NCBI GenBank assembly: GCA_964019135.1
Contig: OZ025256.1
Span: 23,939,911 to 24,003,910 of the forward strand
DNA: 64,000 nt
Source: Arenicola marina
Lineage: Eukaryota > Annelida > Polychaeta > Arenicolidae
Direction: 5' to 3'
Below the pieces are notes generated by a model. That model saw only the letters and a program-made list of their open reading frames with translations. It did not search any database and was not told the origin of the DNA. Position numbers and translations under genes: made by a program. Positions 1 to 64,000 of the stretch are shown here, piece after piece. Position 1 is the stretch's first letter. Each line of letters begins with the position of its first letter.

Positions 1-936
1 AGGGGTTGGGTCAGCTCGTAAGTTATGAGTCTGGGTTTCACCTCAGAGGAGAGGGGTTGGTTCAGCTCGTAAGTTATGAGTCTGGGTTTCACCTCAGAGG
101 AGAGGGTTTGGTTTAGCTCGTAAGTTATCAGTCTGGTTCTGACCCCGGAGGAGAGGGGTTGGTTCAGCTCGTAAGTTATCAGTCTGGGTCTCACCCCCTA
201 GGGGAGGGGTTGGGTCAGCTCGTAAGTTATGAGTCTGGGCTTCACCTCAGAGGAGAGGGGTTGGTTCAGCTCGTAAGTTATGAGTCTGGGTTTCACCTCA
301 GAGGAGAGGGTTTGGTTTAGCTCGTAAGTTATCAGTCTGGTTCTGACCCCGGAGGAGAGGGGTTGGTTCAGCTCGTAAGTTATCAGTCTGGGTCTCACCC
401 CCTAGGGGAGGGGTTGGGTCAGCTCGTAAGTTATCAGGCTGGGTCTCTCCCCGGAAGCGAGGGGTTGGTTCAGCGCGTAAGTTTTCAGTCTGGGTGTCAC
501 CTCGGAGGAGAAGGGTTGGTTCAGCGCGTAAGTTATGTGTCTGGGTCTCACCCCCAAGGAGAGGGGTTGGTTCAGCTCGTAAGTTATCAGTCTGGGTCTC
601 ACCCCGGAGGAGAGGGGTTGGTTCAGCTCGTAAGTTATCAGTCTGGGTCTCACCCCCTAGGAGAGGGGTTGGTTCAGCTCGTAAGTTATCAGTCTGGGTC
701 TCAGTCCCTAGGAGAGGGGTTGGTTCAGCTCGTAAGTTATCAGTCTGGGTCTCAGCCCCGAGGAGAGGGGTTGGTTCAGCTCGTAAGTTATCAGTCTGGG
801 TCTCACCCCTGAGGAGAGGGTTTGGTTCAGCTCGTAAGTTATCAGGCTGGGTCTCACCCCCAAGGAGAGGGGTTGGTTCAGCTCGTAAGTTATCAGTCTC
901 GGTGTCACCTCGGAGGAGAGGGGTTGGTTCAGCTTT
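1..936. repeat. 51-bp minisatellite, donor-spanning (~18 copies)
   Basis: Each unit contains GGTTGGTTCAGCTC followed by gtaagt. Units 1-204 are repeated at 205-408 (four-unit block). The array stops 50 bp before the exon A acceptor. Because the unit is 17 codons long it stays open in several frames, but it is intronic. The founding exon is upstream of the window. Confidence 0.9.
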
Positions 937-985
937 TTATATCTTTGGCGTCCTTTGGTGTCACATGTATGTACTTTGGTTGCAG

Positions 986-1146
986 GATCGCGTTTCCCTT
1001 CGAGAACAGTCAGATAGGACTCCACTACCTGATGTTTTTGCCAATGATCGAACGCCTAGGATCTGAGGAGCAGAAGAAATACTGGTTGCCCAAGGCGAAA
1101 AACCTGGCCGTCATAGGGACGTACGCTCAGACAGAGCTAGGTCACG
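986..1146 (+). CDS. ACOX1: ACOX exon A
   Basis: Acceptor ttgcag precedes 986; donor gtgagt follows 1146. It encodes [16 protein letters not shown]...[11 protein letters not shown] and ends in phase 1. The first base completes a codon begun in an exon outside the window (phase 2). The last ~36 nt are repeated in the following intron. Confidence 0.93.
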
Positions 1147-4100
1147 GTGAGTCAATAGTCAGTGATGTCATAGGGACGTACACACAGACAGAGGTAGGTC
1201 ACGGTGAGTCAATAGTCAGTGATGTCATAGGGACGTACACACAGACAGAGCTAGGTCACGGTGAGTCAATAGTCAGTGTTGTCATAGGGACGTACACACA
1301 GAACGAAATAGGTCACGGTGAGTCAATAGTCAGTGATGTCATAGGGACGTACGCTCAAACAGAGTCTATTAATCCATGAAATGAAGCATCGCATTAAAAA
1401 ATAATTGAACGAACTATTGTTCTGAAGCCAATGGACTTTTCTTGGTTCGTTATGTTTTTCAGGCACCCACTTGAGGGGGCTGGAGACCACTGCGACCTTT
1501 GACCCTCGCACCCAGGAGTTCGTCCTTCACTGCCCCACCATATCGGCCATGAAGTGGTGGCCGGGAGCCCGTGAGTGACACTAAAGCACGAACACACACC
1601 CATCAGTGTATAACGGCACTATAACACACACCCATCATCGTATAACGGCACTATAACACACACCCATCAGTGTATAACGGCACTATAACACACACCCATC
1701 AGTGTATAGCGGCACTATAACACACACCCATCAGTGTATAACGTAACTATAACACACACCCATCAGTGTATAGCGGCACTATAACACACACCCATCAGTG
1801 TATAACGGCACTATAACACACACCCATCAATGTATAACGGCACTATAACACACTCCCATCAGTGTATAACGGCACTATAACACACCCATCAGTGTATAAC
1901 GGCACTATATGTACCTATTCCTCATGCTCCTGTTTGAGAGGCAGGTCCAAAATACTTACTTTTTGGGACTAAGCCTTGTTGATATGATGGGGTACATGGG
2001 GCGCCTTCCGTGGTGCTATCCACCTTGTCCCGGGCTAAATGGCCAAGGTCGCGCCGACGGAAAACGAAAAGTGTCTGCTACAATTTGCAAGTTACGGTTA
2101 ATTGGTCAGGGGAGTCACCGGCAACAAATGTTCTGCGGAATTGTGGGAAGGAAAATGGTTTGCGGCGTATGAGGTCGTTCAATAGCGTTCTTGCGTCACC
2201 GTCATAAGCGTACGCGGTACGGAGTCGGCCCTGACGTCAAACCACTTCCTCCGCAGTGGGCAAGACGACCAACCACTGCATCGTGATGGCCCAGCTCTAC
2301 AGTCAGGGCAAACACCACGGCCTTCACCCCTTCGTCGTCCAGTTCCGTAGCCTTGACAACCATGAACCGTTGCCAGGTAAACCTATATCCAATAGAAAAC
2401 GTGCTTCCTTCTTCAACAGACAAAGTTAAGTTTACTCATGTAAATATAGAAGTCGTACATTAACTTCCTCATTAATCATTGTTGTAATAAACAATATGAC
2501 AGCGAAAATATATTTTATATTTTGCTGTATAACAGCCAAAATGTATTTCATATTTGAATATATTATAGCCAAATATGTATTTCATTTTTAAATATATGAT
2601 AGCCGAAACATATTAAGGCCTAAATATATTATAATCGAAATATACTATAGTCAAAAGATATTATAGACCAAGTATATAGTAGCCAGCATATACTTAAATG
2701 AACTTTAAAGACCGGAGTTCCTAGATATCACAAACGAAACCTGTCTTGATCTTCTATCTGGATAATGATGTATGTTTCAGTGTAATGACACAAGTCGAGC
2801 CGTGTCAGAAATAAATACATAAAACAGAGATAAAATGGTACTGTATCTCAGTGCGTCATTTTGTATCCCCCAAAAATGAGTGTACTTTTTATTCCAAAAA
2901 CTGAACACATTCATGGTCGTGTGTTGTCTCGCCTGTTTAATGCAATGAATGACGCCACCGGGCGGCGAACCAGAGTACTACTGTAGCGTCTCGTTCTCTC
3001 ACCGACAGGTGTCACTGTCGGCGACATCGGGCCCAAGTTTGGCTACGACGCCATGGATAACGGATTCCTTAAGTTCGACCACTTCCGGGTGCCGAGGGAC
3101 AGCATGTTGATGGGCAACGCCGAGGTAACACGGAGGATGGGGTGGGGGTGGGGGGGGGGGATGCCCAGGGACAGCATGTTGATGGGCAACGCCGAGGTAA
3201 CACGGAGGATGGGGTGGGGGGGGGGGGCGGGGAACTCGAGCCTGATATTGTGTTAATTTCCATTTATTTTCCTCGTCGGGAAGTAACGTTAGCGTTATCC
3301 ACTGTACAACGAACCAGGTGCTGGTTCCAACCCCGAACTTCTATCCGGGGCTGAGCATTTCGCCCTTTCGTCTCATTAGCTCAGGGGTCCCTGGACTGTT
3401 CCAGATACCACAGGCGACATCTATTGTCAAAAATATGCACTGCGTGTTACGGGTTAGAAAGCAGATTCTCGCATGCGAGAATGCCAATGGAGTTGGTTCA
3501 GGTGCCCGGCTTCAACGTTTCTTTTGTCAGGGGAAGGTTTGTTCTATGGCATTGTTATTCACAGAACAAACACACAAGATGTCTCCATAAACTTTTCTGC
3601 AAGTATTATATTATATAATGGAATCACAGCTTATATTTCAACAGATTAAAAACAGTTTAACAGTCTTATGTGTTCGGCTCCCCGTTCGACATTCCTGGTT
3701 GCTACGCAACAAGGCTACTTCAGTGCACTCGGATTCGTATTGAAAAGACAGTGTATACCAATCCATATAACCGCTTTATAACAAGTTATAATCGATACAC
3801 ATCTGGAACCCAATTATGTATTCTGTACATCATATATCCCTGAATCAGATTTGTACAAAATAGACGCCAGAACGCGCAGCGTTGTGACGGTCATTACGTT
3901 GGCCGTTGGCATTTATATCAGCTGTTTTCTGTGCTTTTATGCCTCCATATCGTTCTTAAAATGGTATTAATGGATAGTCAAGATATTTATCTGTACAAAG
4001 TGTTGTTGTTTTTGTGTTTTTTTAACTGATAAACTGTTTTCAGACAGCACAGAGCGAGCCAGAGCTACCCGAAACACGCGCCTGCCAGAATTTCCCCTGG

Positions 4101-7100
4101 AACGGTCTAGTATTATTTTTCCAGTGCTTGTGCTTGTGCATTCTCTGGGTGAGATAACAACGGTGTTTGTTGCAGGTTCTCCCAGATGGAAAATTCCGCA
4201 AGCAACCATCGCAGCTCAAGCGACCGGCCTACGCGGCCATGACCTTGGTGCGAGTCAGCCTCATAGAGAATATGGGATACAAAGCTCTCTCCTCGGCCGC
4301 CACCATCGCCGTCCGCTACAGCGCCGTGCGCCGCCAGTCCGAGATCAAACCGGGGTGAGTGGCTCGTATCCCATCCATCCCGTACCCAGGGTCTCTCCGT
4401 GCGCCGCCAGTCCGAGATCAAACCGGGGTGAGTGGCTCGTAACACATCCATCTCGTACCCAGGGTCTCGCCGTGGGCCGCCGGTCCGAGATCAAACCGGG
4501 GTGAGTGGCTCTTAACACATCCATCTCGTACCCAGGGTCTCTCCGTGCGCCGCCAGTCCGAGATCAAACCGGGGTGAGTGGCTCTGAGTGGCTCGTAACA
4601 CATCCATCTCGTACCCAGGGTCTCGCCAGGCGCCGCCAGTCCGAGATCAAAGCGGGGTGAGTGGCTCGTATCACATCCATCTCGTACCCAGGGTCTCTCC
4701 GTGCGCCGCCAGTCCGAGATCAAACCGGGGTAAGTGGCTCGGAACACATCCATCTCGTACCCAGGGTCTCGCCAGGCGCCGCCAGTCCGAGATCAAACCG
4801 GGGTGAGTGGCTCGTAACACATCCATCTCGTACCCAGGGTCTCGCCGTGCGCCGCCAGTCCGAGATCAAACCGGGGTAAGTGGCTCGGAACACATCCATC
4901 TCGTACCCAGGGTCTCTCCGTGCGCCGCCAGCCCGAGATCAAACCGGGGTAAGTGGCTCGGAACACATCCATCTCGTACCCAGGGTCTCGCCGTGGGCCG
5001 CCAGTCCGAGATCAAACCGGGGTGAGTGGCTCGTAACACATCCATCTCGTACCCAGGGTCTCGCCAGGCGCCGCCAGTCCGAGATCAAACCGGGGTGAGT
5101 GGCTCGTATCACATCCATCTCGTACCCAGGGTCTCTCCGTGCGCCGCCAGTCCGATATCAAACCGGGGTGAGTGGCTCGGAACACATCCATCTCGTACCC
5201 AGGGTCTCGCCAGGCGCCGCCAGTCCGAGATCAAACCGGGGTGAGTGGCTCGTAACACATCCATCTCGTACCCAGGGTCTCGCCGTGCGCCGCCAGTCCG
5301 AGATCAAACCGGGGTAAGTGGCTCGGAACACATCCATCTCGTACCCAGGGTCTCGCCAGGCGCCGCCAGTCCGAGATCAAACCGGGGTGAGTGGCTCGTA
5401 TCACATCCATCTCGTACCCAGGGTCTCTCCGTGCGCCGCCAGTCCGAGATCAAACCGGGGTAAGTGGCTCGGAACACATCCATCTCGTACCCAGGGTCTC
5501 ACCAGGCGCCGCCAGTCCGAGATCAAACCGGGGTAAGTGGTTCGGAACACATCCATCTCGTACCCAGGGTCTCGCCAGGCGCCGCCAGTCCGAGATCAAA
5601 CCGGGGTGAGTGGCTCGTAACACATCCATCTCGTACCCTGGCGCTCCCCACTGTCGATATGTAAGATCTGTTGATATCTTTCAGGTCTCCCGAGCCGCAG
5701 GTCCTGGACTTCCAGACTCAGCAGGACAAGGTGCTGCCCCACGTGGCCATGGCCTACGCCATGAAGTTCAGCGCCAGAAAGGTCGTGGAATTCTACGAGG
5801 AGACGCAGCGAGAGATAGCGAGGGGAATCATGAGTGGTGTGCCCGAGGTACGTCATGGGGGTGTGCGTCATGGGAGATATGCGTCATGGTATGTGTACGT
5901 CATCGGAAGGTGTAGGTCATGTTACGTGTGCGTCAACATCTGTGTGCGTCATGTTAGGTGTGTGCCAAAGGAGGCCATTGGGGCGGTAATATGTAATAAA
6001 AGGTTGCCTCGTGGGAAGCATGTCAAGGGAGGTTGCAACATGAGTGTACGTCATGAGAGTGTACGTCATGTGAGTGTGCGTCATGTGAGTGTACGCCATG
6101 TGAGTGCACGTCATATGAGATGTTCTTCATGGGGGTCTACGTCATGCGGGTGTACGTCATGAGAGGTGTATGACATGAGAGTGCACGTCATGGACAGCAG
6201 GTTTCATGATAGGTGTTTCGTGAATACGTCGACCGACTGAAGTCCTACGCCTGCTGTGTGACTCACTGCTGTAGTCTCCTGTATTTTAGCTGCACGGCCT
6301 GTCGACCGGGCTGAAGTCCTACGCCTGCTATGTGACTCATTGCTGTAGTCTCCTGTATTTTAGCTGCACGCCATGTCGTCCGGGCTGAAGTCCTACGCCT
6401 GCTATGTGACTCACTGCTGTAGTCTCCTGTATTCTAGCTGCACGCCTTGTCGGCCGGGCTGAAGTCATACGCCTGCTATGTGACTCACTGCTGTAGTCTC
6501 CTGTATTTTAGCTGCTTGTCCTGTCGGCCGGACTGAAGTCCTACGCCTGCTATGTGACTCACTGCTGTAGTCTCCTGTATTTTAGCTGCTCGTCCTGTGT
6601 GCCGGACTGAAGTCCTACGCCTGCTATGTGACTCACTGCTGTAGTCTCCTGTATTTTAGCTGCACGGCCTGTCGGCCGGACTGAAGTCCTACGCCTGCTA
6701 TGTGACTCACTGCTGTAGTCTCCTGTATTTTAGCTGCACGCCATGTCGTCCGGGCTGAAGTCCTACGCCTGTTATGTGACTCACTGCTGTAGTCTCCTGT
6801 ATTCTAGCTGCACGCCCTGTCGGCCGGGCTGAAGTCCTACGCCTGCTATGTGACTCACTGCTGTAGTCTCCTGTATTTTAGCTGCTTGTCCTGTCGGCCG
6901 GACTGAAGTCCTACGCCTGCTATGTGACTCACTGCTGTAGTCTCCTGTATTTTAGCTGCTCGTCCTGTGTGCCGGACTGAAGTCCTACGCCTGTTATGTG
7001 ACTCACTGCTGTAGTCTCCTGTATTCTAGCTGCACGCCTTGTCGGCCGGGCTGAAGTCATACGCCTGCTATGTGACTCACTGCTGTAGTCTCCTGTATTT

Positions 7101-10100
7101 TAGCTGCTTGTCCTGTCGGCCGGACTGAAGTCCTACGCCTGCTATGTGACTCACTGCTGTAGTCTCCTGTATTTTAGCTGCTCGTCCTGTGTGCCGGACT
7201 GAAGTCCTACGCCTGCTATGTGACTCACTGCTGTAGTCTCCTGTATTTTAGCTGCACGGCCTGTCGGCCGGACTGAAGTCCTACGCCTGCTATGTGACTC
7301 ACTGCTGTAGTCTCCTGTATTTTAGCTGCACGCCATGTCGTCCGGGCTGAAGTCCTACGCCTGTTATGTGACTCACTGCTGTAGTCTCCTGTATTCTAGC
7401 TGCACGCCCTGTCGGCCGGGCTGAAGTCCTACGCCTGCTATGTGACTCACTGCTGTAGTCTCCTGTATTTTAGCTGCTTGTCCTGTCGGCCGGACTGAAG
7501 TCCTACGCCTGCTATGTGACTCACTGCTGTAGTCTCCTGTATTTTAGCTGCTCGTCCTGTGTGCCGGACTGAAGTCCTACGCCTGTTATGTGACTCACTG
7601 CTGTAGTCTCCTGTATTTTAGCTGCACGGCCTGTCGGCCGGACTGAAGTCCTACGCCTGCTATGTGACTCACTGCTGTAGTCTCCTGTATTTTAGCTGCA
7701 CGGCCTGTCGGCCGGACTGAAGTCCTACGCCTGCTATGTGACTCACTGCTGTAGTCTCCTGTATTTTAGCTGCTCGTCCTGTTGGCCGGCCTGAAGTCCT
7801 ACGCCTGCTATGTGACTCACTGCTGTAGTCTCCTTTATTTTAGCTGCACGGCCTGTCGGTCGGCCTGAAGTCCTACGCCTGCTATGTGACACTGCTGTAG
7901 TCTCCTGTATTTTAGCTGCACGGCCTGAAGTCCTACGCCTGCTATGTGACTCACTGCTGTAGTCTCCTGTATTTTAGCTGCACGGCCTGTCGGCTGGCCT
8001 GAAGTCCTACGCCTGCTATGTGACTCACTGCTGTAGTCTTCTGTATTTTAGCTGCTCGTCCTGTTGGCCGGCCTGAAGTCCTACGCCTGCTATGTGACTC
8101 ACTGCTGTAGTCTTCTGTATTTTAGCTGCTCGTTCTGTTGGCCGGCCTGAAGTCCTACGCCTGCTATGTGACTCACTGCTGTAGTCTCCTTTATTTTAGC
8201 TGCACGGCCTGTCAGCCGGCCTGAAGTCCTACGCCTGCTATGTGACACTGCTGTAGTCTCCTGTATTTTAGCTGCACGGCCTGTTGGCCGGCCTGAAGTC
8301 CTACGCCTGCTATGTGACTCACTGCTGTAGTCTCCTTTATTTTAGCTGCACGGCCTATCGGCCGGCCTGAAGTCCTACGCCTGTTATGTGACTCACTGCT
8401 GTAGTCTCCTGTATTTTAGCTGCACGGCCTGTCGGCCGGCCTGAAGTCCTACGCCTGCTATGTGACTCACTGCTGTAGTCTTCTGTATTTTAGCTGCTCG
8501 TCCTGTTGGCCGGCCTGAAGTCCTACGCCTGCTATGTGACTCACTGCTGTAGTCTCCTTTATTTTAGCTGCACGGCCTGTCAGCCGGCCTGAAGTCCTAC
8601 GCCTGCTATGTGACACTGCTGTAGTCCCCTGTATTTTAGCTGCACGGCCTGTCGGCCGGTCTGTCGGCCGGCCTGAAGTCTTACGCCTGCTATGTGACAC
8701 TGCTGTAGTCTCCTGTATTTTAGCTGCACGGCCTGTTGGCCGGCCTGAAGTCCTACGCCTGCTATGTGACTCACTGCTGTAGTCTCCTTTATTTTAGCTG
8801 CACGGCCTATCGGCCGGCCTGAAGTCCTACGCCTGTTATGTGACTCACTGCTGTAGTCTCCTGTATTTTAGCTGCACGGCCTGTCGGCCGGACTGAAGTC
8901 CTACGCCTGCTATGTGACTCACTGCTGTAGTCTCCTATATTTTAGCTGCACGGTCTGTCGGCCGGCCTGAAGTCTTACGCCTGCTATGTGACACTGCTGT
9001 AGTCTCCTGTATTTTAGCTGCACGGCCTGTTGGCCGGCCTGAAGTCCTACGCCTGCTATGTGACTCACTGCTGTAGTCTCCTTTATTTTAGCTGCACGGC
9101 CTATCGGCCGGCCTGAAGTCCTACGCCTGTTATGTGACTCACTGCTGTAGTCTCCTGTATTTTAGCTGCACGGCCTGTCGGCCGGACTGAAGTCCTACGC
9201 CTGCTATGTGACTCACTGCTGTAGTCTCCTATATTTTAGCTGCACGGCCTGTCGGTCGGCCTGAAGTCTTGTGCCTGCTATGTGACTCACTGCTGTAGTC
9301 TCCTGTATTTTAGCTGCACGGCCTGTCGGCCGGCCTGAAGTCCTACGCCTGCTATGCCGCCCACTACGGCGTCGAGCAATGTCGCCTGTCGTGTGGGGGG
9401 CACGGCTACTCGCACGCCAGTGGTCTGCCCAAGATCTACGTGCATGCCACCCCGGGATGCACCTTCGAGGGGGAGAACACCGTCATGTACCTTCAGGCCG
9501 CCAGGTAAACAACAGATCGTACATGCCGCAGAGCTCATCACCGTGAACAGTAGACCGATCCAGACTGTGTATCTTTCACTGATGTCACTGTTGCTTTTAT
9601 CCAATTACGTGGTGACGAAAGGTCTTCCACGTGCGTTATGTTGGACAAACAAAGCAGCATGTCACTTTCTTGTCAGTTTCAGAGATGAGTTCTTCTCATT
9701 TGTACCTACTATCAGCTATGATTGTCAATTTCATACTCACGAGTAAGGCAAAATGATTCAAGCATGTCAGCCTGGATCGGGCTATTCCGTCGGATTTTCA
9801 TTCCTCGCTTCCATAAAATTGTGTACTGCTGTTTGTTTTCACTACGATGACTCGATTTCTGTCCCATTGTGTTTTTGTATAGTTTTATCGCCGATTTAAT
9901 TATAAAATCATCGGTTTTAGTAGATTAATCAGTATTCGCTTGATCTTGCCGGTGTATCTGTGATCGCTTTGCCATTGTCTCATTGGGTTAACTATCACAT
10001 CGATATTGGTCATCGCTGTATCGTCGAAGTAGTTGTCTTTCACTTATCTGTATTACCCCCTGCGCCTCATTAGTTGCTATGTCGGTCGGATGTTGCAGGT

Positions 10101-13100
10101 ACCTGGTCAAGTGTTTGCTGGATGCTCGGCAGGGGACGCCACTGGCGCGATCCGTGGCTTACCTCGCCAATCAGGGGTCTGGTCACGTGACCATAGATGG
10201 CGACCTCCGCCTCGACACTCTCGTGGCCGCCTTCCAACAGAGGGCGCTCAGGTATGTTGAGTTATCTTAATGAATTATGTGAGAAACATAGCACGTCTTC
10301 TTCCTCTGTGGACTGCCAGGTCAGTCCAGCGCCTGGTCCAGGGGTTCGAACGCCCATGGTACAAACGTCTGTTTGTGCAGGATAAAGAATCCATGTCTTT
10401 CTCTTAGAGGAATTACAGAGGGTGGCTCAGTTCTACCGTCATCTTTTATTCTTGCTACGATATGACCTCATGGATTAAAAACATGCCTTTTCTCCGTGAG
10501 CAAGCACGACTTTCCATGTTTCCATTGTGTAAAAACTGATGCTCCCTTTTCACAGCCTGGATCCGGTATTACGCTTGGTAAGGTTAGGGTCGCCACATTG
10601 CGTAACGCCGCCTCGTCGCCCATCTTACATTATGTCGCATCGCCCTGTGATGTCGCATCGTGATCACTTTACCACAAATTCAAGTCAAGTCGACACCTGA
10701 CCTATCATCGCCTAGCGCTCTCCACACGTCACCCGATGATCTTTTCTAAACTTGACCTCAGGCGACGTTTACTAACCTTAACCTCATGTGGCCTTTAATG
10801 TCTATTGCCCCTCGTTAAATGAATAAGATTTTTACAACCTTGACTATAAGGTTGAATATGACCTTGAACTGTTTGTGGCCTGATGCGACCTTGACCATGG
10901 CCATGACCTTGACCTGTCCTCTCCTGGCAGGCTGGTAGGGCGGGCGGTGAAGAGGATGCAGGACCTGGTCGGGGGTGGCACGGACCGGGATGACGCCAGG
11001 AACCTCTCCGGGGTGGACCTGGTGAAGGCGGCCGAGGTAAACAATGGGACAGCATTAGGGGTCTGTAAGGGGGCGGGGGGGGGGGGTTCCAGTGTCGATT
11101 TTTGTCAAAATTCTCAGTGTCGAATGTCGATTTTTCACTACGTTCCGTGTCGCTTCTTGGCTAAGTTCAGTATTTTTTTTGGATAATAATCTGTGTCCAT
11201 GTCGCATCGTACATCATTTTAAAGGTAATTGTGTCGGGAATAATATTAGACCTGATGTAGAACTCAAACGTGGTGCAGTTTTTCGGAAATGGACAAAAAT
11301 CCAAGATGGCCGCCGATTTCTTAGTAAATTACTAATTTCTAAAATCATGATTATTATGCATAATGTTGACCTATAATCATGATGTAAATGTATATTCCTA
11401 AGATTTCTATCGTGCCCGAACCGATTCTGGAACATTTAGAGCGATTCATACAACATGTTGGCCATTTTCCAAGATAGCGCCTAATTTTCAGTGTTTTTCG
11501 CAAAAATCATAATGGATATCATGGTCTCAGCTGAACAACTTTACCAGATATACACCCGCGTCATACACCATTCTAAAGGTAATTGTCCCAGTAATAAAAA
11601 TAAACCTGATTTAGAGATCAATCTGGTGCAGTTATCCGTAAATAGACGAAAATCCAACATAACCACCATGTTTCAGGTGTTTTTACTATTTTTGTATTAA
11701 TCATAATTACAGATCAAATACACCTTTTTTTCATGATGTAAATGAGTCTTCCTGTGGTATCCGCTGTACCCTACCAGATTTGGCAATATTTAGAGTGATT
11801 TATATAACATGGCGGCCATTTTCCAAGATGGCGGCTAATTTAAAGGTTTTTTTCCAAAATCTTAATACATATGTGTTCAGTTCATTTATTTCAATTTTAC
11901 CCATCAACAGATATACAGCAGTATTATACATCATTGTAAAGGTCATATTCTCAGGATTATTACGAGGTGTGAGGTATCGCTCTACGAGGGTGCAGTGTGA
12001 AGTAACTGGCGAAAAAGCCACATGGCAGTTAATTTCTCGCGCGGAAATCGGACCCTTTTTTGTAGAACTCTGCAGGGGCAGAGGACTTTTCGTCACAATT
12101 TTTATGTTTTTCACTGCACTTAAGCTGACATTCTGCGAATGGACGACACAATGGCGGCCACTCTCAAAGATGGCGACATTTTGTACTTGACTTGTTAAAG
12201 TCTATATATATATATCAACGTTGCTTATCGGAGCAACTATTATCTTTTCTTCCCGAAAAATGGGTAGGTGAATTCGCACGTTATACAAATTCGCCTTTTA
12301 TCGCCTGCGACGCTGTCGTCTGCTAACAAATGGAGAATAAACTGCTTCCTTGTGGCAGCGAAACTGAAAGAGCAGCAATATCAACTGGACATCGCTCAAT
12401 GTGCTAAAAGGTAATGCGAATTGATCCCTGTGAAACTGGACCAGTTAAAAGCAACACCCCCTCCTCCCAACCCCCGCCCACCACAATCAATTAATCCCCG
12501 GTCCTCCATTCCAACCCCCAACAGTCCTCCGAAATCATAAAAAGCAAATTAACCAAAGAGGACCGTGGGAAACCAAACGTGTACTCAGAAATTGACCCCC
12601 CCCCCCCCACTCCTCACCCTCCAAACTCAATTAATCCCCATTACCTCTAGTCCCATATGAGACAGTTGTTGCTCCGCACAACAGTCTCATGTCCTCATGT
12701 AGAAAATGAGGCGAAAATGGGCAACTAAGTGTTGTTAACCGCACGGTCCATCAAACCCTTGTCATTTTGTACTCTGATACCTAAACTTCATATTTACCAC
12801 AAAACCCACATGCATATGCACATATGCACATGCATATGAACTAACAAAGTATCGCATTACTATCAAGTCGGTTGAAATTAGACTTTCTTGTTGTTTATCG
12901 CGCCATTTTGTATTTGGTCATTCTTCACCGGCGGCTTTCGCCAGGTGGCGTTTCGCTTATTGCGTGTCCATGGCTGGGTGTATGAAGCGCCACCAAGCGA
13001 ATGGTGTGGTTTTAACGACATGCACGCATGCGCAGTTTCTCCACTGGGTGGGCAAGGTGGCGGACAGAACTGAGTTGTCTGCTGCTTCGAAAAATCAACA

Positions 13101-15325
13101 GACGATATCGTCGTAATCACGGAGACTTCAGCCATACCCCAAAAAGTTCTCGCCATCAGCACCGCTTCTCGCCACGCGTGTTTGTAAAATGCCGTACAGG
13201 ATTTGATAGACCGGGCATGTGGCGTTGTTTCCCAACAACGTCACATGGGGCTACATTACCTCCAACTCCGCCCACAACAGTCCTCCGATATATACTGAAA
13301 CGATATAAAATTTACTCCCCCATTATATGAATTTTCTTTCAGATATACGATCTACCATTATTCATTTCGTTTTATATATTATTCTTATATATGATCCCCT
13401 GTCTTGACATTTCGATGTACCCCCATTTTACAATTGTTATTTGTGGTTATGTACCAGTCTTTTTGAGTGAATAAATAAAAATAAAAAAAAATAAAAAAAA
13501 TGTAATGCAAGGCAAACAATGTTACCCCGTGGACATGGCTCCGCTCTTCCCTTCCTTCTTCCATTGACGCGATATGACCAGAATTGTTTCAAGCGTCTGG
13601 AATATACAACCTGCAACCAATCAGGGCATGCGTGTTACACAGCCATGCCATGCTTTAACTATAAGCCCAAACGTTACTACCGCAATTCGAGCGCGAGCAG
13701 CGGTTGGTTTATATTTCCATGGTGTCTTTTGTTTGTATATAATTGCTGGTGGCTTCTGTTTGTCTGAATTGTCGCATCGAATGTATGTATTATTTCAGTA
13801 CCAGTAAATCAGTAAAACTGATCCTGCCCTTACCATTACCTCCCCCCACCCTTATCCCACACCCACTAGGCCCACTGTCAGCAGTTCATCCTCACTGCCT
13901 TCGTGGACACCATTCACAACATCCGGGACACTGACCTGGCCGCCATTTTGACGCAGCTCTGCCAGCTGTACGCTGCCAAGGTCGTCCAGGAGAACGCCGC
14001 GGACTTCGTACTGGTGGGTCTAGAAGTACCGTATTTGCACGATTGAAGGTGTTGGTGCTTATGAACACCGGGTCGCTTCATAGGGCAAATATGGCACCTG
14101 TGTCATGTATTAGAATGGAGTATTTCGACTTGTGCCTACATTACTAATCCGAAGTGTATTGTTACCATGCTAGAATTTCTTGTAAATGTTTCTGCTGTTT
14201 GTGAAATTTCATCACTGAAAGGCCAAATATACGATTTTTTATGTTCGCCCCTCTCCACCCCCCAGGGCGGTCAGCTGACGGAGTGGGGGCTGGACGCCGT
14301 CCACGCCCGATACCTGTCCCTCCTCGCCCAGCTCAGACCCAGCGCAGTCTCCCTGGTCGATGCCTTCGACCACCACGACGTGGCGCTGAGCAGCATCCTG
14401 GGACGCTACGACGGCAAAGTCTACGAGAACATGTACGAGTGGGCGAAACGGTCGCCACTGAACCAGACACAGGTAGGTGTGGGCGAAACAGTCTCCACTG
14501 AACCAGACACAGGTGGGTGTGGGCGAAACGGTCCCCACTCAACCAGACACAGGTGGGTGTGGGCGAAACGGTCTCCACTTAACCAGACACAGGTGGGTGT
14601 TGGCGACAAAGTCTCCACTGAACCAGACACAGGTGGGTGTGGGCGACACGGTCTCCACTTAACCAGACACAGGTGGGTGTGCGCGAAACAGTTTCCACTG
14701 AACCAGACACAGGCGGGTGTGGGCGAAACGGTCCCCACTCAACCAGACACAGGTGGGTGTTTGTCGGGCGGTCCCCACTCAACCAGATTCAGGTGGCTGT
14801 TGGTCAGGCGGTGCCCACTCAACCAGACACAGGTGGGTGAGGGTCAGGCGGTCCTCACTCAACCAGACACAGGTGGGTGAGGGTCAGGCGGTCCCCACTC
14901 AACCAGACACAGGTGTGTGAGGGTCAGGCGGTCCCCACTCAACCAGACACAGGGGGGTATTGGTCAGGCGGTGCCCACTCAACCAGACACAGGTGGGTGT
15001 TGGTTAGGCGGTCCCCACTCAACCAGACACAGGGGGGTGTTGGTCAGGCGGTCCCCACTCAACCAGACACAGGTGGGTGTTGGTCAGGCGGTCCCCACTC
15101 AACTAGACACAGGTGGATGAGGGTCAGGCGGTGTCCACTCAACCAGACACAGGTGGGTGTGGGTCAGGCGGTGCCCACTCAACCAGACTCAGGACGGTGT
15201 TAACTGACAGCGCTGTCGAGACTACTCACCACAACGGCACCCATCGCTCGTTGCAGGTTACCCCGGGATACCACAAGTACCTTAAGCCGCTGATGGGGGC
15301 TGGTGCTGCGAAGGCGAGGCTGTGA
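986..15325 (+). CDS. ACOX1: Peroxisomal acyl-CoA oxidase, 12-exon gene model (5' end outside window)
   Basis: Flavoenzyme of peroxisomal beta-oxidation: it oxidises long-chain acyl-CoA to trans-2-enoyl-CoA and passes electrons to O2, making H2O2. Twelve exons join with consistent phases and GT-AG borders into about 571 residues, matching roughly residue 90 to the end of the ~660-residue vertebrate ACOX1. Visible landmarks are [11 protein letters not shown] (exon A) and KWWPG (exon B) of the FAD/acyl-CoA-binding core, [14 protein letters not shown] (exon E), CGGHGYSH and [10 protein letters not shown] (exon G, containing the glutamate known as the general base in rat ACOX), LVDAFD and LGRYDG (exon K), and a C-terminal Ala-Arg-Leu, a PTS1 peroxisomal import signal. 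ACOX1 fits better than ACOX2/3 by overall similarity, but I could not run a tree. Six introns carry splice-junction-spanning minisatellites. The first exons lie upstream of position 1. Confidence 0.95.
1111..1370. repeat. 57-bp minisatellite spanning exon A donor (~4.5 copies)
   Basis: Starts inside exon A: the last ~36 exon nt (GTCATAGGGACGTAC...) plus gtgagtcaatagtcagtgat form the unit. Donor-like sites recur at about 1147, 1204, 1261 and 1318. Confidence 0.92.
1463..1570 (+). CDS. ACOX1: ACOX exon B
   Basis: Begins after tttttcag and ends at gtgagt. Translates as [14 protein letters not shown]...AMKWWPG, matching the central beta-domain of acyl-CoA oxidases. Phase 1 at both ends. Confidence 0.93.
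1583..1908. repeat. 32-bp minisatellite in intron B-C (~10 copies)
   Basis: Unit around acacacccatcagtgtataa, starting about 12 bp after the exon B donor. No exon sequence is included. Confidence 0.9.
2257..2376 (+). CDS. ACOX1: ACOX exon C
   Basis: Begins after ctccgcag and ends at gtaaac. Encodes [15 protein letters not shown]...NHEPLPG, the beta-domain segment after KWWPG. Phase 1 at both ends. Confidence 0.93.
2377..3008. other. ACOX intron C-D, AT-rich, no array
   Basis: After ~2440 the sequence is AT-rich with loosely repeated tatata/agccaaa words. I see no gene or minisatellite. Confidence 0.6.
3009..3124 (+). CDS. ACOX1: ACOX exon D
   Basis: Begins after accgacag and ends at gtaaca. 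Encodes [18 protein letters not shown]...DSMLMGNAE and ends in phase 0. Its last 29 nt plus donor recur once, 72 bp downstream. Confidence 0.93.
3096..3221. repeat. Two-copy 72-bp duplication of exon D end plus donor
   Basis: GGGACAGCATGTTGATGGGC through GCCGAG and gtaacacggagg occurs at 3096 and again at 3168, separated by a G-rich run. The smallest donor-spanning array in the ACOX gene. Confidence 0.93.
3222..4175. other. Rest of ACOX intron D-E
   Basis: Mostly AT-rich unique sequence; I recognise no gene or repeat array. A tRNA-B-box-like ggttccaaccc occurs near 3321 but has no matching A box. Confidence 0.5.
4176..4354 (+). CDS. ACOX1: ACOX exon E
   Basis: Begins after gttgcag. Encodes [14 protein letters not shown]...[18 protein letters not shown], a strongly conserved ACOX block. 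Ends in phase 2 at gtgagt. The last ~29 nt with the donor seed a 73-bp minisatellite. Confidence 0.93.
4326..5640. repeat. 73-bp minisatellite spanning exon E donor (~18 copies)
   Basis: The unit is the last ~29 nt of exon E (GTGCGCCGCCAGTCCGAGAT...), the donor gtgagt or gtaagt, and ~40 nt of intron. Longer-range similarity recurs at 292 and 438 bp (4 and 6 units). It ends ~45 bp before the exon F acceptor. Confidence 0.95.
5685..5847 (+). CDS. ACOX1: ACOX exon F
   Basis: Begins after tctttcag and ends at gtacgt, phase 0. Encodes [19 protein letters not shown]...[10 protein letters not shown], part of the helical domain. Confidence 0.93.
5848..6205. repeat. Degenerate short-unit repeat after exon F donor
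   Basis: Variants of gtgtacgtcatg(a/g)gag recur every ~13-20 bp, beginning with the donor itself (gtacgtcatggggg). A central ~100 bp is more diverged. Confidence 0.75.
6222..9361. repeat. 74-bp minisatellite spanning exon G acceptor (~42 copies)
   Basis: Each unit holds ctcctgtattttag followed by the first ~45 nt of exon G (CTGCACGGCCTGTCGGCCGG...), then tgactcactgctgtagt. The last unit is the real exon start at 9314. Blocks of eight units (592 bp) recur, e.g. 6431 and 7023. Confidence 0.96.
9314..9504 (+). CDS. ACOX1: ACOX exon G (catalytic glutamate)
   Basis: Begins after tattttag. Encodes [19 protein letters not shown]..., [20 protein letters not shown] and [16 protein letters not shown]. 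The Glu of FEGEN corresponds to the rat ACOX general base. Phase 0 start, phase 2 end. The first ~45 nt with the acceptor form the unit of the ~41-copy array just upstream. Confidence 0.94.
9505..10098. other. ACOX intron G-H, unique sequence
   Basis: No array, transposon ends or coding similarity seen. Confidence 0.5.
10099..10251 (+). CDS. ACOX1: ACOX exon H
   Basis: Begins after gttgcag and ends at gtatgt (phase 2 at both ends). Encodes [12 protein letters not shown]...[11 protein letters not shown]. Confidence 0.92.
10320..10420 (+). mobile_element. SINE fragment
   Basis: The stretch ggttcgaacgccc...tgtgcaggataaagaatcc...gtctttc matches the B-box region and following segment of the SINE-like copies at 36083 and 60640. 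Truncated at both ends. It lies in ACOX intron H-I, the rest of which is unremarkable. Confidence 0.5.
10931..11036 (+). CDS. ACOX1: ACOX exon I
   Basis: Begins after tcctggcag and ends at gtaaac, phase 0. Encodes [12 protein letters not shown]...[10 protein letters not shown], aligned to the ACOX1 block SVDLVRASE. Confidence 0.92.
11090..12190. repeat. Degenerate ~360-bp tandem repeat, about 3 copies
   Basis: Related blocks start near 11208, 11565 and 11925. Each has a tacaccattctaaaggtaat-like core, then aacctgat..., ggtgcagtt and a ccaagatggcggc-like segment. Old and diverged. It lies in the largest ACOX intron (11037-13869). Confidence 0.65.
12191..13514. other. Middle of ACOX intron I-J
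   Basis: Contains a hairpin near 12656-12692 (atgagac...gtctcat), C-runs near 12600, a CATATG-rich palindromic stretch near 12810-12840, and an A-rich tail (aataaataaaaataaa) near 13470-13500 that may be the 3' end of an old retroposon. No gene recognised. Confidence 0.45.
13515..13625 (+). mobile_element. SINE 3' fragment
   Basis: Shares with the copy at 60640-60860 the ordered words gttaccccgtggacatggct, ccattgacgcgatatgacca and tatacaacc. The 5' tRNA-like half is missing. Confidence 0.6.
13870..14013 (+). CDS. ACOX1: ACOX exon J
   Basis: Begins after cccactag and ends at gtgggt, phase 0 at both ends, 48 codons. Encodes [13 protein letters not shown]...[10 protein letters not shown]; the AHC and AGDF-like positions match ACOX1. 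Confidence 0.92.
14266..14472 (+). CDS. ACOX1: ACOX exon K
   Basis: Begins after ccccccag and ends at gtaggt, phase 0, 69 codons. Encodes [16 protein letters not shown]..., [18 protein letters not shown] and [13 protein letters not shown]. The last 34 nt are amplified about 19 times downstream. Confidence 0.93.
14439..15200. repeat. 40-bp minisatellite spanning exon K donor (~19 copies)
   Basis: About 34 of the 40 nt are the last exon K bases (GTGGGCGAAACGG... to AACCAGACACAG); only gtgggt or a variant is intronic. Later units drift to ggtcaggcggtccccactc. Ends ~55 bp before exon L. Confidence 0.95.
15257..15325 (+). CDS. ACOX1: ACOX exon L with stop and PTS1
   Basis: Begins after cgttgcag. 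Encodes [20 protein letters not shown] then Arg-Leu and TGA. The terminal tripeptide Ala-Arg-Leu fits the PTS1 consensus for peroxisomal import. Confidence 0.94.
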   Translation, partial: VTPGYHKYLKPLMGAGAAKARL

Positions 15326-15655
15326 TGGCACGTGACCTCGTACGGCCACGTCATTTGTGACAGTTTTCACCAGTAATCGAAGCGGGGAAACTGAATATGT
15401 TTAAAGATATATGCGTTATTGTGTGTCGTTATGAATACAAATTATACACACACACATTCCAACTATTACGTGAACGGTATAGATACTGAAATGTATGCAT
15501 TGTTGTGCAGATACAACTTTTTATTAAATTGTAACCAAGCTTAGATGTAAAAGCTTAGAACTATTTGTTATCCTTCGCGCAGGGATTCATTTATTGCAAT
15601 GTCGAAAAACTGTCCCAAATTATGTGTGAATCGCTCTTAAACGGATAGGTTATTT

Positions 15656-15696
15656 AATAAACTTTCGTATATTTGATAGATTTCATGTTTAATAAA
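15656..15696 (+). terminator. ACOX polyadenylation signals
   Basis: AATAAA hexamers at 15656-15661 and 15691-15696, 330-370 nt past the stop codon, imply a 3' UTR of about 350-400 nt. The exact cleavage site is not visible. Confidence 0.55.
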
Positions 15697-15717
15697 AGTT
15701 AGAAAAAGGTTATTTAA

Positions 15718-16117
15718 AGTTGCATGCGGAGCTCTTTCCCGCCAAAACTAGAGAGGTCAAAATACAAATAAGTATCGGTCCTTGAATCATTCAAGATTGG
15801 TTTTGTCTATACTCCACCCATGCCAGACTGCCAAATTGTGTCTCTTAGCCTTGCCCGTGATATCAGTTTACCACAAATTTTCATTTCAGTGGTAAACGTC
15901 ATCAGTTTGAGTGCTTCGCGATGCTTTGTTATAAGTAGCAGTGCCGCGACAGAGTGCTGTGGTGTCGCGGGATAGACACGTTTGCCACACCACAGCCAAA
16001 ACGGTGAGCTTTATCAGGTTTATGAATTTATGGAATGGAACAATCGAGTTTTCTGCAAATTTTGATATAAATTTCGCCTGGGGTTAGTTTTGGCGGGAAA
16101 GAACTCGACATGCAACT
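15718..16117. mobile_element. piggyBac-like MITE with TTAA target sites
   Basis: Inverted termini AGTTGCATG and CATGCAACT are flanked by TTAA at 15714-15717 and 16118-16121. Pairing extends inward (ctttcccgccaaaacta against tagttttggcgggaaag). 400 bp, no transposase. Confidence 0.7.
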
Positions 16118-17132
16118 TTAACAAAACGCATAGGATCAGTGAGTTCACTGCTTATATACACTGATAATTATGTCCTAACACAGAGGATCCGTGAATGATT
16201 ACCCTCTAATGTCAACCCACGTGTTCCATATGAGCGGACTACCCTTGAGATATTGCCGCAGCCAACGTGGTGCCCAGTGCTGTCAGCCAAGTCCTCTTGA
16301 TAAGCATATTGTTTATGTTTGTATTTTATAGGCTAAAAGCCAGCTTCATGCAATGTATAATGTATTGAACAAGACGTGCTTTCATCAAAAAATGAAAAAT
16401 ATTAAATAAAATATAACAAATTGGATGTCGTTTTTCAAGAGCTTGTTGCACAAAAGAGAGAATTGTATATTTTAAGTGGAGAGGTGGGTCGAAGAACTTG
16501 ATTTTCGTGGGTCTGGCTGGAGCCCCTGGATTGTAAAGATGTCAATAAATGGCGTGGGGAGAGGAGGGGGTGGCGGGAACTGACCTGAACGCCGTGAGTG
16601 TATCACGCATCTACTCGTTGCTAGAAGGCTGTCTCAAGCGAAATCTGATGTTGTCGGTGTTCAATAACAACTGTATATGCGGCGCTGGTTTCTGACCCCC
16701 CCCCCCCCCCTCCCCCTTTACACGGCCGTCTAATGGTTGTAAAGCTGCGAACAAGAATAACGTTAAATACGCCCCAATTCGACTGCGATACACGAGATAC
16801 ATTGCTCCCTGTAGTCGGCTATACTGGCATTAGTTCTGCTCATGATATGCGTGGTTCATTTCTAGGACTAGACCTAAGAAATCGACAGCGTTCAGGCAGC
16901 AGCGGTTTGCTCTAAAATAAAAGAATCACCGATCAACTAATGCACCAGCCAATGTGAAGCCGCAGGGTGAAGGGTGAAAAGGCATGAGGGTAGTAGATAC
17001 AATTTTGAAAATCGTTTTCTAAATCCCCACAAGGGTCAAGTCGTCCCGTCTAACTTCCATGAAAATAACTCTCCTGAAAAGCGGTATTAGTGAATCAATG
17101 CTTTTACTTTAAAATCGATCATCCATTTTATG

Positions 17133-17167
<35 letters not shown>

Positions 17168-18534
17168 GCACCTTTAGTAGGATTGGCATGACCAATGTCA
17201 TACGGTCCCCCGTTCATAAGCGGCACCGGATACATATGCCATTGAAAACTGTCGATTTTCCATATATTTTGTGCTTTCTGGTCTAATATACCCCCCGCCC
17301 CCCCCCCCACCCCGCCTGGAACTTATTGTGTTGAAATTTGCAAGTTCTGACAAAATCAATCCAGCTAGCTCGGCTCAGCTCAGCTCGGCTCGATTGATTG
17401 CACCGTGACACTTAGCGGAGTCCATATTAACAACTGTTCATTATCAAGATAATGCACACTTTTTCTGTTCTTTATTTAAATAAAGAACACTTACGTTAAT
17501 AAAACACGGCTAGGTCTGTTTTCCGACTCATTCTTTCAGATCATCAACACTTAAAGACAAAGGCGTGACGTCACACAATTTTTTTATTTAAAAAATAAAC
17601 CACGCGGTGACTTCACTCCTTGCTGTAGTATTCCGTGACTGTCCAGCTCCTACGTCCAAAGAGAATTTCAGTATATTAATCTCAATATATATTATGGCGT
17701 TAAAATAGAATACCCGTTAACTTTATTTGCAGCGCTAATAGACATATTGGCCATTATCCCATATGACTCGTTAACACACCAAGAAATAGTCAGAGGCGAT
17801 CATTCGACGAAGTGCTGGTACGTTGTACAAATGAACTTGGCAGTTCTTTTGATTTGTAACTCCGTTGCAAAACATCCCAGGTTAAAACGCTATTCCAGAT
17901 GTTATGCGTTTAACACATCGAACCCCTACTGGTTACGTCCTTTATCAAAAATGCCAATTGAACCGGAGCCTGCTTCTACGCCACTTGGCGCGAAAATTAT
18001 GGCTTTTGTCGGCGTTAGGGTTAATGCGCGAGTTCATACAGATTTCGTGATTCAAATGGGCCACACTTACCAAACTATGAGCCACATAATTTTTAAAATC
18101 ACCCATATTTCTTCAATATTTGCTCTTCTGTAAGTATATTATGTTAATTTTATGAATTCATTTACCCAGAAGCTGGCATACAAAGTCTAAGTCGTTATTG
18201 TCTATTCCAATAGACCATAGCTAGACTAGCCCAGTAAACTTGACCCTTCTGACAACAAGCTGATAGACTTACACCCCCGTTAGGGCCCGTTAGGGTTGAG
18301 GTCGTGAGGGCTATGCATCAGGGCTAAGCTAGACACCGAACATCCCAGTGGTTCAATATGTGCATTATATGTATAATAGTGTTATTATCCGGGTTTTTTT
18401 GCAACTTGAGTGAAAGGTCTTTGATCTTCATATCCCCAGACCAGAATCCCATATGTTAAGTGAGGCAAGATAAGCAAATTAGATAAAATCTGCAATACAT
18501 TTTGCGGGACTACTGTTTTAGTCTAGACATAATG
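16118..18534. other. Intergenic DNA, no gene seen
   Basis: Low-complexity features only: C-run near 16697, (TA)n at ~17138-17164, C-run near 17291, and a perfect 22-bp palindrome (gttctttattt and its complement) at 17467-17488. An open frame at 17747-18133 has no recognisable similarity. Confidence 0.5.
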
Positions 18535-18536
18535 CC

Positions 18537-18796
18537 CAGGACCGTATTCATAATCGCTACTTAGGCTACGCCACTAAACTTAGCGCTAAGTGGGACATTT
18601 GTCGAGCGATTATCTGGTTCAAAATATATAAGTAGTCACCCAAGAAGTAGATTATCTGAATTAAGAAAGGGCTAAAATTAAGTTAACGAGGATTTCTTAA
18701 TCATGAGCACCACCACAACGAGCTGGTGAGGCTAAGACGAAAATGGACTTTTCGCGCGTAACTTACGAGGGGATTATGAATACGGCCCCAGGGCCT
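18537..18796. mobile_element. MITE with CCGTATTCATAATC termini
   Basis: Inverted termini ccgtattcataatc (18542) and gattatgaatacgg (18772-18785) face each other ~245 bp apart. CCAGG occurs just outside both ends but the target duplication is not clear. Confidence 0.6.
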
Positions 18797-18934
18797 TAGA
18801 ACTGTTCTTTGAAATTTTATCCACATGAACGTGCCATTTCAGATGTTATAATGAATAGTGATGCCAAGAAAATTGAATTCATCCACACATTCTAGCACCA
18901 CATTATCAATTTTAAGGGTAGGAGGCACAATCTG

Positions 18935-19110
18935 CAGGGGCGGATCTAGGGGGGTAGGGGGGGGGGGGGGGTAGGAGTCTTGTTATCCGAGCACCCCCGA
19001 TTGCAAGTTTTCAAAGAGCACCCCCCCGGTAGCAAGGTTTTAAGAGAGCACCCCCACGCTCGCAAGTTTTCAAACCCTCCTCCCTTTGCAAATTCCTAGA
19101 TCCGCCCCTG
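18935..19110. mobile_element. hAT-like MITE
   Basis: Perfect 16-bp inverted termini CAGGGGCGGATCTAGG / CCTAGATCCGCCCCTG, a hAT-type end. ATCTG lies immediately outside each end as a possible target duplication. 176 bp, with a G-run after the left terminus. Confidence 0.75.
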
Positions 19111-19602
19111 ATCTGTCGTTGTGCGGTATGGAAAATAATAAATTTCGATTTCTGCACGTTTAATACAAGTTTAGTTTGTAGGCTTATATTCCATACCAGT
19201 TCATAAATGTTGAGATATCATTTACCTTCAAGCGACAGCGACACGCCTTAAAATGCGGGATTTGGGGTGCTACAACAATATGTAATCATGTTAACCGACG
19301 GGGCCACATCAACTAAGTTTCCGATTAGTCATACAATAACAGGTTAGGGTCAAGACCTTTTCTTTAAAACCTGACGATCGTGGGGAGCCACCGGACCACA
19401 TATATTAGAGATCATATATAGGCCTAGCTGTTGCCTTGCCGTTGGCAAATCGAAAAACAATCTATTCGGAACTCATAAAGCCCCACACCGCCAATTCCTT
19501 TTAATAGATTTTCGTGCCCCTTTGTTTTTTCTGACAAACTTGTACCAACACCGTCCCATGCAATTTCAGCGCTGTCAACTTACCGTGTCACACCAAAGGC
19601 AC

Positions 19603-20317
19603 TTGGCGCAAGTGCCCCCAGGCAAGCCCGCTTCCCTAGGGGCACAACGGTAACAATGTTAAATTCCTTCGACGTTAGTAGGGAATCGACTGTAGCTTTT
19701 ATTATAATGTGTGCTCGAACAATCATAGTGTTTACGTATTCTGTATACCTTGTTCTATCTTCTGACATCAAGAAAGTGTGTCAACACTGGACTGTTGTAG
19801 TCATATTTTCGCGAACAAATGTTGGAGCATGCGACTTTTCCCTACCAACCGCCATACGTATGCAGCGCCACCTGGCGAATCCCGCCACCATTCGAACCAT
19901 TTGTAGCCTGGGTCCCAAACTTTGTAACAGTCAATGACCTGTGAAAAAGAGGACGCTGCTGTTGTCAAAGTTCAAAGTGAGTGACTGACAAGGCCCTCTA
20001 GCGGAGAGTCATATGCTAACGGAGAGGAGGAACCCAGTCGCATTCACAGGTACCGGCGTCCGCCAAAAACAAATATGGCGGACGGCTGGTTGAGAACAGT
20101 TGTGTGCTCCAACATTTCTTCGCGAAAATATTTGTGTCGACACACTTTATTGATGTCAGATGATAGAACAAGGTATATAGAATATGTAAACACTATAATT
20201 GTTCGAGCACACATTATAATAAAAGCTACAGTCGATTCCCTACTAACGTCGAAGGATTTTAACATTGTTACCGTTGTGCCCCTAGAGAAGCGGGCTTGCC
20301 TGGGGCACTTGCGCCAA
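19603..20317. mobile_element. 715-bp foldback DNA transposon (long-TIR MITE)
   Basis: Ends TTGGCGCAAGTGCC and GGCACTTGCGCCAA are perfect inverses. Arms of ~235-255 bp pair across a ~220-bp centre. The element is flanked by a 9-bp direct repeat, caaaggcac, at 19594-19602 and 20318-20326, as expected of a target-site duplication (8-9 bp: hAT or MULE type). Non-autonomous. Its right end is 0.8 kb upstream of the UBR5 start codon. Confidence 0.85.
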
Positions 20318-20996
20318 CAAAGGCACCTTCCTCAGTCGGCTTTGACGCAGTTGTGTGGTACGCTTTCTCATCCGATCCAATATAGGAAAGGGGGGGGGGG
20401 GGGGGTACCCACTCTGAATCGCAAATCCTAAGGAATCTATGAGAGCAATATCGAATCTCCACGATCGATTCAAGACCAGGCGCGAAAAAAAAAAAAAACC
20501 TTAAAAGTGATAATGTGAATGTCGAGGAATTCATATACTGCTCATAACGGATCGCGGTAAATAGGGAAGTGGTCTTCGCGTTGAACCAGAAATTGTACGG
20601 ATAACGATCCCCAAAATTGCCAACAGCTGACTACGAATCTGTCCAAGAATTCCTGAATGACAATCGCGGAGATCGGAAATGGTATTCCCTCCGTTAGTAG
20701 GGCTTTTAGTTTCGCTGCCGGGCCGGGCTGCCCGCTGTGCCGATAATACACAGATTGTGCGGAAGCTATTTATAGACCTGTGGCTTCCAAACTAGATTAT
20801 TCATGGCAATTCTAGTAATTTACTCCCATACTTTTCGCCTTCTCACACCTCTGATACCAAGTATATGATTGCTGCCTCTTTCAGCTTTCAAGAGCGTTTC
20901 TCAGGAGAATGGCGCGAAGATGGGATTACGGAGCTAGAACATAATACACAGTTAAAAGCAGCACGGCGGTGACCCCCGAACTGACCCCAAGTCAAA

Positions 20997-21006
20997 CAGC
21001 CAATGA
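20997..21006 (+). promoter_or_regulatory. Possible CCAAT box of UBR5
   Basis: cagccaatga lies 121-130 bp before the start codon; no TATA box is seen. Position is compatible with a promoter element or 5' UTR, but unproven. The surrounding 20327-21126 otherwise holds a G-run (20390-20405) and an A-run (20487-20500). Confidence 0.3.
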
Positions 21007-21126
21007 GAAGAGAGATCTTACTGAGGCAACAAGGAGCGATGCGAGTAACGTCGAAATAACTTTATCAGTTTATGCAATTATCACCAAAAATACGCTGTTT
21101 CTTGTCATCCTGGGAATGCGAACAAC

Positions 21127-21188
21127 ATGAGCTCGCTCCACTTTTTGGTTCATCCCCTACCAGGAACAGACGACCAGTTGAATGATAG
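21127..21188 (+). CDS. UBR5: UBR5 exon 1 (start codon)
   Basis: ATG at 21127 encodes [20 protein letters not shown], ending in phase 2 before gtaaat. The match to the UBR5 N-terminus identifies this short isolated exon 3.8 kb before exon 2. Confidence 0.92.
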
Positions 21189-24100
21189 GTAAATGTGCCT
21201 TGAAAATTAGACCACGCGTCGTGCTTGGACTAGGGGACCTGCGCTCTCTCTCTGTTGACTGTTGACTGTTAAACAATGTTGATGCTGATGAGCCCGCCCC
21301 CCCCCCCCACCCCCACGAAGCAGATGCGGGCATAACAGGGTGAAAAATAGATGAATAATAGATGTCAAGCAAACTATGTTAAGGGGCATGAGCAGGCCTA
21401 GCCATTCCGTAAATAACCTTTTGGGCATAAATAGCCAATAAATCTTGTTTCATAATTAGTTACATAATAAAAGAAATTTAAAAAATCAACTTGCCAATAA
21501 TCAAGTTCACGCTAATCAACCACACCCCTTCGAGGAGTACTCTGTCGCTTTTTTCCGGTCATACATATAAAATCAATTCCGTCATTGGATTATTTTGAAA
21601 CAGCTAGGCAGGTCGAAGGTGTTGTTTTAGAGGCAAGAACGTAGACTAAACCAGTACATAAGACTATGCAAGCAAAAATCAATAAATAAGCTGTATATAT
21701 ACATAAAATTGACTTACTTTTTCCAAAATTGGGGGTCTTCTGAAATATAGGTGCATTTTTGATATTCCAACACATGCGTAAATGATAGTAGTCATTAGGG
21801 AGATGTTTTTAAAGGGTGGTTATCAGCTGTTTCTGTTGCCAGCATTGGGCAAGATTTTCGGTTTTCATAGGCATATTGGTGATATTGCATCTGTTAGCGG
21901 CTGGATTTCTTTTCTCAAGAAATTATTGAAGATGACAAATGGCTTGGATATATACTGGACCGGTCCGTCTAATTACCGAAGTGGGCTGGAGGGGGCCTCG
22001 AATTTACCGAAGGGGGCTGCAGGGGGCCGGGATTCACCGAAGGGGGCTCGATGGAGGGGGTTGATGGTTAAATGAACGAGGCTGGCGGCAGCTTGGATTA
22101 AAATAAAACGAAAATGCTAATTGGCAAATCATTCATTTATTTGTTTATTCAATGATCACATGCTTTTCATTTGCATAATATCGTCTTTAAATCAATCAGT
22201 AACTTTGATCTTCTTTGTGGTTGTTGTTGTCTTCTCTGTTCTTCTGCGCATTGAGCCCCCTTCAGTAAATCCCGGCCCCCTTCAGCCCCCTTCGGTAAAT
22301 TGAAGGAATAACTAAATGAATGATTTGCCATTTATTTTTAATCCAAGATGCCCGTAAGCCACTTCCATTTAATCATCAACCCCCTCCATCGAGCCCTCTT
22401 CGGTAAATCCCAGCCCCCTCCAGCCCCCTTCGGTAAATTGAAGGAATAACTAAATGAATGATTTGCCATGTATTTTTAATCCAAGATGCCTGTAAGCCAC
22501 TTCCATTTAATCATCAACTCTCTCCATTGAGCCCCCTTCGGTAAATCCCATCCCCCTCCAGTCCCCTTTGGTAAGTTGAAGGAATAACTAAATGAATGAT
22601 TTGCCATTTATTTTTAATCCAAGATGCCAGCAAGCCACTTCCATTTAATCATCAACCCCCTCCATCGAGCCACCTTTGGTAACTCCCAGCCCCCTTCGGT
22701 AAATCCCGGCCTCTTCCAGCCCCCTTTGGTAATTTCGGCCCCCTCCAGCCCCCTTAGGTAATTAGACGTACCCTACTAGACTAGCCGCCCTGCTCCCTCC
22801 CCTCGCGGGACTTCTAGCGTTCATACTAATAAGCGAAAGAGTGGACAAAATTTGCTACTGATGGGAAGTTTTGGACGTGAAACAGTAGGGATTATTTGTT
22901 CTCTTGCTACTGATGGGAAGTTATGGATGCGAGACAGTACAGGATTTGTTTGTTTTGATGACGGTTTGGGCGATTGTGTTGGGAAAAATATTATTACTGT
23001 TGGCACCAAGCCAAGTAGCCTGCCGCAGACATGGTCACCATGCGGGATAAGCAGCTGAAAGCGATATTATGCGTGGGATAAGGTGATAAGCACCCAGCGG
23101 TAGTGTTGACACATGCAATAGCGTTGACACATCTAAGAGCGACAATGTTGATACAACAGGTAATACTTTCTACTTAATTTGTAACCTTGCACTACCAATA
23201 CAGCCACCAAGCCATCCATTTCACCAATTATTGTCTCATCTCAAGGATTACTGATACCCAGTTAAAATCAAATGGGTTGCATGCCATGCTGTAATGGAGT
23301 ACATAAATACATTAAAACAATATTCTTATATACGCCATCTTAGATTTTTTATCTAAAAAAATTAGTATCTCAAAATTATGATGCATATATTATTTACCTC
23401 TTTGAGTCTGTAAAACAACAATGTCAACATAAAACTACTTGGTTTATTTATATTGCATGCTGACGTCCTAGAGAGCTGCGGTCGACATCACACAGAATAC
23501 CAGCGGGCCTCAATAAAATATGGAATATCTGCAAAATCATGCAGGAAATTTCATAATTTCCACTGCGAAGTAGTTTTAAAAAGTTTTCCGTGTTTTATTG
23601 ATAACCCTACCTAACAGCGAACAGGTGTGCAGGGATATAAAGCCGGCCACCAACTTCTGCTCCAGTGAATAAATCTGCTTCTCTCCAGATAGTCCAAAGG
23701 CTTTCAGGATTTAAATAAATGTAATAAATGTGGAAATTATACATATAGTATTTGGGTCTTTGATGTAACTTTTCACACACCATTAAAAGATACCAAATTG
23801 AACTGTTCTGGGCAAAGCACTTGCACTTTTTAACTTAGTATCTTGATTAAATTCTTTTTAATTGACTAACTTACCAAATTTTTTATCGCATTGGATTGCA
23901 ACTAGGTGCAGATGCCTGACTTAAGGTAGCAAGTTGCTTTCTGTGCTAATGTTTGTTGTCAAAGGCCTTAAAAATTGACGGGTGTGTGTTTTTTGGATGG
24001 GTGCTCGTGACACAGTTTCAGCGGCACCGGCTTAACACCCAGCAGATTAGGCATTGTTTATACAGGTCATTGACGCATTGCGTGGTCAGTGAAGCTGTGT

Positions 24101-27100
24101 TGCATTAGTATGGAACCCACTTCCATACTAATGCAACAGTGTAGTGGAGTCAGGGGTCCATCGTCATCATTGGCAGGGTGCCCAGTTTTGACTTGACTCG
24201 TAGAATGGCGGGGCATGGTTCAGGAAGCGGCAGTCGGCGGTGTAACTTGATACAGCTGCTGTCTCAGACTAAGTGGGCCAGACAGAAACTTGATACCGTA
24301 TAAGCGTGACTGGGCAGTGGAACCACGCCGGAGTAATTGGCTTCTTGGCCTCTTCAGCCGGATGGGATTATGATAGGCGGGGAAGGTGCATCAGTGACTT
24401 CCGATCTCCCAGCTGGCCAAGTTGTTTCGGGGAGGAGGGGGGGGGGGTCTCCGAGAGACAAACTTCGACTTGGGCCATATATAAGTTGCACCTGTGTATA
24501 AGTCGCACTCCTCGACCGCGAGGAAAAAAGGTGTGACTTATACACCAGAAATTACGGTACATACACTGGGGCCTCAGTGTCTGAACTGATTTACGACAAA
24601 GATGGGGTTAAATAAGAAGCTGGTATCTAAATTGATAGGTAAAGGATATGGACCAATCATATGCCAAAAGGCCAGGCAAGCAATTGTACAGCATGGTGTT
24701 AACATGCCCATGCCTCCTTCAGCCGCTGTGTTAACTTGTAATGATGGAAGGAGAGGGGTGTAGAGACGGGTATGGTTATATCGTTGCAGCAATTATAACT
24801 AATTGACATAAATTGATTACATAATTGCCATAAATTGGTTACATAATTGACAAAATATGATCACCTAATTGTATTTCCTGTATTCCTACATGTAGTTCCC
24901 AGGCCAGTGTCAGGGTGCTTCAGAAAAGGCATTATAAATGGTCTCAGTAATGTGAATTGTCATAGTGGCAAAAAATAAAATTAGTATGTAATAATATTTT
25001 TCCTCTTTCCAGATTGAGGGAAGTCTCAGATAAGATCAGTCGTCATGGTTACACCTGCCCACCAGCCCTGCACCACATGCGGCAGACTGTTCAACAGGTG
25101 TCTGTGGGGCCAAGTCATGTGGCTCTACTTCTTCAGGTAAGTGGCTAAGGGGGGAGAGGATATTGATGTTTTACTTTTCTGCCATTCTTTTATACAGAGG
25201 GGACAGGAGGGGGACGTTAACCATGTACATTTTCCACAAATACTGTATCAGTATGTGTAGCCGAAATCATGGCTGATATATAGTACAGTATGATACTCGC
25301 AGTGAGGGTGAAATTTTGTTTCTTATGTATTACTGTGTCACTGCACTAAATCTACCGGTACATAGTTTATGCAACAACCCTTGAAGCCCTTTAATTCCCC
25401 CAAATTACTGGCAGAATATATTTAACCCATTATGATTTTGTAATATATTTCTTAATAATGTTTATTCTTTATAATTATTATTTGTAAGGTGTTTTGCATA
25501 AGTACATGTAGAGATAAAAGTGACAGGTTTGGCTGACAGATGTACATGTTGTGTTTGCAGGACGGGAGGGTCTGTCGCCTGTCCTACTCTGTCCTCACAG
25601 AGAGGTTGGATCTGAGTCGGACAGAGACCAAGCAGTAAGTCACCAGTCAGGGCCTCCTGCCCACATCTGTCCTTGAGCTCACTTACAGCCAGTGAACCAA
25701 AGGGCTGGCTGTTTCTATGGGCAAGGAAAACCTGCCAACCCCAATTGTAAAGATACTAAAAATGGATCGATTCCTGTTGTCTTAACACACACTAGGCCCA
25801 ATGAGATCATTGCCAGGCTTTAAACCATGGACATGTTGTACTGTGGCTTTCATTTAAGTCCATTGCGTTGTATTTTTCAACATTATGGATTATACGCGGG
25901 GTGTGTGTTGGAGCGGCGAGGGGGGGGGGGGGGGAGCGGGGGGCAGTCTGATTAACCCTGGCACCTTGATCTGGGAGGTTTCTTGGCCCAATTTGGCCTC
26001 CATGTGACCAAGTCTGTCTAAAGCACCCGCCATTGCTCCGCCATGTCCTGTCCACGGTGTGCCCCAATGTGGCCTGATCCCCCAGTCTGTCTAAAGCACC
26101 CGCCATTGCTCCGCCATGTCTTGTCCACGGTGTGCCCCAATGTGGCCTGATCCCACAGTCTGTCTGAAGCACCCGCCATTGCTCCGCCATGTCTTGTCCA
26201 CGGTGTGCCCCAATGTGGCCTGATCCCCCAGTCTGTCTAAAGCACCCGCCATTGCTCCGCCATGTCTTGTCCACGGTGTGCCCCAATGTGGCCTGATCCC
26301 CCAGTCTGTCTAAAGCACCCGCCATTGCTCCGCCATGTCTTGTCCACGGTGTGCCCCAATGTGGCCTGATCCCACAGTCTGTCTAAAGCACCCGCCATTG
26401 CTCCGCCATGTCTTGTCCCCGGTGTGCCCCAATGTGGCCTGATCCCCCAGTCTGTCTAAAGCACCCGCCATTGCTCCGCCATGTCTTGTCAACGGTGTGC
26501 CCCAATGTGGCCTGATCCCACAGTCTGTCTGAAGCACCCGCCATTGCTCCGCCATGTCTTGTCCCCGGTGTGCCCCAATGTGGCCTGATCCCACAGTCTG
26601 TCTAAAGCACCCGCCATTGCTCCGCCATGTCTTGTCACCGGTGTGCCCCAATGTGGCCTGATCCCCCAGTCTGTCTAAAGCACCCGCCATTGCTCCGCCA
26701 TGGCTTGTCACCGGTGTGCCCCAATGTGGCCTGATCCCCCAGTCTGTCTAAAGCACCCGCCATTGCTCCGCCATGTCTTGTCCCCGGTGTGCCCCAATGT
26801 GGCCTGATCCCACAGTCTGTCTAAAGCACCCGCCATTGCTCCGCCATGGCTTGTCACCGGTGTGCCCCAATGTGGCCTGATCCCCCAGTCTGTCTAAAGC
26901 ACCCGCCATTACTCCGCCATGTCTTGTCCACGGTGTGCCCCAATGTGGCCTGATCCCCCAGTCTGTCTAAAGCACCCGCCATTGCTCCGCCATGTCTTGT
27001 CCACGGTGTGCCCCAATGTGGCCTGATCCCCCAGTCTGTCTAAAGCACCCGCCATTACTCCGCCATGTCTTGTCCACGGTGTGCCCCAATGTGGCCTGAT

Positions 27101-30100
27101 CCCACAGTCTGTCTACCCGCAGCATCACCAGCAAGGAGAAGGCGCTGAAGGCAGAACGCAACACGCGAGGGATCCGGATTGCAGACAATCCGCTGATCCT
27201 GATCCGGGGCGAGGACTTGGCCGTGGACCCCACCGCTGGGTCAGTGCATAGCTGTGTATCTCATACAGACCTGTATCCAGGGTGACCTGTATCCAGGGTG
27301 ACCTGTATCCAGGGTGACCTGTATCCAGGGTGACCTGTGTTCACAGTGACCTGTGTTCACAGTGACCTGTGTTCACAGTGACCTGTGTTCACGGTGACCT
27401 GTGTTCACGGTGACCTGTGTTCACGGTGACCTGTGTTCACGGTGACCTGTGTTCACGGTGACCTGTGTTCACGGTGACCTGTATTCACGGTGACCTGTCT
27501 TTACGGTGACCTGTCTTTACGGTGACCTGTATTCACGGTGACCTGTCTTTACGGTGACCTGTATTCACGGTCGCCTGTATTCATAGTGGCTGGTTCTTGG
27601 CTCCTTTCAGCAGTCGCTTCTCGGCCGCCGCGACAACCAACAATGGAGCCGCGGCCAGGAACAACAACCAGCCGGTAGTTGGCGCCACCGGCACTGCGGC
27701 GCGCGCAACTCAGAGTCGACAACGTGGCCGCGTCGTGAGGACAGTGGGGCGAGGTCGCGGAGCCGGGGTCATCGTAGGCTCAAGGTCACTTTTGCCCACG
27801 TCGGTCGTACACGTCCCCGAGGAACTTATCAGCCAGGTCAGTGTGAAGGGGCGGGGCTTATGTCTGATAAGTGGGAAGGGGCGAGGCTTATGTCTCATGA
27901 GTTTGAAGGGCCGGGGCTTTTGTCCAGTGTGAAGGGGCGGGGCTTATGTCTGATGAGTGTGACGGGGCAGGGCTTATATTTGATGAGCGAAGGGGCGGGT
28001 CTTATATCTGATGAGTGTGAAGGGGCGGGGCTTATGTTTGATGAGTGTGAAGGAGCGTGGTTTATGTCTGATGACTAAAGGGGCGGGGCTTATGTCCAGT
28101 AAGTGTGAAGGGGTGGGGCGTATGTCCGATGAGTGAAGGGGCGGGTCTTATGTTTGATGAGTGTGAAGGAGCGTGGTTTATGTCTGATGACTGAAGGGGC
28201 GGGGCTTATGTCCAGTAAGTGTGAAGGGGCGGGGCGTATGTCCGATGAGTGAAGAGGTGGGGCTCTGATGTCTGATGATTGAAGGGATTGGGTTTATAGT
28301 GTGAAGGAGCGGGGCTCACTGATTAAAATTGTGACATGGATTATTGTGGTAATTGCTGGGAATGAGTAATGCATGGGTTATACGGACCTAATGGTATGCG
28401 CTAATATGACACAATGACCAGAACCGTACAAGCGTCCGTGCGCACATGTGTTTATGTTGATTTGGTTTACTTTATGTATAAATGTCTTTGATGATTTGAC
28501 TCTATGTATGTATCACTTTGCAATATTCGCTTTGCAGTGCCAAGTGGTTCTTCAAGGAAAATCTAGAAGTCTTATTATCCGAGAGTTACAGAGAACTGTG
28601 AGTATTGAACTAATACTATGTGGTGATTAATCACAATAGGTTTTGAAGCAATGACCAACTTACTGAAGTGATAATGAATAGTAAAACTGCGGTTATATAC
28701 CGCTGGACTGGCTGATAATCTGCGATGTTAAACAGTGGACGTAACTAATGCGCCCAATGATCTGTAGATGTCTTACGTTATTTGCTTTGTGTCTTTTTCT
28801 AATAGAATCTGGACGTTAACCTGGCGGTAAACAACTTGTTGAGTCGTGATGACGAGGGGGAGGAGGACGGCGACGACGGCGCCGACCCCTACATGTCAGG
28901 TCAGGATCCTAAAGCATAAACAACCCCTGCATGTCCGTTCAGGATCCTAAAACACAAACAACTCCTACATGTCGGGTCAGGATCCTAAAGCACAAACAAC
29001 CTCTGCATGTCCTGTCAGGATCCTAAAACACAAACCACCCCTACATGTCAGGTCAGGATCCTAAAGCACAAACAACTCCTGCATGTCCGGTCAGGATCCT
29101 CAAACACAAACAACTCCTACATGTCAGGTCAGTGTCAGGATCCTATAACCCCTACATGTCAGGTCATTGTCAGGATCATATAACACAAACAACTCCTACA
29201 TGTCAGGTCAGTGTCAGAATCCTAAAGCACAAACAACCCCTACATGTCAGGTCAGTGTCCGGATCCTAAAGCACAAAGAACCCCTACTTGTCAGGTCAGT
29301 GTCAGGATCCTAAAACACAAACAACCCCTGAATGTCAGGTCAGTGTCTGGATCCTAAAACACAAAACAACCCCTACATGTCAGGTCAGTGTCAGGATCCT
29401 AAAACCCAAACAACCCCTACATGTCAGGTCAGTGTAAGGATCCTAAAACACAAACAACTCTTACATGTCAGGTCAGTATCAGGGCCCTAAGGAACAAAGA
29501 ACCCCTACATGTCAGGTCAGTGTCAGGATCTTAAAACACAAATAACTCCTACATGTCAGTGTCAGAATCCTAAAGCACAAACAACCCCTACATGTCAGGT
29601 CAGTGTCCGGATCCTAAAGCACAAAGAACCCCTACTTGTCAGGTCAGTGTCAGGATCCTAAAACACAAACAACCCCTGAATGTCAGGTCAGTGTCTGGAT
29701 CCTAAAACACAAAACAACCCCTACATGTCAGGTCAGTGTCAGGATCCTAAAACCCAAACAACCCCTACATGTCAGGTCAGTGTAAGGATCCTAAAACACA
29801 AACAACTCTTGCATGTCAGCTCAGTGTCAGGCCCCTAAGGAACAAAGAACCCCTACATGTCAGGTCAGTATCAGGATCCTAAAACACGAACCACCCCTAC
29901 ATGTCAGGTCAGGATCCTAAAGCACAAACAACCCCTGCATGTCCGGTCAGGATCCTAAATCACAAACATCTCCTACATGTCAGGTCAGTGTCCGGATCCT
30001 ATAACACAAATAACCCCTACATGTCAGGTCATTGTCAGGATCCTAAAACCCAAACAACCTCTGAATGTCAGGTCAGTTTCGGGATCCTAAAACACAAAAC

Positions 30101-33100
30101 AACCCCTACATGTCAGGTCAGTGTCAGGATCCTAAAACACAAACAACCCCAACATGTCAGGTCAGTGTCAGGATCCTAAAACACAAACAACCCCTGAATG
30201 TCAGGTCAGTGTCTGGATCCTAAAACACAAAACAACCCCTACATGTCAGGTCAGTGTCAGGATCCTAAAACCCAAACAACCCCTACATGTCAGGTCAGTG
30301 TAAGGATCCTAAAACACAAACAACTCTTGCATGTCAGCTCAGTGTCAGGCCCCTAAGGAACAAAGAACCCCTACATGTCAGGTCAGTGTCAGGATCCTAA
30401 AACACAAATAACTCCTACATGTCAGGTCAGTATCAGGGCCCTAAGGAACAAAGAACCCCTACATGTCAGGTCAGTATCAGGATCCTAAAACACAAACAAC
30501 TCCTACATGTCGGGTCAGGATCCTAAAGCACAAACAACCTCTGCATGTCCGGTCAGGATCCTAAAACACGAACCACCCCTACATGTCAGGTCAGGATCCT
30601 AAAGCACAAACAACCCCTGCATGTCCGGTCAGGATCCTAAAACACAAACAACTCCTACTTGTCAGGTCAGTGTCAGGATCCTATAACACAAATAACCCCT
30701 ACATGTCAGGTCATTGTCAGGATCCTAAAACCCAAACAACCCCTGAATGTCAGGTCAGTGTCGGGATCCTAAAACACAAAACAACCCCTACATGTCCGGT
30801 CAGTGTCAGGATCCTAAAACACAAACAACCCCAACATGTCAGGTCAGTGTAAGGATCCTAAAACACAAACAACTCCTACATGTCAGGTCAGTATCAGGGC
30901 CCTAAGGAACAAAGAACCCCTACATGTCGGGTCAGGATCCTAAAGCACAAACAACCTCTGCATGTCCGGTCAGGTTCCTAAAACACGAACCACCCCTACA
31001 TGTCAGGTCAGGATCCTAAAGCACAAACAACCCCTGCATGTCCGGTCAGGATCCTAAAACACAAACAACTCCTACTTGTCAGGTCAGTGTCAGGATCCTA
31101 TAACACAAATAACCCCTACATGTCAGGTCATTGTCAGGATCCTAAAACCCAAACAACCCCTGAATGTCAGGTCAGTGTCGGGATCCTAAAACACAAAACA
31201 ACCCCTACATGTCCGGTCAGTGTCAGGATCCTAAAACACAAACAACCCCAACATGTCAGGTCAGTGTAAGGATCCTAAAACACAAACAACTCCTACATGT
31301 CAGGTCAGTATCAGGGCCCTAAGGAACAAAGAACCCCTACATGTCAGGTCAGTGTCAGGATCCTAAAACACAAATAACTCCTACATGTCCGGTCAGTGTC
31401 AGGCCCCTAAGGAACAAAGAACCCCTACATGTCAGGTCAGTGTCAGGATCCTAAAACACAAACAACTCCTACATGTCAGGTCAGTGTCAGAGCCCTAAGG
31501 AGCAAAGAACTCCTACATGTCAGCTCAGTGTCAGGGCCCTAGGGAACAAAGAACTCCTACATGTCAGGTCAGTGTCAGGATCCTAAAACACAAAGAACTC
31601 CTACATGTCTGGCAGGACCCCAAGGAACAAAGAATTCCTACATGTCAGGTCAGTGTCAGGATCCTAAAACATAAACAACTCCTACATGTCAGTTCAGTGT
31701 CAGGGCCCTAAGGATGCCCCTACATGCCTGTGTCAGGATGCTAAAACATAAACCATCCTCTACATATCAGGTCTGTTCGGAGTTCCAGGGATTCTTAAAC
31801 ACAGACAATTCTCCACATATCAAGTCTGTTCCAGGGATCCTAAAACACAAACAATTCTCCACATAACAAGTCTGTTCCAGGGATCCTAAAACGCAAACAA
31901 TTCTCCACATATCAAGTGTGTCCCAGGGATCGTAAAAAGTCCGTGCGGAGGTATTAGAGAGCCATACATATGACCGTTTAGGTTTACGTTACGTCATCTT
32001 TATGGTGTTTGATGTTTGTGTTTTTACGTGGTGTTTGATATGTTGTGACGCTGTGTTTGATGTGTCGGGCAAGTTGGGGGGGGGGGGGGGTCGTGTTTCC
32101 AGATCACAAAGAATTAAAAGCAGAACTCTCCGCATGCAGTGGAAGGGCGGATACATGATAATAAATTGACGAATTTCCGATTCACGGTTATTTAATAATA
32201 ACATTCCCAGTTCACGATTAATGAAAATCCCTGATCACGTACACGGTGAAATGAAGCCCAATCCCGAGGAACGGAAATACCCCTTGCCCCCCCCCATGTG
32301 TTATGCGGTATTGGACTGTTGTGACGCTGTGTGTGATGTGTTATGCGGTATTGGACTGTTGTGACGCTGTGTGTGATGTGTTATGACGCGGTGTTGGACT
32401 GTTGTGACGCTGTGTGTGATGTGTTATGACGCGGTGTCGGACTGTTGTGACGCTGTGTGTGATGTGTTATGACGCGGTGTTGGACTGTTGTGACGCTGTG
32501 TGTGATGTGTTATGACGCGGTGTTGGACTATTGTGACGCTGTGTGTGATGTGTTATGACGCGGTGTTGGACTGTTGTGACGCTGTGTGTGATGTGTTATG
32601 ACGCGGTGTCGGACTGTTGTGACGCTGTGTGTGATGTGTTATGACGCGGTGTTGGACTGTTGTGACGCTGTGTGTGATGTGTTATGACGCGGTGTCGGAC
32701 TGTTGTGACGCTGTGTGTGATGTGTTATGACGCGGTGTCGGACTATTGTGACGCTGTGTGTGATGTGTTATGACGCGGTGTTGGACTGTTGTGACGCTGT
32801 GTGTGATGTGTTATGACGCGGTGTCGGACTGTTGTGACGCTGTGTGTGATGTGTTATGACGCGGTGTTGGACTGTTGTGACGCTGTGTGTGATGTGTTAT
32901 GACGCGGTGTCGGGCTATTGTGACGCTGTGTGTGATGTGTTATGACCCGGTGTTGGACTGTTGTGACGCTGTGTGTGATGTGTTATGACGCGGTGTCGGA
33001 CTGTTGTGACGCTGTGTGTGATGTGTTATGACGCGGTGTTGGACTGTTGTGACGCTGTGTGTGATGTGTTATGACGCGGTGTTGGACTGTTGTGACGCTG

Positions 33101-36100
33101 TGTGTGATGTGTTATGACGCGGTGTTGGACTGTTGTGACGCTGTGTGTGATGTGTTATGACGCGGTGTTGGACTGTTGTGACGCTGTGTGTGATGTGTTA
33201 TGACGCGGTGTTGGACTGTTGTGACGCTGTGTGTGATGTGTTATGACGCGGTGTTGGACTGTTGTGACGCTGTGTGTGATGTGTTATGACGCGGTGTCGG
33301 ACTATTGTGACGCTGTGTGATGTGTTATGACGCGGTGTTGGACTGTTGTGACGCTGTGTGTGATGTGTTATGACGCGGTGTCGGACTGTTGTGACGCTGT
33401 GTGTGATGTGTTATGAGGCGGTGTTGGACTGTTGTGACGCTGTGTGTGATGTGTTATGACGCGGTGTTGGACTGTTGTGACGCTGTGTGTGATGTGTTAT
33501 GACGCGGTGTTGGACTGTTGTGACGCTGTGTGTGATGTGTTATGACGCGGTGTTGGACTGTTGTGACGCTGTGTGTGATGTGTTATGACGCGGTGTCGGA
33601 CTGTTGTGACGCTGTGTGTGATGTGTTATGACGCGGTGTTGGACTGTTGTGACGCTGTGTGTGATGTGTTATGACGCGGTGTTGGACTGTTGTGACGCTG
33701 TGTGTGATGTGTTATGACGCGGTGTTGGACTGTTGTGACGCTGTGTGTGATGTGTTATGACGCGGTGTTGGACTGTGGTGACGCTGTGTGTGATGTGTTA
33801 TGACGCGGTGTTGGACTGTAGTGACGCTGTGTGTGATGTGTTATGACGCGGTGTTGGACTGTTGTGACGCTGTGTGTGATGTGTTATGACGCGGTGTCGG
33901 ACTGTTGTGACGCTGTGTGTGATGTGTTATGACGCGGTGTTGGACTGTTGTGACGCTGTGTGTGATGTGTTATGACGCGGTGTTGGACTGTTGTGACGCT
34001 GTGTGTGATGTGTTATGACGCGGTGTCGGACTGTTGTGACGCTGTGTGATGTGTTATGACGCGGTGTTGGACTGTTGTGACGCTGTGTGTGATGTGTTAT
34101 GACGCGGTGTCGGACTGTTGTGACGCTGTGTGTGATGTGTTATGACGCGGTGTTGGACTGTTGTGACGCTGTGTGTGATGTGTTATGACGCGGTGTTGGA
34201 CTGTGGTGACGCTGTGTGTGATGTGTTATGACGCGGTGTTGGACTGTAGTGACGCTGTGTGTGATGTGTTATGACGCGGTGTTGGACTGTTGTGACGCTG
34301 TGTGTGATGTGTTATGACGCGGTGTCGGACTGTTGTGACGCTGTGTGATGTGTTATGACGCGGTGTTGGACTGTTGTGACGCTGTGTGTGATGTGTTATG
34401 ACGCGGTGTCGGACTGTTGTGACGCTGTGTGTGATGTGTTATGACGCGGTGTTGGACTGTTGTGACGCTGTGTGTGATGTGTTATGACGCGGTGTCGGAC
34501 TGTTGTGACGCTGTGTGTGATGTGTTATGACGCGGTGTCGGACTGTTGTGACGCTGTGTGTGATGTGTTATGACGCGGTGTCGGACTGTTGTGACGTGCT
34601 GTTTGCAGACGACCTGATGTCGCTGCTGGACGCCGGCATTCACTCCGAACACCCCAGCGTCATCATCGACTCGGACGCCATGTTCAACGAGGATATGTTC
34701 GGCTACTCCTCCCTGCGGGGGCGGGCCAACCGGTCCAGGGCAGGTGAGGGGGGGGGGGAGCGGGCCAACCGGTCCAGGGCAGGTGAGGGGGGGGGGGGGC
34801 AACCGGTCCAGGGCAGGTGAGGGGCGGGCCAACCGGTCCAGGGCAGGTGAGGGGGGGGTGGGGGAGCGGGCCAACCGGTCCAGGGCAGGTGAGGGGGGCG
34901 GAGCGGACCAACCGGTCCAGGGCCATGTGAGGGGGGGGGGGGGGAGGAGCGGGCCAACCGGTCCAGGACAGGTGAGAGCGGGGGAGCGGGCCAACCAGTC
35001 CAGGGCAGGTGAGGGGGGGGGGGGGAGAGCGGTCCAGGGCAGGGGAGGGGGGGGGGGAGAGCGGGCCAACCGTCCAGGGCAGGTGAGGGGGGGGGAGCGG
35101 GCCAACCGGTCCAGGGCAGGTGAGGGGGGGNNNNNNNNNNNNNNNNNNNNNNNNNNNNNNNNNNNNNNNNNNNNNNNNNNNNNNNNNNNNNNNNNNNNNN
35201 NNNNNNNNNNNNNNNNNNNNNNNNNNNNNNNNNNNNNNNNNNNNNNNNNNNNNNNNNNNNNNNNNNNNNNNNNNNNNNNNNNNNNNNNNNNNNNNNNNNN
35301 NNNNNNNNNNNNNNNNNNNNNNNNNNNNNNAGGCGGGGGGGGGGGGGGGGCAACCGGTCTAGGGCAGGTGAGAGCGGGGGAGCGGGCCAACCGGTCCAGG
35401 GCAGGTGAGAGCGGGGGAGGGGGGCCAACCAGTCCAGGGCAGGTGAGAGTGGGGGGGGGAGCGGGCTAACCAGTCCAGAGCAGGTAAGAGCGGGGGAGCG
35501 GGCCAACCAGTCCAGAGCAGGTCAGAGGGGGGGTGGGGGGGGGCAACCGGTCCAGGGCAAGTGAGAAGGTTGGGTGGGCGGGACCTGTCCAGAGTGGTCA
35601 GAGGGTGGGGGTGGGGCAACCGGTTCAGGGCAGGTGAAAGAGGGAGGGTTGGCCAACCGGTCCAGGGCAGGTGAGAAATACATGTAGCGGTTATTACAAA
35701 CATTCACTGATTGAATCTGTATCCCAATGCCGAAATGACGTCGCATCCTTCTGGCGTAATGCCGTTGCATCCTGTTGTCGTGCTGACGTCACATCCTGTT
35801 GTCGTGCTGACGTCACACCGGGATATGTTGTCTGTGTCAGGCGAGCGGGATGCAGACCGGGACTCTATCTTCCGGATCCGTGAGCGGACGCGGTGGCTGG
35901 ACAGCGCGCTGCGGGAGGACCCGGCCGCCCTGAGCCGTCTGGACCGGGACCGCACGGATGGGCTGCTGGCCGAGCCCGCAAGAGCGGCGCCCCGCCCCAG
36001 AACCCGCTCACCTTCGGCGAGGAGCTCCAGTACTGGACGGACAAGGTGAGGCGCCGGGCGCGGCTCACTGCGCAAGGAGGGCCGCCCCGATAGCTCAGTG

Positions 36101-39100
36101 GGCTACAGCGCTCGCATTGAGTGCTCTGGCCACCGGAGAACCGGAGGGCACGTGGGTCGGTGGTTCCAGCCCTGCTGTGGTCATGTCTGTGTGGTCGCAG
36201 GATAAACATCCCACGTCCTTCTTCGCAAAGAGTAGGGGGTTACCCTGGACATGGCTCCGCTCTTTCCTTCCTAAAGGGTCGTGAATATACACCCAACCAC
36301 TGCTCAAGAGCACTGGGTGACCTGCGATACTTGGGCGACTAACACTGAGCAATACTGAAGGTTGACTACGATGCTATGGATTATAATTATCGCTATATGG
36401 GCCAAGAATCTTGAGTAACAATTCATGTACCGTGTAAAGTAGGCTCGTCGAACGCCGGTGGTTGTCATGGAGACAGGTAGCCATAACTTACACGTGACCG
36501 GAAGTGACGCTGTCGCCCCCGTGGTTCCAATGCTGACTGGTTGGCTTTGTGTTTACAGGACGGAGGCTGCCCCAGGTTCAGCCACATCGCCGCCATGCAC
36601 TCCGAGCTGGTGGCCATCAACTGCAGCGGACAGCTGTGTCAGTGGAAGTGGGCCGACCCGGAGCCCTTCCACACCATGGAGGTAGGCGGGCAGTCTTTAT
36701 AGCCATGGACGCACTGCGCCTAGTTTTGGTTTATGTAAATGTGCGTGGCTCGAAAGGTTCTATGCAAATATGCGTGTTATTGGAAGGTTGCTATGTAAGT
36801 GCGCGTGTTATTGTGGGTTGCTATGTAAGTGCGCGTGTTATTGGTAGGTTGCTATGTAAGTGCGCGTGTTATTGGTGTGTTTTGTGCGTGTTATTGAAGG
36901 GTTATAATGTAAGTGCACCTGTCCCCCCTCGCCAGAGTGCCGCCATCCTGCACCCCAAGGCCGCCGCGCTGTGCCTGGTGCCCGAGAGGATTGTGGGTCT
37001 GGCGGCCTGCAGCGTCCGAGCCTCGGTCTGGACAGAGTCTGGCAAGGTACGTCTCATGGCGGGTCACACCCACCCCGCCTCCACCGTCTCTACCCACCCC
37101 ACCTCGCCTGTCTCCACCCGCCCCGTCTCCACCCACCCCACCCCCACCCACGTCGCCTCATCCGTTTCCACCCACCCCGCCTCGCCCGTCTCCACCCACC
37201 CCGTCTCCACCCACCCCGCCTCGCCCGTCTCCAGCCACCCCGTCTCCACCCACCCCGCCTCGCCCGTCTCCACCCACCCCGTCTCCACTGACACCGCCTC
37301 GCCGTCTTCACTCACCCCGCCTCGCCCGTCTCCACCACCCCGCCTCGCCCGTCTCCACTGACACCGCCTCGCCCGTCTCCACTCACCCCGCCTCGCCCGT
37401 CTCCACTCACCCCGCCTCGCCCGTCTCCACTCACCCCGCCTCGCCCGTCTCCACCCACGTCGCCTCGCCCGTCTCCACTCACCCCGCCTCGCCCGTGTCC
37501 ACCCACGTCGCCTCGCCCGTCTCCACTCACCCCGCCTCGCCCGTCTCCACTCACCCCGCCTCACCCGTCTCCACTCACCCCGCCTCGCCCGTCTCCACTC
37601 ACCCCGCCTCGCCCGTCTCCACCCACCCCGCCGCGCCCGTCTCCACCCACGTCGCCTCGCCCGTCTCCACTCACCCCGCCTCGCCCGTCTCCACCCACCC
37701 CGCCTCGCCTGTCTCCACCCACCCCGCCTCGCCCGTCTCCACTCACCCCGCCTCACCCGTCTCCACTCACGCCGCCTCGCCCGTCTCCACTCCCCGCCTC
37801 GCCCGTCCCCACTCACCCCGCCTCGCCCGTCTCCACTCACGCCGCCTCGCCCGTCTCCACTCACCCCGCCTCGCCCGTCTCCACTCACCTCGCCTCGCCC
37901 GTCTCCACCCACCCCACCTCGCCCGTCTCCACCCACGTCGCCTCGCCCGTCTCCACTCACCCCGCCTCGCCCGTCTCCACTCACCCCGCCTCGCCCGTCT
38001 CCACTCACCCCGCCTCACCCGTCTCCACTCACCCCGCCTCGCCCGTCTCCACTCACCCCGCCTCACCCGTCTCCACTTACCCCGCCTCGCCCGTCTCCGT
38101 CCCACCCCGCCTCGCCCGTCTCCACTGACACCGCCTCGCCCGTCTCCACTCACCCCGCCTCGCCCGTCTCCACTCACCTTGCCTCGCCCGTCTCCACTCA
38201 CCCCGCCTCGCCGTCTTCACTCACCCCGCCGCGCCGTCTCCACCCACCCCGCCTCGCCCGTCTCCACCCACCCCGTCTCCACCCACCCCGTCTCCACCCA
38301 CCCCGCCTCGCCCGTCTCCACTCACCCGCCTCGCCCGTCTCCACTCACCCCCTCGCCCGTCTCCACTCACCCCGCCTCGCCCGTCTCCACTGTCACCGCC
38401 TCGCCCGTCTCCACTGACACCGCCTCGCCCGTCTCCACTCACCCCGCCGCGCCCGTCTCCCCTCACCCCGCCTCGCCCGTCTCCTCTCACCCCGCCTCGC
38501 CCGTCTCCACTCACCCCGCCTCGCCCGTCTCCACTCACCCCGCCTCGCCCGTCTCCACTCACCCTGCCTCGCCCGTCTCCACTCACCCCGCCTCGCCCGT
38601 CTCCACTCACCCCGCCGCGCCCGTCTCCACTCACCCCGCCGCGCCCGTCTCCACTCACCCCGCCTCGCCCGTCTCCACTCACCCCGCCTCGCCCGTCTCC
38701 ACTGACACCGCCTCGCCCGTCTCCACTCACCCCGCCTCGCCCGTCTCCACTTACCCCGCCGCGCCCGTCTCCACTCACCCCGCCGCGCCCGTCTCCACTC
38801 AACCCGCTTCGACATAAATATCAGTTTGCGTAGCCGCCAGACGAGCCATGACGCTGCTGTCTGTGGGTCGCGCAGGTGTCTATAACGCTGCTGGGTGTGT
38901 GTCGCGATGGTGTCTATAACGCGGCTGTCTGTCTGTTTGTCGCGCAGGTGTCTACCTGGGTGGACGAGTCCCTCAGCATCGTGTCCACCAAGCTGGAGCA
39001 CCCGGCTCAGAGCTTCCCCGAGTTCCACTCCGACAAGATCGTCTCGCTCCACGCCTGCTCACTCTACACCTGCGCCCGCCTCGACAGTGGCGCCCTCTAC

Positions 39101-42100
39101 TGGTGGTAAGTAGCGTTGAATGCCACTGTACACCTGCGCCCGCCTCGACAGTGGCGCCCTCTACTGGTGGTAAGTAGCGTTGAATGCCACTGTACACCTG
39201 CGCCCGCCTCGACAGTGGCGCCCTCTGCTGGTGGTAAGTAGCGTTAAATGCCACTGTACACCTGCGCCCGCCTCGACAGTGGCGCCCTCTGCTGGTGGTA
39301 AGTAGCATTGAATGCTCACTGCACACCTGCGCCCGACTCGACAGTGGCGCCCTCTGCTGGTGGTAAGTAGCGTTGAATGCTCTCTCACATGGGGATCAGG
39401 CCGAACAGAGTTGTTTATCTCTCTCACAGTGGGATCATGCCGAACAGAGTTGTTTATCTCTCTCACAGGGGGATCATGCCTAACAGAGTTGTTTATCTCT
39501 CTCACAGGGGGATCATGCCGAACAGAGTTGTTTATCTCTCTCACAGGGGGATCATGCCTAACAGAGTTGTTTATCTCTCTCACAGGGGGATCATGCCGAA
39601 CAGAGTTGTTTATCTCTCTCACAGGGGGATCATGCCTAACAGAGTTGTTTCTCTCTCTCACAGGAGGATCATGCCTAACAGAGTTGTTTATCTCTCTCAC
39701 AGGGGGATCAGGCCGAACAGAGTTGTTTATCTCTCTCACAGGGGGATCATGCCGAACAGAGTTGTTTATCTCTCTCACAGGAGGATCATGCCTAACAGAG
39801 TTGTTTATCTCTCTCACAGGGGGATCAGGCCGAACAGAGTTGTTTATCTCTCTCACAGGGGGATCAGGCCGAACAGAGTTGTTTATCTCTCTCACAGGGG
39901 GATCATGCCTAACAGAGTTGTTTATCTCTCTCACAGGAGGATCATGCCTAACAGAGTTGTTTATCTCTCTCACAGGGGGATCAGGCCGAACAGAGTTGTT
40001 TATCTCTCTCACAGGGGGATCATGCCGAACAGAGTTGTTTATCTCTCTCACAGGAGGATCATGCCTAACAGAGTTGTTTATCTCTCTCACAGGGGGATCA
40101 TGCCGAACAGAGTTGTTTATCTCTCTCACAGGGGGATCATGCCTAACAGAGTTGTTTATCTCTCTCACAGGGGGATCATGCCTAACAGAGTTGTTTATCT
40201 CTCTCACAGGGGGATTATGCCTAACAGAGTTGTTTATCTCTCTCACAGGGGGATCATGCCGAACAGAGTTGTTTATCTCTCTCACAGGGGGATCATGCCT
40301 AACAGAGTTGTTTATCTCTCTCACAGGGGGATCATGCCTAACAGAGTTGTTTATCTCTCTCACGGGGGGATCATGCCTAACAGGGTTGTTTATCTCTCTC
40401 ACAGGGGGATCATGCCTAACAGGGTTGTTTATCTCTCTCACAGGGGGGTCATGCCTACCAGGATTGTTTATCTCTCTCACAGGGGGGTCATGCCTACCAG
40501 AGTTGTTTATCTCTCTCACAGGGGGATAATGCCTAACAGGGTTGTTTATCTCTCTCACAGGGGGATCATGCCCAACAGAGTTGTTTATCTCTCTCACAGG
40601 GGGATCATGCCTAACAGAGTTGTTTATCTCTCTCACAGGGGGATCATGCCTAACAGGGTTGTTTATCTCTCTCACAGGGGGATCATGCCTAACAGAGTTG
40701 TTTATCTCTCTCACAGGGGGATCATGCCGAACAGAGTTGTTTATCTCTCTCACAGGGGGGTCATGCCTAACAGAGTTGTTTATCTCTCACAGGGGGATCA
40801 TGCCTAACAGAGTTGTTTATCTCTCTCACAGGGGGGTCATGCCTAACAGAGTTGTTTATCTCTCACAGGGGGATCATGCCTAACAGAGTTGTTTATCTCT
40901 CTCACAGGGGGATCATGCCTAACAGAGTTGTTTATCTCTCTCACAGGGGGATTATGCCTAACAGAGTTGTTTATCTCTCTCACAGGGGGATCATGCCGAA
41001 CAGAGTTGTTTATCTCTCTCACAGGGGGATCATGCCTAACAGAGTTGTTTATCTCTCTCACAGGGGGATCATGCCTAACAGAGTTGTTTATCTCTCTCAC
41101 GGGGGGATCATGCCTAACAGGGTTGTTTATCTCTCTCACAGGGGGATCATGCCTAACAGGGTTGTTTATCTCTCTCACAGGGGGGTCATGCCTACCAGGA
41201 TTGTTTATCTCTCTCACAGGGGGGTCATGCCTACCAGAGTTGTTTATCTCTCTCACAGGGGGATAATGCCTAACAGGGTTGTTTATCTCTCTCACAGGGG
41301 GATCATGCCCAACAGAGTTGTTTATCTCTCTCACAGGGGGATCATGCCTAACAGAGTTGTTTATCTCTCTCACAGGGGGATCATGCCTAACAGGGTTGTT
41401 TATCTCTCTCACAGGGGGATCATGCCTAACAGAGTTGTTTATCTCTCTCACAGGGGGATCATGCCGAACAGAGTTGTTTATCTCTCTCACAGGGGGGTCA
41501 TGCCTAACAGAGTTGTTTATCTCTCACAGGGGGATCATGCCTAACAGAGTTGTTTATCTCTCTCACAGGGGGGTCATGCCTAACAGAGTTGTTTATCTCT
41601 CACAGGGGGATCATGCCTAACAGAGTTGTTTATCTCTCTCACAGGGGGGTCATGCCTAACAGAGTTGTTTATCTCTCACAGGGGGATCATGCCTAACAGA
41701 GTTGTTTATCTCTCACAGGGGGATCATGCCTAACAGAGTTGTTTATCTCTCTCACAGGGGGATCATGCCTAACAGAGTTGTTTATCTCTCTCACAGGGGG
41801 ATCATGCCTAACAGAGTTGTTTATCTCTCACAGGGGGATCATGCCTAACAGAGTTGTTTATCTCTCACAGGGGGATCATGCCTAACAGAGTTGTTTATCT
41901 CTCTCACAGGGGGATCATGCCTAACAGAGTTGTTTATCTCTCTCACAGGGGGATCATGCCTAACAGAGTTGTTTATCTCTCACAGGGGGATCATGCCCTT
42001 CGGGCAGCGGCGCAAGTTGGTGGAAAAGGCCCGGTCACGTGGCCGGAAGTCTGGCAAGGGCGTGGGAGGCGGAGGTCTGCTAAGTACTTCCGGTGTCGGT

Positions 42101-45100
42101 GCTGAGTCGAGTAAGGGGGGCGGCGAGCTGGCGAGCGGAATCCAGGTGTGTCTCCGGAGCAGTCCCATCTACCACTGCGGGGCCCTGGCCTTCACGGCCG
42201 TGGACGGTGTCCCCAAGGTCGGCCAGCTCATGGAGGCCGCTTGGTCGCTCAACAGCACCTGTCGCTTCAAGATCAAGACATGCCTCAGGTGAGTTCTCTG
42301 TGTCCTTCGGCATAAACACCCCCCCCCCCCCCTTCAGATAAAACTGTTGTGTTGTGATTGCTGCACCCCGCTGACCGGTAAACTGTTGTGTTGTGATTGC
42401 TGCACCCCGCTGACCGGTGAACTGTTGTGTTGTGATTGCTGCACCCCGCTGACCGGTGAACTGTTGTGTTGTTGACAGTGAGACGCGGACCGAGTCTAAG
42501 AGTGAGAGCCGTCCCAGTGACACCTTCAAGCCAGACATGCCGCCACCGCCCTCCCCTGCCTCCTCCACGTGCAGCGACCACAGCGGCCACTCCATCGTCA
42601 GCCCGGGACCCTTCAGTAAGTGTAACAACGGTTCATCGAGATGTCTCAAATACTGTACAATTCCCAGGCCACGCCTCATAGACATAGAGGAGACTTCTGT
42701 GCCACTTTGGCCACGTGCTTGGGTGTTCTGTCACCAATGACGCCGCCTTGGCTTCTGTAACCCCTGGGCCACCCTTCACCCCTGGCTGCCGTTACCCCGG
42801 GGCACCTCTCCCTCACCCCTGGCTGCCGTTACCCCGGGGCACCTCTCCCTCACCCCTGGGTGCCGTAGCGCCCGGGGCACCTCTCCCTCACCCCTGGCTG
42901 CCGTTACCCCGGGGCACGTCTCCCTCACCCCTGGCTGCCGTAGCCCCCGGGGCACCTCTCCCTCACCCCTGGCTGCCGTAGCCCCCGGGGCACCTCTCCC
43001 TCACCCCTGGCTGCCGTTACCCCGGGGCACGTCTCCCTCACCCCTGGCTGCCGTAGCCCCCGGGGCACCTCTCCCTCACCCATGACTGCCGTTACCCCGA
43101 GGCACGTCTCCCTCACCCATGACTGCCGTTACCCCGGGGCACGTCTCCCTCACCCCTGGCTGCCGTAGCCCCCGGGGCACCTCTCCCTCACCCCTGGCTG
43201 CCGTAGCCCCCGGGGCACCTCTCCCCCGCCCTGACTGCCGTAGCCTCCGGGGAACACCCCCCCCCCCCTCTCCCACCCCTGACGGCCGTAGCCCCCGGGA
43301 ACATCCCCCCACCCCTGGCTCCCGTAGCCCCCGGCGCACCCCCTTCACCCCTGAATGCCGTATCCCCCGGGGAACATCCCCTCCCCCACCCCTGGCTCCT
43401 GTAGCCCCCAGGGCACATCCCCACCCATGAGTGCCGTAGCCTCCGGGGCGCACCCCCCCCCCCCACCCCTGACTGCCGTGGGAACATCCCTTTCCCTTGA
43501 CTGCCGTAGCCCCCAGGGCACATCCCCCACCCGTGAGTGCCATAGCCCCCGGGGACCACCCCCCTCCCCCACCCCTGGCTCCCGTAGCCCCCCGGGGCAC
43601 ATCGCCCACCCCTGACTGCCGTATCCCCTGTTGAACATCCCCCCCCCCCCCACCCCTGGCTCCCGTAGTCCCCGGGGCACATCCCCCACCCCTGACTGCC
43701 GTAGCCACTGTAGGCTGAGGGTCTATGTGTACCTCCAGAGCGCAAGAAGCAGCCGACGCCCGCGAAGGAGGTGGAGAAGCGAGACGAGGAAGAGTGGCCG
43801 CTCAAGGACGTCGTCTTCATCGAGGACGTCAAGACGGTCCCGGTGGGGCGGGTGTTAAAGGTGGGTCAGTGCGTGTTAAAGGTGGGTCAGTGCGTGTTAA
43901 AGTGAGTCAGTGCCTGTTAAAGGTGGGTCAGTGCGTGTTATAGGTGGGACAGTTGACGGGCCGCGTGTTTAAGGTGGGTCAGTGAACAGGCCCCGTGTAT
44001 AAGGTGGGTCAGTGATCGGGCCTCGTGTTAAACATCCATAACAGATATGATCCATACCTAAGACCCTGTATTATCGCCCATGTTGACACGTGTCTTGCCT
44101 CGTTCCAGGTGGACGGGGCTTACGCCGCCGTGCGGTTTCCCCCCAAGGAACCCGAGCACCCCTCCCCCGCGGGGGGTGGTGGCGTGGGGGGCGCGGGGGG
44201 CACCTCGTCCTCGGCCTCCGCCGCCGCCGCCGCCGCCGCCGCCGCCAGCGGGGCGGGTGGCGCAGGTGGCGCGGGGGCGGCGCGAGACGACCCGGTGGCG
44301 GTGCTTCAGGACTGCCGCCTGCTGCGGAAGGACGAGCTGCAGGTGGTGCGCGGCAGTGGCGCCCCCAAGGTGCCGGACTGCTTCCAGCGCACCCCCCGCA
44401 GGGTGGCCGTCACCGAGCGGGGCCGAATCCTCACCCTCGCTGTCGACTCGCACGGTGAGTGTGCGGAGATTTTTATTATTATTATTATTATTAAATTGGT
44501 GCTTCAGGACGCTGTTGGGCACACAGCGGCTTACCTTGACGGAGAAACCTCACCACGACCCATGACCTATTGATCTGCTGTTTCGTGCACTAACCACAAC
44601 ACTGGGCTGGACAGGGATGACCTGGCCGTGGAGTCACCATGGCGACCAAGGGGTAGGGGGTGGGGTGTAATATAAGACATGTACTCGGAGGGTGTGAGCT
44701 CCCTAAGAGTGTCAACTGACAAGGACTACTTGACGTGAGGTCCCTAAGAGTGTCAACTGGCAAGGACTACTTGACGTGAGCTCCCTAAGAGTGTCAACTG
44801 TCAAGGACTACTTGACGTGAGCTCCCTAAGAGTGTCAACTGTCAAGGACTACTTGACGTGAGCTCCCTAAGAGTGTCAACTGTCAAGGACTACTTGACGT
44901 GAGCTCCCTAAGAGTGTCAACTGTCAAGGACTACTTGACGTGAGCTCCCTAAGAGTGTCAACTGGCAAGGACTACTTGACGTGAGGTCCCTAAGAGTGTC
45001 AACTGGCAAGGACTACTTGACGTGAGCTCCCTAAGAGTGTCAACTGTCAAGGACTACTTGACGTGAGCTCCCTAAGAGTGTCAACTGGCAAGGACTACTT

Positions 45101-48100
45101 GACGTGAGCTCCCTAAGAGTGTCAACTGGCAAGGACTACTTGACGTGAGCTCCCTAAGAGTGTCAACTGTCAAGGACTACTTGACGTGAGCTCCCTAAGA
45201 GTGTCAACTGTCAAGGACTACTTGACGTGAGCTCCCTAAGAGTGTCAACTGGCAAGGACTACTTGACGTGAGCTCCCTAAGAGTGTCAACTGGCAAGGAC
45301 TACTTGACGTGAGCTCCCTAAGAGTGTCAACTGGCAAGGACTACTTGACGTGAGCTCCCTAAGAGTGTCAACTGTCAAGGACTACTTGACGTGAGCTCCC
45401 TAAGAGTGTCAACTGTCAAGGACTACTTGACGTGAGCTCCCTAAGAGTGTCAACTGGCAAGGACTACTTGACGTGAGCTCCCTAAGAGTGTCAACTGTCA
45501 AGGACTACTTGACGTGAGCTCCCTAAGAGTGTCAACTGTCAAGGACTACTTGACGTGAGCTCCCTAAGAGTGTCAACTGGCAAGGACTACTTGACGTGAG
45601 CTCCCTAAGAGTGTCAACTGGCAAGGACTACTTGACGTGAGCTCCCTAAGAGTGTCAACTGGCAAGGACTACTTGACGTGAGCTCCCTAAGAGTGTCAAC
45701 TGTCAAGGACTACTTGACGTGAGCTCCCTAAGAGTGTCAACTGTCAAGGACTACTTGACGTGAGCTCCCTAAGAGTGTCAACTGGCAAGGACTACTTGAC
45801 GTGAGCTCCCTAAGAGTGTCAACTGGCAAGGACTACTTGACGTGAGCTCCCTAAGAGTGTCAACTGGCAAAGACTACTTGACGTGCGCTAGCATCATTTT
45901 ATTATAAAACAAACATGTAAATACTGCCATTAATTACGACAAGAGCCGACACAAATCACCTGTAGATCGATTCTTTCTAAATATTACGTGATACTTTGAA
46001 AATGAGATGCCCCCCCAAAAAAGACGAAAACGAAGAAAACAATGAAATTTGGTTGGCAGTTAGCAGCTATATTCTCATACTATATCCGCCAATCTCAGAA
46101 TGAACGCTTTAGTCGGCACCACTATGAATGCGAGATGTTGTTTGTCGGCAGGTATCCACCTGGTGTCACAGCTGAATGGCCGCCTCAGCTACATCGTGTA
46201 CAACCTGAGCTCCGGCAAGGTGGAGCAGGACAGCCTCTTCCCCACCGAAACCTCCGCCTTCCTCGGCAAGGGCGAGGGCCGCGTCGCTCTCCACAACTAC
46301 GGCGAGGTCAGTCAGCAGTCCCCGTCAAGGGGACCGCTAGCACTCTCGTCCGCTCCCCGGGGCTACGGTGTCAAGGGGACCGCTAGCACTCTCGTTCGCT
46401 CCCCGGGGCTACGGTGTCAAGGGGACCGCTAGCACTTTCGTTCGCTCCCCGGGGCTACGGTGTCAAGGGGACCGCTAGCACTCTCGCCCGCTCCCCGGGG
46501 CTACGGTCTCAAGGTGACCGCTAGCACTCTCACCCGCTCCCCGGGGCTACGGTGTCAAGGGGACCGCTAGCACTCCCGCCCGCTCCCCGGGGCTACGGTG
46601 TCAAGGGGACCGCCAGCACTCTCGCCCGCTCCCCGGGGCTACGGTGTCAAGGTGACCGCTAGCACTCTCGCCCGCTCCCCGGGGCTACGGTGTCAGATAG
46701 TAGTTAGATGCGCTTTTAATTAGTGGTTCGCGTGTGCTTTATTGTCTGTGTTAACTGATGGCCCTTATGCCGCACCGTGATAGAGTGGGCGACCTTTGAC
46801 CCTTAATCATTGCCCTTTGACCCTGGATCGTTGACCCTGGATCGTTGACCCTGAATCATTGACCCTGAATCATTGACCCTGGATCATTGACCCTGGATCG
46901 TTGACCCTGGATCATTGACCCTGGATCAGTGACCCTGGATCAGTGACCCTGGATCATTGACCCTGGATCAGTGATCCTGGATTTACCTTTGACCCCTGTG
47001 CTGTGTTGCAGGACACCCCGATGATCCTGCGCGACGGTAACGGCGCCATCTACCCGCTGGCCAAGGACTGTGTGGAGGGCATCCGGGACCCGATGTGGCT
47101 CGACCTGCCGCCCCTGCAGAGTCTGGATCTCAACGTCCAGGCGCTGCCCCACGTGGGTCCCGGCGCCAAGAACCGCGTGGCTGTCCTGGCCATGGCGCTA
47201 GAGGTGAGTGGGGGGGTGGGGTGGAGGAGTCGGGGTGTCAGAGGGGGTCATGGTGACGTCATCATACAATGGCTGCCCCACGTGGGTCCCGGCGCCAAGA
47301 ACCGCGTGGCTGTCCTGGCCATGGCGCTAGAGGTGAGTGGGGGGGGGGGGGGGTGAGTCGGGGTGTCAGAGGGGGTCATCATACAATGGCTGCCCCACGT
47401 GGGTCCCGCGTGGCTGTCGTGGCGTTGTGGAGTGTTACAAACGTGTCGAAATAGAAACCGGGAGGTACAAGTTATAGTCTACCCCTCCACATGGAAGTAT
47501 CGAAAATTCCGGCCTGAGGAACGCATTTGTTCTGTGGGGGAGATTAAAAAGGTGGTTAATTTAATTTATATGTGTCTGATGTATATAGGTCATACAGAGA
47601 AACGTTGTATACACGAGTATCAAACGTCTACCCTACCTTTACTCTCTTGGACAAAGAAGACCGATCTATATATCTGCTACAGTAGTGTTCGAAGCCTCGG
47701 ACAACTAACCGATCAACAGCCTGGCAGCTCAAGAAAAACCGGTTGAATGATGACTGTGTGTTTTATGGGTTTTTTTCTTTGTTTTTCTTATTAGCTATAG
47801 CTTTCATATTACTTGCAGTATGGTTATTTTGGTATAAAAATAGAGTGCGATTAAAAATGAAAAATATTATGGGTTCAATTTAAAGTTACATATGAGCCAC
47901 GGTGGCTGGGTGAGCTGTATATTTGTGTCATTTGTGATGTGTCTATGTTGTATTATGGAACTCACAAGTAACTCATAAACAAGCTATCTATCTAGTTGGA
48001 AGGTAATTAATGATGAGCAAAGCCATAGCAATTAACTATGTAAGGAGAGAAGGGCAGGAGTTGGTCATAGTGATATAAAAAATAAATATAGGAATTTTTT

Positions 48101-51100
48101 TACTCCCGCTTGAATTATCATGAATGACTTGGACTATATGGTCAAAGGTTGAACCAGTCCTTAAGCGGGTCATAACTTTAAAAGATGTAATCTTAACAAG
48201 ATTACCGACTGATGAAGCTTTTATTATCAACCTGATGTCTTACCTGATGTATGGAATTCCTGTTGTTAAGAGATGTAGGTCATCATCGACTAGAAGAACA
48301 TTTTATATGTCAGAACTACGTTTCAGAAGAACTGTTTACAAGTTAATTAAAGTAATGCCTTACTTCCAAATAAGGTACTTTAGTACTGTCTAATTACATT
48401 GCCTATGTTATATTGTATAAACTGTCTGTAACTTGTCCGCTTTCTTAAATAAAGCATTTCGTTTAAAAAAAAAAAAAATGACTTGGAAGATCTGCGCGCG
48501 TGATATCGTGTGATATTGTTGTGAGCCCGGTTTGTTTTGTTGCCCTCGCAGCCCCAGTCTCTGATCCCCCACATCCTGCGCTGCGACGTGGACAAGGTCA
48601 AGGCCGTGCTGAGCAGTCTGGAGCACGAGGAAGGTGGGTGCCATGGCTACGTGCCACTGATCGCGAGAACTGGTTGCGCAATCCGTCAACCTATTTATGT
48701 GGGTTTATTGGCTAGTACGGTTGTCATGTCTACGATGAAAAGTGGTTCTGAGGGTAGTGTGTTTATCGTGCTATAGGGGGCCAGGCACCCAGGAGTACAT
48801 ACAACTGAAAACAACATACGTCAAATATAAAAATTTCATTAAAAAAAACATTAAATAGATTGAAAACAAAACATCCTAAATTGCAAAGTATATGCGGATT
48901 CAAGGTCGAAAAAAGAGCAACAAATTTAGCTTTACTTGGGTTTCTGGATGAATTGGGAATAAACTTATTGCGCAAATCGGCATATAATGGACATATCATT
49001 ATAGTGTGATATTCGTCTTCAAGGATGCGCGTCTCTCATAGAATACATTATTTACAGACTATCTTCGCTGTCTAACCTACCTCGCCCCTTCTCTATGGCC
49101 AAGTTACGAATACTACAACGTTATAGTTACAACGTAAAATGGTTCTGTCCATAGCAAGAGCCATGAAAGCATTAGTTAAAACAATGAGTTATATCAGTGT
49201 GCCGCGATTAAAGGCTAGGGGTGCATGTCATAACCACGAGTTCAACGCTTTACACCAGAATTGGTTAAAGCGTCCTGAATATACAAGCTACGTTTTGTGT
49301 TTCAGACTCGGCCGCTAGGGAGCGCTGTATTGCGGCTCTGCTGGAAGAGAAATGTGACGGGAACAAGAACCTGTTTCACACGTGTGTGGCGGTCTCTGCG
49401 CCAGCCTCCAACAAGGAAAACGAACCCCCAGGTAACATGCCACCTCCCACCGTCATCACGAACCCCCAGGTAACATGCCACCTCCCTCCGTCATCACGAA
49501 CACCCAGGTAACATGCCACCTCCGTCATCACGAACCCCCAGGTAACATGCCACCTCCCACCGTCATCACGAACCCCCAGGTAACATGCCACCTCCCTCCG
49601 TCATCACGAACCCCCAGGTAACATGCCACCTCCGTCATCACGAACCCCCAGGTAACATGCCACCTCCCTCCGTCATCACGAACCCCCAGGTAACATGCCA
49701 CCTCCCTCCGTCATCACGAACCCCCAGGTAACATGCCACCTCCGTCATCACGAACCCCCAGGTAACATGCCACCTCCGTCATCACGAACCCCCAGGTAAC
49801 ATGCCACCTCCCTCCGTCATCACGAACCCCCAGGTAACATGCCACCTCCCTCCGTCATCACGAACCCCCAGGTAACATGCCACCTCCGTCATCACGAACC
49901 CACAGGTAACATGCCACCTCCCTCCGTCATCACGAACCCCCAGGTAACATGCCACCTCCGTCATCACGAACCCCCAGGTAACATGCCACCTCCCTCCGTC
50001 ATCACGAACCCCCAGGTAACAGGCCACCTCCCTCCGTCATCACGAACCCCCAGGTAACATGCCACCTCCGTCATCGCGAACCGACCACCCTCTGTCATCA
50101 CGAACCCCCAGGTAACATGCCACCTCCCTCCGTCATCACGAACCCCCGGGTAACATGCCACCTCCGTCATCACGAACCCCCGGGTAACATGCCACCTCCG
50201 TCATCACGAACCCCCAGGTAACATGCCACCTCCGTCATCACGAACCCCCAGGTAACATGCCACCTCCCTCCGTCATCACGAACCCCCAGGTAACATGCCA
50301 CCTCCCTCCGTCATCACGAACCCCCAGGTAACATGCCACCTCCCTCCGTCATCACGAACCCCCAGGTAACATGCCACCTCCGTCATCACGAACCCCCGGG
50401 TAACATGCCACCTCCGTCATCACGAACCCCCAGGTAACATGCCACCTCCGTCATCACGAACCCCCAGGTAACATGCCACCTCCGTCATCACGAACCCCCA
50501 GGTAACATGCCACCTCCGTCATCACGAACCCCCAGGTAACATGCCACCTCCGTCATCACGAACCCCCAGGTAACATGCCACCTCCCTCCGTCATCACGAA
50601 CCCCCAGGTAACATGCCACCTCCGTCATCACGAACCCCCAGGTAACATGCCACCTCCGTCATCACGAACCCCCAGGTAACATGCCACCTCCCTCCGTCAT
50701 CACGAACCCCCAGGTAACATGCCACCTCCGTCATCACGAACCCCCAGGTAACATGCCACCTCCCTCCGTCATCACGAACCCCCAGGTAACATGCCACCTC
50801 CCTCCGTCATCACGAACCCCCAGGTAACATGCCACCTCCGTCATCACGAACCCCCAGGTAACATGCCACCTCCCTCTGTCATCACGAACCCCCAGGTAAC
50901 ATGCCACCTCCCTCCGTCATCACGAACCCCCAGGTAACATGCCACCTCCTTCCGTCATCACGAACCCCCAGGTAACATGCCACCTCCCTCCGTCATCACG
51001 AACCCCCAGGTAACATGCCACCTCCGTCATCACGAACCCACAGGTAACATGCCACCTCCGTCATCACGAACCCCCAGGTAACATGCCACCTCGCTCCGTC

Positions 51101-54100
51101 ATCACGAACCCCCAGGTAACATGTCACCTCCCTCCGTCATCACGAACCCCCAGGTAACATGCCACCTCCGTCATCACGAACCCCCAGGTAACATGCCACC
51201 TCCCTCCGTCATCACGAACCCCCGGGTAACATGCCACCTCCCTCCGTCATCACGAACCCCCAGGTAACATGCCACCTCCGTCATCACGAACCCCCAGGTA
51301 ACATGCCACCTCCCTCCGTCATCACGAACGCCCAGGTGACATGCCACCTCCGTCATCACGAACCCCCAGGTAACATGCCACCTCCGTCATCACGAACCCC
51401 CAGGTAACATGCCACCTCCGTCATCACGAACCCCCAGGTAACATGCCACCTCCCTCCGTCATCACGAACCCCCAGGTAACATGCCACCTCCGTCATCACG
51501 AACCCCCAGGTAACATGCCACCTCCCTCCGTCATCACGAACCCCCAGGTAACATGCCACCTCCGTCATCACGAACCCCCAGGTAACATGCCACCTCCCTC
51601 CGTCATCACGAACCCCCAGGTAACATGCCACCTCCATCATCACGAACCCCCGGGTAACATGCCACCTCCCTCCGTCATCACGAACCCCCGGGTAACATGC
51701 CACCTCCGTCATCACGAACCCCCAGGTAACATGCCACCTCCGTCATCACGAACCCCCAGGTAACATGCCACCTCCGTCATCACGAACCCCCAGGTAACAT
51801 GCCACCTCCCTCCGTCATCACGAACCCCCAGGTAACATGCCACCTCCGTCATCACGAACCCCCAGGTAACATGCCACCTCCGTCATCACGAACCCCCAGG
51901 TAACATGCCACCTCCGTCATCACGAACCCCCAGGTAACATGCCACCTCCGTCATCACGAACCCCCAGGTAACATGCCACCTCCGTCATCACGAACCCCCA
52001 GGTAACATGCCACCTCCGTCATCACGAACCCCCAGGTAACATGCCACCTCCGTCATCACGAACCCCCAGGTAACATGCCACCTCCCTCCGTCATCACGAA
52101 CCCCCAGGTAACATGCCACCTCCCTCCGTCATCACCAACCCCCAGGTAACATGCCACCTCCGTCATCACGAACCCCCAGGTAACATGCCACCTCCCTCCG
52201 TCATCACGAACCCCCAGGTAACATGCCACCTCCGTCATCACGAACCCCCAGGTAACATGCCACCTCCGTCATCACGAACCCCCAGGTAACATGCCACCTC
52301 GCTCCGTCATCACGAACCCCCAGGTAACATGCCACCTCCCTCCGTCATCACGAACCCCCAGATAACATGCCACCTCCGTCATCACGAACCCCCAGGTAAC
52401 ATGCCACCTCCGTCATCACGAACCCCCAGGTAACATGCCACCACCCTCCGTCATCACGAACCCCCAGGTAACATGCCACCTCCCTCCGTCATCACGAACC
52501 CCCAGGTAACATGCCACCTCCGTCATCACGAACCCCCAGGTAACATGCCACCACCCTCCGTCATCACGAACCCCCAGGTAACATGCCACTTCCCTCCGTC
52601 ATCACGAACCCCCAGGTAACATGCCACCTCCGTCATCACGAACCCCCAGGTAACATGCCACCTCCCTCCGTCATCACGAACCCCCAGGTAACATGCCACC
52701 TCCGTCATCACGAACCCCCAGGTAACATGCCACCACCCTCCGTCATCACGAACCCCCAGGTAACATGCCACCTCCCTCCGTCATCACGAACCCCCGGGTA
52801 ACAAGCCACCACCCTCCGTCATCACGAACCCACAGGTAACATGCCACCTCCGTCATCACGAACCCCCAGGTAACATGCCACCACCCTCCGTCATCACGAA
52901 CCCCCAGGTAACATGCCACCTCCCTCCGTCATCACGAACCCCCAGGTAACATGCCACCTCCCTCCGTCATCACGAACCCCCAGGTAACATGCCACCTCCG
53001 TCATCACGAACCCCCAGGTAACATGCCACCTCCCTCCGTCATCACGAACCCCCGGGTAACAAGCCACCACCCTCCGTCATCACGAACCCCCAGGTAACAT
53101 GCCACCTCCCTCCGTCATCACGAACCCCCAGGTAACATGCCACCTCCCTCCGTCATCACGAACCCCCAGGTAACATGCCACCTCCGTCATCACGAACCCC
53201 CAGGTAACATGCCACCTCCCTCCGTCATCACGAACCCCCAGGTAACATGCCACCTCCCTCCGTCATCACGAACCCCCAGGTAACATGCCACCTCCCTCCG
53301 TCATCACGAACCCCCAGGTAACATGCCACCTCCCTCCGTCATCACGAACCCCCAGGTAACATGCCACCTCCGTCATCACGAACCCCCAGGTAACATGCCA
53401 CCACCCTCCGTCATCACGAACCCCCAGGTAACATGCCACCTCCGTCATCACGAACCCCCAGGTAACATGCCACCTCCGTCATCACGAACCCCCAGGTAAC
53501 ATGCCACCACCCTCCGTCATCACGAACCCCCAGGTAACATGCCACCTCCCTCCGTCATCACGAACCCCCGGGTAACATGCCACCTCCCTCCGTCATCACG
53601 AACCCCCAGGTAACATGCCACCACCCTCCGTCATCACGAACCCCCAGGTAACATGCCACCTCCCTCCGTCATCACGAACCCCCGGGTAACATGCCACCTC
53701 CCTCCGTCATCACGAACCCCCAGGTAACATGCCACCTCCGTCATCACGAACCCCCAGGTAACATGCCACCTCCCTCCGTCATCACGAACCCCCAGGTAAC
53801 ATGCCACCTCCCTCCGTCATCACGAACCCCCAGGTAACATGCCACCTCCCTCCGTCATCACGAACCCCCAGGTAACATGCCACCTCCCTCCGTCATCACG
53901 AACCCCCGGGTAACATGCCACCTCCCTCCGTCATCACGAACCTCCAGGTAACATGCCACCACCCTCCGTCATCACGAACCCCCAGGTAACATGCCACCTC
54001 CCTCCGTCATCACGAACCCCCGGGTAACATGCCACCTCCCTCCGTCATCACGAACCCCCAGGTAACATGCCACCTCCGTCATCACGAACCCCCAGGTAAC

Positions 54101-57100
54101 ATGCCACCTCCCTCCGTCATCACGAACCCCCAGGTAACATGCCACCTCCCTCCGTCATCACGAACCCCCAGGTAACATGCCACCTCCCTCCGTCATCACG
54201 AACCCCCAGGTAGCATGCCACCTCCGTCATCACGAACCCCCAGGTAACATGCCACCTCCCTCCGTCATCACGAACCCCCGGGTAACATGCCACCTCCCTC
54301 CGTCATCACGAACCCCCAGGTAACATGCCACCTCCCTCCGTCATCACGAACCCCCAGGTAACATGCCACCTCCCTCCGTCATCACGAACCCCCAGGTAAC
54401 ATGCCACCTCCCTCCGTCATCACGAACCCCCAGGTAACATGCCACCTCCCTCCGTCATCACGAACCCCCAGGTAACATGCCACCTCCCTCCGTCATCACG
54501 AACCCCCAGGTAACATGCCACCTCGCTCCGTCATCACGAACCCCCAGGTAACATGCCACCTCGCTCCGTCATCACGAACCCCCAGGTAACATGCCACCTC
54601 CGTCATCACGAACCCCCAGGTAACATGCCACCTCCCTCCGTCATCACGAACCCCCAGGTAACATGCCACCTCCCTCCGTCATCACGAACCCCCAGGTAAC
54701 ATGCCACCTCCGTCATCACGAACCCCCAGGTAACATGCCACCTCCCTCCGTCATCACGAACCCCCAGGTAACATGCCACCTCCCTCCGTCATCACGAACC
54801 CCCAGGTAACATGCCACCTCCCTCCGTCATCACGAACCCCCGGGTAACATGCCACCTCCCTCCGTCATCACGAACCCCCGGGTAACATGCCACCTCCCTC
54901 CGTCATCACGAACCCCCAGGTAACATGCCACCTCCCTCCGTCATCACGAACCCCCAGGTAACATGCCACCTCCCTCCGTCATCACGAACCCCCAGGTAAC
55001 ATGCCACCTCCGTTTCAGAATGTATGTAAGGTAGCGTCATGTTTATTGATCCTAATCATCAACACATCCTAATTATTATTGGCCTATGGCGGACTTTGTT
55101 TCGCCATATAACGTGTCGTTCCTTACATTGATCATATAACGTGTCGTTCCTTACATTGATCATATAACGTGTCGTTCCTTACATTGATCATATAACGTGT
55201 CGTTCCTTACATTGATCATATAACGTGTCGTCCCTTGCATTGATCATATAACGTGTCGTTCCTTACATTGATCATATAACGTGTCGTTCCTTACATTGAT
55301 CATATAACGTGTCGTTCCTTACATTGATCATATAACGTGTCGTTCCTTACATTGATCATATAACGTGTCGTTCCTCACATTGATCATATAACGTGTCGTT
55401 CCTTACATTGATCATATAACGTGTCGTTCCTTACATTGATCATATAACGTGTCGTTCCTTACATTGATCATATAACGTGTCGTTCCTTACATTGATCATA
55501 TAACGTGTCGTTCCTTACATTGATCATATAACGTGTCGTTCCTTACATTGAGCATATAACGTGTCGTTCCTTACATTGATCATATAACGTGTCGTTCCTT
55601 ACATTGATCATATAACGTGTCGTTCCTTACATTGATCATATAACGTGTCGTTCCTTACATTGAGCATGTAACGTGTCGTTCCTTACATTGATCATATAAC
55701 GTGTCGTTCCTTACATTGATCATATAACGTGTCGTTCCTTACATTGATCATATAACGTGTCGTTCCTTACATTGATCATATAACGTGTCGTTCCTTACAT
55801 TGATCATATAACGTGTCGTTCCTTACATTGATCATATAACGTGTCGTTCCTTACATTGATCATATAACGTGTCGTTCCTTACATTGATCATATAACGTGT
55901 CGTTCCTTACATTGAGCATATAACGTGTCGTTCCTTACATTGATCATATAACGTGTCGTTCCTTACATTGATCATATAACGTGTCGTTCCTTACATTGAG
56001 GATGTAACGTGTCGTTCCTTACATTGATCATATAACGTGTCGTTCCTTACATTGATCATATAACGTGTCGTTCCTTACATTGATCATATAACGTGTCGTT
56101 CCTTACATTGATCATATAACGTGTCGTTCCTTACATTGATCATATAACGTGTCGTTCCTTACATTGATCATATAACGTGTCGTTCCTTACATTGATCATA
56201 TAACGTGTCGTTCCTTACATTGATCATATAAGAGTATTGCTTTTTGTCTGCTGCCTGTTAAATACTGCAATTAGCACTACAATTAACACTATTTCCCTTT
56301 TCCTGTCATTCAGGCGAATCCGCTGTCAGCGGCGGGGGTGGCGCCGGCGGCGGCGGCGGGGGTGGCGCCGGCGGCGGGGGTGGCGGCGGGAGCGGCGGCG
56401 GGAGTGGGAGCGGCGTGGGGGTGGCGGTGACCACGGGGGGGGCCAGCTCGAGCCTGGGGTCGGCCCTGGAGGGGGTGAACCCGGTGGACGTGCTGGCGTC
56501 CATCCAGGCCCGCATGACCAGCGACCCCTCGGAGCGCGTCCATTCCCGGGGAACCAGCCTGCGCGAGATGATGCGCAGGGCCACGTCGGCTGCGCGCGCA
56601 GTCAGCGGCTTGGATGCGCGGGACAGCAGCGAGCGGGAGGAGCCCGGCATGGCCATCCCCACCCTCACCTGGCCCCCCGACCCCCCGCCTCTCGAGAGTA
56701 TCCGCGCAGGTGGGTCCCGCCTCACGCGTCGCCATAGCAACGGGAGGCCGGTGTACTATATATGTGTTCCGGGTATTTGGTTCGATCTATAACACAATCT
56801 GTGTTTAATGCCCATGGTTGTGGCGGATGAGTCTCACTTGCCCAGTTGGTAAGCGGACTGAGCTACAGCTTCTGTAATAAACACTGTTTCATCCAACCCA
56901 AGATCCGTCTCTCGGGACGCCCAATATGACTTGAAAGAAAGTTAATATATGTCTGTGTTTACCACGTGGCACTCGTGTCCACATCATAGAGGCGTCGGTG
57001 TGATTGATGTAGGATGCCGTTGCTTGGTTACAGAGGCAGAGCGGCCAGGGATATCGCGACAGAACTCGAACGCCTCCCCCGCTGGGGCCGTCGGAGGGCT

Positions 57101-60100
57101 TTCCGCGGGCGGCGGGAGTGTGGGGGGTGTGGGGGGAGTGGGGGTCGCCGAGGGGAGTCTCCTCTCCATGTCTGCCACGAAACAGGAAGACAAGGACCGC
57201 CGCCAGAGCGCGCTGGCCATCCTCAAGCTGCTCTGTGACAACCCCAGGCTACAGGGCCAGCTCCTGTCACTGCTGACGGCCAGGTAGGTCTGTCTGAGGC
57301 TGCTCTGTGACAACCCCAGGCTACAGGGCCAGCTCCTGTCACTGCTGACGGCCAGGTAGGTCTGTCTGAGGCTGCTCTGTGACAACCCCAGGCTACAGGG
57401 CCAGCTCCTGTCACTGCTGACGGCCAGGTAGGTCTGTCTGAGACTGCTCTGTGACAACCCCAGGCTACAGGGCCAGCTCCTGTCACTGCTGACGGCCAGG
57501 TAGGTCTGTCTGAGACTGCTCTGTGACAACCCCAGGCTACAGGGCCAGCTCCTGTCACTGCTGACGGCCAGGTAGGTCTGTCTGAGGCTGCTCTGTGACA
57601 ACCCCAGGCTACAGGGCCAGCTCCTGTCACTGCTGACGGCCAGGTAGGTCTGTCTGAGGCTGCTCTGTGACAACCCCAGGCTACAGGGCCAGCTCCTGTC
57701 ACTGCTGACGGCCAGGTAGGTCTGTCTGAGGCTGCTCTGTGACAACCCCAGGCTACAGGGCCAGCCTCTGTCACTGCTGACGGCCAGGTAGGTCTGTCTG
57801 AGGCTGCTCTGTGACAACCACAGGCTGCAGGGCCAGCTCCTGTCACTGCTGACGGCCAGGTAGGTCTGTCTGAGGCTGCTCTGTGACAACCCCAGGCTAC
57901 AGGGCCAGCTCATGTCACTGCTGACGGCCAGGTAATTTTGTCTGAGGCTGCTCTGTGACAACCCCAGGCTACAGGGCCAGCTCCTGTCACTGCTGACGGC
58001 CAGGTAGGTCTGTCAGAGGCTGCTCTGTGACAACCCCAGGTTACAGGGCCAGCTCCTGTCACTGCTGACGGCCAGGTAGGTCTGTCTGAGGCTGCTCTGT
58101 GACAACCCCAGGCTACAGGGCCAGCTCCTGTCACTGCTGACGGCCAGGTAGGTCTGTCTGAGGCTGCTCTGTGACAACCCCAGGCTACAGGGCCAGCTCC
58201 TGTCACTGCTGACGGCCAGGTACGTCTGTCTGAGGCTGCTCTGTGACAACCCCAGGCTACAGGGCCAGCTCCTGTCACTGCTGACGGCCAGGTAGGTATG
58301 TCTGAGGCTGCTCTGTGACAACCCCAGGCTACAGGGCCAGCTCCTGTCACGGCTGACGGCCAGGTAGGTCTGTCTGAGGCTGCTCTGTGACAACCCCAGG
58401 CTACAGGGCCAGCTCCTGTCACTGCTGACGGCCAGGTAGGTCTGTCTGAGACTGCTCTGTGACAACCCCAGGCTACAGGGCTAGCTCCTGTCACGGCTGA
58501 CGGCCAGGTAGGTCTGTCAGAGGCTGCTCTGTGACAACCCCAGGCTACAGGACCAGCTCATGTCACTGCTGACGGCCAGGTAGGTCTGTCAGGGGCTGCT
58601 CTGTGACAACCCCAGGCTACAGGGCCAGCTCATGTCACTGCTGACGGCCAGGTAGGTCTGTCTGAGGCTGCTCTGTGACAACCCCAGGCTACAGGGCCAG
58701 CTCATGTCACTGCTGACGGCCAGGTAGGTCTGTCTGAGGCTGCTCTGTGACAACCCTAGGCTACAGGGCCAGCTCTTGTCACTGCTGACGGCCAGGTAGG
58801 TCTGTCTGAGGCTGCTCTGTGACAACCCCAGGCTACAGGGCCAGCTCCTGTCACTGCTGACGGCCAGGTAGGTCTGTCAGAGGCTGCTCTGTGACAACCC
58901 CAGGCTACAGGGCCAGCTCATGTCACTGCTGACGGCCAGGTAGGTCTGTCTGAGGCTGCTCTGTGACAACCCCAGGCTACAGGGCCAGCTCCTGTCACTG
59001 CTGACGGCCAGGTAGGTCTGTCTGAGGCTGCTCTGTGACAACCCCAGGCTACAGGGCCAGCTCCTGTCACTGCTGACGGCCAGTTAGGTCTGTCTGAGGC
59101 TGCTCTGTGACAACCCCAGGCTACAGGGCCAGCTCATGTCACTGCTGACGGCCAGGTAGTTATGTCTGAGGCTGCTCTGTGACAACCCCAGGCTACAGGG
59201 CCAGCTCCTGTCACTGCTGACGGCCAGGTAGGTCTGTCTGAGGCTGCTCTGTGACAACCCCAGGCTACAGGGCCAGCTCCTGTCACTGCTGACGGCCAGG
59301 TAGGTCTGTCTGAGGCTGCTCTGTGACAACCCCAGGCTACAGGGCCAGCTCCTGTCACTGCTGACGGCCAGGTAGGTCTGTCAGAGGCTGCTATGTGACA
59401 ACCCCAGGCTACAGGGCCAGCTCCTGTCACTGCTGACGGCCAGGTAGGTCTGTCTGAGGCTGCTCTGTGACAACCCCAGGCTACAGGGCCAGCTCCTGTC
59501 ACTGCTGACGGCCAGGTAGGTCTGTCTGAGACTGCTCTGTGACAACCCCAGGCTACAGGGCCAGCTCCTGTCACTGCTGACGGCCAGGTAGACTGGAGAA
59601 AGCACAAGGCGTAGAACTCCCTTATATGATGATCCGTGAACGTAAATAATCTTGAAGGCTTTGTTCTACAGTAGGTTGCTATCACAATATGCCCCACGTC
59701 GGTGTGGCTTAGCCTATTGTAGGTTGCTATCACAATATGCCCCACGTCGGTGTGGCTTAGCCTACTGTACGTTGCTATCACAATATGCCCCACGTCGGTG
59801 TGGCTTAGCCTACTGTAGGTTGCTATCACAATATGCCCCCCGTCGGTGTGGCTTAGCCTACAGTAGGTTGCTATCACAATATGCCCCACGTCGGTGTGGC
59901 TTAGCCTGCAGTAGGTGGCTATCACAATATGCCCCACGTCGGTGTGGCTTAGCCTGCAGTAGGTTGCTATCACAATATGCCCCACGTCGGTGTGGCTTAG
60001 CCTGCAGTAGGTGGCTATCACAATATGCCCCACGTCGGTGTAGCTTAGCCTACTGTACGTTGCTATCACAATATGCCCCACGTCGGTGTGGCTTAGCCTA

Positions 60101-63100
60101 CTGTACGTTGCTATCACAATATGCCCCACGTCGGTGTGGCTTAGCCTACTGTAGGTTGCTATCACAATATGCCCCACGTCGGTGTAGCTTAGCCTACTGT
60201 ACGTTGCTATCACAATATGTCCCACGTCGGTGTGGCTTAGCCTACTGTACGTTGCTATCACAATATGCCCCACGTCGGTGTGGCTTAGCCTACTGTACGT
60301 TGCTATCACAATATGTCCCACGTCGGTGTGGCTTAGCCTACTGTACGTTGCTATCACAATATGCCCCACGTCGGTGTGGCTTAGCCTATTGTAGGTTGCT
60401 ATCACAATATGCCCCACGTCGGTGTGGCTTAGCCTACTGTACGTTGCTATCACAATATGCCCCACGTCGGTGTGGCTTAGCCTACTGTACGTTGCTATCA
60501 CAATATGCCCCACGTCGGTGTGGCTTAGCCTACTGTACGTTGCTATCACAATATGCCCCACGTCGGTGTGGCTTAGCCTACTGTACGTTGCTATCACAAT
60601 ATGCCCCACGTCGGTGTGGCTTAGGATCCGATCACTTCCTAGTATTTCGTGAGCCACCTGAGAGCCTAACGGCACGTGGGTCGGTGGTTCGATCCCCGCT
60701 GTGGCCATGTCTGTGTGGTCGCAGGATAAAGATCCCATGTCCTTCTTTGCAAAGAGTAGGGGGTTACCCCCGGGGACATGGCTCCACTCTCCCTTCTTTC
60801 CCCCATTGACGCGATATGACCAAAGTGGTTAAAGTGTACTGAACATACAACCAACCGACCAACCTTGTATTTCGTGGTCTCTGACCTCTAATATATGATA
60901 ATGTTTAACGTGAAACACAAATACTGAATCCGGTCGTGTCCCCCCCTCCCCCCCACCCCGCCCTCTGACCTATATACTGATGTCGAATGGGTTTCTCACA
61001 CAGAAACGCCGAGGGTTGCACACCCTTCATGCAGTCTGTGTGCGCACGCACCTACCCCGTCGCTCTCTTCCTGCTGGACACCGCCAAGCGCGTTGCCATG
61101 GGCGACAGGCAGGAAGTGGACAAGGAGGCGTTGATGTCGATGTTGTACCCGCCGGGTTCGAACCTCGACAACTCTCCGCTCCACGTCCTGTGCTGTAACG
61201 ACTCCTGTAGCTTCACCTGGACTGGCGACGAACACATCAACCAGGTAACGATGACAACACACGGCCTTTTATCCACCGGAATTGACAGGCGTTTCTCGGG
61301 TCATATTTATACAGAAAGAAGAAGCTTTGTAGGCTGTTATCACTAGGACCTGGCTTTGTAGGCTGTTATCACTAGGACCTGGCTCTGTAGGCTGCTATCA
61401 CTAGGACCTGGGTCTGTAGGCTGCTATCACTAGGACCTGGCTCTGTAGGCTGTTATCACTAGGACCTGGGTCTGTAGGCTGTTATCACTAGGAACTGGGT
61501 CTGTAGGCTGCTATCACTAGGACCTGGGTCTGTAGGCTGCTATCACTAGGACCTGGCTCTGTAGGCTGCTATCACAGTGCCCTGGTTCTGTAGGCTGCTA
61601 TCACAATGCCCTGATTCTGTAGGCTGCTATCACAGTGCCCTGGTTCTGTAGGCTGCTATCACAATGCCCTGATTCTGTAGGCTGCTATCACAATGCCCTG
61701 GTTTAAAGGCTGCTATCACTAGGACCTGGTTCCGTAGGCTGCTATCACAATGCCCTGATTCTGTAGGTTGCTATCACAGTGCCCTGGTTCTGTAGGCTGC
61801 TATCACAATGCCCTGATTCTGTAGGCTGCTATCACAATGCCCTGGTTTAAAGGCTGCTATCACTAGGACCTGGTTCTGTAGGCTGCTATCACAATGTCCT
61901 GGTTCTGTAGGCTGCTATCACAATGCCCTGGTTCTGTAGGCTGCTATCACAATGCCCGGGTTCTTTAGGCTGCTATCACTATGCCCTGGTTCTGTAGGCT
62001 GCTATCACAATGCCCTGGTTCTGTAGGCTGCTATCACAATGTCCTGGTTCTGTAGGCTGCTATCACAATGCCCTGGTTCTGTAGGCTGCTATCACAATGC
62101 CCGGGTTCTTTAGGCTGCTATCACTATGCCCTGGTTCTGTAGGCTGCTATCACAATGCCCTGGTTCTGTAGGTTTCTATCACAATGCCCTGATTCTCTAG
62201 GCTGCTATCACAATGCCCTGGTTCTGTAGGCTGCTATCACAATGCCCTGATTCTGTAGGCTGCTATCACAATGCCCTGATTTTGTAGGCTGCTATCACAA
62301 TGACCTGGTTCTGTAGGCTGCTATTACAATGCCCTGGTTCTGTAGGTTGCTATCACAATGACCTGGTTCTGTAGGCTGCTATCACTAGGACCTGGTTCTT
62401 TAGGCTGCTATCACAATGCCCTGGTTTTGTAGGCTGCTATCACAATGCCCTGGTTCTGTAGGCTGCCATCACAATGCCCTGGTTCTGTAGGTTGCTATTA
62501 CAATGCCCTGGTTCTGTAGGCTGCTATCACAATGCCCTGGTTCTGTAGGCTGCTATCACAATGCCCTGGTTCTGTAGGCTGCTATCACAATCAGTAGGCT
62601 GCTATCACAATGCCCTGGTTTTGTAGGCTGCCATCACAATGCCCGGGTTCTGTAGGCTGCTATCACAATGCCCGGGTTCTGTAGGCTGCTATCACTAGGA
62701 CCTGGTTCTGTAGGCTGCTATCACAATGCCCTGTTTCTCCTCAGGACATCTTCGAGTGTCGGACGTGTGGTCTGGTGGGGACGCTGTGCTGCTGTACGGA
62801 GTGCGCCAAGGTCTGCCACAAGGGACACGACTGCAAGTAAGTGAGACGCACAGACAGACAGACGGCTACAGCCGTGGTTACTGTCATATAATCCTTCCAC
62901 TCACTGATCAACATGTTGTAAGCCTCACGGCAAGTGGATCTGCTAGATATTGGTTGTGCATGCATTGTATAGTGACTACCCGGTTGGAGTGTGCACGTGC
63001 GCTGTCGTTTCCATGACTACACACATGCGCGCTGGTGACCCATGTGTTGACTGCCCGTCTCCATGCGTTCGCTGACTGTAGCCATGGTTACCCTGTTTTT

Positions 63101-63862
63101 ACTTCCTGTCTCCATAGTTACCCTGTGTTGACTGTGTCTCCATGCCTACCCTGTGTTGACTTCCTGTTTTCATAGTTACCGAGTTGACTTCCGGTATCCA
63201 TGGTTACCCTGTGTTGACTGCCTGTCTCCATGGTTACCCTGTGTTGACTGCCTGTCCATGATTGCCCTGTGTTGACTTCCTGTCTTCATGCCTACCCTGT
63301 GTTGACTGCCTGTCTCCATGGTTACCCTGTGTTGACTGCCTGTCTCCATGGTTACCCTGTGTTGACTTCCTTTCTCTATAGTTAACCTGTGTTGACTTCC
63401 GATTTCCATGGTTACCCTGTGTTGAATGCCTGTCTCCATGGTTACCCTGTGTTGACTTCCTTTCTCTATAGTTAACCTGTGTCGACTTCCGATTTCCATG
63501 GTTACCCTTTGTTGACTGCCTGTCCATGATTGCCCTGTGTTGATTTCCTGTCTCCAAAGTTACCCTCTGTTGACTGTGTCTCCATGCCTACCCTGTGTTG
63601 ACTTCCTATGTCCATAGTTACCCTGTGTTGACTTCCAGTCTCCATGGTTACCCTGTGTTGACTGCCTGTCTCCATGGTTACCCTGTGTTGACTGCCTGTT
63701 GCCTGCCGTTACCAGGTTGAAGCGGACGTCGCCTACCGCCTACTGTGACTGCTGGGAGAAGTGCAAGTGTCGCTCACTGATCGCCGGAAACCAGAACTCT
63801 CGCTTCGACCTCCTCAACAAGCTCCTGACCGAGACCGACCTCGTCACGCTGCCCAATTCAAG
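21127..63862 (+). CDS. UBR5: E3 ubiquitin-protein ligase UBR5 (HYD/EDD), first 25 coding exons
   Basis: UBR5 is a large, mainly nuclear HECT-type E3 ligase that recognises N-degrons through its UBR box. Twenty-five exons encode about 1,359 residues in an order collinear with vertebrate UBR5. The start is [20 protein letters not shown], essentially the vertebrate N-terminus, which fixes the ATG (A at -3). The UBA domain is at residues ~194-240 (exons 5-7). A WD/RCC1-propeller-like region covers roughly 350-900, and a Gly-rich linker lies in exon 21. The UBR zinc box is at ~1262-1329, with all the Cys/His of CCNDSC, CRTCG, CCCTEC, CHKGHDC and CDCWEKCKC intact. MLLE and HECT domains are past the window. 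One base is missing in exon 9. At least eight introns carry junction-spanning minisatellites. Confidence 0.96.
21189..21959. other. 5' part of UBR5 intron 1
   Basis: Unique AT-rich sequence plus a C-run near 21297-21309. No gene recognised. Confidence 0.5.
21960..22775. mobile_element. Foldback element with tandem 138-bp arm repeats
   Basis: Left end ggtccgtctaattaccgaag and right end cttaggtaattagacgtacc are inverted. Between them, ccgaagggggct-type sequence on the left faces several inverted copies (agcccccttcggtaaat) on the right. The right arm contains three tandem 138-bp units (aaatgaatgatttgccat at ~22314, 22452 and 22590). No transposase. Confidence 0.65.
22776..25012. other. 3' part of UBR5 intron 1
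   Basis: Holds two similar ~60-bp segments (ttgctactgatgggaagtt at ~22852 and 22904) and a perfect 18-bp hairpin at 24098-24138. Near 24480-24560 there is a sequence (cttatacaccagaaattacgg) like the end of a common animal MITE, without a clear partner. No coding exon found. Confidence 0.45.
24098..24138. repeat. Perfect 18-bp inverted repeat, 5-nt loop
   Basis: tgttgcattagtatggaa, loop cccac, then the exact complement. Function unknown. Confidence 0.8.
25013..25136 (+). CDS. UBR5: UBR5 exon 2
   Basis: Begins after ctttccag and ends at gtaagt, phase 0. Encodes [12 protein letters not shown]...[15 protein letters not shown], matching LREVSEKL...GPNHAAFLLE of vertebrates. Confidence 0.93.
25137..25560. 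other. UBR5 intron 2
   Basis: Unique AT-rich sequence with no array. Confidence 0.5.
25561..25634 (+). CDS. UBR5: UBR5 exon 3
   Basis: Begins after tgtttgcag; donor gtaagt at 25635. Encodes [18 protein letters not shown]..., matching DGRVCRIGFSVQPDRLEL. Phase 2 end. Confidence 0.93.
25985..27115. repeat. 73-bp minisatellite in UBR5 intron 3 (~15.5 copies)
   Basis: Unit gatccc(c/a)cagtctgtcta...gcacccgccattgctccgcc...aatgtggcct. The array runs right up to the exon 4 acceptor, whose upstream bases (gatcccacagtctgtctacc) are unit sequence. Intronic open frames on the minus strand are by-products. Confidence 0.93.
27123..27239 (+). CDS. UBR5: UBR5 exon 4
   Basis: Begins after tacccgcag and ends at gtcagt, phase 2. 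Encodes [20 protein letters not shown]...VDPTAG, a poorly conserved linker, placed by phase and position. Confidence 0.85.
27262..27590. repeat. 16-bp minisatellite in UBR5 intron 4 (~20 copies)
   Basis: Unit ggtgacctgtgttcac and variants fill most of the intron between exons 4 and 5. No exon sequence is included. Confidence 0.92.
27611..27836 (+). CDS. UBR5: UBR5 exon 5 (start of UBA)
   Basis: Begins after cctttcag and ends at gtcagt, phase 0. Encodes an Ala/Asn-rich linker, [15 protein letters not shown] and HVPEELISQ, the first UBA residues. Confidence 0.93.
27837..28315. repeat. ~30-bp minisatellite starting at exon 5 donor (~15 copies)
   Basis: Units of gtgtgaaggggcggggcttatgtctgatga begin with the donor itself (gtcagtgtgaagg). 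Some units contain ccagtaagtg, a donor-like word. Unit lengths vary. Confidence 0.88.
28538..28597 (+). CDS. UBR5: UBR5 exon 6 (UBA)
   Basis: Begins after ctttgcag and ends at gtgagt: 20 codons, [20 protein letters not shown], nearly identical to vertebrate UBA sequence. Confidence 0.95.
28806..28899 (+). CDS. UBR5: UBR5 exon 7 (UBA end, acidic)
   Basis: Begins after ttctaatag. Encodes [20 protein letters not shown] then an Asp-rich run ending PYMS, phase 1. The last ~15 nt (CCCCTACATGTCAG) seed the downstream array. Confidence 0.95.
28885..31930. repeat. ~30-43-bp minisatellite spanning exon 7 donor (~70 copies)
   Basis: Unit: cccctacatgtcag (exon end), gtcagtgtcaggatcc (donor side), then taaaacacaaacaa. 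Exon-identical ends sit before GT in most units. A 417-bp block recurs (e.g. 30583 and 31000). The last ~200 bp is diverged. Confidence 0.95.
31931..32300. other. Unique segment between two arrays of UBR5 intron 7
   Basis: Includes a 14-base G-run near 32078 and AT-rich unique sequence. No gene. Confidence 0.5.
32305..34590. repeat. 43-bp minisatellite before exon 8 (~53 copies)
   Basis: Unit gtgttatgacgcggtgttgg + actgttgtgacgctgtgtgtgat, very homogeneous, with occasional 41-bp units. A ten-unit block (428 bp) recurs near 33772 and 34200. It ends ~20 bp before the exon 8 acceptor and contains no exon sequence. Confidence 0.95.
34609..34743 (+). CDS. UBR5: UBR5 exon 8
   Basis: Begins after tgtttgcag. 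Encodes [20 protein letters not shown] and [18 protein letters not shown]; matches [20 protein letters not shown]. Phase 1 end at gtgagg. Confidence 0.95.
34719..35670. repeat. G-rich minisatellite spanning exon 8 donor (gap inside)
   Basis: Unit: the last ~25 nt of exon 8 (GGGCGGGCCAACCGGTCCAG + GGCAG), gtgag, and a G-run of variable length. About 20 units are visible on the two sides of the 200-N gap. Copy number is uncertain. Confidence 0.93.
35131..35330. other. Assembly gap (200 N)
   Basis: Exactly 200 N inside a G-rich tandem array, presumably a nominal gap length rather than a measured one. Confidence 0.99.
35841..36045 (+). CDS. UBR5: UBR5 exon 9 (frame broken by one missing base)
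   Basis: Begins after ctgtgtcag. The 5' half reads [20 protein letters not shown] in the frame set by exon 8. The 3' half reads [15 protein letters not shown] only in the next frame, which is the one exon 10 needs. Both halves are conserved in UBR5. One extra base around the CCC run at 35975-35977 would reconcile them. Likely a sequencing or assembly error, or a null allele. Confidence 0.88.
36083..36345 (+). mobile_element. tRNA-derived SINE
   Basis: Pol III A box tagctcagtgg (36091) and B-box-like ggttccagccc (36162), followed by gtctgtgtggtcgcaggata and a tail ending near caaccactg. Two nearly collinear relatives are at 60640-60860 and, partly, 13515. In UBR5 intron 9. Confidence 0.75.
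36559..36681 (+). CDS. UBR5: UBR5 exon 10
   Basis: Begins after gtttacag and ends at gtaggc, 41 codons. Encodes [20 protein letters not shown] and [14 protein letters not shown], matching the GALYSELLAV...LYQWKW propeller segment. Confidence 0.94.
36730..36920. repeat. ~30-bp minisatellite in UBR5 intron 10 (~5-6 copies)
   Basis: Units of ggttgctatgtaagtgcgcg + tgttattgg, containing gtaagt but no exon sequence. Confidence 0.85.
36936..37046 (+). CDS. UBR5: UBR5 exon 11
   Basis: Begins after ctcgccag and ends at gtacgt, 37 codons. Encodes [20 protein letters not shown] then [12 protein letters not shown]; aligned to LHHPRATFLGLTNEKIVLLS. Confidence 0.92.
37069..38812. repeat. 24-bp C/T-rich minisatellite in UBR5 intron 11 (~72 copies)
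   Basis: Unit ctcaccccgcctcgcccgtctcca, strongly strand-asymmetric (C+T on the transcript). Being eight codons long it keeps long frames open in both directions. No exon sequence is included. Confidence 0.95.
38842..38955. repeat. Three-copy 34-38-bp repeat spanning exon 12 acceptor
   Basis: gtcgcgcag|GTGTCTA at 38867, a copy with the AG changed (gtcgcgatggtgtcta) at 38901, then the real acceptor with exon start at 38948. A small acceptor-type array. Confidence 0.75.
38948..39105 (+). CDS. UBR5: UBR5 exon 12
   Basis: Begins after gtcgcgcag; donor gtaagt at 39106, phase 2. Encodes [18 protein letters not shown]...[18 protein letters not shown], matching ATWVDETLSSVASKLEH...YTCAQLENSLYWW. Confidence 0.95.
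39061..39375. repeat. 64-bp minisatellite spanning exon 12 donor (5 donors)
   Basis: About 45 exon nt (TACACCTGCGCCCGCCTCGA...) plus gtaagtagcgttgaatgc. GT donors at 39106, 39170, 39234, 39298 and 39363. Confidence 0.95.
39388..41997. repeat. 39-bp minisatellite spanning exon 13 acceptor (~67 copies)
   Basis: Unit GGGGATCATGCC (exon start), taacagagttg, then tttatctctctcacag. It holds a branch-point-like ctaac, a pyrimidine tract and AG. Some units are 37 bp (one tc pair fewer), including the one next to exon 13. A 737-bp block is duplicated (e.g. cacgggggga at 40361 and 41098). Confidence 0.97.
41986..42288 (+). CDS. UBR5: UBR5 exon 13
   Basis: The last acceptor of the array (41985) joins TG|G in frame to exon 12: [20 protein letters not shown], ...[20 protein letters not shown] and [20 protein letters not shown]. 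Matches WGVVPFSQRKKMLEKAR of vertebrates. Phase 2 end at gtgagt. Confidence 0.95.
42338..42478. repeat. ~40-bp minisatellite before exon 14 (~3.5 copies)
   Basis: Unit aactgttgtgttgtgattgc + tgcaccccgctgaccggtg. The final partial unit merges into the exon 14 acceptor (ttgttgacag). Confidence 0.88.
42479..42615 (+). CDS. UBR5: UBR5 exon 14
   Basis: Begins after gttgacag and ends at gtaagt, phase 1. Encodes [20 protein letters not shown] then [17 protein letters not shown], matching PPPSPASTCSD. Confidence 0.92.
42745..43712. repeat. ~35-37-bp minisatellite in UBR5 intron 14 (~26 copies)
   Basis: Unit cacccctggctgccgtaccc-like + cggggcacctctccct. More divergent after ~43240, with C-runs. No exon sequence is included. 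Confidence 0.9.
43739..43860 (+). CDS. UBR5: UBR5 exon 15
   Basis: Begins after acctccag. Encodes [20 protein letters not shown] and [20 protein letters not shown] plus K, matching VVFVEDVKNVPVGKVLK. Phase 0 end at gtgggt. Confidence 0.94.
43849..44035. repeat. 21-28-bp minisatellite spanning exon 15 donor (~7 copies)
   Basis: Exon end GTGTTAAAG plus gtgggtcagtgc is repeated. Later copies expand to ~28 bp (acaggccccgtgtataaggt). Confidence 0.88.
44109..44454 (+). CDS. UBR5: UBR5 exon 16
   Basis: Begins after gttccag. Encodes [20 protein letters not shown], a Gly/Ala/Ser-rich insert with nine consecutive Ala (GCC run), then [16 protein letters not shown] and [12 protein letters not shown]. 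The flanks match vertebrate UBR5; the insert is lineage-specific. Phase 1 end. Confidence 0.94.
44688..45890. repeat. 41-bp minisatellite inside UBR5 intron 16 (~29 copies)
   Basis: Unit gtgagctccctaagagtgtc + aactg(t/g)caaggactacttgac, highly homogeneous with two main variants (gtcaagg, ggcaagg). It lies more than 200 bp from both exon borders. Confidence 0.96.
46152..46306 (+). CDS. UBR5: UBR5 exon 17
   Basis: Begins after tcggcag and ends at gtcagt, phase 0. Encodes [40 protein letters not shown] and [11 protein letters not shown]. Confidence 0.94.
46312..46695. repeat. 46-bp minisatellite in UBR5 intron 17 (~8 copies)
   Basis: Unit ccccggggctacggtgtcaa + ggggaccgctagcactctcg + cccgct, starting just after the exon 17 donor. 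No exon sequence. Confidence 0.92.
46790..46990. repeat. 14-bp repeat in UBR5 intron 17 (~14 copies)
   Basis: Unit ttgaccctggatca and variants, ending ~20 bp before exon 18. Confidence 0.9.
47012..47203 (+). CDS. UBR5: UBR5 exon 18
   Basis: Begins after tgttgcag and ends at gtgagt, 64 codons. Encodes [34 protein letters not shown] and [11 protein letters not shown], matching PIILRDGNGTIYPMAKDC. Confidence 0.95.
47144..47412. repeat. Exon 18 end plus donor duplicated (2 full, 1 partial copy)
   Basis: CTGCCCCACGTGGGTCCCGG through ATGGCGCTAGAG and gtgagt recurs 129 bp downstream (47273). A third, internally deleted copy starts at 47390 and lacks the donor. Confidence 0.93.
47413..48122. other. 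Unique part of UBR5 intron 18
   Basis: AT-rich unique sequence. I see no exon or recognisable element. Confidence 0.45.
48123..48487 (+). mobile_element. Retroposed insert with poly(A) and 11-bp target duplication
   Basis: Direct repeats aatgacttgga at 48123-48133 and 48477-48487 flank a ~343-bp insert ending in AATAAA (~48449), gcatttcgttt and a poly(A) run, the signature of LINE-mediated retroposition. It contains an open frame of up to 89 codons (48124-48393), rich in Lys/Arg, whose ATG lies in the target duplication. The insert is therefore probably the 5'-truncated 3' end of some mRNA or retroelement. Parent not recognised. Confidence 0.75.
48552..48633 (+). CDS. UBR5: UBR5 exon 19
   Basis: Begins after ccctcgcag and ends at gtgggt, phase 1. 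Encodes [20 protein letters not shown] then SSLEHEE, matching QTLMQHILRCDYEACRQYLMNLE. Confidence 0.93.
48780..49025 (-). mobile_element. LINE (non-LTR retrotransposon) C-terminal fragment
   Basis: Minus-strand translation contains [20 protein letters not shown] and then [20 protein letters not shown]. This resembles the EDEYHFLF-CPLY-DIR motif typical of the C-terminus of non-LTR retrotransposon polyproteins. Short decayed piece in UBR5 intron 19. Confidence 0.55.
49245..49295 (+). mobile_element. SINE tail fragment
   Basis: ccagaattggttaaagcgtc + ctgaatatacaa resembles the 3' segment of the SINE copies at 13574 and 60815. It lies just before exon 20. Confidence 0.45.
49306..49431 (+). CDS. 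UBR5: UBR5 exon 20
   Basis: Begins after tgtttcag. Encodes [40 protein letters not shown] and PP, phase 1. Matches [22 protein letters not shown]. Confidence 0.94.
49421..55013. repeat. 38/34-bp minisatellite spanning exon 20 donor (~150 copies)
   Basis: Unit: CGAACCCCCAG (exon end), gtaacatgccacctcc, optional ctcc, then gtcatca. The 4-bp ctcc difference gives two unit classes. Minor classes have cccgg|gtaac or accacc. The largest array in the window. Confidence 0.97.
55105..56232. repeat. 28-bp minisatellite before exon 21 (~40 copies)
   Basis: Unit catataacgtgtcgttcctt + acattgat, almost invariant. It ends ~80 bp before exon 21; no exon sequence. Confidence 0.97.
56314..56709 (+). CDS. 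UBR5: UBR5 exon 21 (Gly-rich linker)
   Basis: Begins after gtcattcag; donor gtgggt at 56710. A Gly-rich stretch of ~35 residues encoded by GGC/GGG repeats precedes [35 protein letters not shown] and [20 protein letters not shown] and W-PDPP match vertebrate UBR5. Phase 1 at both ends. Confidence 0.93.
56710..57033. other. UBR5 intron 21
   Basis: Unique sequence. cccagttggtaagcggactg near 56838 vaguely resembles a tRNA A-box region, but no cloverleaf or B box is apparent. Confidence 0.4.
57034..57283 (+). CDS. UBR5: UBR5 exon 22
   Basis: Begins after ggttacag; donor gtaggt at 57284, phase 2. Encodes [20 protein letters not shown], a Gly/Val-rich run, [20 protein letters not shown] and [12 protein letters not shown]; matches ILKLLCD...LLSAK. 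Confidence 0.94.
57227..59587. repeat. 72-bp minisatellite spanning exon 22 donor (33 copies)
   Basis: 57 exon nt (GCTGCTCTGTGACAACCCCA... GCCAG) plus ~15 intron nt (gtaggtctgtctgag). First donor 57284, last 59588: exactly 32 x 72 bp, so copies differ by substitutions only. A TAG lies in each donor (gtaggt). Confidence 0.97.
59673..60625. repeat. 48-bp minisatellite in UBR5 intron 22 (~20 copies)
   Basis: Unit gttgctatcacaatatgccc + cacgtcggtgtggcttagcc + tactgtac. Sixteen codons long, hence long open frames on both strands. No exon sequence. Confidence 0.95.
60640..60865 (+). mobile_element. tRNA-derived SINE, 5'-truncated
   Basis: B box ggttcgatccc at 60686, then gtctgtgtggtcgcaggata, gttacccccggggacatggc and ccattgacgcgatatgacca, ending in acaaccaaccgaccaacc. 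Same family as 36083-36345; the A-box half is missing, replaced by the array. Confidence 0.75.
61004..61244 (+). CDS. UBR5: UBR5 exon 23 (start of UBR box)
   Basis: Begins after cacacag and ends at gtaacg, phase 0. Encodes [20 protein letters not shown] then [20 protein letters not shown] and GDEHINQ, the first zinc-ligand Cys of the UBR box. Confidence 0.95.
61325..62735. repeat. ~29-bp minisatellite before exon 24 (~48 copies)
   Basis: Unit aggctgctatcacaatgccc + tggttctgt, with variants ctaggacctgg. It runs to 10 bp before the real acceptor (gtttctcctcag). Each unit ends ttctgtag, itself a weak acceptor-like word. Confidence 0.93.
62745..62836 (+). CDS. UBR5: UBR5 exon 24 (UBR box)
   Basis: Begins after ctcctcag; donor gtaagt, phase 2. 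Encodes [20 protein letters not shown] then [10 protein letters not shown], the dense Cys/His core of the UBR zinc fold. Confidence 0.96.
63010..63712. repeat. ~30-bp minisatellite before exon 25 (~22 copies)
   Basis: Unit tgactgcctgtctccatggt + taccctgtgt. The repeating gttacc...gttgac resembles the real junction gttaccag|GTTGAAG, so this may be a degenerate acceptor-spanning array. Confidence 0.88.
63716..63862 (+). CDS. UBR5: UBR5 exon 25 (UBR box end)
   Basis: Begins after cgttaccag. Encodes [40 protein letters not shown] and DLVTLPNSR, nearly identical to vertebrates. Donor gtcaaa at 63863, phase 2. Later exons are outside the window. Confidence 0.93.
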
Positions 63863-64000
63863 GTCAAACCACTTCTTTCTTACCTATATCTGCCAAAGAG
63901 AAGGTCAAGTCCCTTCTTTGTTAACTATATCTTCAAAATTCAAAGTCAAAACCTTTCTTTGTTGGTTATTTCTGCCAAATTGAAGGTCAAAACCTTCCTT
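63850..64000. repeat. ~42-bp minisatellite spanning exon 25 donor (3.5 copies, continues)
   Basis: CCAATTCAAG|gtcaaaccacttc is followed by gccaaagagaaggtcaagtc, aaattcaaagtcaaaacc and gccaaattgaaggtcaaaac. Donor-type array cut by the window end. Confidence 0.8.

What the first reader, a model, noticed from the sequence alone, without database searches (positions are those of the whole stretch)
1..64000. Minisatellites whose repeat units span exon-intron junctions, recurrent across two unrelated genes
Seen: in at least 13 introns of ACOX and UBR5 the repeat unit starts inside an exon and crosses its splice site. Donor type (exon end + GT): 1-936, 1111, 3096, 4326, 14439, 28885, 34719, 39061, 43849, 47144, 49421, 57227 and 63850. 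Acceptor type (AG + exon start): 6222, 38842 and 39388. Chance tandem repeats would not keep landing on splice junctions. Inference: a mechanism tied to splice-site sequence (slippage, recombination or template switching at exon ends, or selection tolerating only copies that keep a working splice site) generates them. I recall junction-overlapping minisatellites reported in amphioxus; how general that is should be verified. The scale here, with hundreds of spare splice sites in two genes, looks exceptional.
Basis: partly seen in the sequence, partly recalled or inferred. Interest (0 to 1): 0.92.

Follow-up and report, generated by a model that had tools for sequence, protein, structure and literature searches.

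The report
Splice-site-spanning minisatellites in an annelid
In two genes of what appears to be an annelid worm, short DNA stretches covering the border between an exon and an intron have been copied in tandem up to about 150 times, leaving hundreds of intact-looking spare splice sites beside the real ones; such repeats are already described in amphioxus and chicken, so the kind is known and the host group is what looks new.

Summary
Exon models from ACOX1 and UBR5 homology keep the frame through every mapped junction; one frame break lies inside UBR5 exon U9. The organism is an annelid, not amphioxus. The phenomenon is known: 'mirages' (amphioxus), 'exon stuttering' (chicken).

That chance cannot do this is only partly supported. 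Against present intron lengths the count is never reached by chance. With each array reduced to one founder unit (median intron 284 nt), random placement gives 11.3 spanning arrays against 14 seen (P=0.17); with downstream UBR5 added, 17.6 against 23 (P=0.053). A donor excess remains (17 against 8.8, P=0.0027).

Spare splice sites evolve like the rest of the unit; 389 of 399 tested would break the reading frame or add a stop if used. Best reading: a minisatellite-rich genome where duplications across exon edges survive because the exon keeps its nearest splice site, then expand. A donor-directed generator is not excluded. RNA data are needed.

The parts
1..934 (+). Donor-type array, unit 51 nt; continues upstream of the window to the end of ACOX exon A1
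1110..1364 (+). Donor-type array at ACOX exon A2 (last exon base 1146), unit 57 nt, 4.5 copies
3090..3233 (+). Donor-type duplication at ACOX exon A5 (3124), unit 72 nt, 2 copies
4322..5638 (+). Donor-type array at ACOX exon A6 (4354), unit 73 nt, 18 copies
6237..9356 (+). Acceptor-type array at ACOX exon A8 (first exon base 9314), unit 74 nt, 42 copies, AG intact in 42 of 42
14439..15200 (+). Donor-type array at ACOX exon A12 (14472), unit 40 nt, 19 copies; the inverted paralog carries 38 copies of the same unit
28885..31711 (+). Donor-type array at UBR5 exon U7 (28899), unit 44 nt, about 66 copies (TRF start 28895; the copied exon end begins about 28885)
34717..35676 (+). Donor-type array at UBR5 exon U8 (34743), unit 37 nt, interrupted by a 200-N gap at 35131-35330
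38851..38954 (+). Acceptor-type array at UBR5 exon U12 (38948), unit 34 nt, 3 copies
39060..39379 (+). Donor-type array at UBR5 exon U12 (39105), unit 64 nt, 5 copies; abuts the next array
39380..41997 (+). Acceptor-type array at UBR5 exon U13 (41986), unit 39 nt, 68 copies; with the previous array it makes up the whole intron
43852..44030 (+). Donor-type array at UBR5 exon U15 (43860), unit 21 nt (30 nt in its distal part)
47143..47379 (+). Donor-type duplication at UBR5 exon U18 (47203), unit 129 nt, 1.8 copies
49420..55011 (+). Donor-type array at UBR5 exon U20 (49431), unit 38 nt, about 153 copies, GT intact in 152 of 154 aligned sites
57227..59591 (+). Donor-type array at UBR5 exon U22 (57283), unit 72 nt, 33 copies
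63849..63994 (+). Donor-type array at UBR5 exon U25 (63862), unit 41 nt, about 4 copies; junction confirmed with the next exon at 65628
986..15325 (+). ACOX1-like gene, exons A2-A13 (A9 not found), one open frame ending ARL-stop
21127..63862 (+). UBR5 gene, exons U1-U25; continues to about 120.8 kb in window coordinates

Best explanation
The window lies in an annelid genome that forms and expands minisatellites widely. Small tandem duplications (about 20-130 bp) arise in and around its genes. Those wholly inside an exon are removed unless they keep the frame. Those that straddle an exon edge survive, because the exon is still defined by its own nearest pair of splice sites: the first donor copy, or the last acceptor copy, is used, and the other copies fall into the intron. 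The array then grows by ordinary minisatellite turnover (unequal exchange, conversion or slippage) and fills the intron, its spare splice sites being neutral passengers. Shown: anatomy, frame conservation, neutral conservation of the spare GT/AG, a junction place in the unit compatible with uniform, a spanning count near random founder placement, the same arrays in a paralog with other copy numbers. Inferred: that the exon-nearest site is used in the mRNA (exon definition), and the DNA process of duplication.
For: Joined exons stay in frame only with first-donor and last-acceptor use. Founder-unit null: 14 seen against 11.3 expected in the window and 23 against 17.6 with downstream UBR5. Introns homologous to those of the window gene in the C14 ACOX paralog are array-free in 6 of 7 mapped cases, 241-2159 nt long, so the collapsed lengths are realistic. 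Spare GT/AG neither purged nor kept: 9 arrays, mean percentile 0.55, P=0.31. Junction place in unit: 15 arrays, KS P=0.30. The two exon-internal arrays of the window, and a third inside the UBR5 reading frame downstream, have unit lengths that are multiples of 3. Ten 5-kb genome stretches chosen by position have 0-100% array coverage, mean about 34%. The inverted ACOX paralog shares the A12 and A8 arrays with other copy numbers.
Against: Donors are hit about twice as often as placement predicts (17 against 8.8, P=0.0027) and acceptors are not (6 against 8.8), which a passive model does not predict. One of four variants of the window test gives a total excess (units of 30 nt or more, P=0.017). 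None of 15 junctions lies in the outer tenth of its unit at either end, where 3 would be expected; TRF may miss such arrays. No RNA was available. P values treat arrays as independent and rest on TRF's choice of unit.
Confidence: 0.6

Rival explanations
1. A generator tied to exon 3' ends: instability linked to transcription, splicing or the G-rich flank of 5' splice sites makes tandem duplications preferentially at donors.
For: Donor excess 17 against 8.8, P=0.0027; donors against acceptors 17:6, one-sided binomial P=0.017. Donor excess holds in all five versions of the window test (P 0.002-0.046). The diverged C14 ACOX paralog has an array with a different unit (51 against 40 nt) at the homologous last donor.
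Against: In the downstream set alone P=0.07 for donors, and its new sites are 5 donors to 3 acceptors. Most arrays (38 of 61) do not span a junction. No preferred place of the junction in the unit. GC is higher on the intron side of donors than of acceptors (0.56 against 0.49), which alone may bias GC-rich duplications.
Confidence: 0.22
2. The spare splice sites are functional and selected, giving variable or regulated splicing.
For: Hundreds of consensus-like copies persist; in arrays A2, A5, U15, U18 decoy use could be in frame and stop-free in at least one case each.
Against: 389 of 399 spare sites would shift the frame or bring a stop if used. Spare GT/AG are no better conserved than other dinucleotides. 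Units that are multiples of 3: 7 of 16, near the third expected.
Confidence: 0.06
3. Assembly artefact: the arrays, or their extents, are made by misassembly.
For: A 200-N gap lies inside the U8 array, exon U9 has a frame break, and three junction units carry long G runs.
Against: Copies are diverged from each other; the same arrays occur in a separate paralog, similar ones at more UBR5 junctions and in the C14 paralog. Two-copy cases (A5, U18) are the least secure.
Confidence: 0.05
4. Relics of intron birth: tandem duplication of exon sequence created the introns (the AGGT model).
For: The U12-U13 intron is nothing but two junction arrays. The model is in print (PMC4974935, passages) and PMC3087553 proposes mirages as a route to new introns (passages).
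Against: The C14 paralog has introns without arrays at homologous ACOX places, so in ACOX the introns do not depend on the arrays. UBR5 intron positions were not compared with other animals.
Confidence: 0.05

Closest known systems
'Mirages' of amphioxus (Adh3, TnC, globins, PGBD5; PMC3087553 and PMC3902484, passages seen)
   Same: Minisatellite-like tandem repeats whose unit spans an exon-intron boundary, donor or acceptor type, with copied splice signals.
   Different: Another phylum (annelid); many more copies (up to about 153 against the 3-7 reported for globin and PGBD5 repeats); 13 donor and 3 acceptor sites in 64 kb. Normal splicing and length instability are reported there and not tested here.
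'Exon stuttering' / 'sequence stuttering' of chicken dot chromosomes (PMC12954441; section 7 part 1 and section 9 read, passages)
   Same: Introns filled with local tandem repeats, a part of them copying the edge of the neighbouring exon with its donor or acceptor; GC-rich genes.
   Different: In chicken mostly on dot microchromosomes (190 of 236 introns); here on a 43-Mb contig of a genome where random stretches are also array-rich. Length variation within the species is shown there and not testable here. No link of GC3 to array coverage within this window.
Intron gain by tandem duplication (Rogers model; PMC4974935, passages)
   Same: Tandem duplication that copies splice signals.
   Different: There a new intron is born; here the ACOX introns exist in a paralog without arrays.
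Earthworm metallothionein intronic minisatellites (PMC12783039, passages)
   Same: Minisatellite clusters in introns of an annelid gene.
   Different: No splice-junction-spanning unit is described in the passages seen.

Membership tests
Mirages (junction-spanning minisatellites, amphioxus) | Repeat unit spans an exon-intron boundary and copies the splice signal | tested here: met
   15 mapped junctions in the window and A1
Mirages (junction-spanning minisatellites, amphioxus) | Gene still codes for a normal protein when the exon-nearest site is used | tested here: met
   ACOX and UBR5 frames open through every mapped junction; one break inside exon U9, not at a junction
Mirages (junction-spanning minisatellites, amphioxus) | Regular splicing observed in mRNA | not testable with these tools
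   No RNA data for this species
Mirages (junction-spanning minisatellites, amphioxus) | Length instability between alleles or somatic | not testable with these tools
   One assembly only; copy number differs between paralogs (A12 array 19 against 38 copies)
Sequence/exon stuttering (chicken) | Introns filled with local tandem repeats | tested here: met
   68% of the mapped intron length in the window
Sequence/exon stuttering (chicken) | Exon-edge fragments copied into the neighbouring intron | tested here: met
Sequence/exon stuttering (chicken) | Extensive length variation within the species | not testable with these tools
   No second haplotype or reads
Sequence/exon stuttering (chicken) | Association with GC-rich coding sequence | tested here: inconclusive
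   GC3 is 0.81-0.82 in both genes, but intron array coverage does not follow flanking GC3 (34 introns, rho 0.10, P=0.57)
Intron gain by tandem duplication | The intron is absent where the duplication is absent | tested here: not met
   ACOX only: C14 paralog keeps homologous introns, 6 of 7 mapped ones array-free; not tested for UBR5

The most novel reading that the evidence does not exclude
In this annelid, tandem duplication is actively directed to exon 3' ends by something linked to transcription or splicing, so that donor-type arrays arise about twice as often as random placement predicts; the resulting fields of up to about 150 near-identical splice sites would be a natural test of how the spliceosome picks the exon-nearest site.
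Probability: 0.22. Interest if true: 0.8.

Novelty: new member of a known kind. Interest (0 to 1): 0.55.

Why it matters
If it holds genome-wide, junction-spanning minisatellites have arisen in at least three distant animal lineages (amphioxus, birds, annelids) and look like a general outcome of minisatellite-rich genomes rather than a curiosity of one lineage. The arrays are a natural experiment on splice-site choice: dozens to about 150 near-identical donors or acceptors in a row, where the exon-nearest one must win for a working mRNA. The founder-unit null used here also corrects a tempting inference: that hits on junctions prove a splice-linked generator. Copied exon ends will also trouble automatic gene prediction.

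Tried and rejected
Amphioxus as the source: rejected, since the ACOX search (best 120 of 4437 listed) shows no close relative, Branchiostoma at 48-50% like other animals, and UBR5 falls with annelids. Selection for or against spare splice sites: not seen. Preference for frame-neutral units: 7 of 16, not above a third by much (plus the 51-nt A1 unit). GC3 predicting array coverage: rho 0.10, P=0.57. G4 motifs: 3 of 14 spanning against 2 of 23 other arrays. Rfam: no match at gathering threshold in the window. A shuffle of full-length arrays in present introns gives 15.3 spanning arrays against 14 seen; I prefer the founder-unit null because a grown array does not move its edge into an exon. My first idea that arrays are confined to introns was wrong: the 5.8-kb intergenic stretch of the window is nearly free of them, but ten genome stretches average about 34%. 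A paper search on 'mirsat', a misremembered word, found nothing relevant among the 20 listed of 573. The primary Adh paper (10.1093/nar/gkf386) is not held and is known here only through citing papers. A search of annotated text for other lineages gave no further case in the listings, apart from the chicken paper found through.

Rows dropped before counts: TRF rows with score under 100 or period under 10 were left out of the base test (lower-scoring rows were added back in one variant); overlapping rows were merged; the weak intergenic row 18994-19074 was left out of the coverage figures. Arrays A1 and U25 are not in the 37-array window test because their introns run out of the window; U25 is counted in the downstream set. 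Of 21 downstream junction pairs tried, 15 were used, one of them with a small score margin of 2.5; a probable fourth downstream acceptor array at 92452 was not counted. Some downstream units (94, 98, 129, 136, 269, 271 nt) may be multiples of a smaller unit, which raises the expected count.

Full report
What was checked. To see whether they cross splice sites I built gene models. Homology places the 3' part of an ACOX1-like gene at about 1-15.3 kb and the 5' and middle part of UBR5 from 21.1 kb to the end of the window, both on the + strand; UBR5 matches human UBR5 in the PDB at E=2.3e-282. Splice sites were set by GT/AG context and tested by reading through. ACOX gives one open frame to a stop; UBR5 gives 25 exons and 1365 codons with a single frame break, inside exon U9. 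One ACOX exon (A9) was not found.

Result. Of 70 mapped junctions 15 are crossed by an array, 12 donors and 3 acceptors. The sixteenth site, at the start of the window, is donor type: exon A1 lies just upstream and its end is copied in the array. U25, whose next exon is outside, was confirmed from downstream sequence. The U12-U13 intron consists of a donor array abutting an acceptor array.

Is it more than chance? It depends on the null. If a unit is dropped at random into today's introns, 2.6 spanning units are expected and 14 are seen, with a maximum of 10 in 100,000 simulations (37 arrays, 34 introns). But today's introns are long because of the arrays. With each array reduced to one founder unit the median intron falls from 965 to 284 nt and 11.3 spanning units are expected (P=0.17). 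The C14 ACOX paralog, nearly free of arrays, has introns of 241-2159 nt at homologous places, so the collapsed lengths are realistic. Three of four variants agree; with units of 30 nt or more only, the total is in excess (P=0.017). Combined: 23 against 17.6 in 61 arrays of 49 introns, P=0.053. Donors are in excess (17 against 8.8, P=0.0027), acceptors are not (6 against 8.8); donors to acceptors 17:6 has a one-sided binomial P of 0.017. In the downstream set alone the donor excess is weaker (P=0.07), and its new sites are 5 donors to 3 acceptors.

What the copies do. The junction's place within the unit is compatible with uniform (15 arrays, KS P=0.30), though none lies in the outer tenth at either end where 3 would be expected. 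Spare GT and AG are conserved like other dinucleotides (9 arrays, mean percentile 0.55, P=0.31). Of 399 strictly matched spare sites 10 would give an in-frame, stop-free insertion if used, and 389 would not. The two arrays inside exons of the window, and one inside the UBR5 reading frame downstream, have units that are multiples of three, as expected if selection removes the others.

How it most likely works. Tandem arrays are common in this genome: ten 5-kb stretches chosen by position have 0-100% coverage, mean about 34%. A duplication across an exon edge leaves one complete exon whose nearest splice site is still the right one. Under exon definition (established knowledge, not tested here) the exon-nearest donor or acceptor is paired across the exon, and the other copies become intron. 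Copy number then drifts: the inverted ACOX paralog, about 22-28 kb upstream of the window, carries the same A12 and A8 arrays, with 38 against 19 copies of the A12 unit and 46 against 42 acceptor cores in the A8 array. These arrays either predate that duplication or were shared by conversion. The donor excess may reflect a real generator at exon ends, or the higher GC on the intron side of donors (0.56 against 0.49 at acceptors).

Organism. The ACOX search gives about 43-57% identity for the 120 listed hits, Branchiostoma at 48-50%. UBR5 groups with a leech (Helobdella) and an unnamed transcript at 100/99 support in trees of 14 and 17 sequences, apart from Branchiostoma, molluscs, a brachiopod and, in the second tree, a nemertean, and shares with those two alone the segment RGIRIA-[DE]-[SN]-PLILIRGED (3 of 17 rows). 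Owenia, also an annelid, does not join this group. I call the source an annelid; the species is unknown. The genome has 867 Mb in 762 contigs and the window lies on a 43-Mb contig.

What is known. Junction-spanning minisatellites are named mirages in amphioxus (PMC3087553 and PMC3902484; passages). A 2026 paper describes the same anatomy in chicken as exon stuttering, 236 introns in 115 genes, and mentions gerbils (PMC12954441; section 7 part 1 and section 9 read; passages). For annelids, searches for annelid + minisatellite + intron (2 papers) and polychaete + tandem repeats + introns + splice sites (0 papers), and one for the stuttering terms (2 papers, amphioxus and chicken), showed no report of it in the listings; that library lacks most subscription papers. 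The earthworm metallothionein paper (PMC12783039, passages) describes intronic minisatellites, with no junction-spanning unit in the passages seen; the other paper was seen in the listing only.

Verdict. The kind is known; the annelid case appears to be new. The strong inference, that chance cannot explain hits on junctions, is not borne out by the founder-unit test; a moderate donor bias remains and deserves a genome-wide test with RNA.

Noticed in passing
35131-35330: A run of 200 N inside the U8 donor array, as at a scaffold join.
   Followed up: partly
35841-36045: UBR5 exon U9 changes reading frame within the exon: an assembly error, a variant or a missed intron.
   Followed up: partly
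L010-L011 (about 22-28 kb upstream of the window): An inverted ACOX paralog with a 97.6%-identical A12 exon, sharing the A12 and A8 arrays; its A8-type exon has diverged from the exon part that its own array still carries.
   Followed up: partly
L039 (C14:19634301-19641800): A diverged ACOX paralog, nearly free of arrays, has a donor-type array at the homologous last mapped donor with a different unit (51 against 40 nt), possibly an independent origin at the same junction.
   Followed up: partly
39060-41997: The whole U12-U13 intron is a donor array directly abutting an acceptor array; reduced to one unit each it would be 45 nt long.
   Followed up: partly
44214-44246 and 56329-56427: Repeats inside coding exons U16 and U21 with units that are multiples of three, coding for Ala- and Gly-rich stretches.
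   Followed up: partly
about 36020-36230 and 60670-60750: Two places give similar translated matches and look like copies of one interspersed element.
   Followed up: no
15323-15325: The ACOX frame ends in ARL before the stop, which resembles a peroxisomal targeting signal (recalled, not tested).
   Followed up: no
L033 (C5:14000001-14005000): A stretch chosen by position alone is wholly one 38-nt tandem array.
   Followed up: no
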